64,000 nt of DNA from Plicaturopsis crispa FD-325 SS-3 (taxonomy: Eukaryota; Basidiomycota; Agaricomycetes; Amylocorticiales; Amylocorticiaceae): contig KN832563.1 in assembly GCA_000827205.1 (NCBI GenBank), positions 344,268 to 408,267 of the forward strand, in the 5' to 3' direction. This document shows, in pieces, positions 1 through 64,000 of this stretch. Below the pieces are notes generated by a model. That model saw only the letters and a program-made list of their open reading frames with translations, did not search any database and was not told where the DNA came from. The translations under genes and the position numbers were made by a program. The number at the start of each line of letters is the position of its first letter. Within the stretch, counting starts at the first letter, position 1.

Positions 1-108
1 GCGTTACGTTTGGAAAGATAACTTGGTACTGGTCTTCGGACCAGGAAAGGTGGATCCTTGATTCCGGCTTGAGCTCATTGCGTCGTATCAACGGGGACAA
101 TTAACGCG

Positions 109-378
109 AAAGGGCTTCGGTAGGTTTTCTACTTTGGCATCCCAGCCAACTCCTGGTCGCTTCCCGTACTCACCGTGTATTCCTGGACTCTTAGGATACG
201 TGCAACGAAGCGATGCAGGCCGTCCAAAGCCGTGCGGAGCGTAAAAGGGCTTCGGTACGATTTCTACTCCAACATCCAACCACGACTCGTTCGCATTGCT
301 TATCCACTGTATACTCTTGGACTCTTAGGATCTGTGCAACGGTGCAACGTGTGCCATCCGAACCCGTGCGGTGTCGAC
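109..378. repeat. Two-copy diverged tandem repeat, period about 135 bp
   Basis: The string AAAGGGCTTCGG begins at 109 and again at 244. Both copies continue with matching blocks, including GGACTCTTAGGAT followed by GTGCAACG, and both end near CCGTGCGG. The two units differ at many positions, so the duplication is not recent. No convincing gene covers it. Its role is unknown. Confidence 0.75.
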
Positions 379-924
379 AGTTTCATACACATATCTTTGT
401 ACGGCCAATAACTCTACAAAGCGACTTACAAAATATGATGCTCTTTTCCGAACGCGTACGAAACGGTTAGCCCAGTATAAGGGCAAGTGAACACCCTGTC
501 TAAAACCGAGCGAAAGCAGGTTTGCTGACGACTATGAGACGAAGAAAATTGGAAGTAAAGGCCAAATTTCCCAGAGTACGAAGCCGAGGATCGGAGTTCG
601 AAAGATGACGCCGTTCTGTTCGTGATTGCGAGGAACAATTGCTTTCTGCGGCTACCTGGGGATCGCCACCACGGCGCAGGTTGACAGCCGACGCTCAACG
701 GTCATTCTCAAACCTTGCTCTCATAATTTACTCAGCCGCTCTTTTCACTCGTCAACATTCTAACCGGACCCACGGAAGATCTGTGACGTCTCAAAAAAGC
801 GGATCTCTGTGACCTCTCCGTTGGCGCCTTTGGACGCAATGGCGGACAAAATATTTCGTAGGCACAAGAAGACTTCAGGCTAATTTCAGGTATGTAATTG
901 CGAGCTCGGTAACGACTATACTCG
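379..924. other. Non-coding stretch without recognisable features
   Basis: No reading frame with protein-like composition or paired splice signals was found on either strand. It lies between the tandem repeat and the 3' end of the minus-strand gene at 925. Confidence 0.5.
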
Positions 925-1841
925 CTACGAGCTTATTCCAGGATAACCGATTATAGTGGACGATCCCTCCTCCTTTGTTTCGTTGATCCAACTATCGAAC
1001 CTCGTAAGCGTATTGGCACGACGTTTTCAACAAGGTCACTTACAGGCCAACTATCAAGTTTATGAATGCCAAAGAGCCTTCCACCATTTGGACCATAGCA
1101 GAACAATCCCGTCGTCCCAACATCACTACAACAATGTTCCCATGCCATTGTACGTGGAACATGTCTTGGATGGACTCGTTCCGAGGGCAAGAGGTCGACT
1201 GTTTGGATGAAAGTATTGCCACGCCGTTGTGAAGCCACATAGCAATTCGGGGGGCTTGCCACACATAATGCACATCGTATTTCTTCCCAAAAACTTCGCG
1301 GCAGTCCAGGGCGTCGACGGCGAATGGATACTCTCCCCACACAGAATCGAATTCCTTGATTGGCAGGTGTATCAATTTGGACCGATGAAAATCCGTGGGA
1401 AATATCGCGCAACGGTATGTTGTACGATCTACTTCCTACCACAAAGTGAGCGTGCGTCCATCGTCGTAAAAACACTAGCTCACCGTTTTCAGGAGCAGTA
1501 CTCGACGGTTCAACTTCTCGACGTGTTTCTTGTCGAACACTTGCCGATCGCCTTTGCGGAGAGACGAGTTCGCCTGTTCCATTCCCTTTCCACCGGATCG
1601 TACTCGCTCATGTACAGTCCTCAAAAAAGCCGCGACAAATACCTTTGTCCTTCTCGTCTTCATCAGGCCTTCGCTTCGAGAACGTAAGCCTGCAGCCAGC
1701 TCGGGAGGTGAACACTTTGTTGTTCGATTTCTGAACAAGGTGAGTACTCGACGTCGCTATATTATGAGAGAGCACGTATTCACTTTCGTCAGCAGTCAGA
1801 CGGTCAAAAATTAGGAGAACAGCGGACGTTGGCCAATCCAC
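925..1841 (-). CDS. Unknown spliced protein (3' half well supported, 5' end unresolved)
   Basis: The minus strand carries a protein-like frame read from about 1437 down to 1047. It includes DSVWGEYPFAVDAL, YVWQAPRIAMWLHNGVA and WHGNIVVVMLGRR. A donor (gtaagt) near 1035 joins in frame to a last exon encoding SWINETKEEGSSTIIG and stopping at 925. Upstream, an acceptor (gtag) near 1438 joins to a basic exon with VEKLNRRVLLLK. The first exon or exons lie above 1841, because the exon at 1841 is preceded by an acceptor (gccgcag) and has no ATG. I do not recognise the family. The tryptophan-rich core resembles uncharacterised basidiomycete proteins I have seen in repeat-rich regions, but that is memory and not a search. 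Confidence 0.45.
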
Positions 1842-2266
1842 CTGCGGCCCTGTATACGTGCGTGACTCTTGGCACGACGACTCACATGTCCAAATTTTCA
1901 GTATGTCTGAATCGCCGCGGTTATGCCGTAAGTTTACGTTCCATCGTGGCAGTGCGACTCCTGGGAGATAGACACATGTTTCACTGTGAGTTTGTCAACT
2001 TACATTTTTCTCGCGTCTACTGAAGGAATCAGATGTCTTTTCGTCGACAGGATGTCAGCATAGAGCATCACATGCCAGGTTAATAGTGCTCCAGTCCTAC
2101 CGCGGATACGTGGTGCGGTTCTCGCGTGACTTGTAGTTGAGTGACCCCGACACACCATCTGGCGACAGTTAGGGAGAACGATTTTCTAGTTTCTCTCCGT
2201 CCACCTATAAAAACCGGCAGCCAACACCACAGGACTAGTCGTCGACAACACGTCACAACTACAATT
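1842..2266. other. Possible 5' exons of the minus-strand gene and promoter of the 2267 gene
   Basis: The 5' part of the minus-strand gene must lie here, but no start could be chosen. The two genes are arranged head to head, so both promoters probably sit in this interval. TATAAAA at 2207-2213, about 55 bp before the ATG at 2267, is a possible core promoter element. Confidence 0.35.
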
Positions 2267-3897
2267 ATGCTCATTCCCGAAGTCGACCTCGCCACCGTGT
2301 CCATGAGCCGCTTTCGTCCAAACGAACTCCCCATTCTAAAGGTCCTGTCGAGTGTCGAGGAAAGCAAGAAACATGTCGAACTGAGGTCCAATAATTCGGG
2401 AAAGCGCTGGGACGTGAGTTGCGCATTCTTCCCGTGTCAATTACATTTTTCCACTGACAGCCACTTTGTTCATGTTGCAAGTTCTATCCGATTACGAAAA
2501 CTACAGTCGCTGTATTCACGCATGCCGCGTACTGGCTTCGCGGGACGCCGTCCAGGACCGGCAACTTCGTCAAAGTCGACGACCCCGTGCCGTCAAGCAT
2601 AGTCGGCACTAAAATGTAAGTCTATCACCGTCAACTTTTAGGGTCACTAATAACTGACGTAGTTACGGTAGATACAGAGAACCACACATAAGGTGTCAGG
2701 TGACCTATGACTTCGACATAACACGAGATCGTTCGTTGGAAAATTGTAGCCGGGTACGTGCATTGTTCGAAGTCTTTCGTCGTCCTGTGTAAAGACTGAA
2801 CGGTCGAGAGGTAGGTTGTCGATGAACTTGCTAGCTTGCAAGACAAGATCGGAGGAGACATACCGCGTAGAGATTGGAAGTCTGCGTACGGCGGAAAGTT
2901 CCAGATGACTTGCCCACTCCTTGAATGGAGGACCCAATGGAACGCGAACTCCGTCGCAGAAGGTCGCTATAGCTACGACGTTCACCCTGACATCCTCCAA
3001 GCCGTAGCGGATTCGACCAAGTTTATCCCCAGTCTCTCAGCACCGGCACGCTTGCTTGCCCTAGAGGACGGTAAGCTTGTCGACCTGGAGACCACCGACT
3101 TCCCGTCACTGGGAGAGGGGGACGTGGTGTGGATGTCATTTTCGATCTGTATCGTCGTCACGCCCGTAGCCTGGTGGCCAGAGTACAACCCTCAGGACAT
3201 TGTCCGGATTGCCCGTTATGAACCAGACCCGGTCGGCTCGTCTAACGTCATCCAGATTACTAGGACGAGGCCACCCGTACGTCCTCGCGTTACTCCTCTC
3301 ACACTCGGCGACGCAAACTTCCTAGGTACGTCCTTTCATATGAGCCATCCGAACACTCAGGTACTCAACGCCGTGTAATAGACGATGCGTCGTGTCCTCC
3401 TGAAGAAGCATCCAGCGAACCTGTCGATAACGAGAACATGTCCCCAAATGCATCGTTAAATCACTCCGAAACCGAGGCTCACGAAACCGCTGAAAGCGAC
3501 AAGAGCAGTGTCACGTTGTCCGATGACAACTACGAAATGATTGGCATCGATCAAGGTCGGCTCACATCCGCCATTGTGCTCGTCTTCTGCCAGTTCTAAT
3601 TATACGCAGAAGAGGTTACTCACGTCGAGGGCGGCACTGCATCGACTAACTACTCCGAAATTCCTGTAATCCAACGTAACGGTTCGTCTTTTCCCGTAAC
3701 GAATGTAATTCGACTACGCCTGTAAATCCTGACTCCGACTAGACCCTGAAGATGGCGTACCCGGTGAAGGTATCCAGGAAACAAGTCTCCTGTCGTCTTT
3801 CAAGAGAAAAATTGAAGACAGTAGCACTTTGGAGAGTGAGGAGGGGAAAGGGACGATTCCGAAGAAGCGTGTTAATAAAGGGAGAAAGGGCAAGTAG
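2267..3897 (+). CDS. Unknown basidiomycete protein, multi-exon, probably nuclear
   Basis: The ATG at 2267 opens MLIPEVDLATVSMSRFRP. Splicing at gtgagt (2414) joins PLCSCCKFYPITKTTVAVF and AAYWLRGTPSRTGNFVKVDD. Further exons carry RCQVTYDFDITRDRS and then VVDELASLQDKIGGDIPRRD, followed by GEGDVVWMSFSICIVVTP and WWPEYNPQDIVRIARY. The C-terminal exons are acidic and serine-rich and end in a basic run, IPKKRVNKGRKGK, before the TAG at 3895. That run looks like a nuclear localisation signal. All joins use GT-AG borders in consistent phase. The layout (CCKFYP segment, V-W-S-F core, charged tail) fits a recurrent uncharacterised agaricomycete family. No catalytic motif was recognised, so no function is offered. 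Confidence 0.6.
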
Positions 3898-4390
3898 GAG
3901 ATGGCGGGCAAGAGTAGCCGGTGGCGTCACAGTCGTAGGCTATGTTACTACCAACTTGCAAATGGAATGTAATTTTCGACATACATTGGATCTTCGAGAC
4001 CCACACAAGTCTTCAGGTCAGGGTTCAGTCGGCCAATTCGAGCGCCCGCGACCCCCTGACCAGAAAAAAACTTTACAGCAGGGAGAAACTGCACGGAACA
4101 TAGCAGGGCGCCTGACGACTGTCGCGTGTTGTCGACCAGAAGAATGACCGAGCGTCGAGACATTGTAAACACGACAGTTTCCCAAAAGGGATACCACAGC
4201 CACAGGAACTGTCATCCATCCACTCTATCCCGTGCCAATACTTCCGAATCATTTCCTGTGATTCCCTTTCCTCCTCCTCCTCGCACTGGTCACGCTAACG
4301 ACCGTTAATTGCCTCAGAGATTCACAGGATTCCGTAGCTTCTAGACACCGCCTTCAACCTCTTCGCTTATAATGACATCGAATTATGTAG
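3898..4390. other. Intergenic spacer
   Basis: No coding signal is supported. It separates the unknown protein from the F-box gene and presumably holds the F-box promoter; a pyrimidine-rich run (tttcctcctcctcctcg) lies at 4267-4283. Confidence 0.5.
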
Positions 4391-6741
4391 ATGTCTACAA
4401 CCGGAATCATGCCGTCGACACCAGTTATGCGCTCGACCACATCCTCACTCGATTTGAACACCCTGCCTCTGGATGTCCTCTACGAGGTGCGTTGACACCA
4501 GAGTTGTTTTCCTGCACCTACCGGCTAACAATAAACCAGATATTGTGTTATTTACTTCCCCAAGATCTGATCCACCTAACTCGCACAAGCAAGGAATTTC
4601 GGTACTTCCTCCTCAACAAAGGGAGACGTTTTGTATGGAAACACGCCGAGGAGAATGCTCATCCGCTTCCGCCGTGCCCTCCCGACATGTCTGAACCGAG
4701 CTACGCTCGTCTGATGTTCGACACCCGCTGCCATGTAAGTTGAACAGTTGATGTTTCCAATTGGCGTACGCCGATTGCTGACGATTACACGTAGAACTGT
4801 ACGGTATGTCTACTATCCATGCTACCTCTCATTCCCAAACCGACGATCATAGGTTCCGGGAGCAACTGTACTCTCCTTTACCCTCCGTGTCCGTTACTGC
4901 TCGTTGTGCGCGCGTTTCTGGTACGTCTGAATAACTTCCGTAACTCTCCCGGACCTGACTCGCCCCATCGCCAGCTTACTGTCGCAGTCACACTTCAACA
5001 CCATAAGCAACGTCGACTCTATCCTTATGCGCACTATCCTCTTCTGCTACATGAATCCTTGGGGCCCCGTCTGTACAAAAGCAGGCGCCGCTCGCATGCG
5101 AACTCGGCTCCTTAGTATGGACTTTGGAGATAATTCTACGATCACAGACTTTATTCGCGACCAAGAAAACGCAAACGCGGCAATTAGCAAGGTACGTAGG
5201 CCACTTCTCGCGAACACATATCCCGAGGCTCACATTTATCTTCAGCATGCCCAGCTCTGCTCAGAATGGAGTCGGAACGGTCAACGTAATAAATTCGCGG
5301 AGATCGATAACGTGTGTCAGACTAGAAAGGCAACGTTCGTGTTCAATGAGTTAACAAGGGCGACATCGACTGACCTGCACGCATAGAATACTTTCCCTTC
5401 TTGGGGAAATGGGGTACGACAAGGTCATGGAGCAGATGCCCCGGAATCATACACAGTATACAGACAATCATTGTCTGGTCGACGATCATTGTCTGATCGT
5501 GCGCCCTCGGACTCTTACGACGACAGGTCATTTCCAACTAATCATGTTTTCCGTGTCCCACGATGCTGATCGAACGAATGTCTCATATTTCACAGAGTGG
5601 GAAAGTATCCGTCCCGACATGATCGTCTGGGCGGAAGAGATGAAAGAACTTGTGGCTGCGGCCGAACGAAGGGACTTGCTTGCGTCCAGGAAAGAAATTG
5701 CGACGGCGGCACTTGCAAAGTGCTTACGCTCTCAAAGATCTGCGTCGACTCACACTACCGACCCCGTACACGGTTACGCAGCTGGCGTTGTTACTCCTGG
5801 TCCAGCCGACTTTTGGCAGTGGGCTCCTGTGGAAAGGTTTTTATCCTCACCCAAGACGTCCGACGAGGCACTCCCGCACCTAATTGCCGCAATCAACGAC
5901 TTTCCGACAATATTTCTTCAATGGCAGCAACAAGTAGCGAGTGTGCTTCGTGCAAAAGCGATTTGGGGTCCCGCCAATCCTCCCTTGCCGCTTGCTCTCA
6001 ACGTATTTCGTTGCACGACAAAGGGACAATGTCGCACGCATAATTACTCGGAAACCCCCGAGTTTCGCGACATCGCCTTGCTTTGGTACCCCGAGGTGCT
6101 ACTTCATCGATGCAACACTCTTGACATACAGCTTCCTTCTGATTGGGAACCACGATATGCTATCGAATGTATACAGGGCCGGGAAACATCACGCGCGTAT
6201 GTACGTCGGCCTTGGTCTGCTGACACGCTAGAATTCAGTGACAAGGCGTCGTACGCCGTGGGTAACATCATCAAACTCTGTGGTTTGGACCCTTTGCGTA
6301 CGACGGCATCCGATTTGGATAAGCTGACAGCCCGCTTCCTCTGTACCGCGTGCACGGGCGGTATCCGCCTTGAAGAGTTAAACGGGGCATTCAGAGTCAT
6401 GAGTTGGAGATTATCGGTGAGCAGGAACCGGCGCCGTCACCTTGCCTGCTCAATGCTCACACCCCATCCCCTAGGTCTATCATTGCGTAAGATTCCATCA
6501 GTCCAAATACTGGGCACGACTCGTCCGGATAGACGACATGCGCGCTGCAAACTCTATCAGGACGGAGAAGACGATGGAAATGATGACTCCGACAACTCCG
6601 GCATTGGAGGTTTGGAAGTGCCTGCGATGCAAGAATACGCGGGACGAGGTCGACCTGATGAATACAGACCAGCTATGGATGCACATGAGTCGGCAAGTGT
6701 CTATCCGGATCGCCGTCCACGATAGCAACCCTGACAAGTAA
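4391..6741 (+). CDS. F-box protein with C-terminal Cys/His cluster
   Basis: Translation from the ATG at 4391 across a first intron (4487-4539) reads LPLDVLYEILCYLLPQDLIH followed by LTRTSKEFRYFL, a textbook F-box for Skp1 binding. Later exons encode PPCPPDMSEPSYARLMFDTR, then a CHNC...RVRYCSLC pair of Cys motifs, a coiled segment (AEEMKELVAAAERRDLLASR), and a C-terminal WKCLRCKNTRDEVD...HM cluster that may bind zinc. Exon 3 is only 9 nt (4795-4803, Asn-Cys-Thr). An intron at 6418 (gtgagc to ctag) joins SWRLS to VYHCVRFHQSKYWARLVR in phase. Substrate is unknown. The simple stop is at 6741. A 22-nt GT-AG segment just before it would instead continue the frame to about 6877. This is a known basidiomycete F-box architecture and looks intact. 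Confidence 0.75.
5461..5477. repeat. 17-bp palindrome inside the F-box gene
   Basis: CAGACAATCATTGTCTG is a perfect palindrome with a one-base centre. It is followed at once by GTCGAC and a second GATCATTGTCTGATC. It lies in a part of the gene that may be intronic. Confidence 0.6.
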
Positions 6742-6759
6742 TCACATTTTGTTTCTCAG

Positions 6760-7100
6760 CATCGAAGGCATTGAACGGTCTTGCTGTGTAGAAGGAGTTG
6801 ACTTCATTCGCGACGCAGGTTTTCCGGTTCGGTGTCTCCCTACAACATGGCAGACGTGGAAACAGGTCACTTGAACCAACGGTGAGCTCCGTTGTCGATC
6901 TGGATCGCAGGCATTAATATTCTTATCCAAGCACCATCAGCTTGGCACGTATCAACCGTAGCATGCGGCCTATAGACTGCACCGTTCCCACTTGCGAAAC
7001 AGAACCAGCGTCTATACATGTACCGTACAATGTCTTCTACAAAGAACCCTGGGATATACTACATGTTACTGTTGTCCGAGAAATCCAACGATTGTAGATC
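6760..7100 (+). other. Coding-like fragments downstream of the F-box gene
   Basis: One frame reads EGVDFIRDAGFPVRCLPTTW and ends near 6877. A second reads RPIDCTVPTCETEPASIHVP followed by YNVFYKEPWDILHVTVVREI, ending near 7097. Both have protein-like composition and acceptor-like sequence before them (tttctcag; gatcgcag). They may be a 3' extension of the F-box gene, exons of a separate small gene, or chance. No complete model could be built. Confidence 0.25.
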
Positions 7101-7427
7101 GTCAAGTTCAGCGCTACATAAGTGAACACTGACAACGATTTCTGCGTCGTCAACCGAACTTCCAAGCGCCGAACGATAACGGTATTTCACCATAGGCCCA
7201 GATTAGATGACACGGGCGTCAGTAGTAAATGATAAAGGGACGAACATTCAATGGAACAAAAAAGCAGAAGCGAGCGGTAAATCGGAACGGCAGTATCAGT
7301 TCAACTTGAGAGCAACGGTTCAAAGCCCAGCTGACCCCAAGAAGCCAACGCCACTGAACAAACACTTCTCCCGTTATCTCGGAGTCCGTGTATCAATCTC
7401 CTCCTCCCCCTCCCAGGTCATGCTCCG

Positions 7428-7754
7428 TTAACTTGCTCCGCGTGAACTTGGCACCCTTGCGATCATGGACGTACCCGTTACGACGTGTACCACGGTTTTT
7501 CTTGTCAGTATCAGAGATTGACAGACTTTCTCAAGTGTCGTTGAGCCATCTGACAGCAGGTAAAGATTCTGTTCCCATCCGCATTCGAGGAATGCTCCGG
7601 CACTGTCGTTTGTACCCACCTCTTTCCTACATGAAAACCGGGAAGAAGCACATGACTTGCAAACGACGTAACCCTGGCGCGGACATAGAACCTTGTTCCG
7701 ACAGGGGGTATCTCCCGTGCAGCGGTAGTACGGCCACGGCGCAGAAACGGACAT
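7428..7754 (-). CDS. Cysteine-rich fragment resembling a fungal Cys-cluster DNA-binding domain
   Basis: The frame contains CTGDTPCRNKVLCPRQGYVV followed by CKSCASSRFSCRKEV. Five or six cysteines are spaced much like the paired Cys clusters of uncharacterised agaricomycete Zn-finger-like proteins. There is no good ATG-initiated complete model, and splice borders were not resolved. It could be an exon of a larger minus-strand gene reaching toward 8000, or a relic. Confidence 0.3.
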   Translation of the reverse strand: MSVSAPWPYYRCTGDTPCRNKVLCPRQGYVVCKSCASSRFSCRKEVGTNDSAGAFLECGWEQNLYLLSDGSTTLEKVCQSLILTRKTVVHVVTGTSMIARVPSSRGAS

Positions 7755-8168
7755 TTATTCTGTTGGACAACGCCGTTCTTGTCCGGTACATTGCGTGGCG
7801 GGTGTAAGTACACGGAAAGAAGCACAGTACGGTATGCGATGACCCGCACACTTGGCGACAGGAAACTCACCTGCGACTTCCGCAATTTCCTCGTTCTAGG
7901 AGCAACTCTCAACATGACGGCGTACATGTCACCACACCCAGCCATGTGGTCAATCTTGGGCAAGCTAAGACGTCGTGTTGCCGCACAGGTACTGCGAACG
8001 TCTAGTTCATAAATAAGAGGTACACGCCTTAGCCGACGACAGGCCCGGATAACGGGAACACAAGAATTTCAAGGCCGACATATCCTCACTTGCCCCTCTG
8101 TATTTCTGCGCATTATCAGACTTTCCTCTATCACTTCTATCGCATCCTGTTTCTGTACCCGCCCGACG

Positions 8169-9607
8169 ATGCATCCTAGGCCCGTTGATGTCAGACACCA
8201 TTCGGTCCGCCCCACGACGACAAGTACGTTGTCCCGGGAAATGTTACGCTTCATTTCTAACGATTTTGTTAAGGAAGCATATATCGTCCTCTCGAACCCC
8301 GCGAAAAGTGGTGGAGAGCCGATCGGTACGTGCTCCAGGGTCATTTCTTGCGACCAACGATAATATAACAAGAATTGCATCTCGTAGCGACGCCCTCACA
8401 AAACAAAATAGTCACATTGACGAGTGGTTCCGCATTCGCCATGTACTTTTCAAGGACATGTCGCCGTCCGAGACCTCGGCCTTTGCAGGAACCTGCACGC
8501 ACCTCTTCCACTGCGCATCGGACAGCCTATACGATGTTATCAAAGTGTCAGACTCCTCGGCTCTCCGTTTCTTCCAGACAATAACGGAACAACGTACGAC
8601 ATTCCCTGTCCCGGAGTGCGCCAAAAAAGACTACGGTAGTGACGACATCGTTGTCCGCCATGCCGACCGTGTCTCTCATCTCACGTACACTTTCTCACTT
8701 CGCGGTGACGGGATAATCCATTTTCCCGTATTCGCAAACGCTTTGCTAGACATGGCGAGTCTCAAGCGGCTACAATTATCTGTCGTTGCAGGTGAAGGCG
8801 TGACACTCATTAACTCCCTGTGTCGACTTCGAGTCCTTCCCCGCAACGGTGTACGGGCAAGAACATGTCTCCCAGCATTGGTGGATGTCGGCGTGTCCGG
8901 CGACGTGGAACTCTGCCGCATTTTCGCGCTTCGGAGAATTGAAACGGTTAGGATGGGTCCATACAAAGACACAGACCTTACAGAGATCGCCTTCGATCAA
9001 ATAGCGGGTGCCCATAATTCATCCTCTTCCGCGAACCATCTCTGCATTTCCCTTTTTCCCTCGGCGTCGATCCCTTCCGTGGTTCGACAGATCCCAAAAA
9101 CCTTTCCCAAATTGTCTACCCTGACTGTTTCGTCGGAGAACCTTGACATTGCCGTGAGTTCCGTTCTACTCTTACTTATTCCTACGCACACATTGACAGC
9201 ATGCCAAGGAGCTTCTGCATGCTTTATGGACATCGGAATGGGATATGCCCGAGTTGAAGGAAATTACCTGCCACGATTTCGGAGTGCATTTCTTACAGGA
9301 CGCGACCCCGCGTGAGTACGCCAGATACCTCGCACGACAGCAAACCTTCCTCTGGCACCTTCAACACCACCGTTCGCCTGACCTGCTCAAGGTCGTTTGT
9401 GGTTGCATCAACTGGTCGCGGGACACATTTTCGATATGGACCCCACAACCATGCGACGAAACCGCTGCGTGGTGGAAGTATACCACGCTTTCGCGCGATA
9501 CGAGCGCCGTTACTGACTTTGAAAAGCCAAAAACCGCAGTAGAGACTGCGCAAGATATATTGGGAGCGTGGGGGTCGACTTATACGGTTGCTTATAGTAA
9601 AGACTGA
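8169..9607 (+). CDS. F-box-like / leucine-rich-repeat-type protein
   Basis: The ATG at 8169 opens MHPRPVDVRHHSVRPTTTR. Two introns (8222-8273 and 8325-8371, each starting gtacgt) then join in phase to RIASRSDALTKQNSHIDEWF. An F-box-like helical segment follows (VLFKDMSPSETSAFAGTCTH). The middle is a series of hydrophobic strands and turns (SLKRLQLSVVAGEGVTLINS; FPKLSTLTVSSENLDIA) typical of the degenerate repeats of fungal F-box proteins. A last intron near 9152 (gtgagt to gacag) joins AKELLHALWTSEWDMPELKE. The stop is at 9607. This is probably an SCF adaptor; substrate unknown. The frame closes cleanly, so it looks intact. Confidence 0.6.
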
Positions 9608-10622
9608 GGGCACCATGCGTTCATGACCAGCGTCTGTCGTCCATAGTTTCGAAGCCTATTCGCGTCTCCTTATTTATTGTGTTGTATGTACACTTCATGG
9701 GACGGCAATTGGTAACGTACCAGTACTCGCAAATCAATAGGCAGGCTCGGTTTTGATTTCTTCCACGTTCAACTTCTTGGTTTTCGAACGTAGGTACAGG
9801 GTACGACCACGGAAAAGCGACGCGACAAGAAAGACGAAAGCCTACAGAATGTCCAGTATATATCACTAACACGTTTTTCGTTCACTAAAGCCATGATGCT
9901 TACGATCAGAAGAGCGACGTGCGTCGGTAGGAAAGAGCGGGCTCATAGACGATGCGAAGCGCGGTTGTTGAAAAGGGCTGACCGAGCGAGTGGGCTCGCG
10001 AGCGGAGCGGTATGACATGTTCTGGTAACGTTAGCAAGGGCCATGTGTATCCGAATGTCAAAACTCACACCGCTTAGCCACCGTGCACCGTCCCCTACGG
10101 AATACAGCGACGTCTTCGGCTAACCTTCGTTCTTGAAACATGCCAAATATTCGAGTGGTTTTTTTGCCGTCTGCAGAATGCACGACAGATCGTCAGCATC
10201 ACAACTGTGCGATCGTTATCTACTTATCCATACGAGGCTCACCTGTGCACAGTGTGTGAACAGAGGGTGTAAGAAAAGAAAGAAAGGAAGACATGTCGGT
10301 GAACCGAAACGATGACGAGGAACACACGCGAGAAATGTCGAAGTAAGACGATCGAACACACGTGGCATACCAACGACTTCTAGGACACATGGCGGGTGTG
10401 AGCGGAAACACAGGACGTTCGGTCCCCCGCTTCGAACTCCTACGGACGCACAGGTACCTTGAATCACACAACGCTCTCGCTCACTTCAGGAACGTAACCT
10501 CGAAGTGAGACAATAGAAGATGGTCACGGAAAACTGAGTAACTTCAACGTTGCAAAGTACGACCGCCACGTTCACGTCGTTCTCGCTCAATACTTATCGA
10601 TCGTGCAAGTAGCGACAGTTCG
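9608..10622. other. Spacer at the 3' side of the Helitron gene
   Basis: No gene is supported. The 3' end of the Helitron would be expected somewhere here or further left, as a short hairpin followed by CTRR on the minus strand, but no site could be chosen with confidence. A 5-bp stem (GCGAG / CTCGC) lies at 9986-9999 without a fitting CTRR. Confidence 0.45.
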
Positions 10623-13600
10623 TCACGCCCTCGAAACTACATCGGCTCCCGCTCGACGCAGCCCATTTGCAGTGAGAGCATCCAAGTCATCGATTCGTTT
10701 CAGCTCGTTCCGTAACTCTTGAGACAGGCGTTTCCCGCACATCGAATTCTGCGGGAACCACCGTAAAATCGCTAGACCTTCCAGTTTCCTCACACGGGAC
10801 AACATTACGTACATTCCCTGTAACGAGCGAGCGCTGCAAATGTCCACGATGGCTACTTTCATCGAACGGCCCTGACTCTTATAGTCGGTGAAGCAATACC
10901 CGGGTAAAAGCGGCATATGTGTCCTCCAGTACGTCCGCGAGCCACCTCCGTACCGTTTTTTTCTCTTTAACGTGAACTTAGAGCGGACCGGAAATATGGG
11001 AACAACGTCCTCCTCCAGGTCTTCCGCAAATTTTCCGGAACCTTCTACGCGGACATATACAACCATTGCACGCCTGTGACCCTGATCATCGTTTTCGTAG
11101 TCGATTCCGACGACGACACCTTCGGAACCATTCACAATACCTTTACTGAAGGCTAGATTCTTCGTCACCATAACCTTCATCCCTATGAATAATGGCAACT
11201 TCCCGAGATTACCTTCGCTTTTTGACGAAGGTTGCGCCCGTAGAAATGCTTGTTCCCAACGCCGGACAGGAGCTCCCAGGTATGTGTCGTATGAATAATA
11301 AAACTCCACAGACTGATTTAGACGCTTAGCATGTTTTGTAGCCTTCTTCAAGTTAACTGCATCTCTGAGAGCCTTTGTCCCGACGATAATGGGCGCGTCT
11401 CGAAATTTTGTACGGTTTGCGGGATCGACCTTGATGAGGTAGTCAAGATCACGCTCCCTCATCATCTCCACGTCAGATATCGATTCCATTGGCTGTCGCG
11501 CGTACGCACCCCTCGCAGTGCATTGACCGATGCGAACGCGAGTCAAGAAATCTGCATAGCGAGTATCTCCACTCTGGCGATGGTTCTTCTTCAATTTCAC
11601 TACCACATCTACCTGTCTCCACAGACAAGCTCCTTCCATCGCTTTCACACCTCTGGCATTACGACTTTCGACATATGACGGACAATCGACCAAATCTCGC
11701 GAAAACAAGGACTTCTCACCGGGCGGTTCAAGCTGGCCAAAGTCTCCTGTAAATATAACATTTATTCCTCCGAAATTCGTGGTCGCCGCCTGACAATCGT
11801 CTCCTTTAGCCTCTCTCAAACGATCCGAGATTTTGCTCAGGAAATTAGCGCCGATCATGGACACTTCGTCAATAATCAGGTATCTTACCCCGGTCCAAAG
11901 AGCACGGAGGTCTGCAAAATTCGTCTTCTTTGCACGTGAAAGCATGGCTAATGAGTGAATAGTATAACCTCCGATCAACAGCGCCGCGCACCCCGTCGGG
12001 GCACTTAGCATCAGCTCCTTTTTACGGTCCAGTTTTTCGAATAACAGGACAATACTCTTTATAACGTGTGACTTTCCGGTACCACCGACTCCAGCAATGT
12101 ACATCAGGAGTTGACTAGTCCCGTGCGACATGTGCGACGCAACAATACGGAATGCCCGCAACTGCTCTTCGTTGTCTGCCAGGTTCATCTCTTCTATTAC
12201 TTCGCTCATTGCCTGTCTAACTGTCTCGTCGACAGGCTCGGTGGAGACCCTCTCTTGACACGACGTGTCTGTGACAGCGTCAATTGACGTCAACTTCACT
12301 TCGGGCTCCCTTTCTCTATTCACGTTGTGCGTCTCGCCGGGCTCATTGCCAGTGGGCAATTGAAAGGCAGGGCGTCTAATCTTAGCTAGGTTTTCCATGA
12401 TTACCGCGTGTAATCTCACACGCGCTGCGATCGTATGGTCAATCTCCTCCGCGCCGTCCGCGTCACGGAAGCACGCATGCTCCTCATACTCATTCGGAAC
12501 TTCTTCACAATTGTCGAGAGACTCCCTACAAGTTACACCCACCAAATTATCTAGTAAGTTTGACGCAACATCATCCACTACAGCTGCGGATAGAGTCTCA
12601 TCATCGTCTTCCATTCCGTCGCAGTCATCTTGGTCGCCACTACGTTCTTCCCTTCCCGCGTACTCCTCCAGGAAATAGTCGGTCCCCAAGGACACGTTCC
12701 CGGTCATATAACCTCTACCAGCAACGTCCCGCGCATCTCTACATTCTGAGAGAACGTTCATATTGCGTATCACACGCTTGTGGCGTTCTGTTAATAACGG
12801 TTCATACGACTTGTACGCTTCAAGCCAACCTTGACCTCCGTGTCTGAGGTCACGCGGATGTCTCCACGGTTTGAACAAAGTTAACATGGCCCTAGCCCAC
12901 CGACAGCGTTCGCTGTCGTCGCGGTCAGGTCGTGGTAACGTGTTCCCAAGTATTACGGGAATTCGAAAATCTTGTACGTTTCTTACTTTCATGCGATGCG
13001 TCAAATACTGAGGATGTAAAGGAGAAGACAACCTCCCCAGGAAACGTTGCTCAGTCCCCTCAAAAACGTCTTCGACTTCTTGACACTCCGCCTTAGGTAT
13101 GACAATCTTATACACTGCACCGACAAAATCATACAAACACATGGATTCCATTTGCAGATCATTCGTGCGATAGATGTAATCGTACTGCTGATTCGTCGCC
13201 GAAATGGACCCACAGCCGAGGGTCAGCACCATGTCGTCCAATATCTCTTCCTCAAGAGCGTCTACTACCTGTCCGTCCGCTTCAGATCGCCTGTCCTCAT
13301 CTTCCCATCCCTCATCCTCGCCTTCACCCACGGAACTGTCGTAGTCGCAACTATCACTCCCGATACTTTTCACTGAATGAAATCTACACATCGACACCGT
13401 AGACCTCGACGTCCTTTCGTCGACAACCGCGACCGAGTTAATGTCGTTTCGCTCGGCACTCGTAACCAGGTTTGTCGCATATGTGAAGCCTTCCTCGTCT
13501 TCGTACCCGTCTTCACTGATATCGATGTCGACGTTTCGGGTAGCACTCGAATTGCTCCTATCCAAGGGGCCGCTACCCAAATCGTCTATCGTCCGTGATC

Positions 13601-16600
13601 GGCGCTCGTATTGACCAGCTTTTTCTACGTCGTAAACTGCGTCCGACGGTTTCAACGAAGAAAGGGTGCGTTCAGTGGGGTTTTCATCGTTAATTTGTTC
13701 CTCATCGTTCTCAGACAGATTATGCGATAGTGTCTCCTCATTGTCCGGTAATCCGTTTCTCTCGCCAAAAACTCTGTCCATCAAGTTCAGAAACGCGGTC
13801 CAGTGGAGCACAACGAATTTTCCGGAAGTGTAATGATCACCTCCTCCTACAATGTAGCTCATTACCTGCTGATGTGAGATCTCCATTCGACCCATCATGC
13901 TATTGACCATCGTCACTAATACCTTATTGCTGCTCAGAGCAGGTTCCGTTGCATCTCCCTCCCCTCCCGGCTTTAATCGTTGTATTGCGCACTGTACAGC
14001 GGCTAACCCAACGTGAGTAGGAAGCGACGGTTTCGTGATATAATCGGTAACGTAATACAACAGCGCTTTCGCGGCTTCACCGGAACCGATGAATTTCAAG
14101 TCGACGTTGCACTGCAGGAGAAAAATAATGGCGTCGTTATATGATGCTACTCTTGGGTGGAGTCTTCGTAACACGATTGAAGAAGTATCGGGATCTAAGT
14201 GAGTCTCTCCTACAGTGGCGCCATTCATTCTCATGCGACATCTCATATCCTGCTCTCCGGGGGTCTGAGGAGGTGTCTTCACATATTTCCAGCACGTCCC
14301 ATTGTGTACGTGCCAGTTATACGTCTCGACAAGTCTGTTGACACGTGCCGTGTACTCCAGCTCAAATTGCTCAGGCGAATACTGGTCTAGGAGAGGAACA
14401 CCGATCGTGCCAGGATGCGGGTCGTCTTCAGCTCTTCCTCTTTCCGGCATCGGCAAAGGTACACCGTCTTGTTCCACTACAGGTGATGTTGTACCAAGTA
14501 ACTCACATTTCACAACGCTTTCTAGCCATTCGAACATAGCGCTCTTGTATTCCTCGGAGGCCTCCATTCTATCTCTCAGAATTTGTGGCGACGGATGCCC
14601 GTCTAACCAAACTAACATGTGCAAATGCAGAGTTCCTTTGCCTTGTGCCTCCACCGTACCAAAATACCCTGTGCACTTCCCTAGGAGACCCGACTCCCCT
14701 CTCCCATACCGCAACACGATTTCGATGAACTTCGTCACCATAATGTCGAAAAATATCGCACACGAAGAAGGATTGTCTGCGACAAGGACTCTTCTTTTCC
14801 ACTCATCGAGGTCTTCGCCTCGCAAAGTGTCTTGGACATCTATATCCTCTCCCGACAACAATCGGACGATCGGGTTATTCACGTCGGATGGGTTTAATGT
14901 AATGAACAAAGTAGCTGTCCCAAGATAGTTCATCATCGCGCGGATCTCGTTGCGGAGCTTTACTTTATACCCCGCCGTTCCAGGTAAGTCGCGCCCTACC
15001 AGGCCGACTTTGCTTAGTAAATTCATAATGTGCTTTTCTCCAGGAAATTTTGGTTGATACAGAGGATCACTCTTCAGCCGATCCTGTAGCCTGTCAAGTT
15101 CTGCCATATCTACCTTAAGCAAGTCCTTGACAACAGTGTCGTGACTTCCCTTTTTTACCTTGAACTGAACATTGTCGAAAACAGCCTTCTTTTGGAGAAT
15201 ATTGAAATACACAAACGCGAAGTCGGGATCTTTTTCGAAGTCGCCTTCTACTTTCACCATATACGCAAGTTGCTCCTCCAACGAAAGCTGTATCTTCCGG
15301 CGACAATCGAAGAACCCTCCTATACCCCAAGGATCCAGGTGAGGGAATAACCAGCTTAGTAACTTTGGATTGCTAAAATCCGGAACAAGCTTGTTACCCG
15401 CCGTCGATTGAACAAAACGATGCCCCTCCAAACAGTGACCAAGCGCTCTCATTTTCATCTGCGCGTAGCTAACGGGCGTATTGTCTCCAGAGGTAAAGCC
15501 GACATTTTCCATGAGAAAGTCGTCCTTGCCGCCGGGTCCAACATTCACATCGTTTCTCCCAGAATAGTCCGCAGTCGCTCCCTCTAACCCGTCGCTGTGG
15601 GTAATACTCCCTATTTCCATTGAGCAGGGCACTCCATCATCACCGCCGTAACCGTCTGCAAAAATCGCGTTGAAGTTAGATTCGCTAAACCCGCCGAAAT
15701 CGCCTTCCACTCGGTAATTCGGATTGAACTCCAACAAAAAATTTATCATTGTTAAAATCCGGCTTTTTCTTACCAGTACTGGCTGTAACTTCCGCATATT
15801 TTCCTTGCTAGGCTTATGCGCGCCCACGAAGACTGCACATATCGTGTCAGCAACCACCGATGGAGATGGAGGTAGCATTTCATTGAGCTTGGTAACCTCC
15901 TGTGGCATGACCATGACATTACCTCTCACAAATTTCTGTTCTTCTTCAGTACTATGGCCACCGTAGTAGGGACGGCCTTTCGAGGTGGGTAACTTCGACA
16001 TACGCAAGCAAATACGACTGCTCCGCGCGCGAGAAATCATCCGTCTATCGAAAATTGTGGACGACTCGAACGCTTCTTTCACAGGCACGGGTAGGCTCTC
16101 TTTACCGTAATAGAGCCAGTTCGCTAACGCGTATTTTGGCATTTTATGACAGTCCACAACCGATACACGACACTCGTTACAGATGTTCATCGAGTCCACC
16201 GCGTTGACATTTGTCAAGCCTTTTGGGTGCAATATCGCCCTCTTATAGGCCTCGAAGTTGTACGTCCTGGGAAGAGCTAATATGGGCAATTCATCATTGC
16301 GCAAAACAGCTAAGCAAGAGTCGGAAGGTTTCACCAACACTACGTCCGTTCCAACGGTTCGACGACCACAAACAGCACATACAATTCTACGCAGGTTTGC
16401 GCTGGTCATCGTCGCTTGCCACTCACGAATGATCCCCCGCTTTACTTCCATGTCTACGATCCGTAAGTGCTCCGTACCTACGTCCTTTCCGGTATCGTCT
16501 CCTGAAATAACATACTCCGTGCAGTCTCGCTCCTCGGCGAGGCGTCTATGCATTGGCGCCCGTCGGACGTATACCGGTACCAACTGCTGCACCATTCGCG

Positions 16601-17493
16601 GTAATACATCCACACGAGGTTTCTTCAACAATTTGAACGCGTAGACATAGCGGCGGCATTGTCCTTGAAGGGAACACTCATGTTGCGTCAAGAGCTTCTT
16701 CAACGTGTCCTTGTTGTTGTAAGACGGCTCCAGTTTCACGCCGTGCTCTCTACATAACGTTTTCAATTCCGCGTGCAGAAAACAAGCGAATGATTTCACA
16801 ATCGTGGATACGGCATCGGCAAACATCAGATATTCAGAAGACGCAATGTCAAACGGACAAGCAGTAAGATCGTGGTAGACGCCGATAAAACCATAAAACG
16901 TGTTCAGACGAAGGAGAGGAATGCCGTGAAGACACGCTGAAGCCAAACCCTCTACAGGTCACGACGCAGTAGGGCGACAATACCGACATCGGTAAGGACC
17001 GTGTAAAAAATGGCGAAACAATAATGAGCATGACAATCGCAACACTTGAGTCAATTCGAAGGTACCTACCATCTTTTCTGTCGTCTTCAGCTCCATCCCC
17101 AGCCTCTGCGCACCGGTTTCGTTGTCCAGTCAAGTGACTAAATCGGAAAAACTGAGACGGCGCACCATTGAAATTATTGTCATTGACCGTTGGGTTCTTA
17201 TCCTGCCTCATCGAACGGTCGAGGTTAACTTGGAATGATGAAAACATGCCTGTCGAGAAATCGCCATCGTTCGTTGTCGATAAGGCGGGTTCAGGACACG
17301 GAACTTGGTTGAACGTTGAGTCGATATCCCTCCCCGACGAGCGATCGGAGTTGATCTGGAACGACGAAAATGTGCCAGTCGACAGGCCGACGCCCTCCGG
17401 GAAAGAGGGGTCCAAGTTGAACGAAATATCGCCTGTCCGACTGATACCCGGAGCCGCCGCACCGTCAAACTTGGCCTGGAATGTGGAAAACAT
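10623..17493 (-). mobile_element. Helitron (rolling-circle DNA transposon), termini not located
   Basis: The span given is the coding part only. A single minus-strand gene encodes a fused HUH replication initiator and Pif1-like helicase, the hallmark of autonomous Helitrons. Because the gene runs on the minus strand, the 5'-TC end should lie above 17493 and the 3' hairpin plus CTRR end below 10623. Neither was identified, so cargo limits are unknown. The coding frame is open for its whole length, so the copy is either active or recently so. Confidence 0.85.
10623..17493 (-). CDS. Helitron Rep/helicase (RepHel), two exons, about 2250 residues
   Basis: Exon 1 (17493-17070) starts at an ATG and carries three related motifs: FSTFQAKFD, TGTFSSFQINSDRSS and TGMFSSFQVNLDRSM. 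A 118-nt intron (16952-17069) joins in phase to a long exon whose own frame has no ATG at its head, which supports the splice. Next come a DUF6570-like region (MPKYALANWLYYGKESLPVP), a Helitron-like N domain with ATLFITLNPSDVNNP, the HUH motif GTLHLHMLVWL (about residue 917), and the paired tyrosines in YYVTDYITKPS (about 1110). A long acidic linker follows. The Pif1 helicase has Walker A GVGGTGKS (about 1763), Walker B IIDEVSM, TGDFGQLEPP and the C-terminal YVMLSRVRKLEGL. Role: nicking and unwinding for rolling-circle transposition. All key residues are present. Confidence 0.93.
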
Positions 17494-18522
17494 GAAATAG
17501 ACACTTAGGAGCAATACACCGACCCATGGCTGTTATACTTCCAAAATTCCCACGCGTCCGTGCGAACTGCAAAAACTTTTGGGAGTCGGAACGATATCGT
17601 GCCACCAAATGGCGACTTCTTTCCGTAACGAGTCTTGAAACTCCCCTGTCCGTTCATCTGACTTCGCATCCCACCCTCGCAGACGGTAAACGGTACCCAG
17701 CCAGAAAAGCGACTTCTCCGTAGCTTGGTTAGGTATTCTATCTCGATATACGGATGGACTCGCTGACGTTTCAACCTAGGCCACTTTTACTTGGAACTCC
17801 GTGTCCTGCAAAGCCCGACGTTTTCGTGCATACGCACGGTATCATCTGACCGTGCAGGGACACGACAAGTTTTCGTACTGTTCACCTGACACACCAACGT
17901 AACCCTTGGCATCGTCCTTCTCAGTGAGTCGTACTGCTACTCTTCCTCGACGTGCTCTGTAGATTACTCACGCGTGACGGCGGGCCACCGTCTACCTACA
18001 GTCACGAGTCGCTGGAAGCCATTTAGTCAGTCACGATGTCTCTGATCAACCGAAACAGACCGGCTCATTGTCTATTAGAAATCAACCTCATGATCCCCCC
18101 TTACCGCATGACACAGTCATCTGCCATCAGGTCCTTCGCCACAGCATCCTCAACTTCACCGTCCACGTCGGGCACACAAGAACATGCTTTGAAACTTCTT
18201 CACAATGTCACGGGTGCACTGTCAAGAGGTGCGGACCCGTTAGTATTAGACGCCGACCGATTGTTGTGTCGGTCCCGTGCGTTCATCCGAATACGACCGT
18301 GGACCGCGCACTATCTTTCTACAAACCTTACACCGACGGCCGCATTATGCGGCTCGCCCAACACGGGGCGGCCGACGTACCGTGATCTGCTTGACGCTGT
18401 CCATCTACCAAGACGAGAACACCTGCAAGGAATCTTCCTAGATAAGTCAACAATATCAACGCTATTTAAGATGATAGGTCGTCATACTACCTTTCCTGAC
18501 ACCCTGGTACATTTCTAAACAG
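17494..18522. other. Spacer between the Helitron gene and the divergent RNR2 gene
   Basis: The two genes point away from each other across about 1 kb. Open frames on both strands here lack recognisable domains. Part of the interval may hold further Helitron 5' exons, since an acceptor-like ttccag sits just inside exon 1, or RNR2 5' exons, since ctaaacag precedes its ATG. Confidence 0.4.
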
Positions 18523-19795
18523 ATGGGCCTCGTCACCATGGACGACCCTATTCTTTCCCCGAGCGAAGCACGTTTCGTTATCTTCCCTATCAGATATGAA
18601 GAGGTAAGGATTCGTACACTGCTACAAACCGTCTTTCGCTAAACGGCTCAGATATGGTCTCTGTACAAAAAGGCCCAGGCGTCATTCTGGACTGCCGAAG
18701 AAGTGGATCTCTCGAAGGACATAGTGGACTGGCGAACGAAATTGTCAGGCGACGAGCGAAAATTCGTGCTCCATATACTCGCTTTCTTTGCCAGTTCCGA
18801 TGGCATTGTAAATGAGAACCTGGTCGCTCGTTTCTCCACTGAAGTCCAGATACCGGAGGCCCGTTGCTTTTACGGGTTCCAAATCATGATGTACGTCCTC
18901 TGTAATGTATGAAAGGTAACCTAACGGGCGAATCACTTCCAGGGAGAACGTCCACTCTGAAACTTACTCCCTTTTACTCAATGCTTTCGTAGGGGACGGA
19001 CCCGTCCTCGACCGCCTCCTTCATTCCGACTCTACTGCACCTTATATTCGGGCAAAAGCCGACTGGTGCTTACGCTGGATCACGGATCGCGTCAACTCTT
19101 TTCCTGTCCGACTAGTTGCTTTCGCCGCCGTCGAAGGCATTTTTTTCTCGTCGTCCTTCGCCGGCATATTTTGGCTACGAAAGCGAGGGCTTCTGCCAGG
19201 CGTCGGATTTTCCAACGAATTAATATCACGCGACGAGGGTCTTCACACCGAATTCGCTTGCCTCCTACATTCGCTTTTATTGAAGAAGGCCGAGAAGACA
19301 ACTATCCGTACAATCATTCGCGAAGCAGTGCAACTGGAGAAGAAATTTAGCGAAGGTACCCTTACTACACTTCTCAAGCAGTCGAGTTCTGCAATACTCA
19401 TGCACTCGTCTAGATGCGCTACAAGCACCCCTCATAGGCATGAATGCCAACCTCATGAGCTCATACATTGAATTCGTAGCAGATCGACTGCTCCAGATGC
19501 TAGGATTGGACGCTGAATTCAACGCCACGAATCCGGTACGCTTACTATTTCTATTATCTCTATCTAACCAACCCAGTGAATAGTTTCCGTTCATGGAGCT
19601 CATTTCCATGGACGGAAAAACAAATTTCTTCGAGAGAAGGGTTTCGGATTACAAGGTCGCCGCCGTCAACGTAGGGCCCACCCGAACAGACGCAACAACG
19701 AATAGACTATTGTGAGCCAGGACTTGTTACCCACACGCGACATCACTTACGCCGCTGCTGTTCTTCGTTATAGTTCTACCGCGGAAGATTTCTAA
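18523..19795 (+). CDS. RNR2: Ribonucleotide reductase small subunit (R2) paralogue, complete
   Basis: Six exons (18523-18603, 18652-18890, 18943-19355, 19414-19535, 19584-19711, 19774-19795) sum to 1005 nt and give 334 residues. R2 makes the diferric-tyrosyl radical that lets the R1 subunit reduce ribonucleotides. The class Ia signature is complete: iron ligands in [48 protein letters not shown] and [10 protein letters not shown], with the radical tyrosine in HSETYSL. The C-terminal R1-binding tail is restored only by splicing a 22-nt last exon, giving NRLFSTAEDF; reading through the donor ends early. Fungal R2 proteins are usually near 400 residues, so the N-terminus is short. This may be a true feature of the paralogue, or upstream exons may be missed. 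The many introns argue against recent viral or bacterial origin. Confidence 0.92.
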
Positions 19796-20510
19796 CCGAT
19801 TTGAGGCAGGTGGGCCTTATTCATTCGTAACTACAAGCACTGACTTCTCGGGAAAGGGCATCAGACAACTATGCAGCACGTTTCTACGCTGAACTACATT
19901 TCCGTACCGCAGTACCAAAATATATCACGTTCTCGACTCATTTGCATTGTTCTATCAGATCCCACCTCTTGAGCCCGGACCAGCGTCTGCCTTTCGAAAC
20001 ACCTGTACCTAAAACCACTAACGTCCCACAATTCAAGCCGCCGTGTCCGAACGAGTTATCTGGTTACTGCTCTGCGGCGAATCCTGCTTTTATATCCGTC
20101 GATCTGAAACCGAACGAAATGGATTAGGATACGGTGCACCGAGAGGAAGTACAGATAATATAAGCGTCGGCAAGATAAACAACAGTAACCCTCGATCTGG
20201 TCTGTTTGTGTCGTAACGAAAGACAGTTCATTCGGCCTCTTGGGCTCGGATATTCTTGTCCATCCCAGTCAGCTTTCTTCCCGCGGTCGAAAGGGCCTAT
20301 TTCGTGCCTCCGGGAAGCTTCCGCTGTTGTTCAGATTCCACAGCGCTTCGATCGTGACCCAGGACACTCCCGCTCCCTTCGAATATGCACCACGAAAGAA
20401 CGCTACGAAGACACTAACTACGACGTCTTCTACTGGGAAACAGGTTCCAGGCAATTGGTCACTTCTTGCTGCCTGCCTTTAACTCGACCACTGTCCTTCA
20501 AGCGCTCGTG

Positions 20511-20612
20511 CGTTAGCGCCCTGCCTTTTCCTCACTCCAATCAAACTACGAGCGCATCACGCGTTAGCGCCCTGCCTTTTCCTCGCACCAATCAAACTGT
20601 GAGCGCATCACG
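20511..20612. repeat. Two-copy tandem repeat, 51-bp period
   Basis: CGTTAGCGCCCTGCC begins at 20511 and again at 20562. The two 51-bp units differ at only a few positions, for example CTCACTCC against CTCGCACC. The period is a multiple of three, and the forward open frame across it reads VSALPFP...NQT..SASR twice. Confidence 0.85.
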
Positions 20613-20993
20613 CTTCTACTTTAAGTCCTCAAATAACATTAAAACTTTTGACTTCGCCAACCCGAGTCCCCGAGGCTCTCATCTCGGTGTGGTAGGTTCC
20701 GACGGTCGATCGACACCTTCATTAAACACGTACCCGTCGAAGATGCATCCACCTGTTTTTTTAGACCGTTCAAAAGTCGACGGATTGACCCCACCACAAC
20801 ACCTTCCGCTCCCGTCCCGCCTCGTACAACTGAAAGTCATCTGCTTCCATAGGCTGCTATGTACTCCGATACATGCGTATCACCGGATAAAGTGGTAAGC
20901 AGCCTAACGTGACGTCCCATCTGATAAGCGCCGTCGTTAACCATTCATATAGATATATGTACCACGATCTTGGATCATGGAGAAAAATTTCAG

Positions 20994-21083
20994 TTTGCCA
21001 GTATTTCACCAAGGTCTATATCCCAGTGATGTGCATCCCAGTACATATCCATGGAACACAGTCCATGGTGAAATACTGGCAAA
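20994..21083. repeat. 18-bp perfect inverted repeat with 54-nt spacer
   Basis: The left arm TTTGCCAGTATTTCACCA (20994-21011) and the right arm TGGTGAAATACTGGCAAA (21066-21083) are exact reverse complements. The spacer contains a short direct repeat around CCCAGT(G/A)..ATG/CAT. It could fold as a hairpin in RNA or single-stranded DNA, or mark the ends of a very small non-autonomous element. No matching flanking target duplication was evident. Confidence 0.85.
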
Positions 21084-21248
21084 ATCGACAAGTGCTACTT
21101 GCACATACATGAAGTACGTCATGTCTGCACCATGCCAAACACACGTGGTGTGCTCAGGGTAATTTATGTCACCAGCAATTAATACATCCAACAAGAGGGT
21201 ATAAAACGCCGCTACAAGCCTGGGCAACGACACCGATCTTCCCCCGCA

Positions 21249-22628
21249 ATGTCTTCCTACCCGCACAACCATTGGTTACAACCGCAGTTTGAAGTCGACT
21301 TTGTAGGGGTCGACGCCAGCCAGTTCTTCCGAACTGTACACGGTATGACACTGAACACCATAAATACTAGGTCAGTATATCATCACAGACTCCTTATAGT
21401 GTGTATACAAGACTGACATCTACAGGTATATGATCCCCGTCGACGAGGATGCAATACGCGTGGGTTCTTGGTATTATTTTAACCAAATCCAAACACTGAA
21501 ATTCATTCGAAGCGCTCGTTCTTGCTCAATGTCATGGTGTACTTCATGTTCGATTGCAAAAACTATATTGGGCCGGTTGACGAGATTTTGAGGTCGAGCA
21601 TCAATGACCCGGGCCGCCTACGGAATATCCTTGACCTGGGCACCGGTGGCGGACAGTGGTGAGTACCCTGAGTGTTGTCACAATGATGGTAGATGTGTAC
21701 CACATATCATTAGGGCAATTAGCATGGCCGATAAATTTCCTCGAGTCGAGGTCACTGGTGTCGACCTTGCCCCCATCCAACCCAGGTGAGCTTTTTTCGA
21801 TAACGTATCTGGATTCAACTGATTGGTCTTCAGGCTTGTTCCACCCAACTGCACGTACGAAAGCTACTGTCTCTTTTCGTACCGGTGTACGCGTCTAACA
21901 GATTGATCACAGGTTCGATGTATGTGATTTAGATGTGCCGTCGCTACCGTACCCAGATTGCACTTATGACTTTATCCATGCCCGATCGATGCACACTGGA
22001 GTGAGTTCCTTTCAGCTTATTCAAAGTCTTCAGTCGGTGACCCACGCATGATCGACCACATTATAGATTAGTAATTACCCTAGGCTCCTTAAAGAGATTG
22101 GTCGACTGCTACGACCAGGTGGCATGGTCCTCCTAATCGAGCCTGACCTCGAGCCCATGGCCGACGGAAGAATGGCCTCTGAGATAGAAGGATTCTCTGG
22201 CCTGTCAGGGTGGTTCGCCCTTTGGGAAGCCTACCACTACTGCTTGCATCGGCGGGGCATCGACGTCACCGTCCCTCAAAGCCTTCGAGAACTATTGGAG
22301 ACAGCTGGTGAATTCGAAAATATCTCTGTCAGGGTTGGCAGTGTCCCGATTGGCTTTTGGCCAAGAGGTATGTTACCAGTTTCACCGATTAAATAACTTT
22401 TAACGAAAGACCCACAATACTCTCACAGACCCCCTGCATCTCGCTATTGGTGAAATATCTTGGATGTATTTCGACTCTCTTCTCCCCTCTATGTTGCCCA
22501 TCCTAGTCGACTCTGGTTACCCCGAGGGCCACGCAAAGGTCTTAATTCAGAGCGCTCAGCAGGACCTGTACTACCCTATCGTCCATACCTCCACCCGTCT
22601 TCACATCGCATGGGCCTTTAAAAAGTAG
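21249..22628 (+). CDS. LaeA-like SAM-dependent methyltransferase
   Basis: Eight exons join in consistent phase from the ATG at 21249 to the TAG at 22626. The family start MTLNTINTR...YMIPVDEDAIR is followed by NYIGPVDEILRSSINDPGR. SAM-binding motif I is ILDLGTGGGQWAISMADKFP, then VEVTGVDLAPIQPR, FDVCDLDVPSLPYPDCTYDF, IHARSMHTG and RLLKEIGRLLRPGGMVLLIE. The C-terminal half ends AWAFKK. It is a class I methyltransferase of the fungal type annotated as methyltransferase domain 25 / LaeA-like. In other fungi such proteins regulate secondary metabolism and development, but many paralogues have no known substrate. No metabolite cluster is visible around it. The frame is complete. Confidence 0.88.
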
Positions 22629-24500
22629 TCGACAGTTCCATACATTCATGCCTCGTCTAAACTCATCTACTTGCAAAACCCTTGAATAAGGACCTCTTTG
22701 AATCGTGTATCCGGCAATGTCCCACATTTTTATCGCTATCTTGAACCAGTACATGGATATGATCGACTATTGTGACATTCCCTTGGCTTCCACTGAAGTA
22801 TCCAGGAGACGAAAAAACTCTGTTTTTCACTAGATATCGCAAGCTTAGCAACAATGACACCGAAGTCGGGCACGTCGACATGGCACCGAAAAAGCAAGAG
22901 GGCACACTCCTATATTAATGAAGCGATAATGACAAATCGCCTTGCTAGGACTGATTCGCAACACTGCAAACTTCACATCGAAATGCGCCTGCACTCAGCA
23001 TCGCTAGACGTGCGTTGTCGTCAAAGGGGGGGAGCGTGACAGACAAATGTACGCACCGTGGAAACTCGAACAGCTAACACGATCAGGAAGAGCAAATCGG
23101 CCTGTCAAACGATGATCGAATTTCGACGGTTCCGACTGAGCACCGGTAACGAGCGTCGGTGGGCAATTTTGTTGGAAATCTCTACACGTGAATTATTGGC
23201 AAAGGAAGAAAGATGTTAGACGAATACACGCACGGTATCACCGTCGACGACGAGGCCCTCCGCGGCTGCAACACGTTGAATCTACATATCTGTAAATGCT
23301 AGTACTGGACACGTTACACTGGAAGCCGGTGTAACAAGGACTCACCCATATGCTTCTCGTTTCCAAACTCTTCCCAATCCCCAGCGTCAGTACCTTCCGA
23401 GTCCGAGAACACTGAGTCTCACTCACCTCGTCAAACTTGATTCGTGAACCGTATTCTTTTGCGCGTGAAAGTGAGCAACTAACGAGTTACCACCCCAATC
23501 TTCAACGCTATTTGGCTGACCTTACTGTGAGTATGCAGGCTTCTATAGTACGAAAATCAGCAGTCGTACTACTAATAAAACTTCCACGTACTTTCAATTC
23601 CCGCCCTAACATACTCCTGGACATCTTCAAAACCGACATGTCCGTGGTACGTTCGATCCGTAATGTGTAACGAAGACAAGAGGCGCGCATGCCACAAACA
23701 AGTGCGCAAGCGCAATCCCGACTCCAGCCGTGCGAAGATTACATAAGATACCCGTGTCCTTGAAATTATCCGTTCGTCGAAGTTTACTCGCCGTTTGCTC
23801 GTCGTCGACGCCGTCGATCCGTGCTTTTAACATCGACTCCCTGTCGACAGTCGACTGCACCTCACTAGTACATCTGCACGGTCCCTGTATGCTGCCGAGC
23901 ATACAAAAGTCAGCATGCATACGATGACAACGACAACGACTGCTGGCGCGGCGACGTGTTTGTACGAAGTGAGTATCCTGCCCTAACGCTCCAGTCTCCG
24001 TGTTCCACTGTTAACTACATGTCTCGCCAGTTTTTTTGGGCGTCGTGTGAACCTGATTCAATTGCTATAGTTAAACCACAAGAATGTACTGTCGTATGAC
24101 CTTGCGTAAAATGACAATGTTGTCAGCAGAAAAACAGCTCGAGCTGTAGTACTGCTATTCGCAACGCCCCGGTCCTGTCTGCAACAGTTTCCGTCAGCTC
24201 GTCTGATGTGACGTGCCATGGACCGGAAAGTGACGACATTCAGGAACGATGCCGAGTCCAGCCTGCGAGAGCGAGGTATCGGGAAGGGACGTGCTCGCGC
24301 CGTTAACGATATTGATTACCGGCTAGATCGGGAAAACCAGTGAGAAGCAACTCCCTCCTCCTCCTTAGCCGGCGCTAACTGTTCCACTTGGTTTTCCCAA
24401 GTCGCAACGTACCTTTACATTGTCCCTCCAGTGTAAACACAACCAGTGGCCTGCTCCCTTACTCTATTTCGTGCGTACACCCTGAGCTCAATACAGGAAC
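22629..24500. other. 1.9-kb spacer without recognisable genes
   Basis: Short open frames occur on both strands but none shows a known motif or a chain of in-phase splice sites. Short polypyrimidine runs before 24446 may belong to the promoter of the next gene. Confidence 0.5.
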
Positions 24501-25673
24501 ATGACACCGACATTCCCGCGGACCTCCCGACACCCGGGTCAGTCAGGTCTCGAGCGACTTCTCACATCTCAAGCGTCGAGAAAATTTTACACCATCTTTT
24601 TCTACCACTGGCCTCCCGTTCTCCTCATCATTCTAGGAGTCGTGTCCACGAGACTCAGCGCAATCTATGCAGCCGTAACGACAATACGATGGTCACCCGA
24701 TCATTTTCTGAAGGTGTGGTTCGTCGCCCCTCGCACATTTCGTGAAGCCCTCCTCCGTACGAATGCCGTCATCTGCGGACCTCAGACCTACAACTACTTC
24801 CGTGGTGTCACGGACAGAACTACATCGCTCGACGTGTTCGTTCGCACAGGGATGGAAGGACCACTGCTGTCGTTCATGCGTAGACTTCCTAACAGCATTC
24901 CTCTTTCCAACACCCATTATTTCGGATCCGCGCCACCACCCGAACGCTTCATACGACTCACCCACCAGGACACCTTTCCCGTGCCCGAATATCGCCATCT
25001 CTGCACGTTCTCGTTTACGATAGCGCGCGACCGATCTTCGCCAGGCGCCCCTCTCCCAAGGCGCATGGTGAACATATTCCACGTACCTGCTGAGCCCGTC
25101 ACGTATCTTATTCGCAAGCTCCCATTCAGTAAGCATTCCCTTTTTCTTTGCCTGGTCCGTATACCGAACTTGGATTCCAATCAGGCGCAATGATGAACTT
25201 TGTCTTCGCGGACAGGGCTATCTCTCTGTTCCCTCGCTCGACTTTTGAAGAAGGAAAAGTTATCCCATGCGATTACAACCTGCAGCTTTCACATATCCAC
25301 CATCTGTGGGACAATGTGTTCGATTCGTTAAGAGTAATTCAAAAACCGAAGGAAATGCCTTCAGAAATGCTACCAGACATGCGTAGTCTGAGCGACGACT
25401 CGGCCTGGCTTATAACCTTTCACGGTGAGCGATCCAATCGCATGTGTTACTAGTACCCTTGCACTCAATTGCCCGTCCGTAGACCAGGAATTCGAGGCTA
25501 TAAGAAAACGCGAACACTTGCCTTTACCACGAGCGGAACCTTCTGTTGTCTACATCGACGGAGTCACGATCTCGCTACGCCCGTACCGACCTATCCAATG
25601 GAACGACAGCGAGAGCAGTGATAACGACGGCGAGGACGAGGACGAGGACGAGGACGACGGCCATGATTCGTGA
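24501..25673 (+). CDS. F-box-like protein, paralogue A of a three-member family
   Basis: Three exons join from the ATG at 24501: a first exon through EPVTYLIRKLPFS, a second with AMMNFVFADRAISLFPRSTF, and a third with DQEFEAIRKREHLPLPRAEP and an acidic tail (repeated GED/EDED) before the stop. The N-terminus aligns with the F-box-like helices of its two paralogues downstream, and the next block reads FREALLRTNAVICGPQTYNY followed by SLDVFV. The family pattern G(S/P)..L.FF...S.LD.Y. resembles the nucleotidyltransferase-fold signature, but this copy keeps only one of the two expected acidic residues. Substrate and function are unknown. It looks intact. Confidence 0.65.
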
Positions 25674-26077
25674 CACGTACCCGGGAAAAGGACAGGGCGG
25701 CGTCTTTCGTAGGGATCACGTACTCCAACCGAGCCACACGTCTACTTTGGATTCCATCATGTCGTTGCTTATAACTCGCCGTCCTCCGATGCTTAATTCG
25801 TAGTTCATTCCCTGGCCAACAGCTTTTTTATTCCTACGTTCCTGACGATCCTATCTTGTTTCCACGGACACCGGGAACCGTCTAACGGAAGCCATACTGC
25901 AGTCGTCAGGGATGCTGTAACATAGTACATGTCCTCTTACTTGTACCTCATTCGAAAAAACCCTCTCCTCACAAGTGATATCTCTCCATTGTTTTCATTC
26001 AACCCGTAGGGTCAGTCCTAAACATGTAATAACGCGCTCGACACATCCCATTCCTAGAGATCAAAGGTCAGTCGAAA
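25674..26077. other. Convergent spacer between paralogues A and B
   Basis: The two genes converge on this 0.4-kb interval. No coding signal is supported; it should hold both 3' untranslated regions. Confidence 0.5.
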
Positions 26078-27360
26078 TCAAGGTAATGTGCTCGTCGAAC
26101 AAAAACTAACTTCGTTTGCAACGCTCGCCGCGTACTCAATGTCGTCGATTTCTTCTTCTCCTTCCAGCAAATCTTGAGGGATCGGGACCTCCGGCAATTC
26201 CATGGGGCTGTTTGCACCGATAAATCCAGTAAAAAAGTATCGCTCCAGGCAAAAAACTAGACGGAACGAACCTTGCAGGTATGTTCCGTATGCAAACAGA
26301 AGGCCCTGCACCGCCGAACTCGCCACTCGGGGAATCGTCCAGCGCGACGGTGAACTGTATGTTGGCATTACATGTATTTTTGCGTTTACCACACGAAAGT
26401 GACAGAACTAAAACCTGTCAGATACACATGAACAAACTGAGAACCGCGACAATGGCATACCTTTCGTTGCTGACGCCGGAATAACCCACGAGCGGGCGTC
26501 AAGGATTGAGCGTTGTCCGGTGACAAGGTCTCCGGAAAGGTATGGATGATCTTTCCCTATCATCTCAAACCCTCGCCTACGCCATTTTGTCATCCATGGC
26601 GAAGGCTCGCCTTCGACCCCGATCGGTGGTCTACAGATGAAAGACAGCCTGTCGTCGAAAGTCGCGCGAGGGAATAAAGCGACCGCTCGATCCCACGTGA
26701 AAAAGTTCATGACAGCAGCTGCAGATAGAATCAGGGAGACGGTGAGACACGAAATACGGAGCATTGTGTACTAGAATGATGAGCAAAAACCATCCACAGT
26801 AAGTTGTGATGGCCGGATACAATCAGTTGAACCTCTTTGTTCACGGACACATTGAAGAAATAGAACACAGCGATTATATCACTGAGACCATAAATCTCTT
26901 GACAATCGTGGAAGTTAACGGGCTGTTCACACATCTCGTGCGCAGCGTTGTCCCAAGTGTCAGGGTCGCCATCCCTTGGGGAATACTCATAGCCTACTGA
27001 TAGTAGGTAGAGTCCCATATCACCCACAGCCACGGGACGAATGTAGATGTCGAAGTCACTGTCCACGTAGTAGCGACGTGAAAAGAATTGCAATGGCTGT
27101 GATCCCGACACTAAAGCGTCGCAACGACGAAGCTGGCGTCGAAACCCACGCGCACTAGGAAACCAGCGTGCTAAAAAGTTGTCCATGTTCCATACTTCGG
27201 AGGAGTACCGGTCGACTCGATTCCGAAACATGCGATTAACAAGTCGAAGAACGTAGACGTCGCCGGGAGAACACAGCCGGAATATGGCATCGGAGACGAC
27301 GACCGACCACTCCTTAAAAAAGGAAGCGCTGCGAGACTGTTGGAAAGACGAACTGGCCAT
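26078..27360 (-). CDS. F-box-like protein, paralogue B, with nucleotidyltransferase-like signature
   Basis: The ATG at 27360 opens MASSSFQQSRSASFFKEW. The F-box-like segment reads FRLCSPGDVYVLRLVNRMFR and is followed by MDNFLARWFPSARGFRRQLR. Then comes CDALVSGSQPLQFFSRRYY and DSDFDIYI, which fits the GS...D-x-D pattern of nucleotidyltransferase folds. An intron starting gtacac joins FAHHST in phase to AVMNFFTWDRAVALFPRATF; later exons carry EMIGKDHPYLSGD and the acidic NSPMELPEVPIPQDLLEGEE tail, ending at 26078. The exact borders of the penultimate intron are uncertain. Function is unknown; SCF adaptor is the likeliest role. Confidence 0.62.
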
Positions 27361-29192
27361 AGGAATGTCACTTACGACAAGGCAACGATCTTCACTGATT
27401 TATAGGAGCCTAGCCAACCGTGTTCGCCGACCGAAAACCGGGACGAAACCTGTCATATGGTCAACTGCGAACGAGATCCATGTTGGTCAACTATCCCCCC
27501 CACGGATAGATTTAAAATAATCACCAATGTCGTCGCCACCTGACCGTCGTCCATTGGGAAACGATACCAAGCACGAACCGCAACAGATCAAGTGAGACAG
27601 GGCGCGACACATGAGACAGGCGCCCAAGAGCATGCTCTTGAAACAGATCCCGTAAAGCGTCACGCGCCGAATTTCAGAGCAGAACGTTGACCATCCACAG
27701 GAAAGTTCCAGCAGACCCGTGAAAGACATAAACGGTCCCGAGGCGTACCAACAAAGGCGCGGCAGGAAAGTAGGTCAAAACAAGACTTGCAGATCCAGTT
27801 GAGATATTCAAAATCCACGTTCATTTCCGTAGCCTCCGAGGAGAACCGACATATCCAGACACGTGAGCAATCGTGTTCTTCCGGCAGTACAACTACTGTT
27901 CACATACAAACTTTACGCAAGTAGCTTACAGCCCGTATTTCGAGGACAGATGAGAAATCCTATCAACCCTCCCACGTCGATACCTTCAGTGGCCGGTATA
28001 AATCGTACTCGTTTCCAGAAGAGCAATAAGCAATTCCCAGAGAACGAGCCATGCCCTCCTCTCGTCCTCCCGAAGTTGCCACATGTTCCTGTAGCTCATT
28101 GCCGGAGAGCGGGGTCCTTATAGGTCAATCCCATGTCACGCTCCGTGAGTACTGTACCAATATCCGCTGCCACAGCAAAAGAGAGTACGACATGTCGCTA
28201 TTCTCTTTTGTCATAGACCGCTCAACATTGATTTCCCGTCAGCCCGCACATTGTCATGCGCTACAGAAAAGACGGTCAAATTCTATTTGCCCCTCACTAT
28301 ACACAGCCCGTACATAGGCCCCCACTACTGTTTCGACCGCCTCCCCCTACACCACCAGACGGTACTACCAAGGACGCCCCCGCCCGCTCGTCCGTCGTGG
28401 AATTCCAACGGCGCGGGCTTCTCCACATTCACCCTCTATCAGCTACGTAGACCACGTATTTTGCGCCCATCGTATCGTATTTCGACCGTAGCTTCCAGAA
28501 CCAACCGGAAAAAAATCCGTTTCGGTAAATAACTTGTACATATCTTCACGGACAAAATTTTAGGAATGTCAATGTAATATCAGGGTCTAAATTAGCAACC
28601 TCGATACCCGTTCGAAATGTGGTCGCGCAGTGACACATTTGCAACTAAGCACGCGCACAAGAGAGACGACGGAAAACTACGATGCCAGACTAGGGCTGAC
28701 GTACGAGAAGTCGATATAATTAATTTACACGGCTAGTCGGAGGTAGATATGTACACTCGCATCCCCGATACTTTGCCACGGACTGCGCGTGTAAGGTCTA
28801 TACCATCCATATATTCCTCCTCTGCGCAGGGCGAGGCAAAATGCCCGGACAACCAAAAAACATACACATCACTGTCGGCAGTTGCAGAATAAGGGTCCTT
28901 CCATCGGATACAAGGGACCCGGACGTCCTCGACCTTCAGCTACACTCGGCGCAGATGAAGGGTTCTTCCACCACAATACGCACATCGACCGACGTCTCTA
29001 AAGCGACAACTGAAAGATGAGGAAATGAATAATTAACACGATTCACAACAGAACGAGCCTTAGACGTCCACCACCACAGCGTAGCCAGTCGATCGACCAG
29101 GAGAAACCTTGAAATACCATCGCAGAGATATAATTGACCCTTGCGATCCAGACCTCAAGCGGCTTTGCCGCCATTCCCCCACTAGTACGACA
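27361..29192. other. 1.8-kb spacer between paralogues B and C
   Basis: No gene is supported. A short plus-strand frame from 28051 (MPSSRPPEVATCSCSSLPES) has clustered cysteines but no recognisable continuation. Confidence 0.45.
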
Positions 29193-30178
29193 TCAGACCT
29201 CTTCAAAGTCGACGAAATCGCACTCACAATCGAATTCCATCACCCACATGTCCTTGTCCACGGCACGACGCCACCCTACGTGCATCGGATTCTTCAACGC
29301 TTCATCCCATCTATCCGTCGAATAAAACGTCGAGCGCAGATACTTCTTCAACCACTCCTTCGGCAGTTCCGGGAATCCCGTCTTTCCCTTGCACGATACG
29401 CACAAACGTTGCTCGAAGGTGACATCGGGAAACATAGAAAAGGCTCCGTCACCTAATATAAAATTATTGAGTGCGGCTATCGGAAACGAGCCGCGTCAGC
29501 CTCTCGAAAACGTAGACACGCATCCACAATATAAATCGACGCACTGAAAGGCGAGTGACGCAAGATTGCCTTGACCGGTTCGGTATTGGTGACGTGGACG
29601 TTGACTGTCCTCAGGCTCAGGCGAAGGGTGTGTTCGTCCAAGAACGTCCCGAAGAACGAAAACGTACGATCGGGGTGGGCGAATTGCAAGTGATCGCCAG
29701 GAATTTTGGGACGAAAGCGCTGGGCCACGACAGTCGGGACGAGTGCTGATATCGCGGTGTCGTCGCAAGGCGAGCGCGACCGAGTTTGTGACTCATTTCC
29801 GGAATGGGTGTACCGATAGAGCAAAAGAAAGTCGACCAGGGTTCGTACCCGGCAAGCTGCAACGTATACATCAAGCGGGGCAGCCCGATCCTGTACCCTA
29901 TCGAAAAAGTACAAGGCCTGGGGGCCAGAAATTACCGCTCCTGTGCGAACGAGGATTACACGAAAGTGGCGCGGAAGAGGAAACCAATTGCGCAAAAAAC
30001 CGTCCACGTTCCATGCGTGAGTGCAATACCACTCGGCGACCATGCGAAAAGACCAAGACACCCGACCGAAGAGGCAAATAAGGCCTGGAGTCCACTGCCG
30101 AAAGAAGAGGCCGACGAACGACGCGTTGGTTTCTGCGGAGAAGAGCCTTTCGATATTGGACAATCTCTGACTCGCCAT
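29193..30178 (-). CDS. F-box-like protein, paralogue C
   Basis: The ATG at 30178 opens MASQRLSNIERLFSAETNAS. The family blocks follow: NVDGFLRNWFPLPRHFRVIL, TGAVISGPQALYFFDRVQ, PLDVYV, and NVHVTNTEPVKAILRHSPF. An intron (donor gtgcgtcg, acceptor gatag) joins in phase to NNFILGDGAFSMFPDVTFEQ and the exon stopping at 29193 after CECDFVDFEEV. The same gene layout in all three copies shows one family spread by duplication. This copy lacks the second acidic residue of the possible nucleotidyltransferase motif. It lacks the acidic C-terminal extension of A and B, unless a further exon was missed. Confidence 0.62.
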
Positions 30179-31219
30179 CTGCGCCAGTCCCGGCGACGTC
30201 TTTCAGCCATCCCGATCAATGACTTGCACTATGTAGAGATACTCACCACGGATTTCACGTTCAAGTCGGAAAGCACAATGGCTGCGAGGCCAATCTTGAA
30301 CTCTGATTGCAGTATTTCTAGATCTTGATCTCCTGTTTTGTTACGCAGTACGAGCCACGGCGACTACCCTAGAGGAAACGGTACAGAATTCCTCTTCCGT
30401 CGACTCGGTCAGAAGACAGTCGACCGTGCCTCCCGTTTCTCCCGAGACCGTCGAGCCTCAATAACGCTGCAATCATCAGATTTTCGTAGAACTAATTGAG
30501 GACTTCGGAACCACCTGCATTGCTATTGCCGAGACACGGCTGTTCTCCCATGTCAAACGTCGTCGATACTTCACCTGACGAGATCTTGTGTTCCAGCCAA
30601 GTCGATACGTCTGTGGGTAAGAGCTTGGCACAGAGCAACAAAGAACCGGTACCATCGGGATGAATCGGTCACATTGATACCCTGGTCACCTTGCTCAATG
30701 GTGGCGTTCGGTACTTTCCCACGCACAGATACGCGCTGTACGAACCTAAGACCTTGCTCAGTTGTGGCGTTTCGTACTTTCCCATAGCCAGTTACGCGCT
30801 GCGAGGACAGATCGCCGTGACTTGAACAGCTTTCTTCAAACGGTCTCATCTGCTCATCTTGGGCCTACTATTGAATCGATCGTCTGACCCTACCACAAGG
30901 TCCACACTTGCCGCGGCCATTCCGAGAAAAGACAACCATTTTCCACGCCGTCAAGAAAATTTACACGGCGGGACTACTGCTTTCTTGAAACGACCGACCT
31001 CGACGACGACAAACGACAATGTATGCCTCGAGATTACAAGACCGCTTGGGAGAAACAGGTGACCATTCCACCTGTACGCTACCAGTCGCCCACATCTCGT
31101 AACCTATAGGACGATTTCACGAGAACAATACTTGACGCTACGGACACTCTCTGAGGACGCGATATAAATCCAGTGTCAGTCTCTGTTTCCACCTAACTTT
31201 TCCTACATTCTCGCTTTCA
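30179..31219. other. Spacer with a 63-bp tandem repeat, upstream of SKP1-like gene
   Basis: No gene is supported. GATATAAAT at 31160-31168, about 50 bp before the SKP1-like ATG, may be a core promoter element. Confidence 0.45.
30688..30810. repeat. Two-copy tandem repeat, 63-bp period
   Basis: ACCTTGCTCA begins at 30688 and again at 30751. Both copies continue with GTGGCGTT.(C/G)GTACTTTCCCA and TACGCGCTG. The copies are diverged at roughly one position in six. The period is a multiple of three. Confidence 0.8.
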
Positions 31220-31932
31220 ATGGCTAACATACAGCTACTTTCCAGCGATAACGAACTGCACACTGTGGACAGAAACATAATTCAGAGAAGTGCGCTCGTG
31301 AAGAAGATTATAGACGGTGCGTTCAAGTCATCTTCAACGACGAAGCTACAATACACTGATTACACCCCATCAAAGGCTCCTATGACGGCAAACCTATTCC
31401 CGTCGCCAATGTCTCCTCTGCCATTTTAATCAAAGTGAGTTCAACAATTATCTATCCAAGAACATTCAAGCAAACGCCGGGACAGGTCATCGAGTACTGT
31501 GAATACCACAAAAACGAGCCCATCGCCAGCGAGGACAGCGACCTCAACCCCTACGAAATGCGCAATCGTACACTGCAGATTAGCCCATGGGACCGCGAAT
31601 TCATTGACGTCGACCTCGATACACTGTTCGACATCATCATCGCGGCGAACTACCTCGAGATAAGGGAATTGATGTAAGCCTTCCATCGAGCTTCCTGGCG
31701 ACTTCCCATTCTTAACCGAACGACTGGAACTACAGTGACGTCGGATCCAAACGCATTGCGAGCATCATAAAAGGGAAAACTCCGGACGAGATCCGTAAAC
31801 AGTTTGGCATCGTCAACGACTTCACACCCGCCGAAGAAGAGCAGATACAGAAGGAAAATGTGAGCGGAGAACGCTCATCCTACTACACATTTGTTCACCC
31901 TTTTCCGGCAGCGATGGGCAATGAACTGGTAA
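31220..31932 (+). CDS. SKP1: SKP1-like protein, complete paralogue
   Basis: Five exons (31220-31316, 31376-31434, 31486-31673, 31736-31859, 31912-31932) sum to 489 nt, giving 162 residues, the normal Skp1 length. The BTB/POZ half reads [40 protein letters not shown] and [20 protein letters not shown], then [20 protein letters not shown]. The F-box-binding half reads [20 protein letters not shown] followed by [18 protein letters not shown]. Skp1 links F-box proteins to Cul1 in SCF ubiquitin ligases. The last residues differ from the usual ENEWAEDR-type tail, although the conserved Trp is kept. Its 21-nt last exon is needed for the stop. The neighbourhood holds at least five F-box or F-box-like genes. 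It is probably an extra copy and not the essential housekeeping gene. Confidence 0.93.
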
Positions 31933-32706
31933 ACAGGTGCACGACACCGTGCAATGCCCACAAGGACCTCAACGCATATCACTGGAGTCCCGCTCGAAAG
32001 TCACTACCGCCACAACTAGCAGTGAGAACAACAACTGCGTTCCCGAGGCCGAGCACCGAGTCATTTACAAGAACTTTTACTGTACATGTTTCCAGCAGTA
32101 GACAACGCGTCCTCTCCGACAACAATCTCACCGCCGTATGATTTATTTTCACTTGCCATTAAACCGTCCCAAGCATACTACATAACTCCGGCGCGCAAGA
32201 AATTAAACGCAACGAGAAAACCTCTGTACGGTGACAGACCCGAGGATGCATCAATCGCGAAAAAGACAAGTAATATAAGAACTTTCGCCTCCGCGCATAG
32301 AAGTCAACGACAACACAACCCGCATGTCGGAATACACGTGACGAGACGCGTCTACGACGCGTCCAATTCAGTCCGTCGTACTTTATGACCTGTTCCGCTC
32401 CTACGCACACCCTATATCGTGAAACACATCTGAATTGTCCACTACCTCCCCTTGTTGATCGTGGCACAACCTCCAGCATCGGCGTCGTTATCTATAAGAC
32501 GTTTGAAAGAGTAACGGGGAAGTTCTGCCTTTACGCCGACCTATCACCACTCTGTAACGTCATGATAAATGAATTGTCCGTGTCAGCACCGCATTGCTTT
32601 TGACGACTGAGTCCGTTCTCATCTGGCCACACAATACATAAGACAAGAACTCGCATTATTCAAAGTACAAGCAGTTATCCACCGTAGCCAAAGCAGCAAA
32701 CCAAAT
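31933..32706. other. Spacer between SKP1-like and Zn2Cys6 genes
   Basis: No coding signal with recognisable motifs or coherent splicing was found on either strand. Confidence 0.45.
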
Positions 32707-33155
32707 ATGTCAACCTCTGGACAGGTACGAGACAGCTACAGACCCGCCACAGCTACCTATTAATGACCACTATTTCCCGAGAAAGACAGGAGACGACTCA
32801 GGGAAAACACAGAATGACGACCACGACGACCCTGTATGGTGTTCAAAACGTGTGCCAAGACGAACCCCGATCGCATGCTTATTCTGTAGAAGTAAGCAAC
32901 CCTTGCTGGCACCTACTTATGACCTGCAGCGCACTCATGTCCGAGGACAATTTTCCAGAGCGCCATATGAAATGTGATGGTCTTCGCCCGTGCTGCCGCC
33001 AGTGCGCAAAACGTGCGCAGGTATGTCACTACGTACCTGTGTGAGTATCTCCTTTCAGGGTGCAATACACGGATACTCATGATGTCCCGACACCAGGTCG
33101 AAAGAAGCAGCCCCGTAAATGTCTCCCTACCGTAGAGGACGTACAGGCAAGATAA
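32707..33155 (+). CDS. Short Zn2Cys6 DNA-binding protein
   Basis: Exon 1 (32707-32724) encodes MSTSGQ. An intron with donor gtacga joins in phase to an acidic exon (32786-32891) ending RRTPIACLFCRK. A second intron joins at 32959 to RHMKCDGLRPCCRQCAKRAQ and VCHYVPV. The six cysteines follow the C-x2-C-x6-C-x6-C-x2-C-x6-C fungal binuclear zinc cluster, so the protein should bind DNA. There is no room for the usual regulatory middle domain. The 3' end is uncertain. A canonical but only 18-nt GT-AG segment at 33041-33058 would keep the frame open through a basic GRKKQPRK run to the TAA at 33153; otherwise the frame stops at 33042. Confidence 0.7.
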
Positions 33156-33494
33156 GTGTTAGCGGACAGTGATGATGTGACCACCCAACTTAGCACTCAT
33201 CTGTTACCCGTCCTCTACGGAAAACAACCAAAAAATGTACACGCTGCCCAGGAACATGACCAATTCTTATAACGAAGCACATATGATGAAGTTTCCACGT
33301 AAGAACCCGTCTCCGCCGGGATGAGAGTAGAGGCGTCTCGTTCCCGACTCTACACTCAGAGAAGAATCAGTGAATAAAACGGTCTACGGCAAAGTACAGA
33401 TGACATACCATTGAACGCCGTCGATCCTATAAATCCACAACTACGTTCTTGCCAACTTCCTCACTTCCTCGCATTCGACTTGTCCCGTGTAACA

Positions 33495-34003
33495 ATGTCA
33501 AAACCCTCCACCTTCTCGCTGAAAGACATCTGGCAAAATAGGTATATTCAAGACTACCCGATGCTCTCGGGGCAGTGCGTACTCATCATTAAGTTGGAAG
33601 AGAAAGAAATCCACTGACAAGGCTTGACAGGGACATCGTAACTGACGACGAATATAAAACCCGTCATGAATACCTCACCATTATGAACCTGCCGGTACTC
33701 CTTACCGACACCACCCGCTTCGTGTGGATATACCCGTTCCCGGGTTCCTTGTCTGCTCCAGTCCACTGGCAAATGAACAGGACCGATATCCAAGGAGAAC
33801 CCATCTTACCGCACTCGCGAGGAAGAATTGTTGGGCTGGTCGCAGGGAACGTACGCGGTGCACTTTCAGGACGCATCGTGACCTCCGACAACCAACAAAA
33901 TACCGAAATTGTTCATTTTGTGTGGCTTTTGGACGAGCCCTACAATGGAGCGCAGCTGCACAGTCTCTCCCTCTTCTACCCCATCCTTCCTGAAATAGCT
34001 TAA
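33495..34003 (+). CDS. Orphan 156-residue protein with a 38-nt intron
   Basis: Two exons (33495-33592, 33631-34003) sum to 471 nt and encode 156 residues. The splice reads VLIIK|DIVTDDEYKTRHEY. The protein begins MSKPSTFSLKDIWQNRYIQD and continues NLPVLLTDTTRFVWIYPFPG, HSRGRIVGLVAGNVRGALSG and IVHFVWLLDEPYNGAQLHSL. It has no signal peptide or membrane span and looks like a compact beta-rich globular fold. I do not recognise it. The 38-nt intron is at the low end for fungi. It is the last gene of the island before the host-like half. Confidence 0.55.
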
Positions 34004-34593
34004 TGGTGAGTACTACTCGCAAGTCATGAAATAAATACTATACTGACCGCCAACTACTCAAGGACCAACACCCAAGGGCGAATGACCTCGGAAGAAAAGG
34101 TTGGAAAGGACGGGATACGTGCGACGATGAAGGAGGCGCCTTCGGCGCTTAGTTAGAGAGAGCAAAACCTGGCTCACGTTTATCCTAATATACGGAACAA
34201 CTGGAGAGGGGCTTTTTATCCGGAATGAGACAGGGTCGGGGGTTTTCGGAAAGGACATGCACAAAAAGGGGAAGATCTTGCCAAAAGAGGGAGCCGTCCC
34301 TAATAAGGAGCGTTTGAGCGAAACACAAACCTGGATAACAAGTATCCAGGAATTACGCCGTTGTTCATTTTTTTGTGGAGCGCAGCCTTGACAGTGCCTT
34401 TGTTCTTTGATTCGCTCACGTCTGTGTCGTGTCGCTCGTGCGAGCGTACATTACTCTCCCAGGGGCAGCATAAGGCTCCACTATCTTCAGTGCTCGGTTT
34501 TGACGTGCCAGGACGTACCTTGACCGGGAACCCAGCGACTCTCATAGCACCTCTTCATGCCCTTCCGTCCCCCACTGCACCGACGATCTTAAA
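34004..34593. other. Boundary spacer between accessory island and host-like genes
   Basis: No gene is supported. A GC-rich short hairpin (GCGCC TTC GGCGC) lies near 34138 and an 8-bp perfect hairpin lies at 34330-34350. Gene content changes from accessory to housekeeping-type across this interval. Confidence 0.45.
34330..34350. repeat. 8-bp perfect hairpin at the island border
   Basis: CCTGGATA (34330-34337), a 5-nt loop ACAAG, and TATCCAGG (34343-34350) form a perfect stem. A short hairpin is what a Helitron 3' end would carry, but no CTRR follows within the usual distance on either strand. Confidence 0.6.
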
Positions 34594-36342
34594 ATGTCCA
34601 CCTTGCAGTATACCGTATTGCCCACCACAACGAGCCGGATCGTGGGGTCAAGCGGTAGCTTGGCTGCAAGTACGGTGGTATCGACGCGACTTGGCAGACG
34701 GTACATGTGGCCAGTTGCTGCGGCTGTCTTGCTCTCGTTATCTCTGTACGGGCTGTTCAACGGCTTGTGTCAGCTGCAGCTACAGGATGTGCGCGAGGCA
34801 TGGCCTGAGGATCGCAGCTTTCCGCCCTTGTACGAAGAGTTTCACAGACTCGAGCGGGATTTACCGCAGCATAATTTGTCGCTGCCAGAGCCAGAGGGAA
34901 AGCACAGGAAGTTCTTGTGGATGGCAAATCATGTATACTGTGAGTGGCGTTCCATTTGCCTGGGATACTCTAAATTAAAGGATCGGATCTTGACGCCTGC
35001 AGCAGTGGGCTGGGGAAATGCTTTGCAGGAAGTGTTCCTGAACGCTCATTTGGCTCATGCATCTAAACGAGCGTGAGTGTGGCTTTTGAGCCTGCTTCAG
35101 ACAAAGATGTTGATTGTTTCATCGCAGGTTTGTATTCGATAACTACACATGGGCGAGACCAGAGGCGCCCGATTATTCTCAATTCCGTCAAAATCTTATC
35201 CCGAGTCGAATACCAATGTCTGCTATGATATCTGGTAAGCAGACTGATCATACATGGTCTAGTGTCTACTCACACAATGGCATGCATTCTAGGACCGATA
35301 GTTGGTGGAGAGCTCCCGCAGGGTGACGACGTCCCCCGTGCTGTATCCCGTGAATATTTTCAAAAAGTATGCCCCAACCGAACGGTCATCCACAGTGACG
35401 TGGTGAACGCTCATTTTCGATGGGCTTCCGCTGGAACAATCCTAGAGCAATGGCTAGAGCTGCTGGACACGATAGATGACCCATGTCTCGAGATTGACGC
35501 GCAGTCAAGTCAGATATTTGACATTTGGTTTGTCACGTCCTTATATTGAAACGCACTCGCTCATGACGCTGCGAACTAGGGTGTTTGGCACAACGCGGGT
35601 CCTCGATATATGGCCTACATTGTTTAGCTCCCCTATGCTGACAGGGTTCAACTGGTCGCCTTTGGTTCAATCAGCTTTCGAAGCGAATGCTGCTGCTCTT
35701 TCACCCTCCCGCACGGTTTTGTCATCGCTATTATCGTTTCTCCCCTCGGCCTCTCCTGAACCGACTGTCGACCCTTACTCCATGGAGCCTATCCCAGGCC
35801 TTCTAGCGTTGCATGTCCGGCGTGGGGACTTCAGTGACCACTGTCATCATCTCGCGACGTGGTCGTCTACCTACATGTCGTTCAACCTCTTTCATGGCCT
35901 TCCGGATACTTTCAAGCCGCCACCCGGCGCTGAATGGGGCTGGAACACTCCCGAAAACCATGCCATATATCTCGCACACTGTTTCCCGTCCGTGGAGCAG
36001 ATCGTCGACAAGGTGCACGCGATACGGACAAACTCGAGCGCAGGTATCGGTCTGCGGCGCGTGTACATCATGACGAACGCGCCGCGTGCATGGGTGAATG
36101 TCTTGAAATCGGCACTGCATGATGAAGGCCAGTGGGACGCCGTAGTCAGCAGTCGGGATCTGGAAATGACTTGGGAACAAAAACATGTTGCGCAGGCGAT
36201 CGATATGATGATCGGTCAGCGGGCACAAGTGTTCGTCGGGAACGGGGTGCGTTCTTTCTATCAATCCTTTTTCTCAAAGATTAGCTCATCGCTGGACACC
36301 AGTTCTCTTCTCTCTCATCGAACGTGGTTATGCTACGAATAA
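34594..36342 (+). CDS. Fungal O-fucosyltransferase-like glycosyltransferase, type II membrane protein
   Basis: The ATG at 34594 is followed by a short cytosolic tail and a signal anchor (YMWPVAAAVLLSLSLYGLF), the layout of Golgi glycosyltransferases. Introns starting at gtgagt (34940), gtgagt (35074), gtaagc (35235) and gtttgt (35527) join the luminal domain: GWGNALQEVFLNAHLAHASK, VFDNYTWARPEAPDYS, GPIVGGELPQGDDVPRAVSR, VIHSDVVNAHFRWASAG and FGTTRVLDIWPTLF. The sugar-nucleotide motif LLALHVRRGDFSDHC matches the H-x-R-x-G-D-(F) motif of O-fucosyltransferase-type enzymes. The end reads VFVGNGVRSFYQSFFSKISS. GDP-fucose use is by family analogy only; basidiomycetes carry many uncharacterised members. 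Confidence 0.75.
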
Positions 36343-36725
36343 TGAACGGCTTTTCGCTCCTCTCGACGCGCTTTTGGGGCCCATGACGCGTCGTGGGTAG
36401 CTCGTCAGATTCCTCTCCCCCTTCGCCTCTGCTACATGGACAAAACTTGGACTCTCATTCAACGCCTTCTGCTCTCCAGAGCCACTCATCACGTAGATTC
36501 GCGCGGACACTTGCATTTGGAATCATGTATTGCTATTCAAGTACTTACTTTACCCTAATTTCGACATAGTTATTCATTCTCTTGCTTTCCTGTCCTTCGC
36601 TTGCATCCCTTTCTCTTCTCACCAAATAATTGCGGACATATATAGACATTATGCATACGGCAATGCGAGCTACCAGTCAATTACAAACTTTACAGAAGCA
36701 GCAACGTTAACGAAAGCACGAAAGC
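36343..36725. other. Intergenic spacer
   Basis: AT-rich near 36530-36720 with a TATATAGACA element at 36639-36648. It probably holds the promoter of the small gene at 36726. Confidence 0.4.
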
Positions 36726-37249
36726 ATGAGACAAAGACGAGCACGACCCATCGCGGTACCTACAGAAGTGTACAAGAAGGAGGAGCACCTAATGGTGGGC
36801 TATTTCAAAAGCCTGGCGAGAGTGCGAGAGTATCACAACAAAACAGGAAATCACAAGGGGATCGACGTACAGTATGCAAGTATAGCAGGTATGACATTCG
36901 GAGGAGTGACGTCAATTATTTTGCGGGTTGGACACCTCATTATTCTCGATATCCCAGGTAAGTGGGACGTGTCTGCGCCAACCTTTCGTCAGCGGTTACG
37001 AGGTGTGAATTTTAATCTTGGCCGCGTACCCAGGAATACTCAATCTAACAGACGCTGCACGTCCTTTCGGGACTCTCACCACCTGGGTTGTATACATCAG
37101 CAAGAGTACAGGATACTTACATGGATTCGACTGTGATACCATTGGACTAGGATTGGGCTATGGCCGCAAGGTAAGTCGTAAGGCAAGAGACTGGGCGATT
37201 GAATGAAATCAACTCACTGTTTCCGATGCATCTCCTGAACTAGGAATGA
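36726..37249 (+). CDS. Small unknown protein, about 124 residues
   Basis: From the ATG at 36726, exons 36726-36957, 37034-37170 and the last codons at 37244-37249 join in phase at gtaagt donors. The product contains EEHLMVGYFKSLARVREYHN, GMTFGGVTSIILRVGHLIIL, DIPGILNLTDAARPFGTLTT and WVVYISKSTGYLHGFDCDTI, then GLGLGYGRKE. The strand-rich, glycine-rich end suggests a small beta fold. There is no clear signal peptide. No family was recognised. Confidence 0.4.
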
Positions 37250-37330
37250 TAAAAGGCTGTGGAAGATGTCGTCTATTGTCAGAGATCGGAGAGCTCCCTA
37301 GCGGAGACACTCACCAGATCGACAATTAAG

Positions 37331-38780
37331 TCATCCTCCCTGTCTACCCGGATCTTTGTATCCTCTGTCGCCACTTTGGGGATGACGGACTAGAATCACC
37401 AGCAATGTAACATAAGCAACTGGCAGTAAAGATAAACGGACACGAACCGCAAAATTGACGACGTCGTCCCCAGTTTCGTCCATTGGCCGGAGACGTACGT
37501 CCGGGTCCGCCTCCGATCGCTCGATGCTTTTGTCACGATTATCGTCAGCGTCCACCTCCTCGGCGTCCACCTCCATGTCCGTCATATCAGCCTTATCAAT
37601 ACTGCCTGCATTTGTATCCTCGCCGCAGTCGGTGTTCTCATCGCCCTGAAGAGTCTGCGACTGATCTCGCTCACTTCTCTCGGAGTCGGGATTGGAGTGT
37701 TGCGTGCTATCCTCCATCGTGTCCTGTGGCTCGGTCTCAGGATGTGAGACTGTGTCGACTAGTTGGCGCTTGACACGCTTTCTTGGGCTTGACTTTCGAC
37801 CAGCTTTCAGCCGCTCTGTCCGACTGAGCGTGATCAGGGTCCTCGAAAGCATAGCATTAGTTGCCCAGTTATCTTTAAAGCGCGTCAGGAAAGGGTGGCG
37901 GGTAGCCATCTGTGTGATTTCTATTACAATTTCGTAAAATCAATTATTTGAGAATGTACGTACTTGCTCATGCAGACTCTTGAGGACCTGCGGGTCCTGC
38001 TGAGTGTACGTTCTTCTGGTATCTAGGTGCTCACGGCACATTGTATTAACATATTGCTATGAGACCACGGTGCTCGTTACTAGAATGAAACAACTAACTG
38101 CGAGAGAGTGCGCACCTGTAAGCGCCTCCATCTTCCATCTTGCGACTCGAGGCCCATACTTCGCTGCAGTCCTGAATTGATTGTTGCTGGCTTGGGAATT
38201 TTACCCCCGTCTGCGTCATCGTCGACGTTTCTAAGCAAGCAAGACGATAAGAATATGATAATATGGAATTATGTACCTGCTTTTATTTCTTCAAATTCCA
38301 CCAAATAGTCCTGTTGATACAGGTATTCATCCTTGGGTATCAAGTGTATCAGACCATGAACAGTCAATACATCTCGCTCGCGCACCTCACAACTTTTCTT
38401 GAGGCGTTTGGCTGCATCTTGCGAGCTGCCTACTAGTTCACTGTGCTCTTCAGACGCACGATGGCCAGGAATAACGGTAAGCGTCGCAGACGCCGTATGC
38501 ATGTTCGCAATTCTGAGTTTTGTGCTCAGATTATACCTCGAAGCTGAGGCTGCATTCGCAGGGACTGGGTCATCTGTCCGCCTTTTTCGCTTCTCTGTTG
38601 AATAGACAGTATAGTTAGATGCAGCTGTATCAAAACATGAACACGCCCATACTGACCAGTACTTTGAGACGCCTCTGTAGGAGGACTCCCGCCCTGGACG
38701 TCTGTCGACATCGACAGTGCGGATGCTGAAACCTCCTCACTACGAGCCTTTGCAATTTCACCTGCCAGGGTGCGTGCCAT
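37331..38780 (-). CDS. Conserved basidiomycete protein, probably nuclear, function unknown
   Basis: The ATG at 38780 opens MARTLAGEIAKARSEEVSAS. Exons join to EKRKRRTDDPVPANAAS, LSTKLRIANMHTASATLTVI, VHGLIHLIPKDEYLYQQDYL and VEFEEIKA. Shorter exons with MGLESQDGRWR and QDPQVLKSLHEQ follow, then HPFLTRFKDNWATNAMLSRT, a basic GRKSSPRKRVKRQ patch and a long Asp/Glu/Ser-rich tail. Basic patches plus an acidic tail suggest a nuclear or chromatin protein. Several internal intron borders and the last exon are approximate. Confidence 0.55.
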
Positions 38781-39348
38781 AGATAGGAGATAGTACAGCC
38801 AAACGACACGGACGAGACACTTGCAGTAATTTATAGTTTGGAAATGAGGACGCGTGCAGACTGGGACGTGGTCACGATGTCATAAAAAGTACTGCTCTCA
38901 AATCGTTCCTGTGTCAAATTTGCGCAGCAACGTTCACGGCACAGAGCCAGAGTCGTAAAGGGGGCTCGAGGAGGGGCGAAGGGTTCAATCTAGGTTTCAA
39001 TCGTTCAAAGAGCTATGTATGAGCAAAATTTGAGAACTCTGGTACACACGAGTAATTAATTAATTATATAGTTTTGCTTACTTAGGATTGGATCCAACTT
39101 GAAGTCATCGGCATATACTTAACGACTCGGAGGACGGAGTTGGTCCCAAGTTGGTCCTGCACAACAGCTGTGTTAGGTTTCTTTCTCCGTTTTCTATAAA
39201 ATCTATCCTGGAAAGCAACTGGGACCCGCTCAAAGAATCGACATCGGACCCAGACACAGCAGAAACGCTCTGAATCGCTTACATGGTTGTGATCGCGACG
39301 ACGTTCGCATAGGCTCGCATTCTTTGCTCCGTACCAACACATACCGAC
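38781..39348. other. Divergent promoter region
   Basis: It lies between the minus-strand gene and the RhoGEF gene, which point away from each other. TTAATTAATTAATTA near 39055 is AT-rich. No coding signal is supported. Confidence 0.5.
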
Positions 39349-42176
39349 ATGGTTTCCGCCAACGGTCAGTATTTTACCTGTCTATCCTCGCATTGACAAC
39401 TTTTGACCAAGTTTCTGCAGTCAGGAGCGGCCCTTCGCCGTCTGCGGTCGACTTTCCATCGTCCGATGCGCCCGGTCAGCTGTCTCCGCCTCCACAAACC
39501 CAGCATACACGACCGCCGTACTTGCCTTTTCGCCGAATATCCCTCCCATCGGCGCCGAATCTTCTCCACCGGCAGTCCGTAGTCAGTGTCGCGTCGTTTG
39601 ACTCGCTGCCGGAGGAGGGTAGCACACCCAGCGCCGTGATGCCTGCTGTAATGCGGAACGCCGTTCGCAAATCTAAGGGCAGACCGTATCCCCCAGAGGC
39701 CAACAGGAGAGGCAGTCGCACGCGGCTCTCTAAACCTGGTGAAGAGGCAAGAGAGACGAAGCGCCGCAAGGTCATCCACGAGTTCTGCGATACAGAGAAA
39801 GCCTATGTCGACGGGCTCGAACTCATCTACTCCGTGAGTCCAGGTGCACAGTTCCGTCATATTCATTATTCAAATAATCTACAGCAATTTCTAACCCCCA
39901 TTATCGCGTCGCTCGACACGCCGCAACCACTGCTAGACCGCGCTGAGCTCACGTCCGTATTTTCCAATTTTATAGACATATGGAACCTTCATCGGTCATT
40001 CTTTTCATCGTTGACGGCCATCGTGAACCCAGCCGACTCGGGTGCATCTCCCGGTCCTCTTCCGCCGCTGTCTCCCATCCTTCTCTCGCACTTCCCATAC
40101 CTGTCCCTTTACAGCCCCTTCGTGACGTCATTCCCCGACGCCATATCTGCCCTCACATCTCTCTTGTCTAACAACGCGCCATTCGCGGCCTTTGTGTCAA
40201 AGCAAGAGTCCGATCCGCGTTGCGGGAAGTTAAAGCTGCGCGACTGGCTGCTCACCATCGTGCAGCGCTGCCCGCGGTACCTTCTCCTACTGAAAGATCT
40301 CATAAACTGCACTGAGCCGGATGACCCTGAGCACGCACAATTGACTGCCGTACATACTCTTGTGTCCAAAAGTGAGTCTCACCGATAGGCTGACGCGGGC
40401 GTTGCTGACGTTCTCTTAGTTACGTTGTCCCTCAATACATCTCTCCACACCCATGCCCAAACGCTCTCCCTTCTGGCACTTCAGCGCAGCACTCCGAATC
40501 TCCCCTTCCAGCTCATCTCCCCGGGCCGTACCTTCTTGAAGCGCGGGCCCCTTCTCCAACTCGAGTACGCCTCGTCGCCCCGCGAGCGCGAGTTCTTACT
40601 CTTCTCGGACTGCCTCGTGTGGTTGGCCAGCGCGGATCACAAGAACGACGGTGATCCGAGTGACAAGTGGGAGTGGGGTGGCGGTGGCGGACCTGCGAAG
40701 GGCAAAAACGGCGGACGGCCACTGATGTTACGCTCGCGAAGCAAGAGTGAGGCCGAGCTGCCAACACTGAACAACACGGAAAGCGATCGTCCAGGCCCTT
40801 CAAAGCTGAAGGCTCGCTATGCTAGCAGTAGTACAGACGATAAATGGCTATACAGGGGACGTGCTGAGCTCGTTGATCTCGAGGTAGTTGTCACGGCGCC
40901 AAGAGACCTCGGCGACGAGAGGCGGCTCGAAATCTTAAGTCCGGAAACATCTTTTGCGGTATATGCATGTCAGTAGCTCTCCTTCGACTTTTCTCTCGTT
41001 TACTGACACTACTCGGTCTACGTAGCAAACGAAGCTGAACGTGACGAATGGGCTGCAGCGATACGAAATGCCAAGTCATCGCTGCTGATCTCCCTCAACG
41101 CGATGCACCCAAATTCCACATTGACTTCATCATCCTCTACAAACCACCTGCGCAGATCACTTCAAGCGCTGCCCCATCTCCCGCAGGATGAACCGAAGAA
41201 GCCGCGGCGTGGAAAGGTGGAGCATTTTGTGCCTGCAATCTGGATACCAGATGGCAAGACACAAAGCTGCATGCGCTGCGGACGTGTATTTGGCTGGAGG
41301 CGAAGGCGACATCACTGCAGATTGTGCGGGAGATGTGTCTGCTCGAGCTGCTCAAGCAAGGTGGATGATTTTGTGCTCTGTTGTTTCAATACGCATTCGC
41401 TGATAATCATAGCGCAGACTTTTTTCATCTCAGATTCGAAACACAAGGACGGGACAAAGTCCGCGCGGTCTTGCGATGCCTGCTATGAGGCTGTTTTTCC
41501 CCTCCTCGAGCAGTCGGTAGCACCTTCTTCACCAGAACTCCCCGCTTCACAATCGAATTCCACTCTCTCGGGATTTCCGTCCTGGTTGACCATGCCATCG
41601 TTCCCTCTCACTCCGGAACGATGGCAAGCGCCAAGCGCCGATGCACTCATGGCCATCGATGTCGGCAGTCCAAGGCGTCCCTTGCATCGCATCGACGACG
41701 AGGAAGGCAGCTCTGGCCAGGACACACCTGGAGATGGACGCGATGCCACACCCTCCCCCATGTCTCGCATCCGACCGAAGTCTGCCGTGCGTCCTCGCAG
41801 CTATCACCAGATCCTCGAAGACTTCCAGGACCAGGAAGAGCAAGGATCGGCATCACGGCCAAGCGAGACGGAGGATCATTCAGAAGAAACGGACGACCGG
41901 TCGTCGAGGGGCACCAGCGTCCCGCCGTCTCCGCGGAGGGAAGACACCGCGCGACGGCACAAGCGGTACTCTCTTCCCGCCGTCGCGCTACAGACCAATC
42001 CTGTGACGGCACGGCCCAACGCGACGGGCGAAGGGCAGTCGAAACGGTACTCGCTGGTGCTTGGCCGATCGAGTGGCTCTGCTGTCCAGGCCCAGGCTCG
42101 ACTGAGGCAGCAAGAGGGGGAGCTGAGCGGAGGGGTGGCAGCGGCGAAATTGAATGAGCTGCTTAAGCGGCAGTAG
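39349..42176 (+). CDS. FGD-type Rho guanine nucleotide exchange factor (DH-PH-FYVE)
   Basis: The ATG at 39349 and a first intron (gtcagt to ctgcag) join MVSAN to [15 protein letters not shown]. The DH domain begins [20 protein letters not shown] and contains [29 protein letters not shown] and the conserved helix [23 protein letters not shown] region follows ([30 protein letters not shown]). The FYVE zinc finger has [33 protein letters not shown] and CDACYEAVF, with the RRHHCRLCG core that binds PtdIns3P. The tail is Ser/Pro-rich with RYSLPAV and KRYSLVLG repeats. It should activate Cdc42/Rho GTPases at endosomal or polarised-growth membranes. The architecture is complete. Confidence 0.9.
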
Positions 42177-42436
42177 ATACCCGACATGAATATCGAGGAC
42201 TTTGTTATCATTATCAGCTGGAATTTATGCAACGCTCTTCAGGTCAACAACACTTGGGTGTGGCATGCCTATTGGAAAACAATTAGGCCAGACCGATTAT
42301 TCAATGCAAGTAGCATGTTATTAACCGTAAAATACGCGGCCCTCGTCCCTCATACGCCGCAAATTAGTACCGTCATTTCGTTCCGCCAGTCTCGACAGGG
42401 CTTGGATCAGTTGAAGTACATGACTAATGCAACGTA

Positions 42437-44178
42437 TCAGCAGTCAGTCCCAGCATGGCGGCGATAGCGAATCCACGTACATCCATTGTCCTTAAGCTTA
42501 ACCAGCTGCAGGTCAACATTCTCTCGCAACCAAGCGACATCTTGCGGACTATCGGAAAAACGGGCACCGCTGGACACCAAGATGAGCTTTTGGACTGGAC
42601 AGCCGGCACGGAGGCGGGCCCTAGCCATAGCAGCAAGTTTCTGTATGACCCCTCGAGGCACCTCCTCGAGTGTCACGGATTGCAAGGAAGGCCATACGGG
42701 GCTCGGGCCTAACGAGGATTGAGAGAGGACGGCTAGGATATTTTCCTCGTACGCGTCCTGTCGCGAAATGACGACGAGATGCGTAATACCGGGAAGGGCG
42801 CGCATGAGCTCTACGGATGCATAGGTGTCTCGAAGCTTCAAACGATGGAGGCGTGGATACTGCGGAGATGTGGACGCCTGGACGCACCGCGCAAAGCGGT
42901 CGAGCTGGTTTTTCTGCGATGAACGGAACCCAAGGTACTCCAGCGAGGGTGTCAAGAGGGCGAGGGCAAACGGCACGAGGTAATCATCTACCGACGTGAC
43001 AGCGTCAAGGTGCAACTTCTTCAGCGACGGGAGAACGACCGGCGTCGGAGAGGCGGGGAACCTGACCTCGCAACAATGAAATGCGAGTTTCTCGAGCACC
43101 TTCATGTCCACCAATGCTTCTCGGAGGTGCTCGAAAGGCACCACGTCATACTCCCCACCCAACCTTAGCTCCTTGAGTGCAGTCAGCCCGGGGAAAGGAC
43201 CGGCAGAAAAGATATTGCTGTCAATTCGGAGGACAGACAAAAGCGGGGCACCGCCTCGAAACATGCGGATTTGTGGAGAATCAGGCTCATACACCCATTG
43301 ACAGTCTGCTTCGATCGCGATGTCGAGACTGCGAAGGTTAGGGACGTTCAACTCGACGAAGAGAGGTGCATCGGAGGGTGACATATCGTGAGCCGAGAAA
43401 GTGCGCCAGCGGTGACAGTGTTGGATTAGCCTCTCGAAGTGAATGCTAGACCTGCTCCAGCCGTCCCCGGAGGAGACGTCAATCAAGCAGGTGCGAGACC
43501 GTTGTAGATATAAATCAAGCAAGGCAGTGTGTTCGGGCATATGCATGATTTCGATATCGGTCCAGATTTGGGGAGTGCTGAGCGCCACCTCTCGCCAGTG
43601 GTGTGAGACATGGGAGACGAGGATCTCGAATGGAATGCGCCCCGACGTGCACTGCACCACGCCATGCTCGAAGATGATCCCCATGATCTCGTTTGGCAGG
43701 CGTGAAATCGGCGCTCTACGATTCAATATGACCCTTCCGCGAGCATGGATTATGCATTTGTTGTGTCGCAATCTTATAAGCTGCTGGACGAGAGTGTCAT
43801 CGGCCGCCTGCAGATTCTTGGCCTCTTCGCCCAGGTGCCGAAGGGCCGCGAGGTCTTCGTTACAGAGTCCTTTCATAGTCTGTACTCCAGAGTCGGTGAG
43901 CTCGATGTTAGAAATGAGATGTTGGCGTTACTCGCTGGTGGAGTTACGAGACGGTCGTGTTGAAAGGATGGATCACTTGGCGTATTTAAGGATGCGATGG
44001 TTTATGGTGGTATCTGTGCCCGGTAGATAGGTGTTGAGACGCGCGTGTACACAGAGTAGATGCACGTACTTACCTCGAGTCGCGACTTTGGTAGCCCAAG
44101 AGTCGCTGACGCAGATATGAGTGCGGGGTCCTCTGGAGGAGACGTCAATGAGCTCGGGGAAGCCAACGACGAGGACAT
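42437..44178 (-). CDS. F-box protein with leucine-rich-type repeats
   Basis: The true start is an upstream exon: ATG at 44178 encodes MSSSLASPSSLTSPPEDPAL to KSRLE, and a gtaagt donor joins in phase to LTDSGVQTMKGLCNEDLAAL. The F-box reads ISRLPNEIMGIIFEHGVV and VSHHWREVALSTPQIWTDIE. Repeats of leucine-rich type follow (LRSLDIAIEADCQWVYE; LKKLHLDAVTSVDDYLVPFA; LPSLKKL). This is the large agaricomycete F-box family typified by the TPQLWT/TPQIWT motif. It should act as an SCF adaptor with unknown substrate. It lies in the host-like half, unlike the island F-box genes. Confidence 0.85.
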
Positions 44179-44770
44179 CGACTCTACTGGACTGCTGACG
44201 GTTTATATACTATCCTAGAACCCAATGACAAAACGGACCCATTTCCGCTCGGCAGTCTTCATTTTTTGTCGCTTCTTTGCTTCTGCTGGCTGTCCATTGG
44301 CCCAAGCTTCATTTCTACTGCTCGCTAAATGATCGTCCGTCAAAGTGAGGATCGAAGCATACGTGCTATGTGCGGATTAACCAGTACGCACTTTTGTATC
44401 CGCGCTTTCGCCTACTAATTAGACCGGCATGCCTGAGGCTGGGGTCCGACTCGGATACTACCCTGAAACTTGAGTACTACCACTTACATAGTGTCGGTAA
44501 TCGTAGTTGACTGGAAAACACGCACCTACTCGGTACTTACAAAGCTGCAGCCTCGTTCAGCGTTCAAGTTCAACATCCACAAGCGAACCTGAGTTTCTCT
44601 TCGTCTGCACGGTACGAGCGTCGAGCGATGCGTACAAAGAGCCCAACCGTGTGCAGACCGACTCCCTCTCTCTGAGTTGAAATTTTGCATGATAATGTAA
44701 GAGTGCGACAGCGTCGTCGTTAGAGCCCAAGAGGGCCGAGGAATGAGTGCAAAAACACATCAAAACATAT
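44179..44770. other. Intergenic spacer before tRNA-Gly
   Basis: No coding signal is supported. It holds the promoter of the minus-strand F-box gene. Confidence 0.5.
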
Positions 44771-44849
44771 GCATTAAGGGGGAATTGAACCCCCGGCTGG
44801 TCGAATGTGCTAATGGCAACGACCAAGGTTACCACTACCCCATTAATGC
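44771..44849 (-). tRNA. tRNA-Gly (anticodon GCC) with a 9-nt intron
   Basis: Read on the minus strand, the acceptor arms are GCATTAA and TTAATGC. The D stem is GGGT/ACCT with loop AGTGGTA. The anticodon stem is GGTCG/CGACC. The T arm is GGGGG-TTCAATT-CCCCC. The anticodon loop is TTGCCA plus extra bases; removing TTAGCACAT after position 37 leaves a normal 7-nt loop with anticodon GCC. The box A-like TGGGGTAGTGG and box B GGTTCAATTCC are present. The 3' base after the acceptor is A. Confidence 0.85.
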
Positions 44850-45155
44850 TTGTTGAAGGAGTTGGAATGATGGTGTATCAGAGCCTCGTGTTTCTTTTGG
44901 AAGCTCTAGATCTGTAGGTTGCGAATACTACCTGCCTTTTCTGGAGTCCTCTTGACATCCCGGAGACACGATGCGGCGATGCCCTCGACGGTACAGCAAG
45001 GTACCTGGGTTCGCATGAGAGTGGACAGGACTGCTCACACCTGTCCTTGGTGGACGACATGATTAGAAAGAAAAACGGAGCGTAGTCCGCGTCTAGAGAA
45101 TGATAGATCTGTATACATGACACAAGACAAGAAGTACACTGTGCATAGCCGTACA
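44850..45155. other. Spacer between tRNA-Gly and the Rsa4/Notchless gene
   Basis: It probably contains the 3' untranslated region of the minus-strand WD40 gene. No gene is supported. Confidence 0.45.
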
Positions 45156-47067
45156 TCAGTTCTTCCAGCTGCGAACGAGATTCACATTAGCAGATACACC
45201 ACGACAGCCTAGAAATGAAACCACGCACATTTTGACCGTCCGATCTCTACCGCCACTGACGACCTTATCCGCCACAAAATCCACACAATACACCTCATCC
45301 GTATGTCCAGGCAGGTCCGTCTTGATCTTATACGTCTTCAAATCCCATATCTGCCACACAAACCATCAGCATACCGCCCAACAAACCTCTCTACTATGAA
45401 GTCCTTGCTCACCTTCAGCGTACTATCCTTACTCGCACTAACCAGCAACCTCGAGTCCGCACTCCACGCAAGGCGGTACACCGCGCCGATATGCCCGCGC
45501 AGCGTCGCGACGTACTTGCCCGAGCGCCCCTCCCACACGCGCACGCTGTTGTCCCACGCGCCGCTCGCCGCCCACCGCCCGTCCGGGCTGAACGCGACGT
45601 GCGAGACTTGACGCTGGTGGCCCGTTAGGCGCGTTAGGGGTTTGAGCTTCCCGCCCGTGGAATCGGTGGTGGGGGTGGTGGTGCGGGAGGGGAAGAGGGA
45701 CCAGAGGAAGAGGGTGTGGTCGTCTGAGCCGGAGATGAGCAGCTCGGGCGTGGTGGAGACGAGCGCGTTGTAACGCGCGAGGGCTTGTTTTTGGGCTGTC
45801 ATCAAAGGTTAAGGCGACGAAAGCAGGAGACGAGCGGGGGACACTGACCTTCGACGTCCGAGGACGGCTTTTTGTTGGTATGGTCGTACGGTCCCGTGCG
45901 GAGGACAAAGTCGGTGTTGAGCGCGAGGGTCGTCACCCAGTGCGCGTGGTCTTTCAGTATATGCAGCTGTTTGCCGCTACTGGCCTCCCAGACGCGCACG
46001 GTGCGGTCGCTGGATGCGGTGTACAGCACACCAGCGCCGCCGAGCCCGCCGCCGCCCCACTTGACGACGTTGACACTTGCCGTGTGCCCGCCTAGTGTGT
46101 ATTCGCTGCGGCGCGTCAAGGTGGACCAGACGCGGACGGTCCCGTCTTTCGAGGAGGATGCTAGCCGTGGCGCGGATGGATTTCTGCGGTCGAATGATTC
46201 ACGAAATGGCCCGGAAAAATGATGCGAGTACTTACAAGTGTATAGGCTCCCAGGACAGCGATGTGACCCACTTCGAATGGCCCTTCAATGCGTCGCCCAT
46301 CGGTTTCCCCGTTTTCGGATCCCATAATCGTACCTGACCGTCGTGACCCCCTGTCGCCAGCTTGCGCTCCATCGCCTCCCACTCGACGCAAAGAACCCAT
46401 CCTTTGTGGCCCGAGAGCACATGCGATGGAGTCTCCGTGTTGAGATCCCATAGCCGTGCGTTTGTGTCCCCCGATCCCGTCGCTAGTAGGTTTCCAGTGG
46501 GCGAGAATGCGGCGCATAGAATAGGTGATGTGTGGCCTTGTATAAGATATTAGCGCGAATAGATAATGATAAAACGAGTCTATTTCTACCAGATAGCGTA
46601 GAGGAACACCGCGTAGCTGGTCGAACGCGGAAGACGGACTGTGGCGAGCAGTGCACGACAAACACGTCCTCCTCGGTGAACGCGCGCGACGGATGCCCAA
46701 GCACGTCGGCCTCGATCGATTTTGCAATGACGACCCGTGTGGGTGCACCTGCGGCAACATCCTCAGCCGGTAACTCGACATAAAACGAAAAAGGCACAGG
46801 GTCTTCATCCTAGCTCCATTGTCAGTACACGGAAAACCTAACGGAAACACCACTACGCACTTGCGATGAGAGTTTATTCACGAGCGACTCCAATCCTTCG
46901 CGGGATATATTAGACGGCAAATTCACAGCTGGCGCGAGAGATCGTCCATCGTCCTCTGATACAAACTGCACGACGATGTGCGGGGACGGTTTTGGCGCTT
47001 CGACCTCCGGCTCTGGCACGCCGTGGTAGACCTTGACGCGTTTTGGGGGCGGTAGAAGAGTTGCCAT
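45156..47067 (-). CDS. RSA4: Rsa4/Notchless-type WD40 ribosome assembly factor
   Basis: The ATG at 47067 opens MATLLPPPKRVKVYHGVP. The N-terminal NLE ubiquitin-like domain includes LPSNISREGLESLVNKLSSQ and DPVPFSFYVELP. Eight or so WD40 repeats follow, for example GHKGWVLCVEWEAMERKLAT, GHDGQVRLWDPKTGKPMGDA, GHSKWVTSLSWEP, SSSKDGTVRVWSTLTRRSEY, ASSDRTVRVWEASSGKQLHI, GSDDHTLFLWSL and ASGAWDNSVRVWEGRSGKYV. A last intron (gtgcgt to cgcag) gives the family ending DRTVKIWKN. In yeast Rsa4 is bound by the AAA ATPase Rea1/Mdn1 and drives pre-60S maturation in the nucleolus and nucleoplasm. A housekeeping gene, complete. Confidence 0.9.
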
Positions 47068-47118
47068 CGGGATGAGTAATATAGTTGGTTACAAACGCTC
47101 CGTTACTCGAAGCAGAGA

Positions 47119-47349
47119 CTAGGGATACAGCAAAGCCAGATATGTCCGCGTCGTCGTCGTCAGCAACAAAGAATACTGGTCAGCGTCGAGCACGCTGTCA
47201 GCAACGGTGAGCAAAGTTTTCTCTATTTGGCGAAAATCTGACAAAAAACTTACTGCCGCGGGCCGCGGCACGGAGCGTGGGACAGCGTGAGTGCGGGACA
47301 TCCTCTTCGGGAAATTGTGGCGCATCCTTTTCACCTTGCGCCCCGTCAT
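47119..47349 (-). CDS. Possible small protein, 70-76 residues
   Basis: An ATG-led minus-strand frame begins MTGRKVKRMRHNFPKRMSRT. It continues to the helical segment EKTLLTVADSVLDADQYSLL and stops at 47119. A gtaagt...aaatag pair inside it could instead be an intron. It lies between the divergent Rsa4 and pirin genes, so it may be only upstream sequence. Confidence 0.25.
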   Translation of the reverse strand: MTGRKVKRMRHNFPKRMSRTHAVPRSVPRPAAVSFLSDFRQIEKTLLTVADSVLDADQYSLLLTTTTRTYLALLYP

Positions 47350-47558
47350 GTCTGTTCTGCATGACTTTGATTGTTCAGCTCGCCCGCTTGCGTGCTCGCT
47401 ACTCGCAGTCGATCTGGTATAAGAACCCCCTCTTGCTCGCTCTCCTCCTCACGATCACTTTTTTCGCCACGTCTTTCCTCGCACAATCGGTCAAACGCGC
47501 TCTTAGTGCAACTCCTATCACATTGAAGCAATCGACAGCAGTTATATCGACGACCGCC

Positions 47559-48530
47559 ATGAGCACTGGATTCAAAATCATACCCCGTCCCAGCCAGGAG
47601 CGCGGAAATGCGGACCACGGCTGGCTCAAGACGTTCCACACCTTTGATTTTTCCTCGTACGTCCATAAATCTTTGGATTATACTATTTATCTTACTGACG
47701 ACGATAAACTCTGCAGCTATCAGGGGAGTGGGCATGCGCAGTTCGGTGCGCTGCGGGTCATCAACGAGGACCGCGTCGCGCCACGTACAGGCTTCGGCAC
47801 GCACTCGCACCGTGAATTCGAGATTTTCTCGTATGTCGTAGCCGGAGAGCTCGAGCAGTACGTCTCTCCACTTGAACCACTTGAATTCCGATACTCCTAT
47901 AAGTGCTCACCGCTATCGCATATATAGCAAAGACTCGATGGGCAACACCGAAGTACTGAAACGCGGAGACCTCCAGCTCACCTCCGCCGGTACAGGCATC
48001 TCGCACAGCGAAAAGGCGCACGGCGAGAAGCAGGTGCATTTCCTGCAGATATGGAGTATTCCCTCCGTCTCCAGGCTCACCCCGAAATACTTCACTCGGT
48101 GCGTCCTTCCCCTCTCTGCCTAAGCACTTTAACCTAAACCGTGTACTACAGGCACTTCACAGACGCCGAGAAAAAGGACACCTGGGTACGCATCGTCGCC
48201 CCCATAAACGCGTCGGGCGTCTCGTCCGAGCGCGAAGCCTCCGGGCCCGCGCCCGTACAGTCGCCCCTCACCCTCCTCGCGACGCTCCTCTCCCCGTCCG
48301 CTACTCTGCCGTACAAATTCACGGGGACGAAGGGGTATGTGCACGTCGTGCAGACGAGCGGGTATAACACCGGGAAAGCGCAGGGCGCGCGCGTGCGGAT
48401 TGGGGACGGGAAGGGCGTGGAGGCGGAGTTGTCGGAGGGTGATGGCGCGTATTTGTATGGCGGGGACGAGATTAAGGTGGAGAATATCGGGGAGAAGAGG
48501 GCTGAGGTTTTGTTGTTCGATTTGGAGTAG
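47559..48530 (+). CDS. Pirin
   Basis: The ATG at 47559 opens MSTGFKIIPRPSQERGNADH. Introns at gtacgt (47659), gtacgt (47858) and gtgcgt (48100) join SSYQGSGHAQFGALRVINED, GTHSHREFEIFSYVVAGELE, HKDSMGN and TRHFTDAEKKDTW. The metal site of pirins is present: GTHSHREFE supplies two His, and GISHSE supplies His and Glu. The C-terminal cupin ends VENIGEKRAEVLLFDLE. Pirins are nuclear cupins with iron; some act as quercetinases and others as transcription cofactors. The same frame is open upstream to an ATG at 47361, which would add 66 residues with a hydrophobic span (NPLLLALLLTITFFATSFLA). Confidence 0.9.
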
Positions 48531-48632
48531 ATTGGATGGGTAGTCATCTTTAATTGCGCTACATATAATAGAGTTGTACATATTGTGTGGTACTTATGTA
48601 TCACTTCCCTTCCATCCGTCGCGTCCATTCGT

Positions 48633-49708
48633 CTACACTTCCACCCCATCAAATACCTGCTGGAACACACTAAAGTTCCCATTCCACTGGTTGCTGTATA
48701 CCGCGAACACGATCTCACGGAACCAGCCCTTGAACTCCTCATCAAGCAGGATAGCCTTCATCTCCTCCGCAACCTGCTTCGACGGGCACCCATACGCCCC
48801 GCACCCCATCGCACCTTCCATCAAGTTCCACAATATTAATCGTCAGCCTCCAATATCCCAACGACGCAACTTTGCAGACGCACCAAGAACAAGCCGATCC
48901 TGCCCATTCCCCGCCGCCATCCTATACACCAGCCGTATCTTCCCCCTCAGATCCTCAAGATCGCCCGCATTCGCGAACGACTGCCCGTCTCCCGTTAAAG
49001 CGGGCACGCGCGGGGCAGCGACGGTTATCACGGACACGACCACGCGTTCTTCTACGGGCAATTCAACGCAGTCGTGGTCCAGATCGTCTTTGAAGACGAC
49101 GACGCCTGGGGAGAATATGCCCGCGACGGAGCCGGGGCCGAGGTTTGGCCATGGGTAGTACTGCGGTAGAAGGGTCGCGTAGAGCGTGGAGCTGTAGCAT
49201 AGCGCCTCTTCCTGCGGCATGTGAGCCTGAGTACGATGCAAAGTGGGAATGGATGCACGGGCACCTGTGTCTTTCCAAGACTCTCGGGCCACCCGCCCGC
49301 CGGCACCTCGTCGCACGCGAGGTTGAGCACCGCCGTCTTCCCGCGCGCTGTGTCGTCCCTCCGCAGGATCTCGCGCGCGGCGGTGAACGCGTCCGAGTTC
49401 ACGACACGTACCTTTGTGGGCGGGTGGTGGGGGCATGAGTCGGGGGAGAGGGGCGGGAGCTGGTCTTTGATGAAGGTCGAGGAGGCGGAGGCGCCGGGGG
49501 TTTCGGCTGTGATGTCGGGGGAGCGGGCGACGGTGTCGCGGGCTATTCTTTGGCGTTGGGCTATCACTGGGGCTATTCTAAGTGAGATGTTGGGAGGAGC
49601 GTCGTTAGTTGTTTTTACTTTACTTGAGGTGAACGAGAAATGGTGAAAGCTGTGGTGAAAGAGAATAGAGATATCGGCCGATCTAAGCGATCTTGATTCT
49701 TGATTCAA
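48633..49708 (-). CDS. Microbial-type poly(ADP-ribose) glycohydrolase domain protein
   Basis: The PARG_cat-type fold starts RIAPVIAQRQRIARDTVARS and continues VRVVNSDAFTAAREILRR, AVLNLACDEVPAGGWPESLG and, after an intron (gtgccc to cgcag), KTQEEALCYSSTLYATLLPQ. The GG...G..QEE block is the catalytic signature. Then come SPGVVVFKDD, VVVSVITVAAPRVPAL and, after a second intron, LGAMGCGAYGCPSKQVAEEM and IVFAVYSNQWNGNFSVFQQV. It should hydrolyse ADP-ribose polymers or related conjugates. The 5' exon was not resolved, because the frame reaches 49708 without an ATG in place. It is head to head with ADE1. Confidence 0.8.
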
Positions 49709-49784
49709 TATTTTTCATTTCAGCGTTAGCACTTTACTCTCAACGACTGCAGCTCCGAGTCTGACATTCCCAACGCCGCCAACG

Positions 49785-51016
49785 ATGGCCGCCCTAATCA
49801 ACAGCGACCTACCAAAACTAAAGCTGATTTCCAAAGGGAAAGTGCGCGACATATACGCGACGTCCTCTCCGGACCACCTGCTCTTCGTCGCGTCGGACAG
49901 GATATCCGCGTACGATGTCATCTTGCGCAACGTCCGTCCCACATTTCCCTGCCCAGATTCTCATCTAACGTACCGCATTTATCCTTTTGAATCCAACACC
50001 CCATGGACGACGATACTTTGATCGTGCAATGTGTATATAGGGCATCCCGGACAAGGGCAAACTGCTCACGAAGATCTCGCTCTTCTGGTTCGACAAGCTG
50101 AAGGACATCATCCCCAACCACTTCGTGACAGCCGACGTGTCCGCCATGCCAGAGGAAGTGCGCGAATACGCGGACCAGCTCGAGGGCCGCGCGATGCTCG
50201 TGCGGAAGGCGAAGGTCGTGCCCCTCGAGGCGATCGTTCGTGGATATCTTACCGGTACGTCTTCATTATCATCGAGAGAGAGAGAGAGAGAGTTAATTGT
50301 GACGGCGTACACAGGGTCGGCGTGGGCGGAATACAAGAAGTCGGGCACGGTGCACGGGATCGTCCTTCCGCCTGGCCTCGTCGAATCGCAGAAACTCCCG
50401 ACGCCGCTCTTCACGCCGTCGACGAAAGCCGAGCAAGGAGCGCACGACGAGAACATCTCCCCGGAACAAGGTCAGACCCCCGTCCCACTTGCCATGCTCC
50501 GTACCCGATTTCTGACTGCATATGATGCGAACAGCATCAGCCCTCATCGGCGCGGACCTCTACGCACAGATATCCCGCGCAGCACTCGTGCTATACGTGA
50601 CCGCCGCATCCTACGCCGAATCCCGAGGCCTAATCCTCGCCGACACCAAATTCGAATTCGGGCTCGTCCTCGCCTCCCCCCCTCCCTCATCCCCGCTCGC
50701 CTCCACCATGCCCGCCTCCCTATCCTCCTCCTCCTTTTCCTCCACCTCCCCCACCGTCCCCCACCAGCTCACCCTCATCGACGAGCTGCTGACGCCGGAT
50801 TCGTCGCGCTATTGGCCGCTGGCGGGGTACGCCCCGGGCGGGCCGCAGCCGAGCTTCGATAAGCAGTATTTGCGGGACTGGCTCGTGAGCGTCGGGTTCC
50901 GCAAGGGGCTGGAGAGCGGGCCGGAGGGCAGCGATGAGGGGTGGGTGATTGCGGACAACGTCGTGCGGGGGACGCGCGAGCGGTACGTCGACGCCGTGCG
51001 CATGCTCATGGACTAG
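49785..51016 (+). CDS. ADE1: Phosphoribosylaminoimidazole-succinocarboxamide (SAICAR) synthetase
   Basis: The ATG at 49785 opens MAALINSDLPKLKLISKGKV and continues RDIYATSSPDHLLFVASDRI and SAYDVILRN. Three introns then join GIPDKGKLLTKISLFWFDKL, EAIVRGYLTGSAWAEYKKSG, STKAEQGAHDENISPEQ and ALIGADLYAQISRAALVLYV. Catalytic and ATP-binding blocks KGKVRD, SDRISAYD, VRGYLTGS, AEQGAHDENI and ILADTKFEFG are all present. The enzyme joins CAIR and aspartate in purine synthesis. A Pro/Ser-rich insertion of about 30 residues (PPPSSPLASTMPASLSSSSF) precedes LIDELLTPDSSRYWPLAGY. The protein ends ERYVDAVRMLMD. A housekeeping gene, complete. Confidence 0.94.
50274..50292. repeat. (GA)n microsatellite in an ADE1 intron
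   Basis: About nine and a half GA units lie inside the second ADE1 intron (donor gtacgt at 50255). Confidence 0.9.
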
Positions 51017-51468
51017 AGGACTCGGACACGCCGTCGGAGGAGGAATACCTTCAAGTTGAATGAGGCTGAAGGCATGTGTAATTGAGGAGGCCGTGGTCTA
51101 GATAGCAAGAAGTCGAAATAATATATGTACTATTGTACTTTTGCATTCAAGTACGGAGGGTGAATAGGGAAGAGAGCACCATCTAATTATGATATATACA
51201 ATGTAAGTCAGTCAGTGTCCAGGATGTATGGACAGACAGCATCTCCAGAGCGCGCTGGCTGTAGTAGGTATAAACACGGGCATATGCGGTGAGCGGACGA
51301 TGGGTGGTATGAAGTTGTGCTGCAGTATGTGTGGTTATCAGGCGGGCAAACGGCCGTATACGTGGTAAGCGTCGGGTGCCCGGAATGCGTTGGGAACTTG
51401 GGAGCGAACGGGTGTGGCGGCTAATCCCGCATTATCGCCACACCTCTAAGTACTTATATCAACGGCGC
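51017..51468. other. Convergent spacer, 3' untranslated regions
   Basis: The ADE1 gene and the minus-strand gene converge here. AT-rich sequence at 51115-51200 may carry both polyadenylation signals. Confidence 0.5.
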
Positions 51469-52760
51469 TCAGCCGTTCAGCGGGAGGAACGTCATCCCCA
51501 TGCCGCTCTTCGCCTCCACCGCAGGCGCGCGGCGCTTCATGGAGATGCAGAACGGCTCTAGGATGGGGCTCGGCGTCTTGAGCTGAGACGCCCACTGCGG
51601 GTGCGATGGGCTCGATTCGCCCGATCCGTAATCCGCCTTTGCATAATCCGCCTTCATATGCGAGGGCTGGGAGTGCCGACTGAAAGAGTACGGGATATGG
51701 GGGTCGGGCGTGGTGGGCTCTGGCTCGGAGTCGGAGGTGCTGTAATCGGGGAGCCCCATGGGCTGTGAATGGCGCACTGGCGACGAGGAGTGGGACGGGC
51801 GCGTAGAGCCATGCTGCTGCGTGTACGTCTGCGGTCTCCGTTTGAAGGTGACGGTGACTGACTCCTGATTGGGCGTGGTAGGGGGATACAGGGATAATGG
51901 CGAGGGCGGGGCAATGGACGAATTGACAGGAGGGTAATTAGGTGCGTCCTTGTCGTCGCACGGGGGTGAGGATGGGGGTGTATTTGTAGGTATGTCAAAG
52001 TATCCTGGCTCTTCTGAGAGCGTAGGAGAGGACGAGCGTGTCGAGGGGCTGTCGAGGGAAGCGTTCGTCAGCGACGGTGTCGACAGCCCGAGTTCTTCCT
52101 CAAGAGCAGCTTCGAACTCTGCGAACGTTTTCGGTTCTTCGGGAGGTGTCGGGGTGTCGAGCAGAGGAAGGAACGCAAAATGGGGCTTTGGCCGCATGGG
52201 CGGCATTACGGGTCGGGGACCCAGATTACTCGGTATTGTCTGACGTCTAGGTGGGGGCGGTGAGAGGGGCGATATCGAACGCGACGATGAAGCAGAACAT
52301 GGTGGGGTGGGTGGGGGCGTCGGACTTCTAGAGGAGTCTGTAGAACTCGAACTACGGGAGCTCGGCTGGTCTTCCGACAGTAGCGGCAGCAGCCCTATGG
52401 GCACCGCGCTCAGGATATGCGAGTGCGGCTGCCGCGACAGGGGATCTGGCGTCTGGCTCGCGCGAGGCAGCGACCGCTGTATCTCTTTGAGTTCCAGCAC
52501 GTCTCTGCGGCCAAGTCAGCGTGAGTCACACGAGCGGTGAAAGCCCTGTTCGCTCACTGGTACGACAGTTTATGCGCGGCCTCCATGGGCGTGCGATCCC
52601 ATTCGTCGGCCGTGAACACCTGCTCGGAGCCCTCCTCGCAGAACGCGACGCATTTGCGTGTATGGCTGCATCCCGGGGCGCCTGGGGTCTGTGGCGGGGT
52701 AATCTTCAGACAGCTCTTCATACGGCGCGGCAAACAGGGGCGTTGGGTTGAGTCGGCCAT
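51469..52760 (-). CDS. Ser/Pro-rich fungal protein with a KVxF-like motif, unknown function
   Basis: The ATG at 52760 opens MADSTQRPCLPRRMKSCLKI. The conserved N-terminal block TPPQTPGAPGCSHTRKCVAF continues CEEGSEQVFTADEWDRTPME. An intron with donor gtgagc joins SYQ to DVLELKEIQRSLPRASQ in phase. The rest is low-complexity Ser/Pro/Thr with short conserved islands: HFAFLPLLDTPTPPEEPKTF, AEFEAALEEELGL, EEPGYFDIPTNTPP and ISMKRRAPAVEAKSGMGMTF, then LPLNG. KSCLK followed by KCVAF resembles the K/R-V-x-F docking motif for protein phosphatase 1. That partner is inferred; the protein is otherwise disordered and uncharacterised. Confidence 0.7.
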
Positions 52761-55700
52761 GGTGCGTCTAGTAGGGCGTGTACGCTTTAAATACGGGGTG
52801 TTCTGGGGAAATCGACGAGGCCAGCAGGGCGTCGACAAGGAGCTGGAAGGCGAATAATAATTACAGGGGAAGGAAAGAGGAAAACGATGAAAATGAAGTG
52901 GTCCGGGCGTTTTCGGATGTGCACACCGCAAATGTTCCACTCCGCTCCGCCGCTGTCGCCCGTTTCAACTTTGCGGTTGTCTTTGCTTCCGCCCTCGATT
53001 GCCCTTGAGCCAGCGTTTGAGCTTGTTCAGACGTCGCTAACTAGCGCAAACGCTGGTCCTGTCTACAGCTGCTACATCGTAGACATCGCAGTGGCCCAAT
53101 ACCTGGATTTCGTTAATGTTCAATCGGCCGACCGTAAAGCGCTGGATGGGGTCACACGACCGACCGTACACGCCATGACCGGGCGGGAACGCCTGCTTAT
53201 CCTTCGCCGTCGACTCTCCCGTCCCCGCGAATGAAATCTTATCCTATGAAATCAACACCGGGGCCGCAAGTACCTGTGCATCCGCTGCCCATCCGATAAT
53301 GCTGCGTTGTAATCGCCATACGGTCGACTCGAGGACATCGCGGTGGAGAGGCTGATTTCTCACAGTGGTTGTATTGCCATTCGTTAACAAACCTGTGCAT
53401 ACACTGTACACGTACCCGGCGTACGTCAAGCTTAAGTACTTGGGTAGCCTTTATGCATTCGAGACGTCTGACACGAGTTATCACGCGCTATAGGTTTTGT
53501 ATGCATGTCATGGAGACTCCGACATTCTCACTGGCACTCGTGTACAACGGTCCTGCGAACCAGCTGGAAGCACTCCTTGGGTACTAGCCTTCATATGTCG
53601 CCCATAGTTCATCTCCATCGAATCGTATGAACCTTGCCTTTCATCGTGAATCTAGTGATATTCTCACCTGCACCTCACACGAAGAAGAAATTCTCTTGCT
53701 CGTCATCAACCGTCCACCACGGCGAGCCACACTCCGTCTCACAGTGTCCCTCTCACGATGGACCATCCTGTGGAGAAAATAATTCGTTCGTACTTCGAGC
53801 TGTGCGTCACTAAGTTCGGAGTGGCTTTCTCATCGTCGGTCATTAATCTTCGTTCCGTTTGGGACTAGATGAAAATACAAGTGACTACGTTCTTCCAAGT
53901 GCATGGTCGCAGATGTGCTCCTTCCCAGTACGCAGAGGGCCACATCGGAGTATACTCCCAAGACTGCTCAAGCATGCCAAGCTTCAGACCCGGCCCACGT
54001 CTTTCTTTGGGGCTGGCGTTGTATTCTCAATCGATGTCATTCACAGCGTCTCCCCTAGTCTTCTCTGCTGCCCACGGTTCCATTCTTGTAATATTTCGCC
54101 GTGGCTTACGCAGTGGCCGTCGGCCTGCGCGATCAATCCCATCCTCACGCCGTCTTGATTTCGCCATCGCGATTCATGAGTGTGGCATTTCCCTCGTTCG
54201 CGGCATACCCTCTTCACAGGCACCATTCAACCTCCCACTGTGCTCTCGATCGCTCTATATTCGAAGGACAGCCGTCATTCTCACTGTGGTAATTCCTGCG
54301 GCATGCCCAGAAAGGAACCCGCAGGGCTTAAATCAAAAATAGCCCTGGCTACACGACTGCCCGCCCCCGGCCCGCCGTGACTATAGCACTTCCGTCGTGG
54401 TAGCGGACATATCTCGCGTCAACTCTGCGTTGGCTCCTCGCCGCTCACAGCAGGGCCTTGGCAGCGTCCTCAGCTGATGCTTTATACCAAGACTACGTCC
54501 CCCGCGTTCCCCGCTTATCCTGCGGCGTCGGCTCCCAAACTTAGATCCCTCTCGCTCTCAGGTGCTAATTTCGGACCGCCGTAGACAAACACAGATGTCC
54601 TTCGTGGCATTCATTCGCTCGCGTCCTACTAGCGCCTGATTAATTGCAAGAGGCCCGGCGTATGCGTATGCGAGCGTGCGTGTATGTATGTGTGTATTGC
54701 CCGTTCGCACGTCCGGCGACATATGTGGGTCTCATTAAGTTCTCTATACCGTTCCGGTGTCTCACTTGACGCTTAGGAGGTCAGGTCCGAACGTCCCTCT
54801 GCCTGCAGGCCTTGTTTCCAATTGACTGGCCGCCGAGCTCTTTTCGCCGAGATGCCTTTCGGGCTTCGTGAAGGCTTGGGCGTCTCACGATGGGCATCCG
54901 ACGAGCCATGAACCAACAACGCCGGAGAGCATTTGAGACGATCCGCACTCCGAGTACCAGTGAGCTGGCTGGTAGAACACAGTCGGACAGAATCACTGGG
55001 TATTGTACGAGAATACGGTACCACCAATTATAGATAGATTGCAATTATGTTCGGCTTGGGATATGTCATGGATGCACGGATAGCTTTTAATGGTGGGTGC
55101 ACACAGGCAGCAGTAGAAAAGAAACAAACTAGTATGTCGTAGTTGGTCGTGGTGATATGTGAGGCTACGCAGGCATAGAATTCCGCGGACACGTCAGATT
55201 TGTGGGTGAATCTAGCGAGCTAGTTGGGCCCTGCGTGCGTTACAACGTCGCACAAGCGGCGAAAAGAAACACAGAACATACGTGAGATAATTACATGTCA
55301 CAATTCGGCTGGGAATGAACTTTCCGTTTCAGGATTCTGTATTCGCAGAGGTCTCCCGGTCCTATGTATAAGTGTGTAAGTGTTAGAATCGATTATGCCG
55401 CGTAACGTACGGGGCAAAATAACTGCGTATGCATTTGAGTATTCCACCTAGAAGTCGTGCTACAGAGTATATGCGGTGGAAAAAACGAGGAATGTATGAC
55501 GCACTTTTGGCACAATTTTTGGGTTCATATCGGTTTCCGCGGTACGGTTTTTATATGTTGAGAATGGATGAAGTCGTACCAGATTCGATCTTGATATGGA
55601 TGGGGGTGAGTTCGAGGAAGATACGAATGTATCCGCTCGAATTTTTTAACGGTCGCATCTAGGTCGCCTATCACTACCATGGGGTCCGTTGGAGGAGGTT

Positions 55701-58700
55701 TTATTGAAAGCGAGACACCTTTGCGCTTCTGGAACGAAAGGTCAGTCGATCCAGGACCTTACATGGTACGAGTCGTACCTAGATACCCGCAGCCGCGGTT
55801 GGCACGAGTCTTGCAAGATGGACCATTGATCCAAAACAAAGGATGAGCCATTTCTAGGCGGTTTCGCTCGGCATTGCCGGTAGTCTTATGCATGCAGCAA
55901 GCTGAGTACTAGTGAATGCATGTATCTGTAAAGAGAGATTCAATCCAGGGATACCGTACCGACTCCGAGGCCAAGTACACGTACCAGCGGATTTTGGGCG
56001 CTCCGTCGCTTTGTGCAAAAGCACCCCGGGCCTCCGATGAACGTTGGCTCTGGGTCTCTCTGGGTGAACCTGCGACAAGCGGCAGCGTGACGCCACACGC
56101 GTCCAAAGTTCATCCTACTTGGTAGCCTTTTTAGGACGATGTGGCGTGTGAAATGAAAGGAAGCAGCAACGGAAGCAGTACTGCCGTGTACTGGGCTCAG
56201 CCTGCCACCGTCGAGAACCAGATGATAAGTACTATGATCCAGGTAAGTAGTTGTCAGATATTCTGTCGTGCTGGAAGCAAGCTAAGTGTGATGTGTATGG
56301 TTGACAGAGTTCGAAGTTACCTATCAATTCAATCTCAAGCTGGGCAACACATTGCGCCTACGACTCCGAGTTGCGTCCATCTTATCCTGGCAAAGCGGAA
56401 AACGTCGGAAAACCGCTTGTATCGTGAGCCTTCTCCCCCTCACTGTCAGCGCAGGATTCGATGAAGCATATGTGTCCCAGGCGTGCCCTCGCTGACAGGC
56501 CTCCATTTCCTCGTGATCGTTGGTGACTGCCAGGTGGCGCGGCTTTGGACCATCCTTACGGCGACGCCACTTCCTGTCTTAGAAACTCATCCATCGCTGT
56601 GCTTTCTCATGGTCGCAAGCGAGATCCACTTGACCCTGCACTGTACTTAACCCCGCAGTGCATGCTCTGGTGAGCGCTTCGCTTGATTGTCTTCTTGCTC
56701 GTGCGAATTTTATACAGCATCTCCATCGCGTGCATTCTAGATTCTCAGGCTGGGTTTATAATCCTGTCTGCACTGCGCCCGAATATGACCAGGACGGGAC
56801 ATTGCGTTGATGCAAGTAATGTAATGCGACCGACAGGAGCAGATCCATAGCCACCATCTCTATGCGTTGCACGCCTCTGCGGAAGGTCGCGAGATAACAT
56901 CAGTTCGCGTAAGTCTTCGTGAAGGCCAAAAATTCTAATAGCTAACGTTTATGTTACGAGCAAGTGTTAGATCAACTGCAGTGCAATACGCCTTGTGCCC
57001 GTCACTGTTTTGCCTTGTCGAGCAGACGGATTTAGGTCAAAGGAAACTATACGTTCTCGAAGCGTTTCCCTGCTCTCTGCATGCATGCAGCACAGCGACA
57101 CGGATACTGCGTTTTCTCCGCCCGCTGGCATTGCCTGTCTTGGGCCTCTTCGGACACGTATAGGCTTAGTGCTATATGCTCTTGCATCGAACACCCAGGC
57201 GCGAAGCATATCTGTGTTAGGAATCTCCGCCAAAAAAAGCATGCTTTGCTCGTCCAGCTGTACGTCTTCAAAAGGCTACGTGCAACTGCGACGGAGTAAT
57301 GCTACAGCTAATCCTTGCGTTCGTGGGAGGTGCGCGCTGCAGGGGTACAGTATGGTGTCTATGATTTTCTCACAGGACGTGCGTTGGCGACCTTTGGCGA
57401 AGGAGCAGACGCAGAAGGCGAAGAGGCGTCATACCGCATGCGAAGGAGTTGAGGTGGGTCGCCTCTTCCCCAACTTCTGGCCAGTTTCGTGGACCGACGT
57501 CCGGCTTCTCTGGAATCGCATCGTTAGGAGGCCGTCAGCTACTCGCATTGCCTTTCCTGTCTGCTACGGACCGTGATGGTGTTGGTAGCGGGAATCACAG
57601 AACGGAATGATGTCGGTGCCGTCACTCGTTTCGCAGGTTGCTCGGGAATTGATGAGCACACCGCACAAAAGACTACTTGCATGCTTCGAATCGCAGCCTT
57701 GCTCAAGCGCGCGCCCAGGCGGGCAAGTTGAGACGTACTTTGGTAAGCGGCGACCCCCAGCCTCATGCATGGCCGCCTAAGCTTCAAACAAGCATGGTCG
57801 ACCGCGACTCCACACGGCAATACGTGGGAGGAACGAGTAGGAAATTAAGTTCGCTTTTACCATCTAGGGCGTGTCCTAAGGCCCCCGCTGCTCCCTCGTT
57901 TCCCATGCATTTCTTATGGGCTCACACGATGGGCGCGGAAAGGTGGATTCTTTTCGTTGGTCTGTAGCGCGTTGTCTGAAATACGGTGGGGTATGTTGTC
58001 ATACATATGTCTGCCAGTTGTCGACGTATGTCATTCGCAATATATTGCAACTTGAATTCTTGGATGAGCTCTGGATGAGCACCCTTATCGTGATATTGAC
58101 ACTACGTATACTAGGGAAGAACCCTCCGATGTCGGAATCTCGGTGAAGAGCCCTTGTATTTTTGTGGGTGTTTTCGATCCTGAGAAAATCTTGAGCGCGT
58201 AAGTACCTGGTAAGGCGGGGGATCCAGGTGAGGGAAGACCGCATGTTCAGTCGGCCAAACAGTTCACCCAGTCGATTTGATGCCGAATTCGAGGGAGGGT
58301 GTATTCTGTCAGGGTCAGTGCAGCTGGGCAGCACTGCAGCCGCTGCTGTACGGCTAAGGCCTAATATAAACGGGCGTATACGGGCAACCAAGGGCTTGCA
58401 TGCGCCGTGCGGGAACAAATCATCGTTCTACACAACTTGGATGTCGACCGACCCTGAGGCCCGGGTACATGAGTACAAGTTTGCTAACTATATGGGCGCA
58501 AAAGGATAAATTTGCAACCATACGGAGCAAGAGGGAGCAAGTGCGTATGAGGATGAACGATGATTACCAGAGGTGATTATTTACGAGGAATAAGTATCGA
58601 GTAAGTACATAAGTGTAGGTATAGTGTAAAATAACGAGGCCACGAAAATGTATTGATGAGACGTAGCCCAATGCCGAGGAGCTGGTGCAGCCTCTAGGGA

Positions 58701-58866
58701 GGTCTTGTGGATGAATGGATGAATGGATGGGCATATGCCCACAGATTAATCGATGAGATAATAGATATGGATCGTGTGTGAATGCGAGGGGATACGGGTG
58801 GTCATGGGCAGAAGTTGAATACTGATGAAGTCGATGGATAATGGATAATGGAATGCAGGAATCGCT
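52761..58866. other. 6.1-kb gene-poor stretch
   Basis: No coherent spliced gene, transposase or reverse transcriptase motif was found. Open frames on both strands are short and of noncoding-like composition. There is a mixed (GTAT/GTGT)n tract at 54679-54697. One region (56153-56495, +) has protein-like stretches, such as GSSTAVYWAQPATVENQMIS, but its frames do not join in phase. The stretch may be old decayed repeat sequence. Confidence 0.5.
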
Positions 58867-59610
58867 CTATTCGAGATCGTATTCCGCGGCGATGCGGCAG
58901 GCTTCCGTAGCTGCTGCGTCGTGGCCATGCCTCCGCAGGCCATCGGGGTTCATGAACAATGCGTCGCAAGCAACACAGGCATGGGTATGATGCCTCCGAG
59001 AGCGCTTCGGTGATTGTGGCACCTGTCACACATATCATCAGAGAGTATCTATCCCGAAGTATGCGGGAAACTTACGATTTCTTCATCTGCTGTTTTCCGT
59101 TTCAACGGTGGGGACGTCGCCCGATTTTCTTCTAAAAAATTATTCGAGGTCACCGCCGGCCCCTTAGCTGATCACAGAGATTATTAGCGTACCTGGTATG
59201 CGAGCATATAATTCTCGCCAGGCATGAATACGATTCATGCGCATGATGTGTGTGTCATCTGGCTTTATTGCGCTGCGGCTTCCTGACCGTGACGATGCGG
59301 CTGGCGCATCGGACGAGCAATACGAGGAACAGTCATCGGGCGTCGATTCCTCCTCGGAAGTGTAAGCCTCGGAGTCGTAGGAAGAGGATGATGTGTACGA
59401 CGATGGGCCTGCGGAGCTCGACGCGATGACAGAGGTTATGCGGCGAGGTGGTGGCGGTGACACCTCGACGAGCTGGATGATTTCGACGGTACGCTGCTGG
59501 CGCAGGTAGAGATGGCCGTGGTGGACTTTGGTGTGAACGTCGTCGAGCATGAGACTGGAGGTGTAGGAGTCGGGGGAACCGAGCATGTTGGGAGAATATG
59601 AGTCAAACAT
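58867..59610 (-). CDS. Small C2H2-type zinc-finger protein
   Basis: The ATG at 59610 opens MFDSYSPNMLGSPDSYTSSL. The N-terminal exon is Ser/Tyr-rich and carries LRQQRTVEIIQLVEVSPPPP and INRIHAWRELYARIP-like sequence. Introns at gtacgc and gtaagt join AKGPAVTSNNFLEENRATSP, PPLKRKTADEEI and VPQSPKRSRRHHTH, with basic patches that look like nuclear localisation signals. A single C-terminal finger follows: HACVACDALFMNPDGLRRHG and HDAAATEACRIAAEYDLE, with C-x2-C and a His pair. It is probably a sequence-specific DNA-binding protein; targets are unknown. Confidence 0.7.
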
Positions 59611-60210
59611 GAAACGGTGTGGGCGAAAGAGGCGGAGAGTAATAAAGCAGTCTATTTAAACGAGCCACGCGTAAAGTAGTGCATGTTTTTATTTATGACA
59701 GAAAGGATATTACTTTGAAGGACCAAGGAGGAGGCGGTGGAAGGTTGAGCTGGAGATGTGGGTTCGAATCTGCGAGATGGAGATCTGAATCTCATGATCT
59801 ACGCACTTAGATTTTCACACAGATTTCTCTGGCGATGCACCGCAGTACCGCAAAGCCCTTTCACGTGTCGTTCTTGGCCCTACTCTTCTCAGGCGTTTTT
59901 CGGGTCGAGAAGACTTTCGTTTTCCCAGAGCTGTCCACGTTGGGATGACACTTACATGTAAATGGGTGGGCGGGGAGACGATGGCACACATGATGAAACA
60001 GCCTGCTCCTAGTAGTCACACAGCGAGTGGACGCCGAAGGTGGCAGAAATGGACTTGAATTGTTTCGCACCGACCGCCGACCCTCTGCCGACAATCAAGG
60101 ACATTGGGGCAAGTAACGGGGGACGCGCCAATGAATCATCTCACCATCCAAGAATAAAATCCGCGCTGCCTCGGCGAGTCGCCACCTCAAACCACCGAAT
60201 ACTCTCGCGT
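59611..60210. other. Intergenic spacer
   Basis: It lies between the 5' end of the zinc-finger gene and the 3' end of the Mkt1 gene, both on the minus strand. No gene is supported. Confidence 0.5.
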
Positions 60211-62989
60211 TCACGGACGCATGGGGGCAAGCCAGGCTTCGGCTGCTTCAAACTGGTCGATCAACTCGCGTAGCACAACGCCCTCCGAATGCAGCTGACG
60301 CATCGCCGAGAGCGCCTATTCGGATTAAGAGACATACAAGATTAGTCGGGGCGCTACGTGGGCAGCTGGGAAAAATGCTACGTACCACGTCCCAAAATCG
60401 GAATCCTCGCTCGACTTCCAGTTTCGGGGACTTGACACCAGGGAATGTGTCCTCGCAAATTTCGAGCGCCATGGCCTTGGCTTCTTTCACGCCTTCCGCG
60501 TTAGGATCTCGCACCCTCGTGCGGTTGTTGATGTGCGTGAGTGCGTCGAGATAGACCTTTGCAAGCACACCGAACCCAGTGTTTACCTCCGTTTGGAAGG
60601 GCAACGACAGAGTGATGTCAAGGAGATCATCTCTTGCGCGGCGGGCGTCCGAACGCAGAAGCATGTTTAGTGACGCGACCTCGAGCAACGTGCGGAGCGC
60701 CCGTGTGAGCGAACGGACAAAAGAGTTAAAGACCAGCAGCTCCCGGGATAATGGTGCCGACCATGGTTGCGGCTGCAGTACGCAACAAGGCAAGAAAAAG
60801 GAGATTAGATAGGTCCGAACTATGTTCCGATCATGCGGAATTCAGAGAACAACCGAGACATACCTTGAAGTTCAGCGGAACGATGCTAAGCACACGCATA
60901 ACCAACAACATGCATGATTTTTCATCATCTGGTGGCGGCACATATCAGAACCCACCTTATGCTAGCCGTGGGAAAAGAGGGCACTCACCGGTACCGAAAC
61001 TCGGTCCGCCACTGAAAGCGCGGCCAGACCAAAGATGGCCGTGCATCACGCCCGCCCTCACAAGCTCCAAAAACAGGTACAGCGGGTCTTGAAACTTGTC
61101 GTTGACGCGCGCCTGTTTAATCGCCGTGTACATAGCCCGCGCTAAGGGCGAGTGTGTGTGTGTGTTCAGGAGGAACCTGTGGGTACGGCCCGAAAAAAAG
61201 TTAGGTCGAATTTACACGCAAACACCTGCTTGACGCACCCGCGCAGCTCTAGGAACCGCCAGATCACGTTGGCTACCACTTCATCCTTTTTCTCCAAGGG
61301 CCCTTGCGTCAAGGTACTCTTGATTTTAGTGCGGGCCGCGAGTTTCTCAGACGCCGTCGCCCCCAAACACAACGCGAAATCGATCGTCGATGACTGCGTG
61401 GTTTCCGTCAGGACGATGGTTCACATGACGGGGCTCTAGACTTACATTTTGCCTTCGTAACTCCTCTTCGACCACCGCGTAACTGACATTCCAACCGGCA
61501 ACCCTTTCTGCGAGTTGAACGGTCTGTTGCGAGTTATGCTGGATGGGTTTTTGTTGACCGTGTGGCGGAGACTGTTCGAACCAGAAATACCCATGGATTT
61601 GCCTCTTCGCCCAAAATGGGTGCGCGACGCTACTGATCAGAGCCAGTGCAGTCGCGCGAGGGCCGGTCTGTCCGTCAGTGATAACTTCCTTGACGAAACG
61701 TTTGTATTCCGTAGTCTCTCCGTTGTCCAGAGGCGGGCTCTCAACAATTTGGCCCGTGGTAAGCCATACAAGCGCCTGCGGCCCGAGGAGGCCACGAGAG
61801 AGGTAGAAATAAATTTCGTCTGGAAGCCGGTGAGTAAATATTTCGTGCAGGTCCGAGGGAATATCTGCCGCAGTCGGGTGGTGAGGATGGTGGTTTTGAT
61901 TGCCATGTACCGGGGGAGTAGTGATAGCCAATGGAAGCGGTTGCACAGTGCCCTCGGAGGAAAGAATGAGGGAATATTTGATCATGCTGCGCGTACGCGC
62001 GTAATGGTCGGCGTATCCTATTTGCTTTACTGCAGGATGATCGGAAAAGGCAGAGACTGCGGCATGTCCGGATTTGTAGTACTTCACCATGTCGACGGTG
62101 GCCTTGAGCGCATGCTCGTTGATGCTGGGCGGGAAAGGCGGAGAATGGTCAAAGCCCACGAGAATACCGACGTCCAAAAATTGATCCTCAGAAACGCCGA
62201 GGTCGGAAAGGATACCACGCTTGGACGTCCATGAGAAAGACGGGTTTGGCGAGTTTAGGTCGAGGGAGGTAATGAGCTTATCGACGCCAGGATAGAGCAG
62301 TGCATCCGTAGGTCCAAAAAGCGCGTGAATGTAGGATTTTGTGTGCCGCTGGAGATAAATCAACTGTAGAGAATGAACCCAATATTCAGCGAAACTGGTC
62401 ACGGATGAAAGTAGCCCAAATCACACCTGTGCCCACGCGACATACGGCGCGATTATAAATTCAACATTTCGATGTCTGAAAATGCGCAAAACCATTCTCC
62501 ACAGGTCCCATTGCTGGAGCCCATTTCTGCCTTCAAACAACTTCGTCGCCGCGTCCTCTTGTCCCTGCTCATACTTTGCCCACGCATTCCCTCGATCCCT
62601 GCAAGCCTCGTTGTTCTCCTGGTGATGGTGCTGCTTCCACCGCTTATTTGGTACGAGCCCCGGAAAGACGAAGACGGGTTTGATGCGCAGTTTTTCGAGA
62701 GCACGTAGGTCGGATTCGATGCGTTGTGTGAGCGCTAATGGCAGGCCGCCCGTGGCTGCCAGCAATGGCTCGCGAGAAGGAGGGTTGTCTGTCAGGAGTT
62801 GGAGGTAGTACGAGGCATCTATGCCTAGACGCGAATCCGACAGCACCGATAGAGGGTGTGTCTGTAGGTGCTTCCGCTCCGACAAGTAGTCTGTGAAAAT
62901 AGCGCGCATTAGCAAACAGACGGCCTGTTATTCGAGACCATAAGCCAGTACTGAGACGTTTACTGACTTTCGAAGTGCTTGATGGGCAT
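60211..62989 (-). CDS. MKT1: Mkt1-like post-transcriptional regulator (XPG/PIN-like fold)
   Basis: A short first exon with ATG at 62989 encodes MPIKHFE. A gtcagt donor joins in phase to NYLSERKHLQTHPLSVLSDS and RLGIDASYYLQLL, matching the Mkt1 start. The XPG-like half includes LRALEKLRIKPVFVFPGLVP, RHRNVEFIIAPYVAWAQ, LIYLQRHTKSYIHALFGPTD and FLDVGILVGFDHSPPFP. The middle carries HRLPDEIYFYLSRGLLGPQA and the C-terminal Mkt1 domain continues KLAARTKIKSTLTQGPLEKK, IKQARVNDKFQDPLYLFLEL and AMRQLHSEGVVLRELIDQFE to the stop at 60211. In yeast Mkt1 binds Pbp1 and affects translation of specific mRNAs. Nuclease residues are generally degenerate in this family. Some small internal exons are approximate. 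Confidence 0.88.
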
Positions 62990-64000
62990 AGGAGAAGTGT
63001 ATAGACAAAGTGTTCGTTGATTTTTCGACAACGAGTACGACGACGGTCGCTGGTTCGTCGACAGCAACCACAATGCGAGCAGAAGAAGTAACAAATTACG
63101 TAACTAACAGCTATCCGTTTCCCATCTCCTGCGGCGGCGCTGTTGCGTTTGCAACAAACGTTCACCGTCTTGAGCTTGGACATGAAATCAATGTGAAGTA
63201 CTAGCCCTCTGTTCTCCATGAAAACACAAATCTAACTACTTAGCTTGCTCATTTGGGGACGAGTATAATCGAACACACTGGATCCGATCATGTCCTGCCG
63301 GACTGGTATGATGTGGCGCGCTTTGCTCATTGCTTTTGATAAATGCAAGCTCGAGCGTACCAGTCGCGGTCAAGTCGGGTTGCAATACTTGCCATCCTCT
63401 AGTCGTCTTCTGCACAAAGGTGCTCCTGTGTGCATTGCAAGCTTCTTGCAGGCTCCGAGACCTCGTCCAAGAGCATATAGTTGAGTGTCACGCAGTTTAC
63501 GGATTATAGTTTCTGATGCATGTCTCCAGAGTCGTCTTTCTTTCAAGGATGATGAATTACTCACCGCTGTCCACGCTGTAGGAGAAGTCTTGCGCGTCTA
63601 ACGTCTTCGGTATCGTCCATTTGTACCGACATCTACGCCACAAGCATCTAAGTACCTACGCCAGCATCAATTTGGGAGCAGTAGCAGTGCGGTCGGGCTA
63701 ATACAGATCACAGCGCGTTGCTGATGGGCCACCGTCGACAAGCATTTTCGCCTTCGGGTCTGAATAGATTACCTGGGCCCTGGGCTTGACGCAAGCAAAA
63801 CAGCTGACGCTCAGGTTCGCGGTATCATCACCCTTCGACACCTGCGATCCGCAACTCATTTCAAGCCACCCGCAGACTGCCCCGAACATTCGTTCTTATA
63901 TTAGGCTGAACCTCCGCAACAAAACCGTTTATGTGGACATCAAAGCCGGCTGCAGCGGATTCGTGTTCTGCTAACCACGACCTCAACGGTGAGTGCTCGT
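62990..64000. other. Window edge, no complete gene
   Basis: No gene is supported with confidence. A minus-strand frame stopping near 63698 contains SCGSQVSKGDDTANLSVSCF and ACVKPRAQVIYSDPKAKMLV. It could be the 3' end of a gene that starts beyond the window, perhaps a small cysteine-containing secreted protein. Confidence 0.35.

Follow-up and report, generated by a model that had tools for sequence, protein, structure and literature searches.

Genes of the island and its flank

The window, that is the whole stretch of DNA analysed here (64,000 nt of Plicaturopsis crispa FD-325 SS-3, contig KN832563.1, 344,268-408,267), contains an island that we call C10, in which a Helitron Rep-helicase gene (RepHel) lies at 10623..16826 on the minus strand. 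This gene is a single open frame of 2067 aa whose DUF6570, Helitron_like_N and PIF1 domains all exceed the Pfam cut-off, and an earlier description of this DNA from its letters alone (the sequence-only reading) was thus right to call it intact. Its Rep domain matches PF14214 (E 1e-33), and the H-L-H of the HUH motif is present in all eight aligned RepHel rows; the helicase domain of the same protein (PIF1/SF1; PF05970, E 1e-21) is matched by solved PIF1 helicases as well. When eight RepHel genes were compared, five, including that of the window, formed one clade (clade A, or RepHel-A) and three fell outside it. The clade-A consensus contains YYxTDYITK, which may be the Y2 motif that supplies the catalytic tyrosines of Rep.

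A ribonucleotide reductase R2 gene occupies 18523..19795 on the plus strand in six exons (18523-18603, 18652-18890, 18943-19355, 19414-19535, 19584-19711 and 19774-19795). It is assigned by PF00268, by its ligands and by solved relatives, and its spliced model ends in a stop codon, so that the subunit is complete, as had been claimed. A SAM methyltransferase gene, labelled ‘LaeA-like’, follows at 21249..22628 (plus strand, PF13489, ends set by eye), and its assignment to the methyltransferases survives narrowly, one exon barely exceeding the Methyltransf_23 cut-off with 27.8 bits vs 27. Two orphan genes are divergent neighbours, namely Q, a 131-aa open frame at 1043..1435 (minus strand), and P at 2458..3375 (plus strand), with exon-like frames at 2458-2616, 2658-2789 and 2815-3375. 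Q has no Pfam match, and a search of solved structures with P, Q and the F-NT family described below gave single weak matches only (E 0.27 or worse). An NCBIfam match of a P relative (19.5 bits vs a cut-off of 305) was put down to chance. The block also extends to the left of the window, with genes at C10:341.2-342.4k and 343.3-344.4k that had been overlooked.

Five F-box or F-box-like genes had been counted in the window. The one at 8188..9604 (plus strand) belongs to an LRR/F-box family (LRR-F), F-box being assigned through its relatives and LRR being a label by look. Three belong to an F-box/NTase-like family with alpha and beta types (F-NT): those at 24501..25450 (plus strand) and 29196..30178 (minus strand) have a degraded motif, and the one at 26411..27360 (minus strand), of the beta type adjoining R2, keeps GS...SDFD. 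The nucleotidyltransferase-like motif GS...SD[FL]D occurs in 6 of 14 aligned members of this family, including all four beta genes; an AlphaFold2 model of F-NT beta, made with three window rows, had a pLDDT of 35.5 and was set aside. The fifth, at 4345..6725 (plus strand), consists of an F-box-like exon and a 438-aa frame, taken as one gene by assumption, and belongs to a dispersed family. None of the five window ORFs reaches the F-box cut-off, ORF 4345 scoring 17.4 bits vs 24.3 and ORFs 8188, 24501, 26731 and 29477 giving no match to the profile at E up to 1, but a relative of the 8.2-kb gene at another locus (C2a, below) passes the F-box-like cut-off (26.0 vs 24.3), and the label F-box is owed to relatives. 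Two relatives of other F-box-type window genes, on contig C1, give sub-threshold F-box matches.

The SKP1 paralogue at 31220..31932 (plus strand) proved complete, as described: in a five-exon model its POZ and dimerisation domains score 62.9 and 78.2 bits, far past cut-off, and its C-terminus reads KENRWAMNW, the last exon being proposed by eye in the same place as the last exon of the host gene. The mini Zn2Cys6 protein (32688..33041, plus strand) is a possible assignment, its match lying below cut-off (17.0 vs 21), and the small protein encoded at 33593..34003 (plus strand) is dispersed, with 9 matches in the genome, 5 of them within 30 kb of a RepHel-A gene. The next 30 kb had been described as mostly housekeeping, which agrees with part of what we found in the ten ORFs scanned there: four have domains past cut-off (RhoGEF, FYVE, SAICAR synthetase and MKT1_N), two, an O-FucT and an F-box-like ORF, score below it, and four are without a match. 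For genes to the right of 34.6 kb, the compared stretches of other loci gave a single weak match (31% over 84 aa). A search of Rfam gave no match at gathering scores.

Recurrence of the gene set around related RepHel genes

All locus counts refer to the single genome of P. crispa, and co-localisation means a radius of 30 kb around a RepHel-A gene. The other four RepHel-A loci are C2:1.53-1.56 Mb (C2a), C2:2.00-2.04 Mb (C2b), C18:0.62-0.637 Mb and C24:0.106-0.13 Mb, C2a and C2b being two islands on the same contig. The sequence-only reading had named as a check the presence of the same gene set beside Helitron genes elsewhere, and this check was positive at all four. All five RepHel-A loci have an R2 gene, which is absent from the contigs bearing the three RepHel genes outside clade A; six of the eight R2 genes of the genome lie at RepHel-A loci, with two at C18. 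P (4 matches, all within 12 kb of a RepHel-A gene) and LRR-F (4 matches, two of them weak, all within 17 kb) are confined to these loci. Six of 7 matches of Q lie within 30 kb, the remaining one being at C23, as do 10 of 13 matches of F-NT, with strays at C1 and C36, and four of the five methyltransferase matches lie within 17 kb, with a stray at C8. The recurrence of P and Q had escaped the sequence-only reading. Neither P, Q nor a methyltransferase gene turned up at C18, where the contig breaks off next to RepHel.

The 4.3-6.7 kb gene, our internal control, has 12 non-self matches, none of which is within 30 kb of a RepHel-A gene, and SKP1 is found in this genome at the C10 island and at C8 only, being absent from the other four islands. 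The idea of one large accessory or mobile unit is thus partly supported, in that a gene set recurs at the RepHel-A loci. This set does not take in the whole 34 kb, as the dispersed 4.3-6.7 kb gene and SKP1 fall outside it and the 33.6-34.0 kb gene is partly tied to it.

Most RepHel-A loci are accordingly tied not only to R2 but also to the methyltransferase, P, Q, LRR-F and F-NT, with gene order partly kept. At four of the five loci RepHel and R2 are arranged head to head with 1.1-2.8 kb between them; Q and P are divergent neighbours at all four loci where both are known; and C2a and C2b agree in the order and strand of LRR-F, F-NT alpha, Q and P. The P/Q block lies to the left of RepHel at C10, C2b and C24 and to the right of R2 at C2a, and R2 is on the opposite side at C24. 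Because five RepHel-A loci each lie near an R2 gene, and usually near the same gene set, these data suggest a large old unit and not a chance pile of genes.

Age of the islands and alternative explanations

All seven positions of the iron ligands and radical tyrosine are kept in the R2 genes of C10, C2a, C2b and in one of those at C18, and ligands are missing in the second C18 gene and in the C24 gene. The R2 proteins of C10, C2a and C2b end in FSTAEDF, FSVHEDF and FSTTEDF, each followed by the stop, which presumably correspond to the known R1-binding tail that they resemble. With ligands and tail kept, these three are like eukaryotic class Ia R2 (yeast Rnr2/Rnr4); yeast Rnr4 is described as being without iron ligands, and in this respect the R2 gene of C24 and the second one of C18 resemble it. 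The element copies differ from class Ia R2 in their association with RepHel, in their exon layout, and in forming a branch separate from host R2. Indeed, the six-exon layout is identical at C10, C2a and C2b and differs from that of host R2, and in a tree that included one R2 of the host and two of mammals the element R2s separate from these with support of 100/100 (the genome has two host R2 genes, 88% alike over 120 aa, one of which was modelled). Tree and exon layout together led us to reject the idea that R2 was captured recently from the gene that the host has today.

Between loci, 0.21-0.26 of the first and second codon positions of R2 differ vs 0.59-0.66 of the third. Since synonymous sites are saturated between island copies and amino-acid-changing positions are conserved, we consider the islands to be old and under selection. 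The best DNA-level likeness between copies is 64-76% over coding stretches, and there are no recent copies. The methyltransferase is 79-88% alike between loci, far above the 53-57% of RepHel, and rates or histories therefore differ. Neither the RepHel tree nor the R2 tree is well resolved, and the two disagree, RepHel grouping C10, C2b and C18 (85/93) and R2 placing C18 outside the other catalytic R2s (87/92). Both genes are intact at C10, C2a and C2b and both are degraded at C24; copies at C24 and C18 are broken. At C2a, CpG loss is limited to the RepHel gene, with R2 unaffected, which looks as if the transposon had been silenced; the shift in one gene without the other could also reflect separate histories.

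The boundaries of the unit did not emerge as the sequence-only reading had envisaged, as neither the comparison of islands nor a hairpin scan gave element ends, a target site or an empty site. Nucleotide comparison of the flanks found no shared non-coding ends, the matches, as far as traced, lying inside named genes, and a strict scan of four of the five loci (C10, C2a, C2b and C24) for a perfect 8-10 bp hairpin with CTRR on the RepHel strand found none. Most shared genes are enclosed by the two copies (74%) of a direct repeat of 187 bp, one at C10:337.7k and one at 374.7k (window ~30448-30629), but as it shows neither a clear target duplication nor an unusual DNA fold (z 0.34), we do not take it for a boundary.

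The lasting purifying selection on RepHel and R2, the lack of recent DNA-level copies and of ends, and the presence of two islands on contig C2 would all be accommodated by an ancestral host cluster with a co-opted RepHel, multiplied by old segmental duplication and retained as paralogous clusters for host function that are now immobile. Against this scenario stand, however, the broken copies at C24 and C18, a CpG loss at C2a that resembles transposon silencing and the single weak match beyond 34.6 kb, and we consider it rather unlikely. It is still less probable that Helitrons and fast-evolving families accumulated independently in permissive parts of the chromosomes, without any unit, given that R2 is tied to clade A and not to other RepHel genes, that all P genes lie at RepHel-A loci and pair divergently with Q, and that the control gene inside the block belongs to a scattered family. 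Nevertheless, gene order is incompletely conserved, unrelated genes (SKP1 and the 4.3-6.7 kb gene) do sit inside the same block, and mushroom genomes commonly have F-box-type families. Finally, genes for R2 and for the ubiquitin pathway are frequent in large DNA viruses, and several diverged copies within one genome might be relics of such viruses with an acquired Helitron-like replicase; yet R2 and SKP1 contain introns, no virion gene occurs among that part of the ORFs that was scanned, and the search made of IMG/VR gave no relatives of RepHel-A or P, making this origin very improbable.

A candidate large Helitron-type unit and its known counterparts

Taken together, we argue that the C10 block is, on balance, probably one of five related islands representing an old Helitron-type unit of large size, which includes an R2 of its own along with a set of conserved accessory genes. 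In such a unit, RepHel would nick the DNA and copy the unit by rolling-circle replication. As to the roles that we infer for R2, SKP1 and the F-box-type proteins, the R2 of the unit would pair with host R1 via its C-terminal tail and increase the dNTPs available for copying when the host is not in S phase, and the F-box-type proteins, at C10 together with a private SKP1, would dock on host cullin ligases and could there dispose of host factors restricting the element. At C10, SKP1 and the 4.3-6.7 kb gene would have been added locally, and the present copies would be long-separated lineages, some of them decaying and one showing slight signs of decay through CpG methylation. If this is borne out, dNTP supply as a limit on DNA transposition becomes directly testable, basidiomycetes gain large elements with cargo as a candidate class, and an explanation is at hand for a repeated neighbourhood that family-by-family annotation would otherwise read as scattered paralogues.

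We know of no case in which a eukaryotic transposon bears a subunit of ribonucleotide reductase, and none was recognised among the matches listed from open-licence PubMed Central papers. The Helitron HELPO1 of Pleurotus ostreatus, which is 1.5-13.7 kb long, has defined ends and carries captured genes of unknown function (PMC4289320), resembles the islands in that basidiomycete RepHel genes are accompanied by multi-copy genes; the islands differ in their neighbourhood of ~40 kb, in that ends were not found, and in full-length genes common to very diverged copies. TET/JBP dioxygenases are borne by transposons including Helitron1 and Helitron2 (PMC12730594), and there, too, an enzyme gene is kept in several fungal DNA transposon lineages, Helitrons included, but the enzyme is a different one. 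Neither text contains the words ribonucleotide or F-box. Starships are likewise large, low-copy and diverged fungal units with accessory genes, yet they are reported from Pezizomycotina and use a tyrosine recombinase, whereas the candidate replicase of the P. crispa islands is RepHel; among that part of the ORFs scanned by Pfam there was no DUF3435 tyrosine recombinase captain. It is possible, if somewhat doubtful, that we are dealing with a eukaryotic transposon lineage which has its own catalytic R2 as a stable part, its copying freed from the host S-phase dNTP limit, and which also carries tools of the ubiquitin-ligase pathway (families of the F-box type, joined at C10 by a private SKP1) as well as two proteins dedicated to it; this giant modular Helitron would then be the basidiomycete counterpart of Starship.

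Genes of the left block

The genome searched comprised 33.2 Mb in 49 contigs (C-numbers below), with the window at C10:344268-408267; its gene families and many introns would fit a mushroom-type basidiomycete. In its leftmost ~34 kb, the Helitron gene that the sequence-only reading had called intact is indeed so: the Rep-helicase (RepHel) is a single 2067-aa frame with DUF6570, Helitron_like_N and PIF1, and an HUH motif is present. The ribonucleotide reductase subunit (R2; 18523-19795) is likewise complete, with six exons and with eukaryotic R2 chains as its closest solved relatives, and so is the SKP1 paralogue, whose five exons are laid out as in the host gene (an alignment of 163 columns with the sole other Skp1 gene found in the genome shows 87 identities). 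The proposed LaeA-like methyltransferase (21249-22628) passed the methyltransferase profile narrowly, and the F-box and Zn2Cys6 labels are putative, the window genes themselves scoring below cut-off. The F-box/NTase-like family (F-NT; 24501-30178, with relatives at C1:23-26k and on C2, C18 and C36) begins with a weakly F-box-like segment and contains a GS...DxD stretch resembling nucleotidyltransferases, the full motif being kept in six of 14 aligned members; no Pfam name was assigned to the members scanned.

Among ten ORFs scanned to the right of 34.6 kb, RhoGEF, FYVE, SAICAR synthetase and MKT1_N lay above cut-off, O-FucT and one F-box-like ORF below it, and four gave no profile match. In the first 40 kb, G+C ranges from 0.48 to 0.52; it is 0.54-0.60 at 40-54 kb and 0.51-0.55 beyond. 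Several repeats were also seen. A 51-base unit forms a tandem pair between R2 and the methyltransferase (20510-20611), and a 45-base stretch at 20216-20260 occurs at 10 places (87%) among the matches listed, with a core of ~55 bases almost identical in the four copies compared and differing flanks. A 187-bp direct repeat (74% alike, accompanied by 26 bases that match exactly) at ~30448-30629 and C10:337713-337898 brackets most of the shared genes.

Recurrence of RepHel, R2 and their neighbours

A PF14214 search found eight RepHel genes, five of which, on C10 (the window), C2 at 1.54 Mb (C2a) and 2.02 Mb (C2b), C18 and C24, form one group, here clade A (branch 99/98; 53-57% identity in the longest matched stretches, 44-64% in others). 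The C44 and C3 genes are 69% alike and both ~25% like clade A, and C7 stands separate. The 19 exon matches to PF00268 amount to eight R2 genes, six of them at the five clade-A loci (two at C18) and none on C3, C44 or C7. The remaining two, near each other on opposite strands at C1:1747-1750k and 88% alike over 120 aa, are taken as the host's own. The second RepHel clade (C3:796-812k, C44:8-27.9k) has common neighbours of its own, Cys-rich proteins alike between both loci.

RepHel and R2 lie head-to-head at C10, C2a, C2b and C18; at C24, R2 is on the other side of RepHel, 8 kb off. The neighbours Q (1043-1435) and P (2458-3375) form a divergent pair at C10, C2a, C2b and C24. The LRR/F-box-like gene (8188-9604), F-NT alpha, Q and P share order and strand in C2b and reverse-complemented C2a, on opposite sides of RepHel-R2 in the two; at C10, the LRR/F-box-like gene and F-NT alpha have traded places and changed orientation. 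No more than 7 kb separates F-NT beta from R2 sequence at C10, C2a, C2b and C18.

Counting matches no more than 30 kb from a clade-A RepHel, the window's own copy included and counts for large families being lower bounds, we found 4/4 for P, 4/4 for the LRR/F-box gene (two weak, E 2e-4 and 7e-4), 6/7 for Q, 4/5 for the methyltransferase, 10/13 for F-NT, 6/8 for R2 and 5/9 for the small gene at 33.6 kb; a control inside the block, the gene at 4.3-6.7 kb, had none of its 12 other matches there. The five loci with 30-kb flanks make up ~1% of the genome, and binomial tails for non-self matches (P, 1e-6; Q, 6e-10; methyltransferase, 4e-6; R2, 2e-9) serve only as guides, since they assume independence and paralogues at one locus are not independent.

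Age, selection and state of the copies

The copies are old, with synonymous divergence saturated in all 13 pairs computed (three R2, ten RepHel), and the R2 genes differ by 0.21-0.26 at first and second positions versus 0.59-0.66 at third positions. The R2 genes of the element separate from host and mammalian R2 (100/100) and differ from the modelled host R2 in exon boundaries. A single capture of R2 is likely, though not proven, because most of the branching among the element genes lacks resolution and C24 sits on a long branch.

Full-length RepHel frames persist at C10, C2a and C2b, and R2 at these loci retains all ligands, a common six-exon layout and in-frame starts and stops (the spliced C2b model is without its first residues and a short exon-end piece, where the corresponding DNA reads open). 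The C24 RepHel is broken into five frames, and the R2 there has lost ligands. The C18 R2 carries an insert of ~4 kb (C18:626.9-631.1k) that bears a 57-bp inverted repeat close to its ends; a related one lies where the RepHel frame stops (636.44-636.54k), near the contig end, which looks like hits on both genes by one kind of DNA transposon. Between P and RepHel at C2b, 299-bp inverted repeats (C2:2008485-2008783 and 2011302-2011599; 99% alike, ~2.5 kb apart) probably mark a young DNA transposon.

One unit or several histories

The suggestion that the 34 kb may be one accessory or mobile unit is largely right as to the existence of a unit, an old RepHel-R2 module being present at five loci, and fails for part of the content: the gene at 4.3-6.7 kb and SKP1 are additions, either local or dispersed, as perhaps are the Zn2Cys6 and 33.6-kb genes. 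By its proteins, the unit is of Helitron type, and it is only a candidate mobile element because its ends were not found; in this one genome, flank comparison and a strict hairpin/CTRR scan of the RepHel strand at C10, C2a, C2b and C24 yielded no termini, target site or empty site.

Histories may differ between the genes. The RepHel and R2 trees disagree where partly resolved, and the methyltransferase is 79-88% alike between loci, above RepHel, so the block genes are not all of one rate or history. At C2a (C2:~1535.9-1542.8k), the intact 2024-aa RepHel frame has G+C near 0.36, next to an R2 at 0.44-0.48, with third-position G+C of 0.26, a CpG ratio of 0.46 (1.25 at C10) and raised TG and CA, in a CpG-depleted, AT-rich tract with sharp edges at the gene. 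This is the pattern that CpG methylation directed at a transposon gene would be expected to leave, as a trace of silencing; separate histories of the two genes might also account for the contrast.

A transposon lineage with its own catalytic R2 as a stable part, a ubiquitin-ligase toolkit and P/Q, that is, a giant modular Helitron, is a reading we entertain only tentatively, and slightly more doubtfully on account of the disagreeing trees. From their families, we infer what roles R2, the F-box-type genes and SKP1 might play in the life of the element. By title and opening of the abstract, none of the PubMed Central papers found for Helitron together with ribonucleotide reductase describes such cargo, and the word “ribonucleotide” does not occur in PMC4289320, PMC6431247, PMC5148889, PMC12730594 and PMC10799480. 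In IMG/VR, our search returned no relative of the clade-A RepHel or of P.

Beside the catalytic R2 of C18 lies a second R2-like gene (C18:622.5-623.6k) in which, of the seven positions for ligands or the radical, four are missing. In this it somewhat resembles yeast Rnr4, and the pair is reminiscent of Rnr2/Rnr4.
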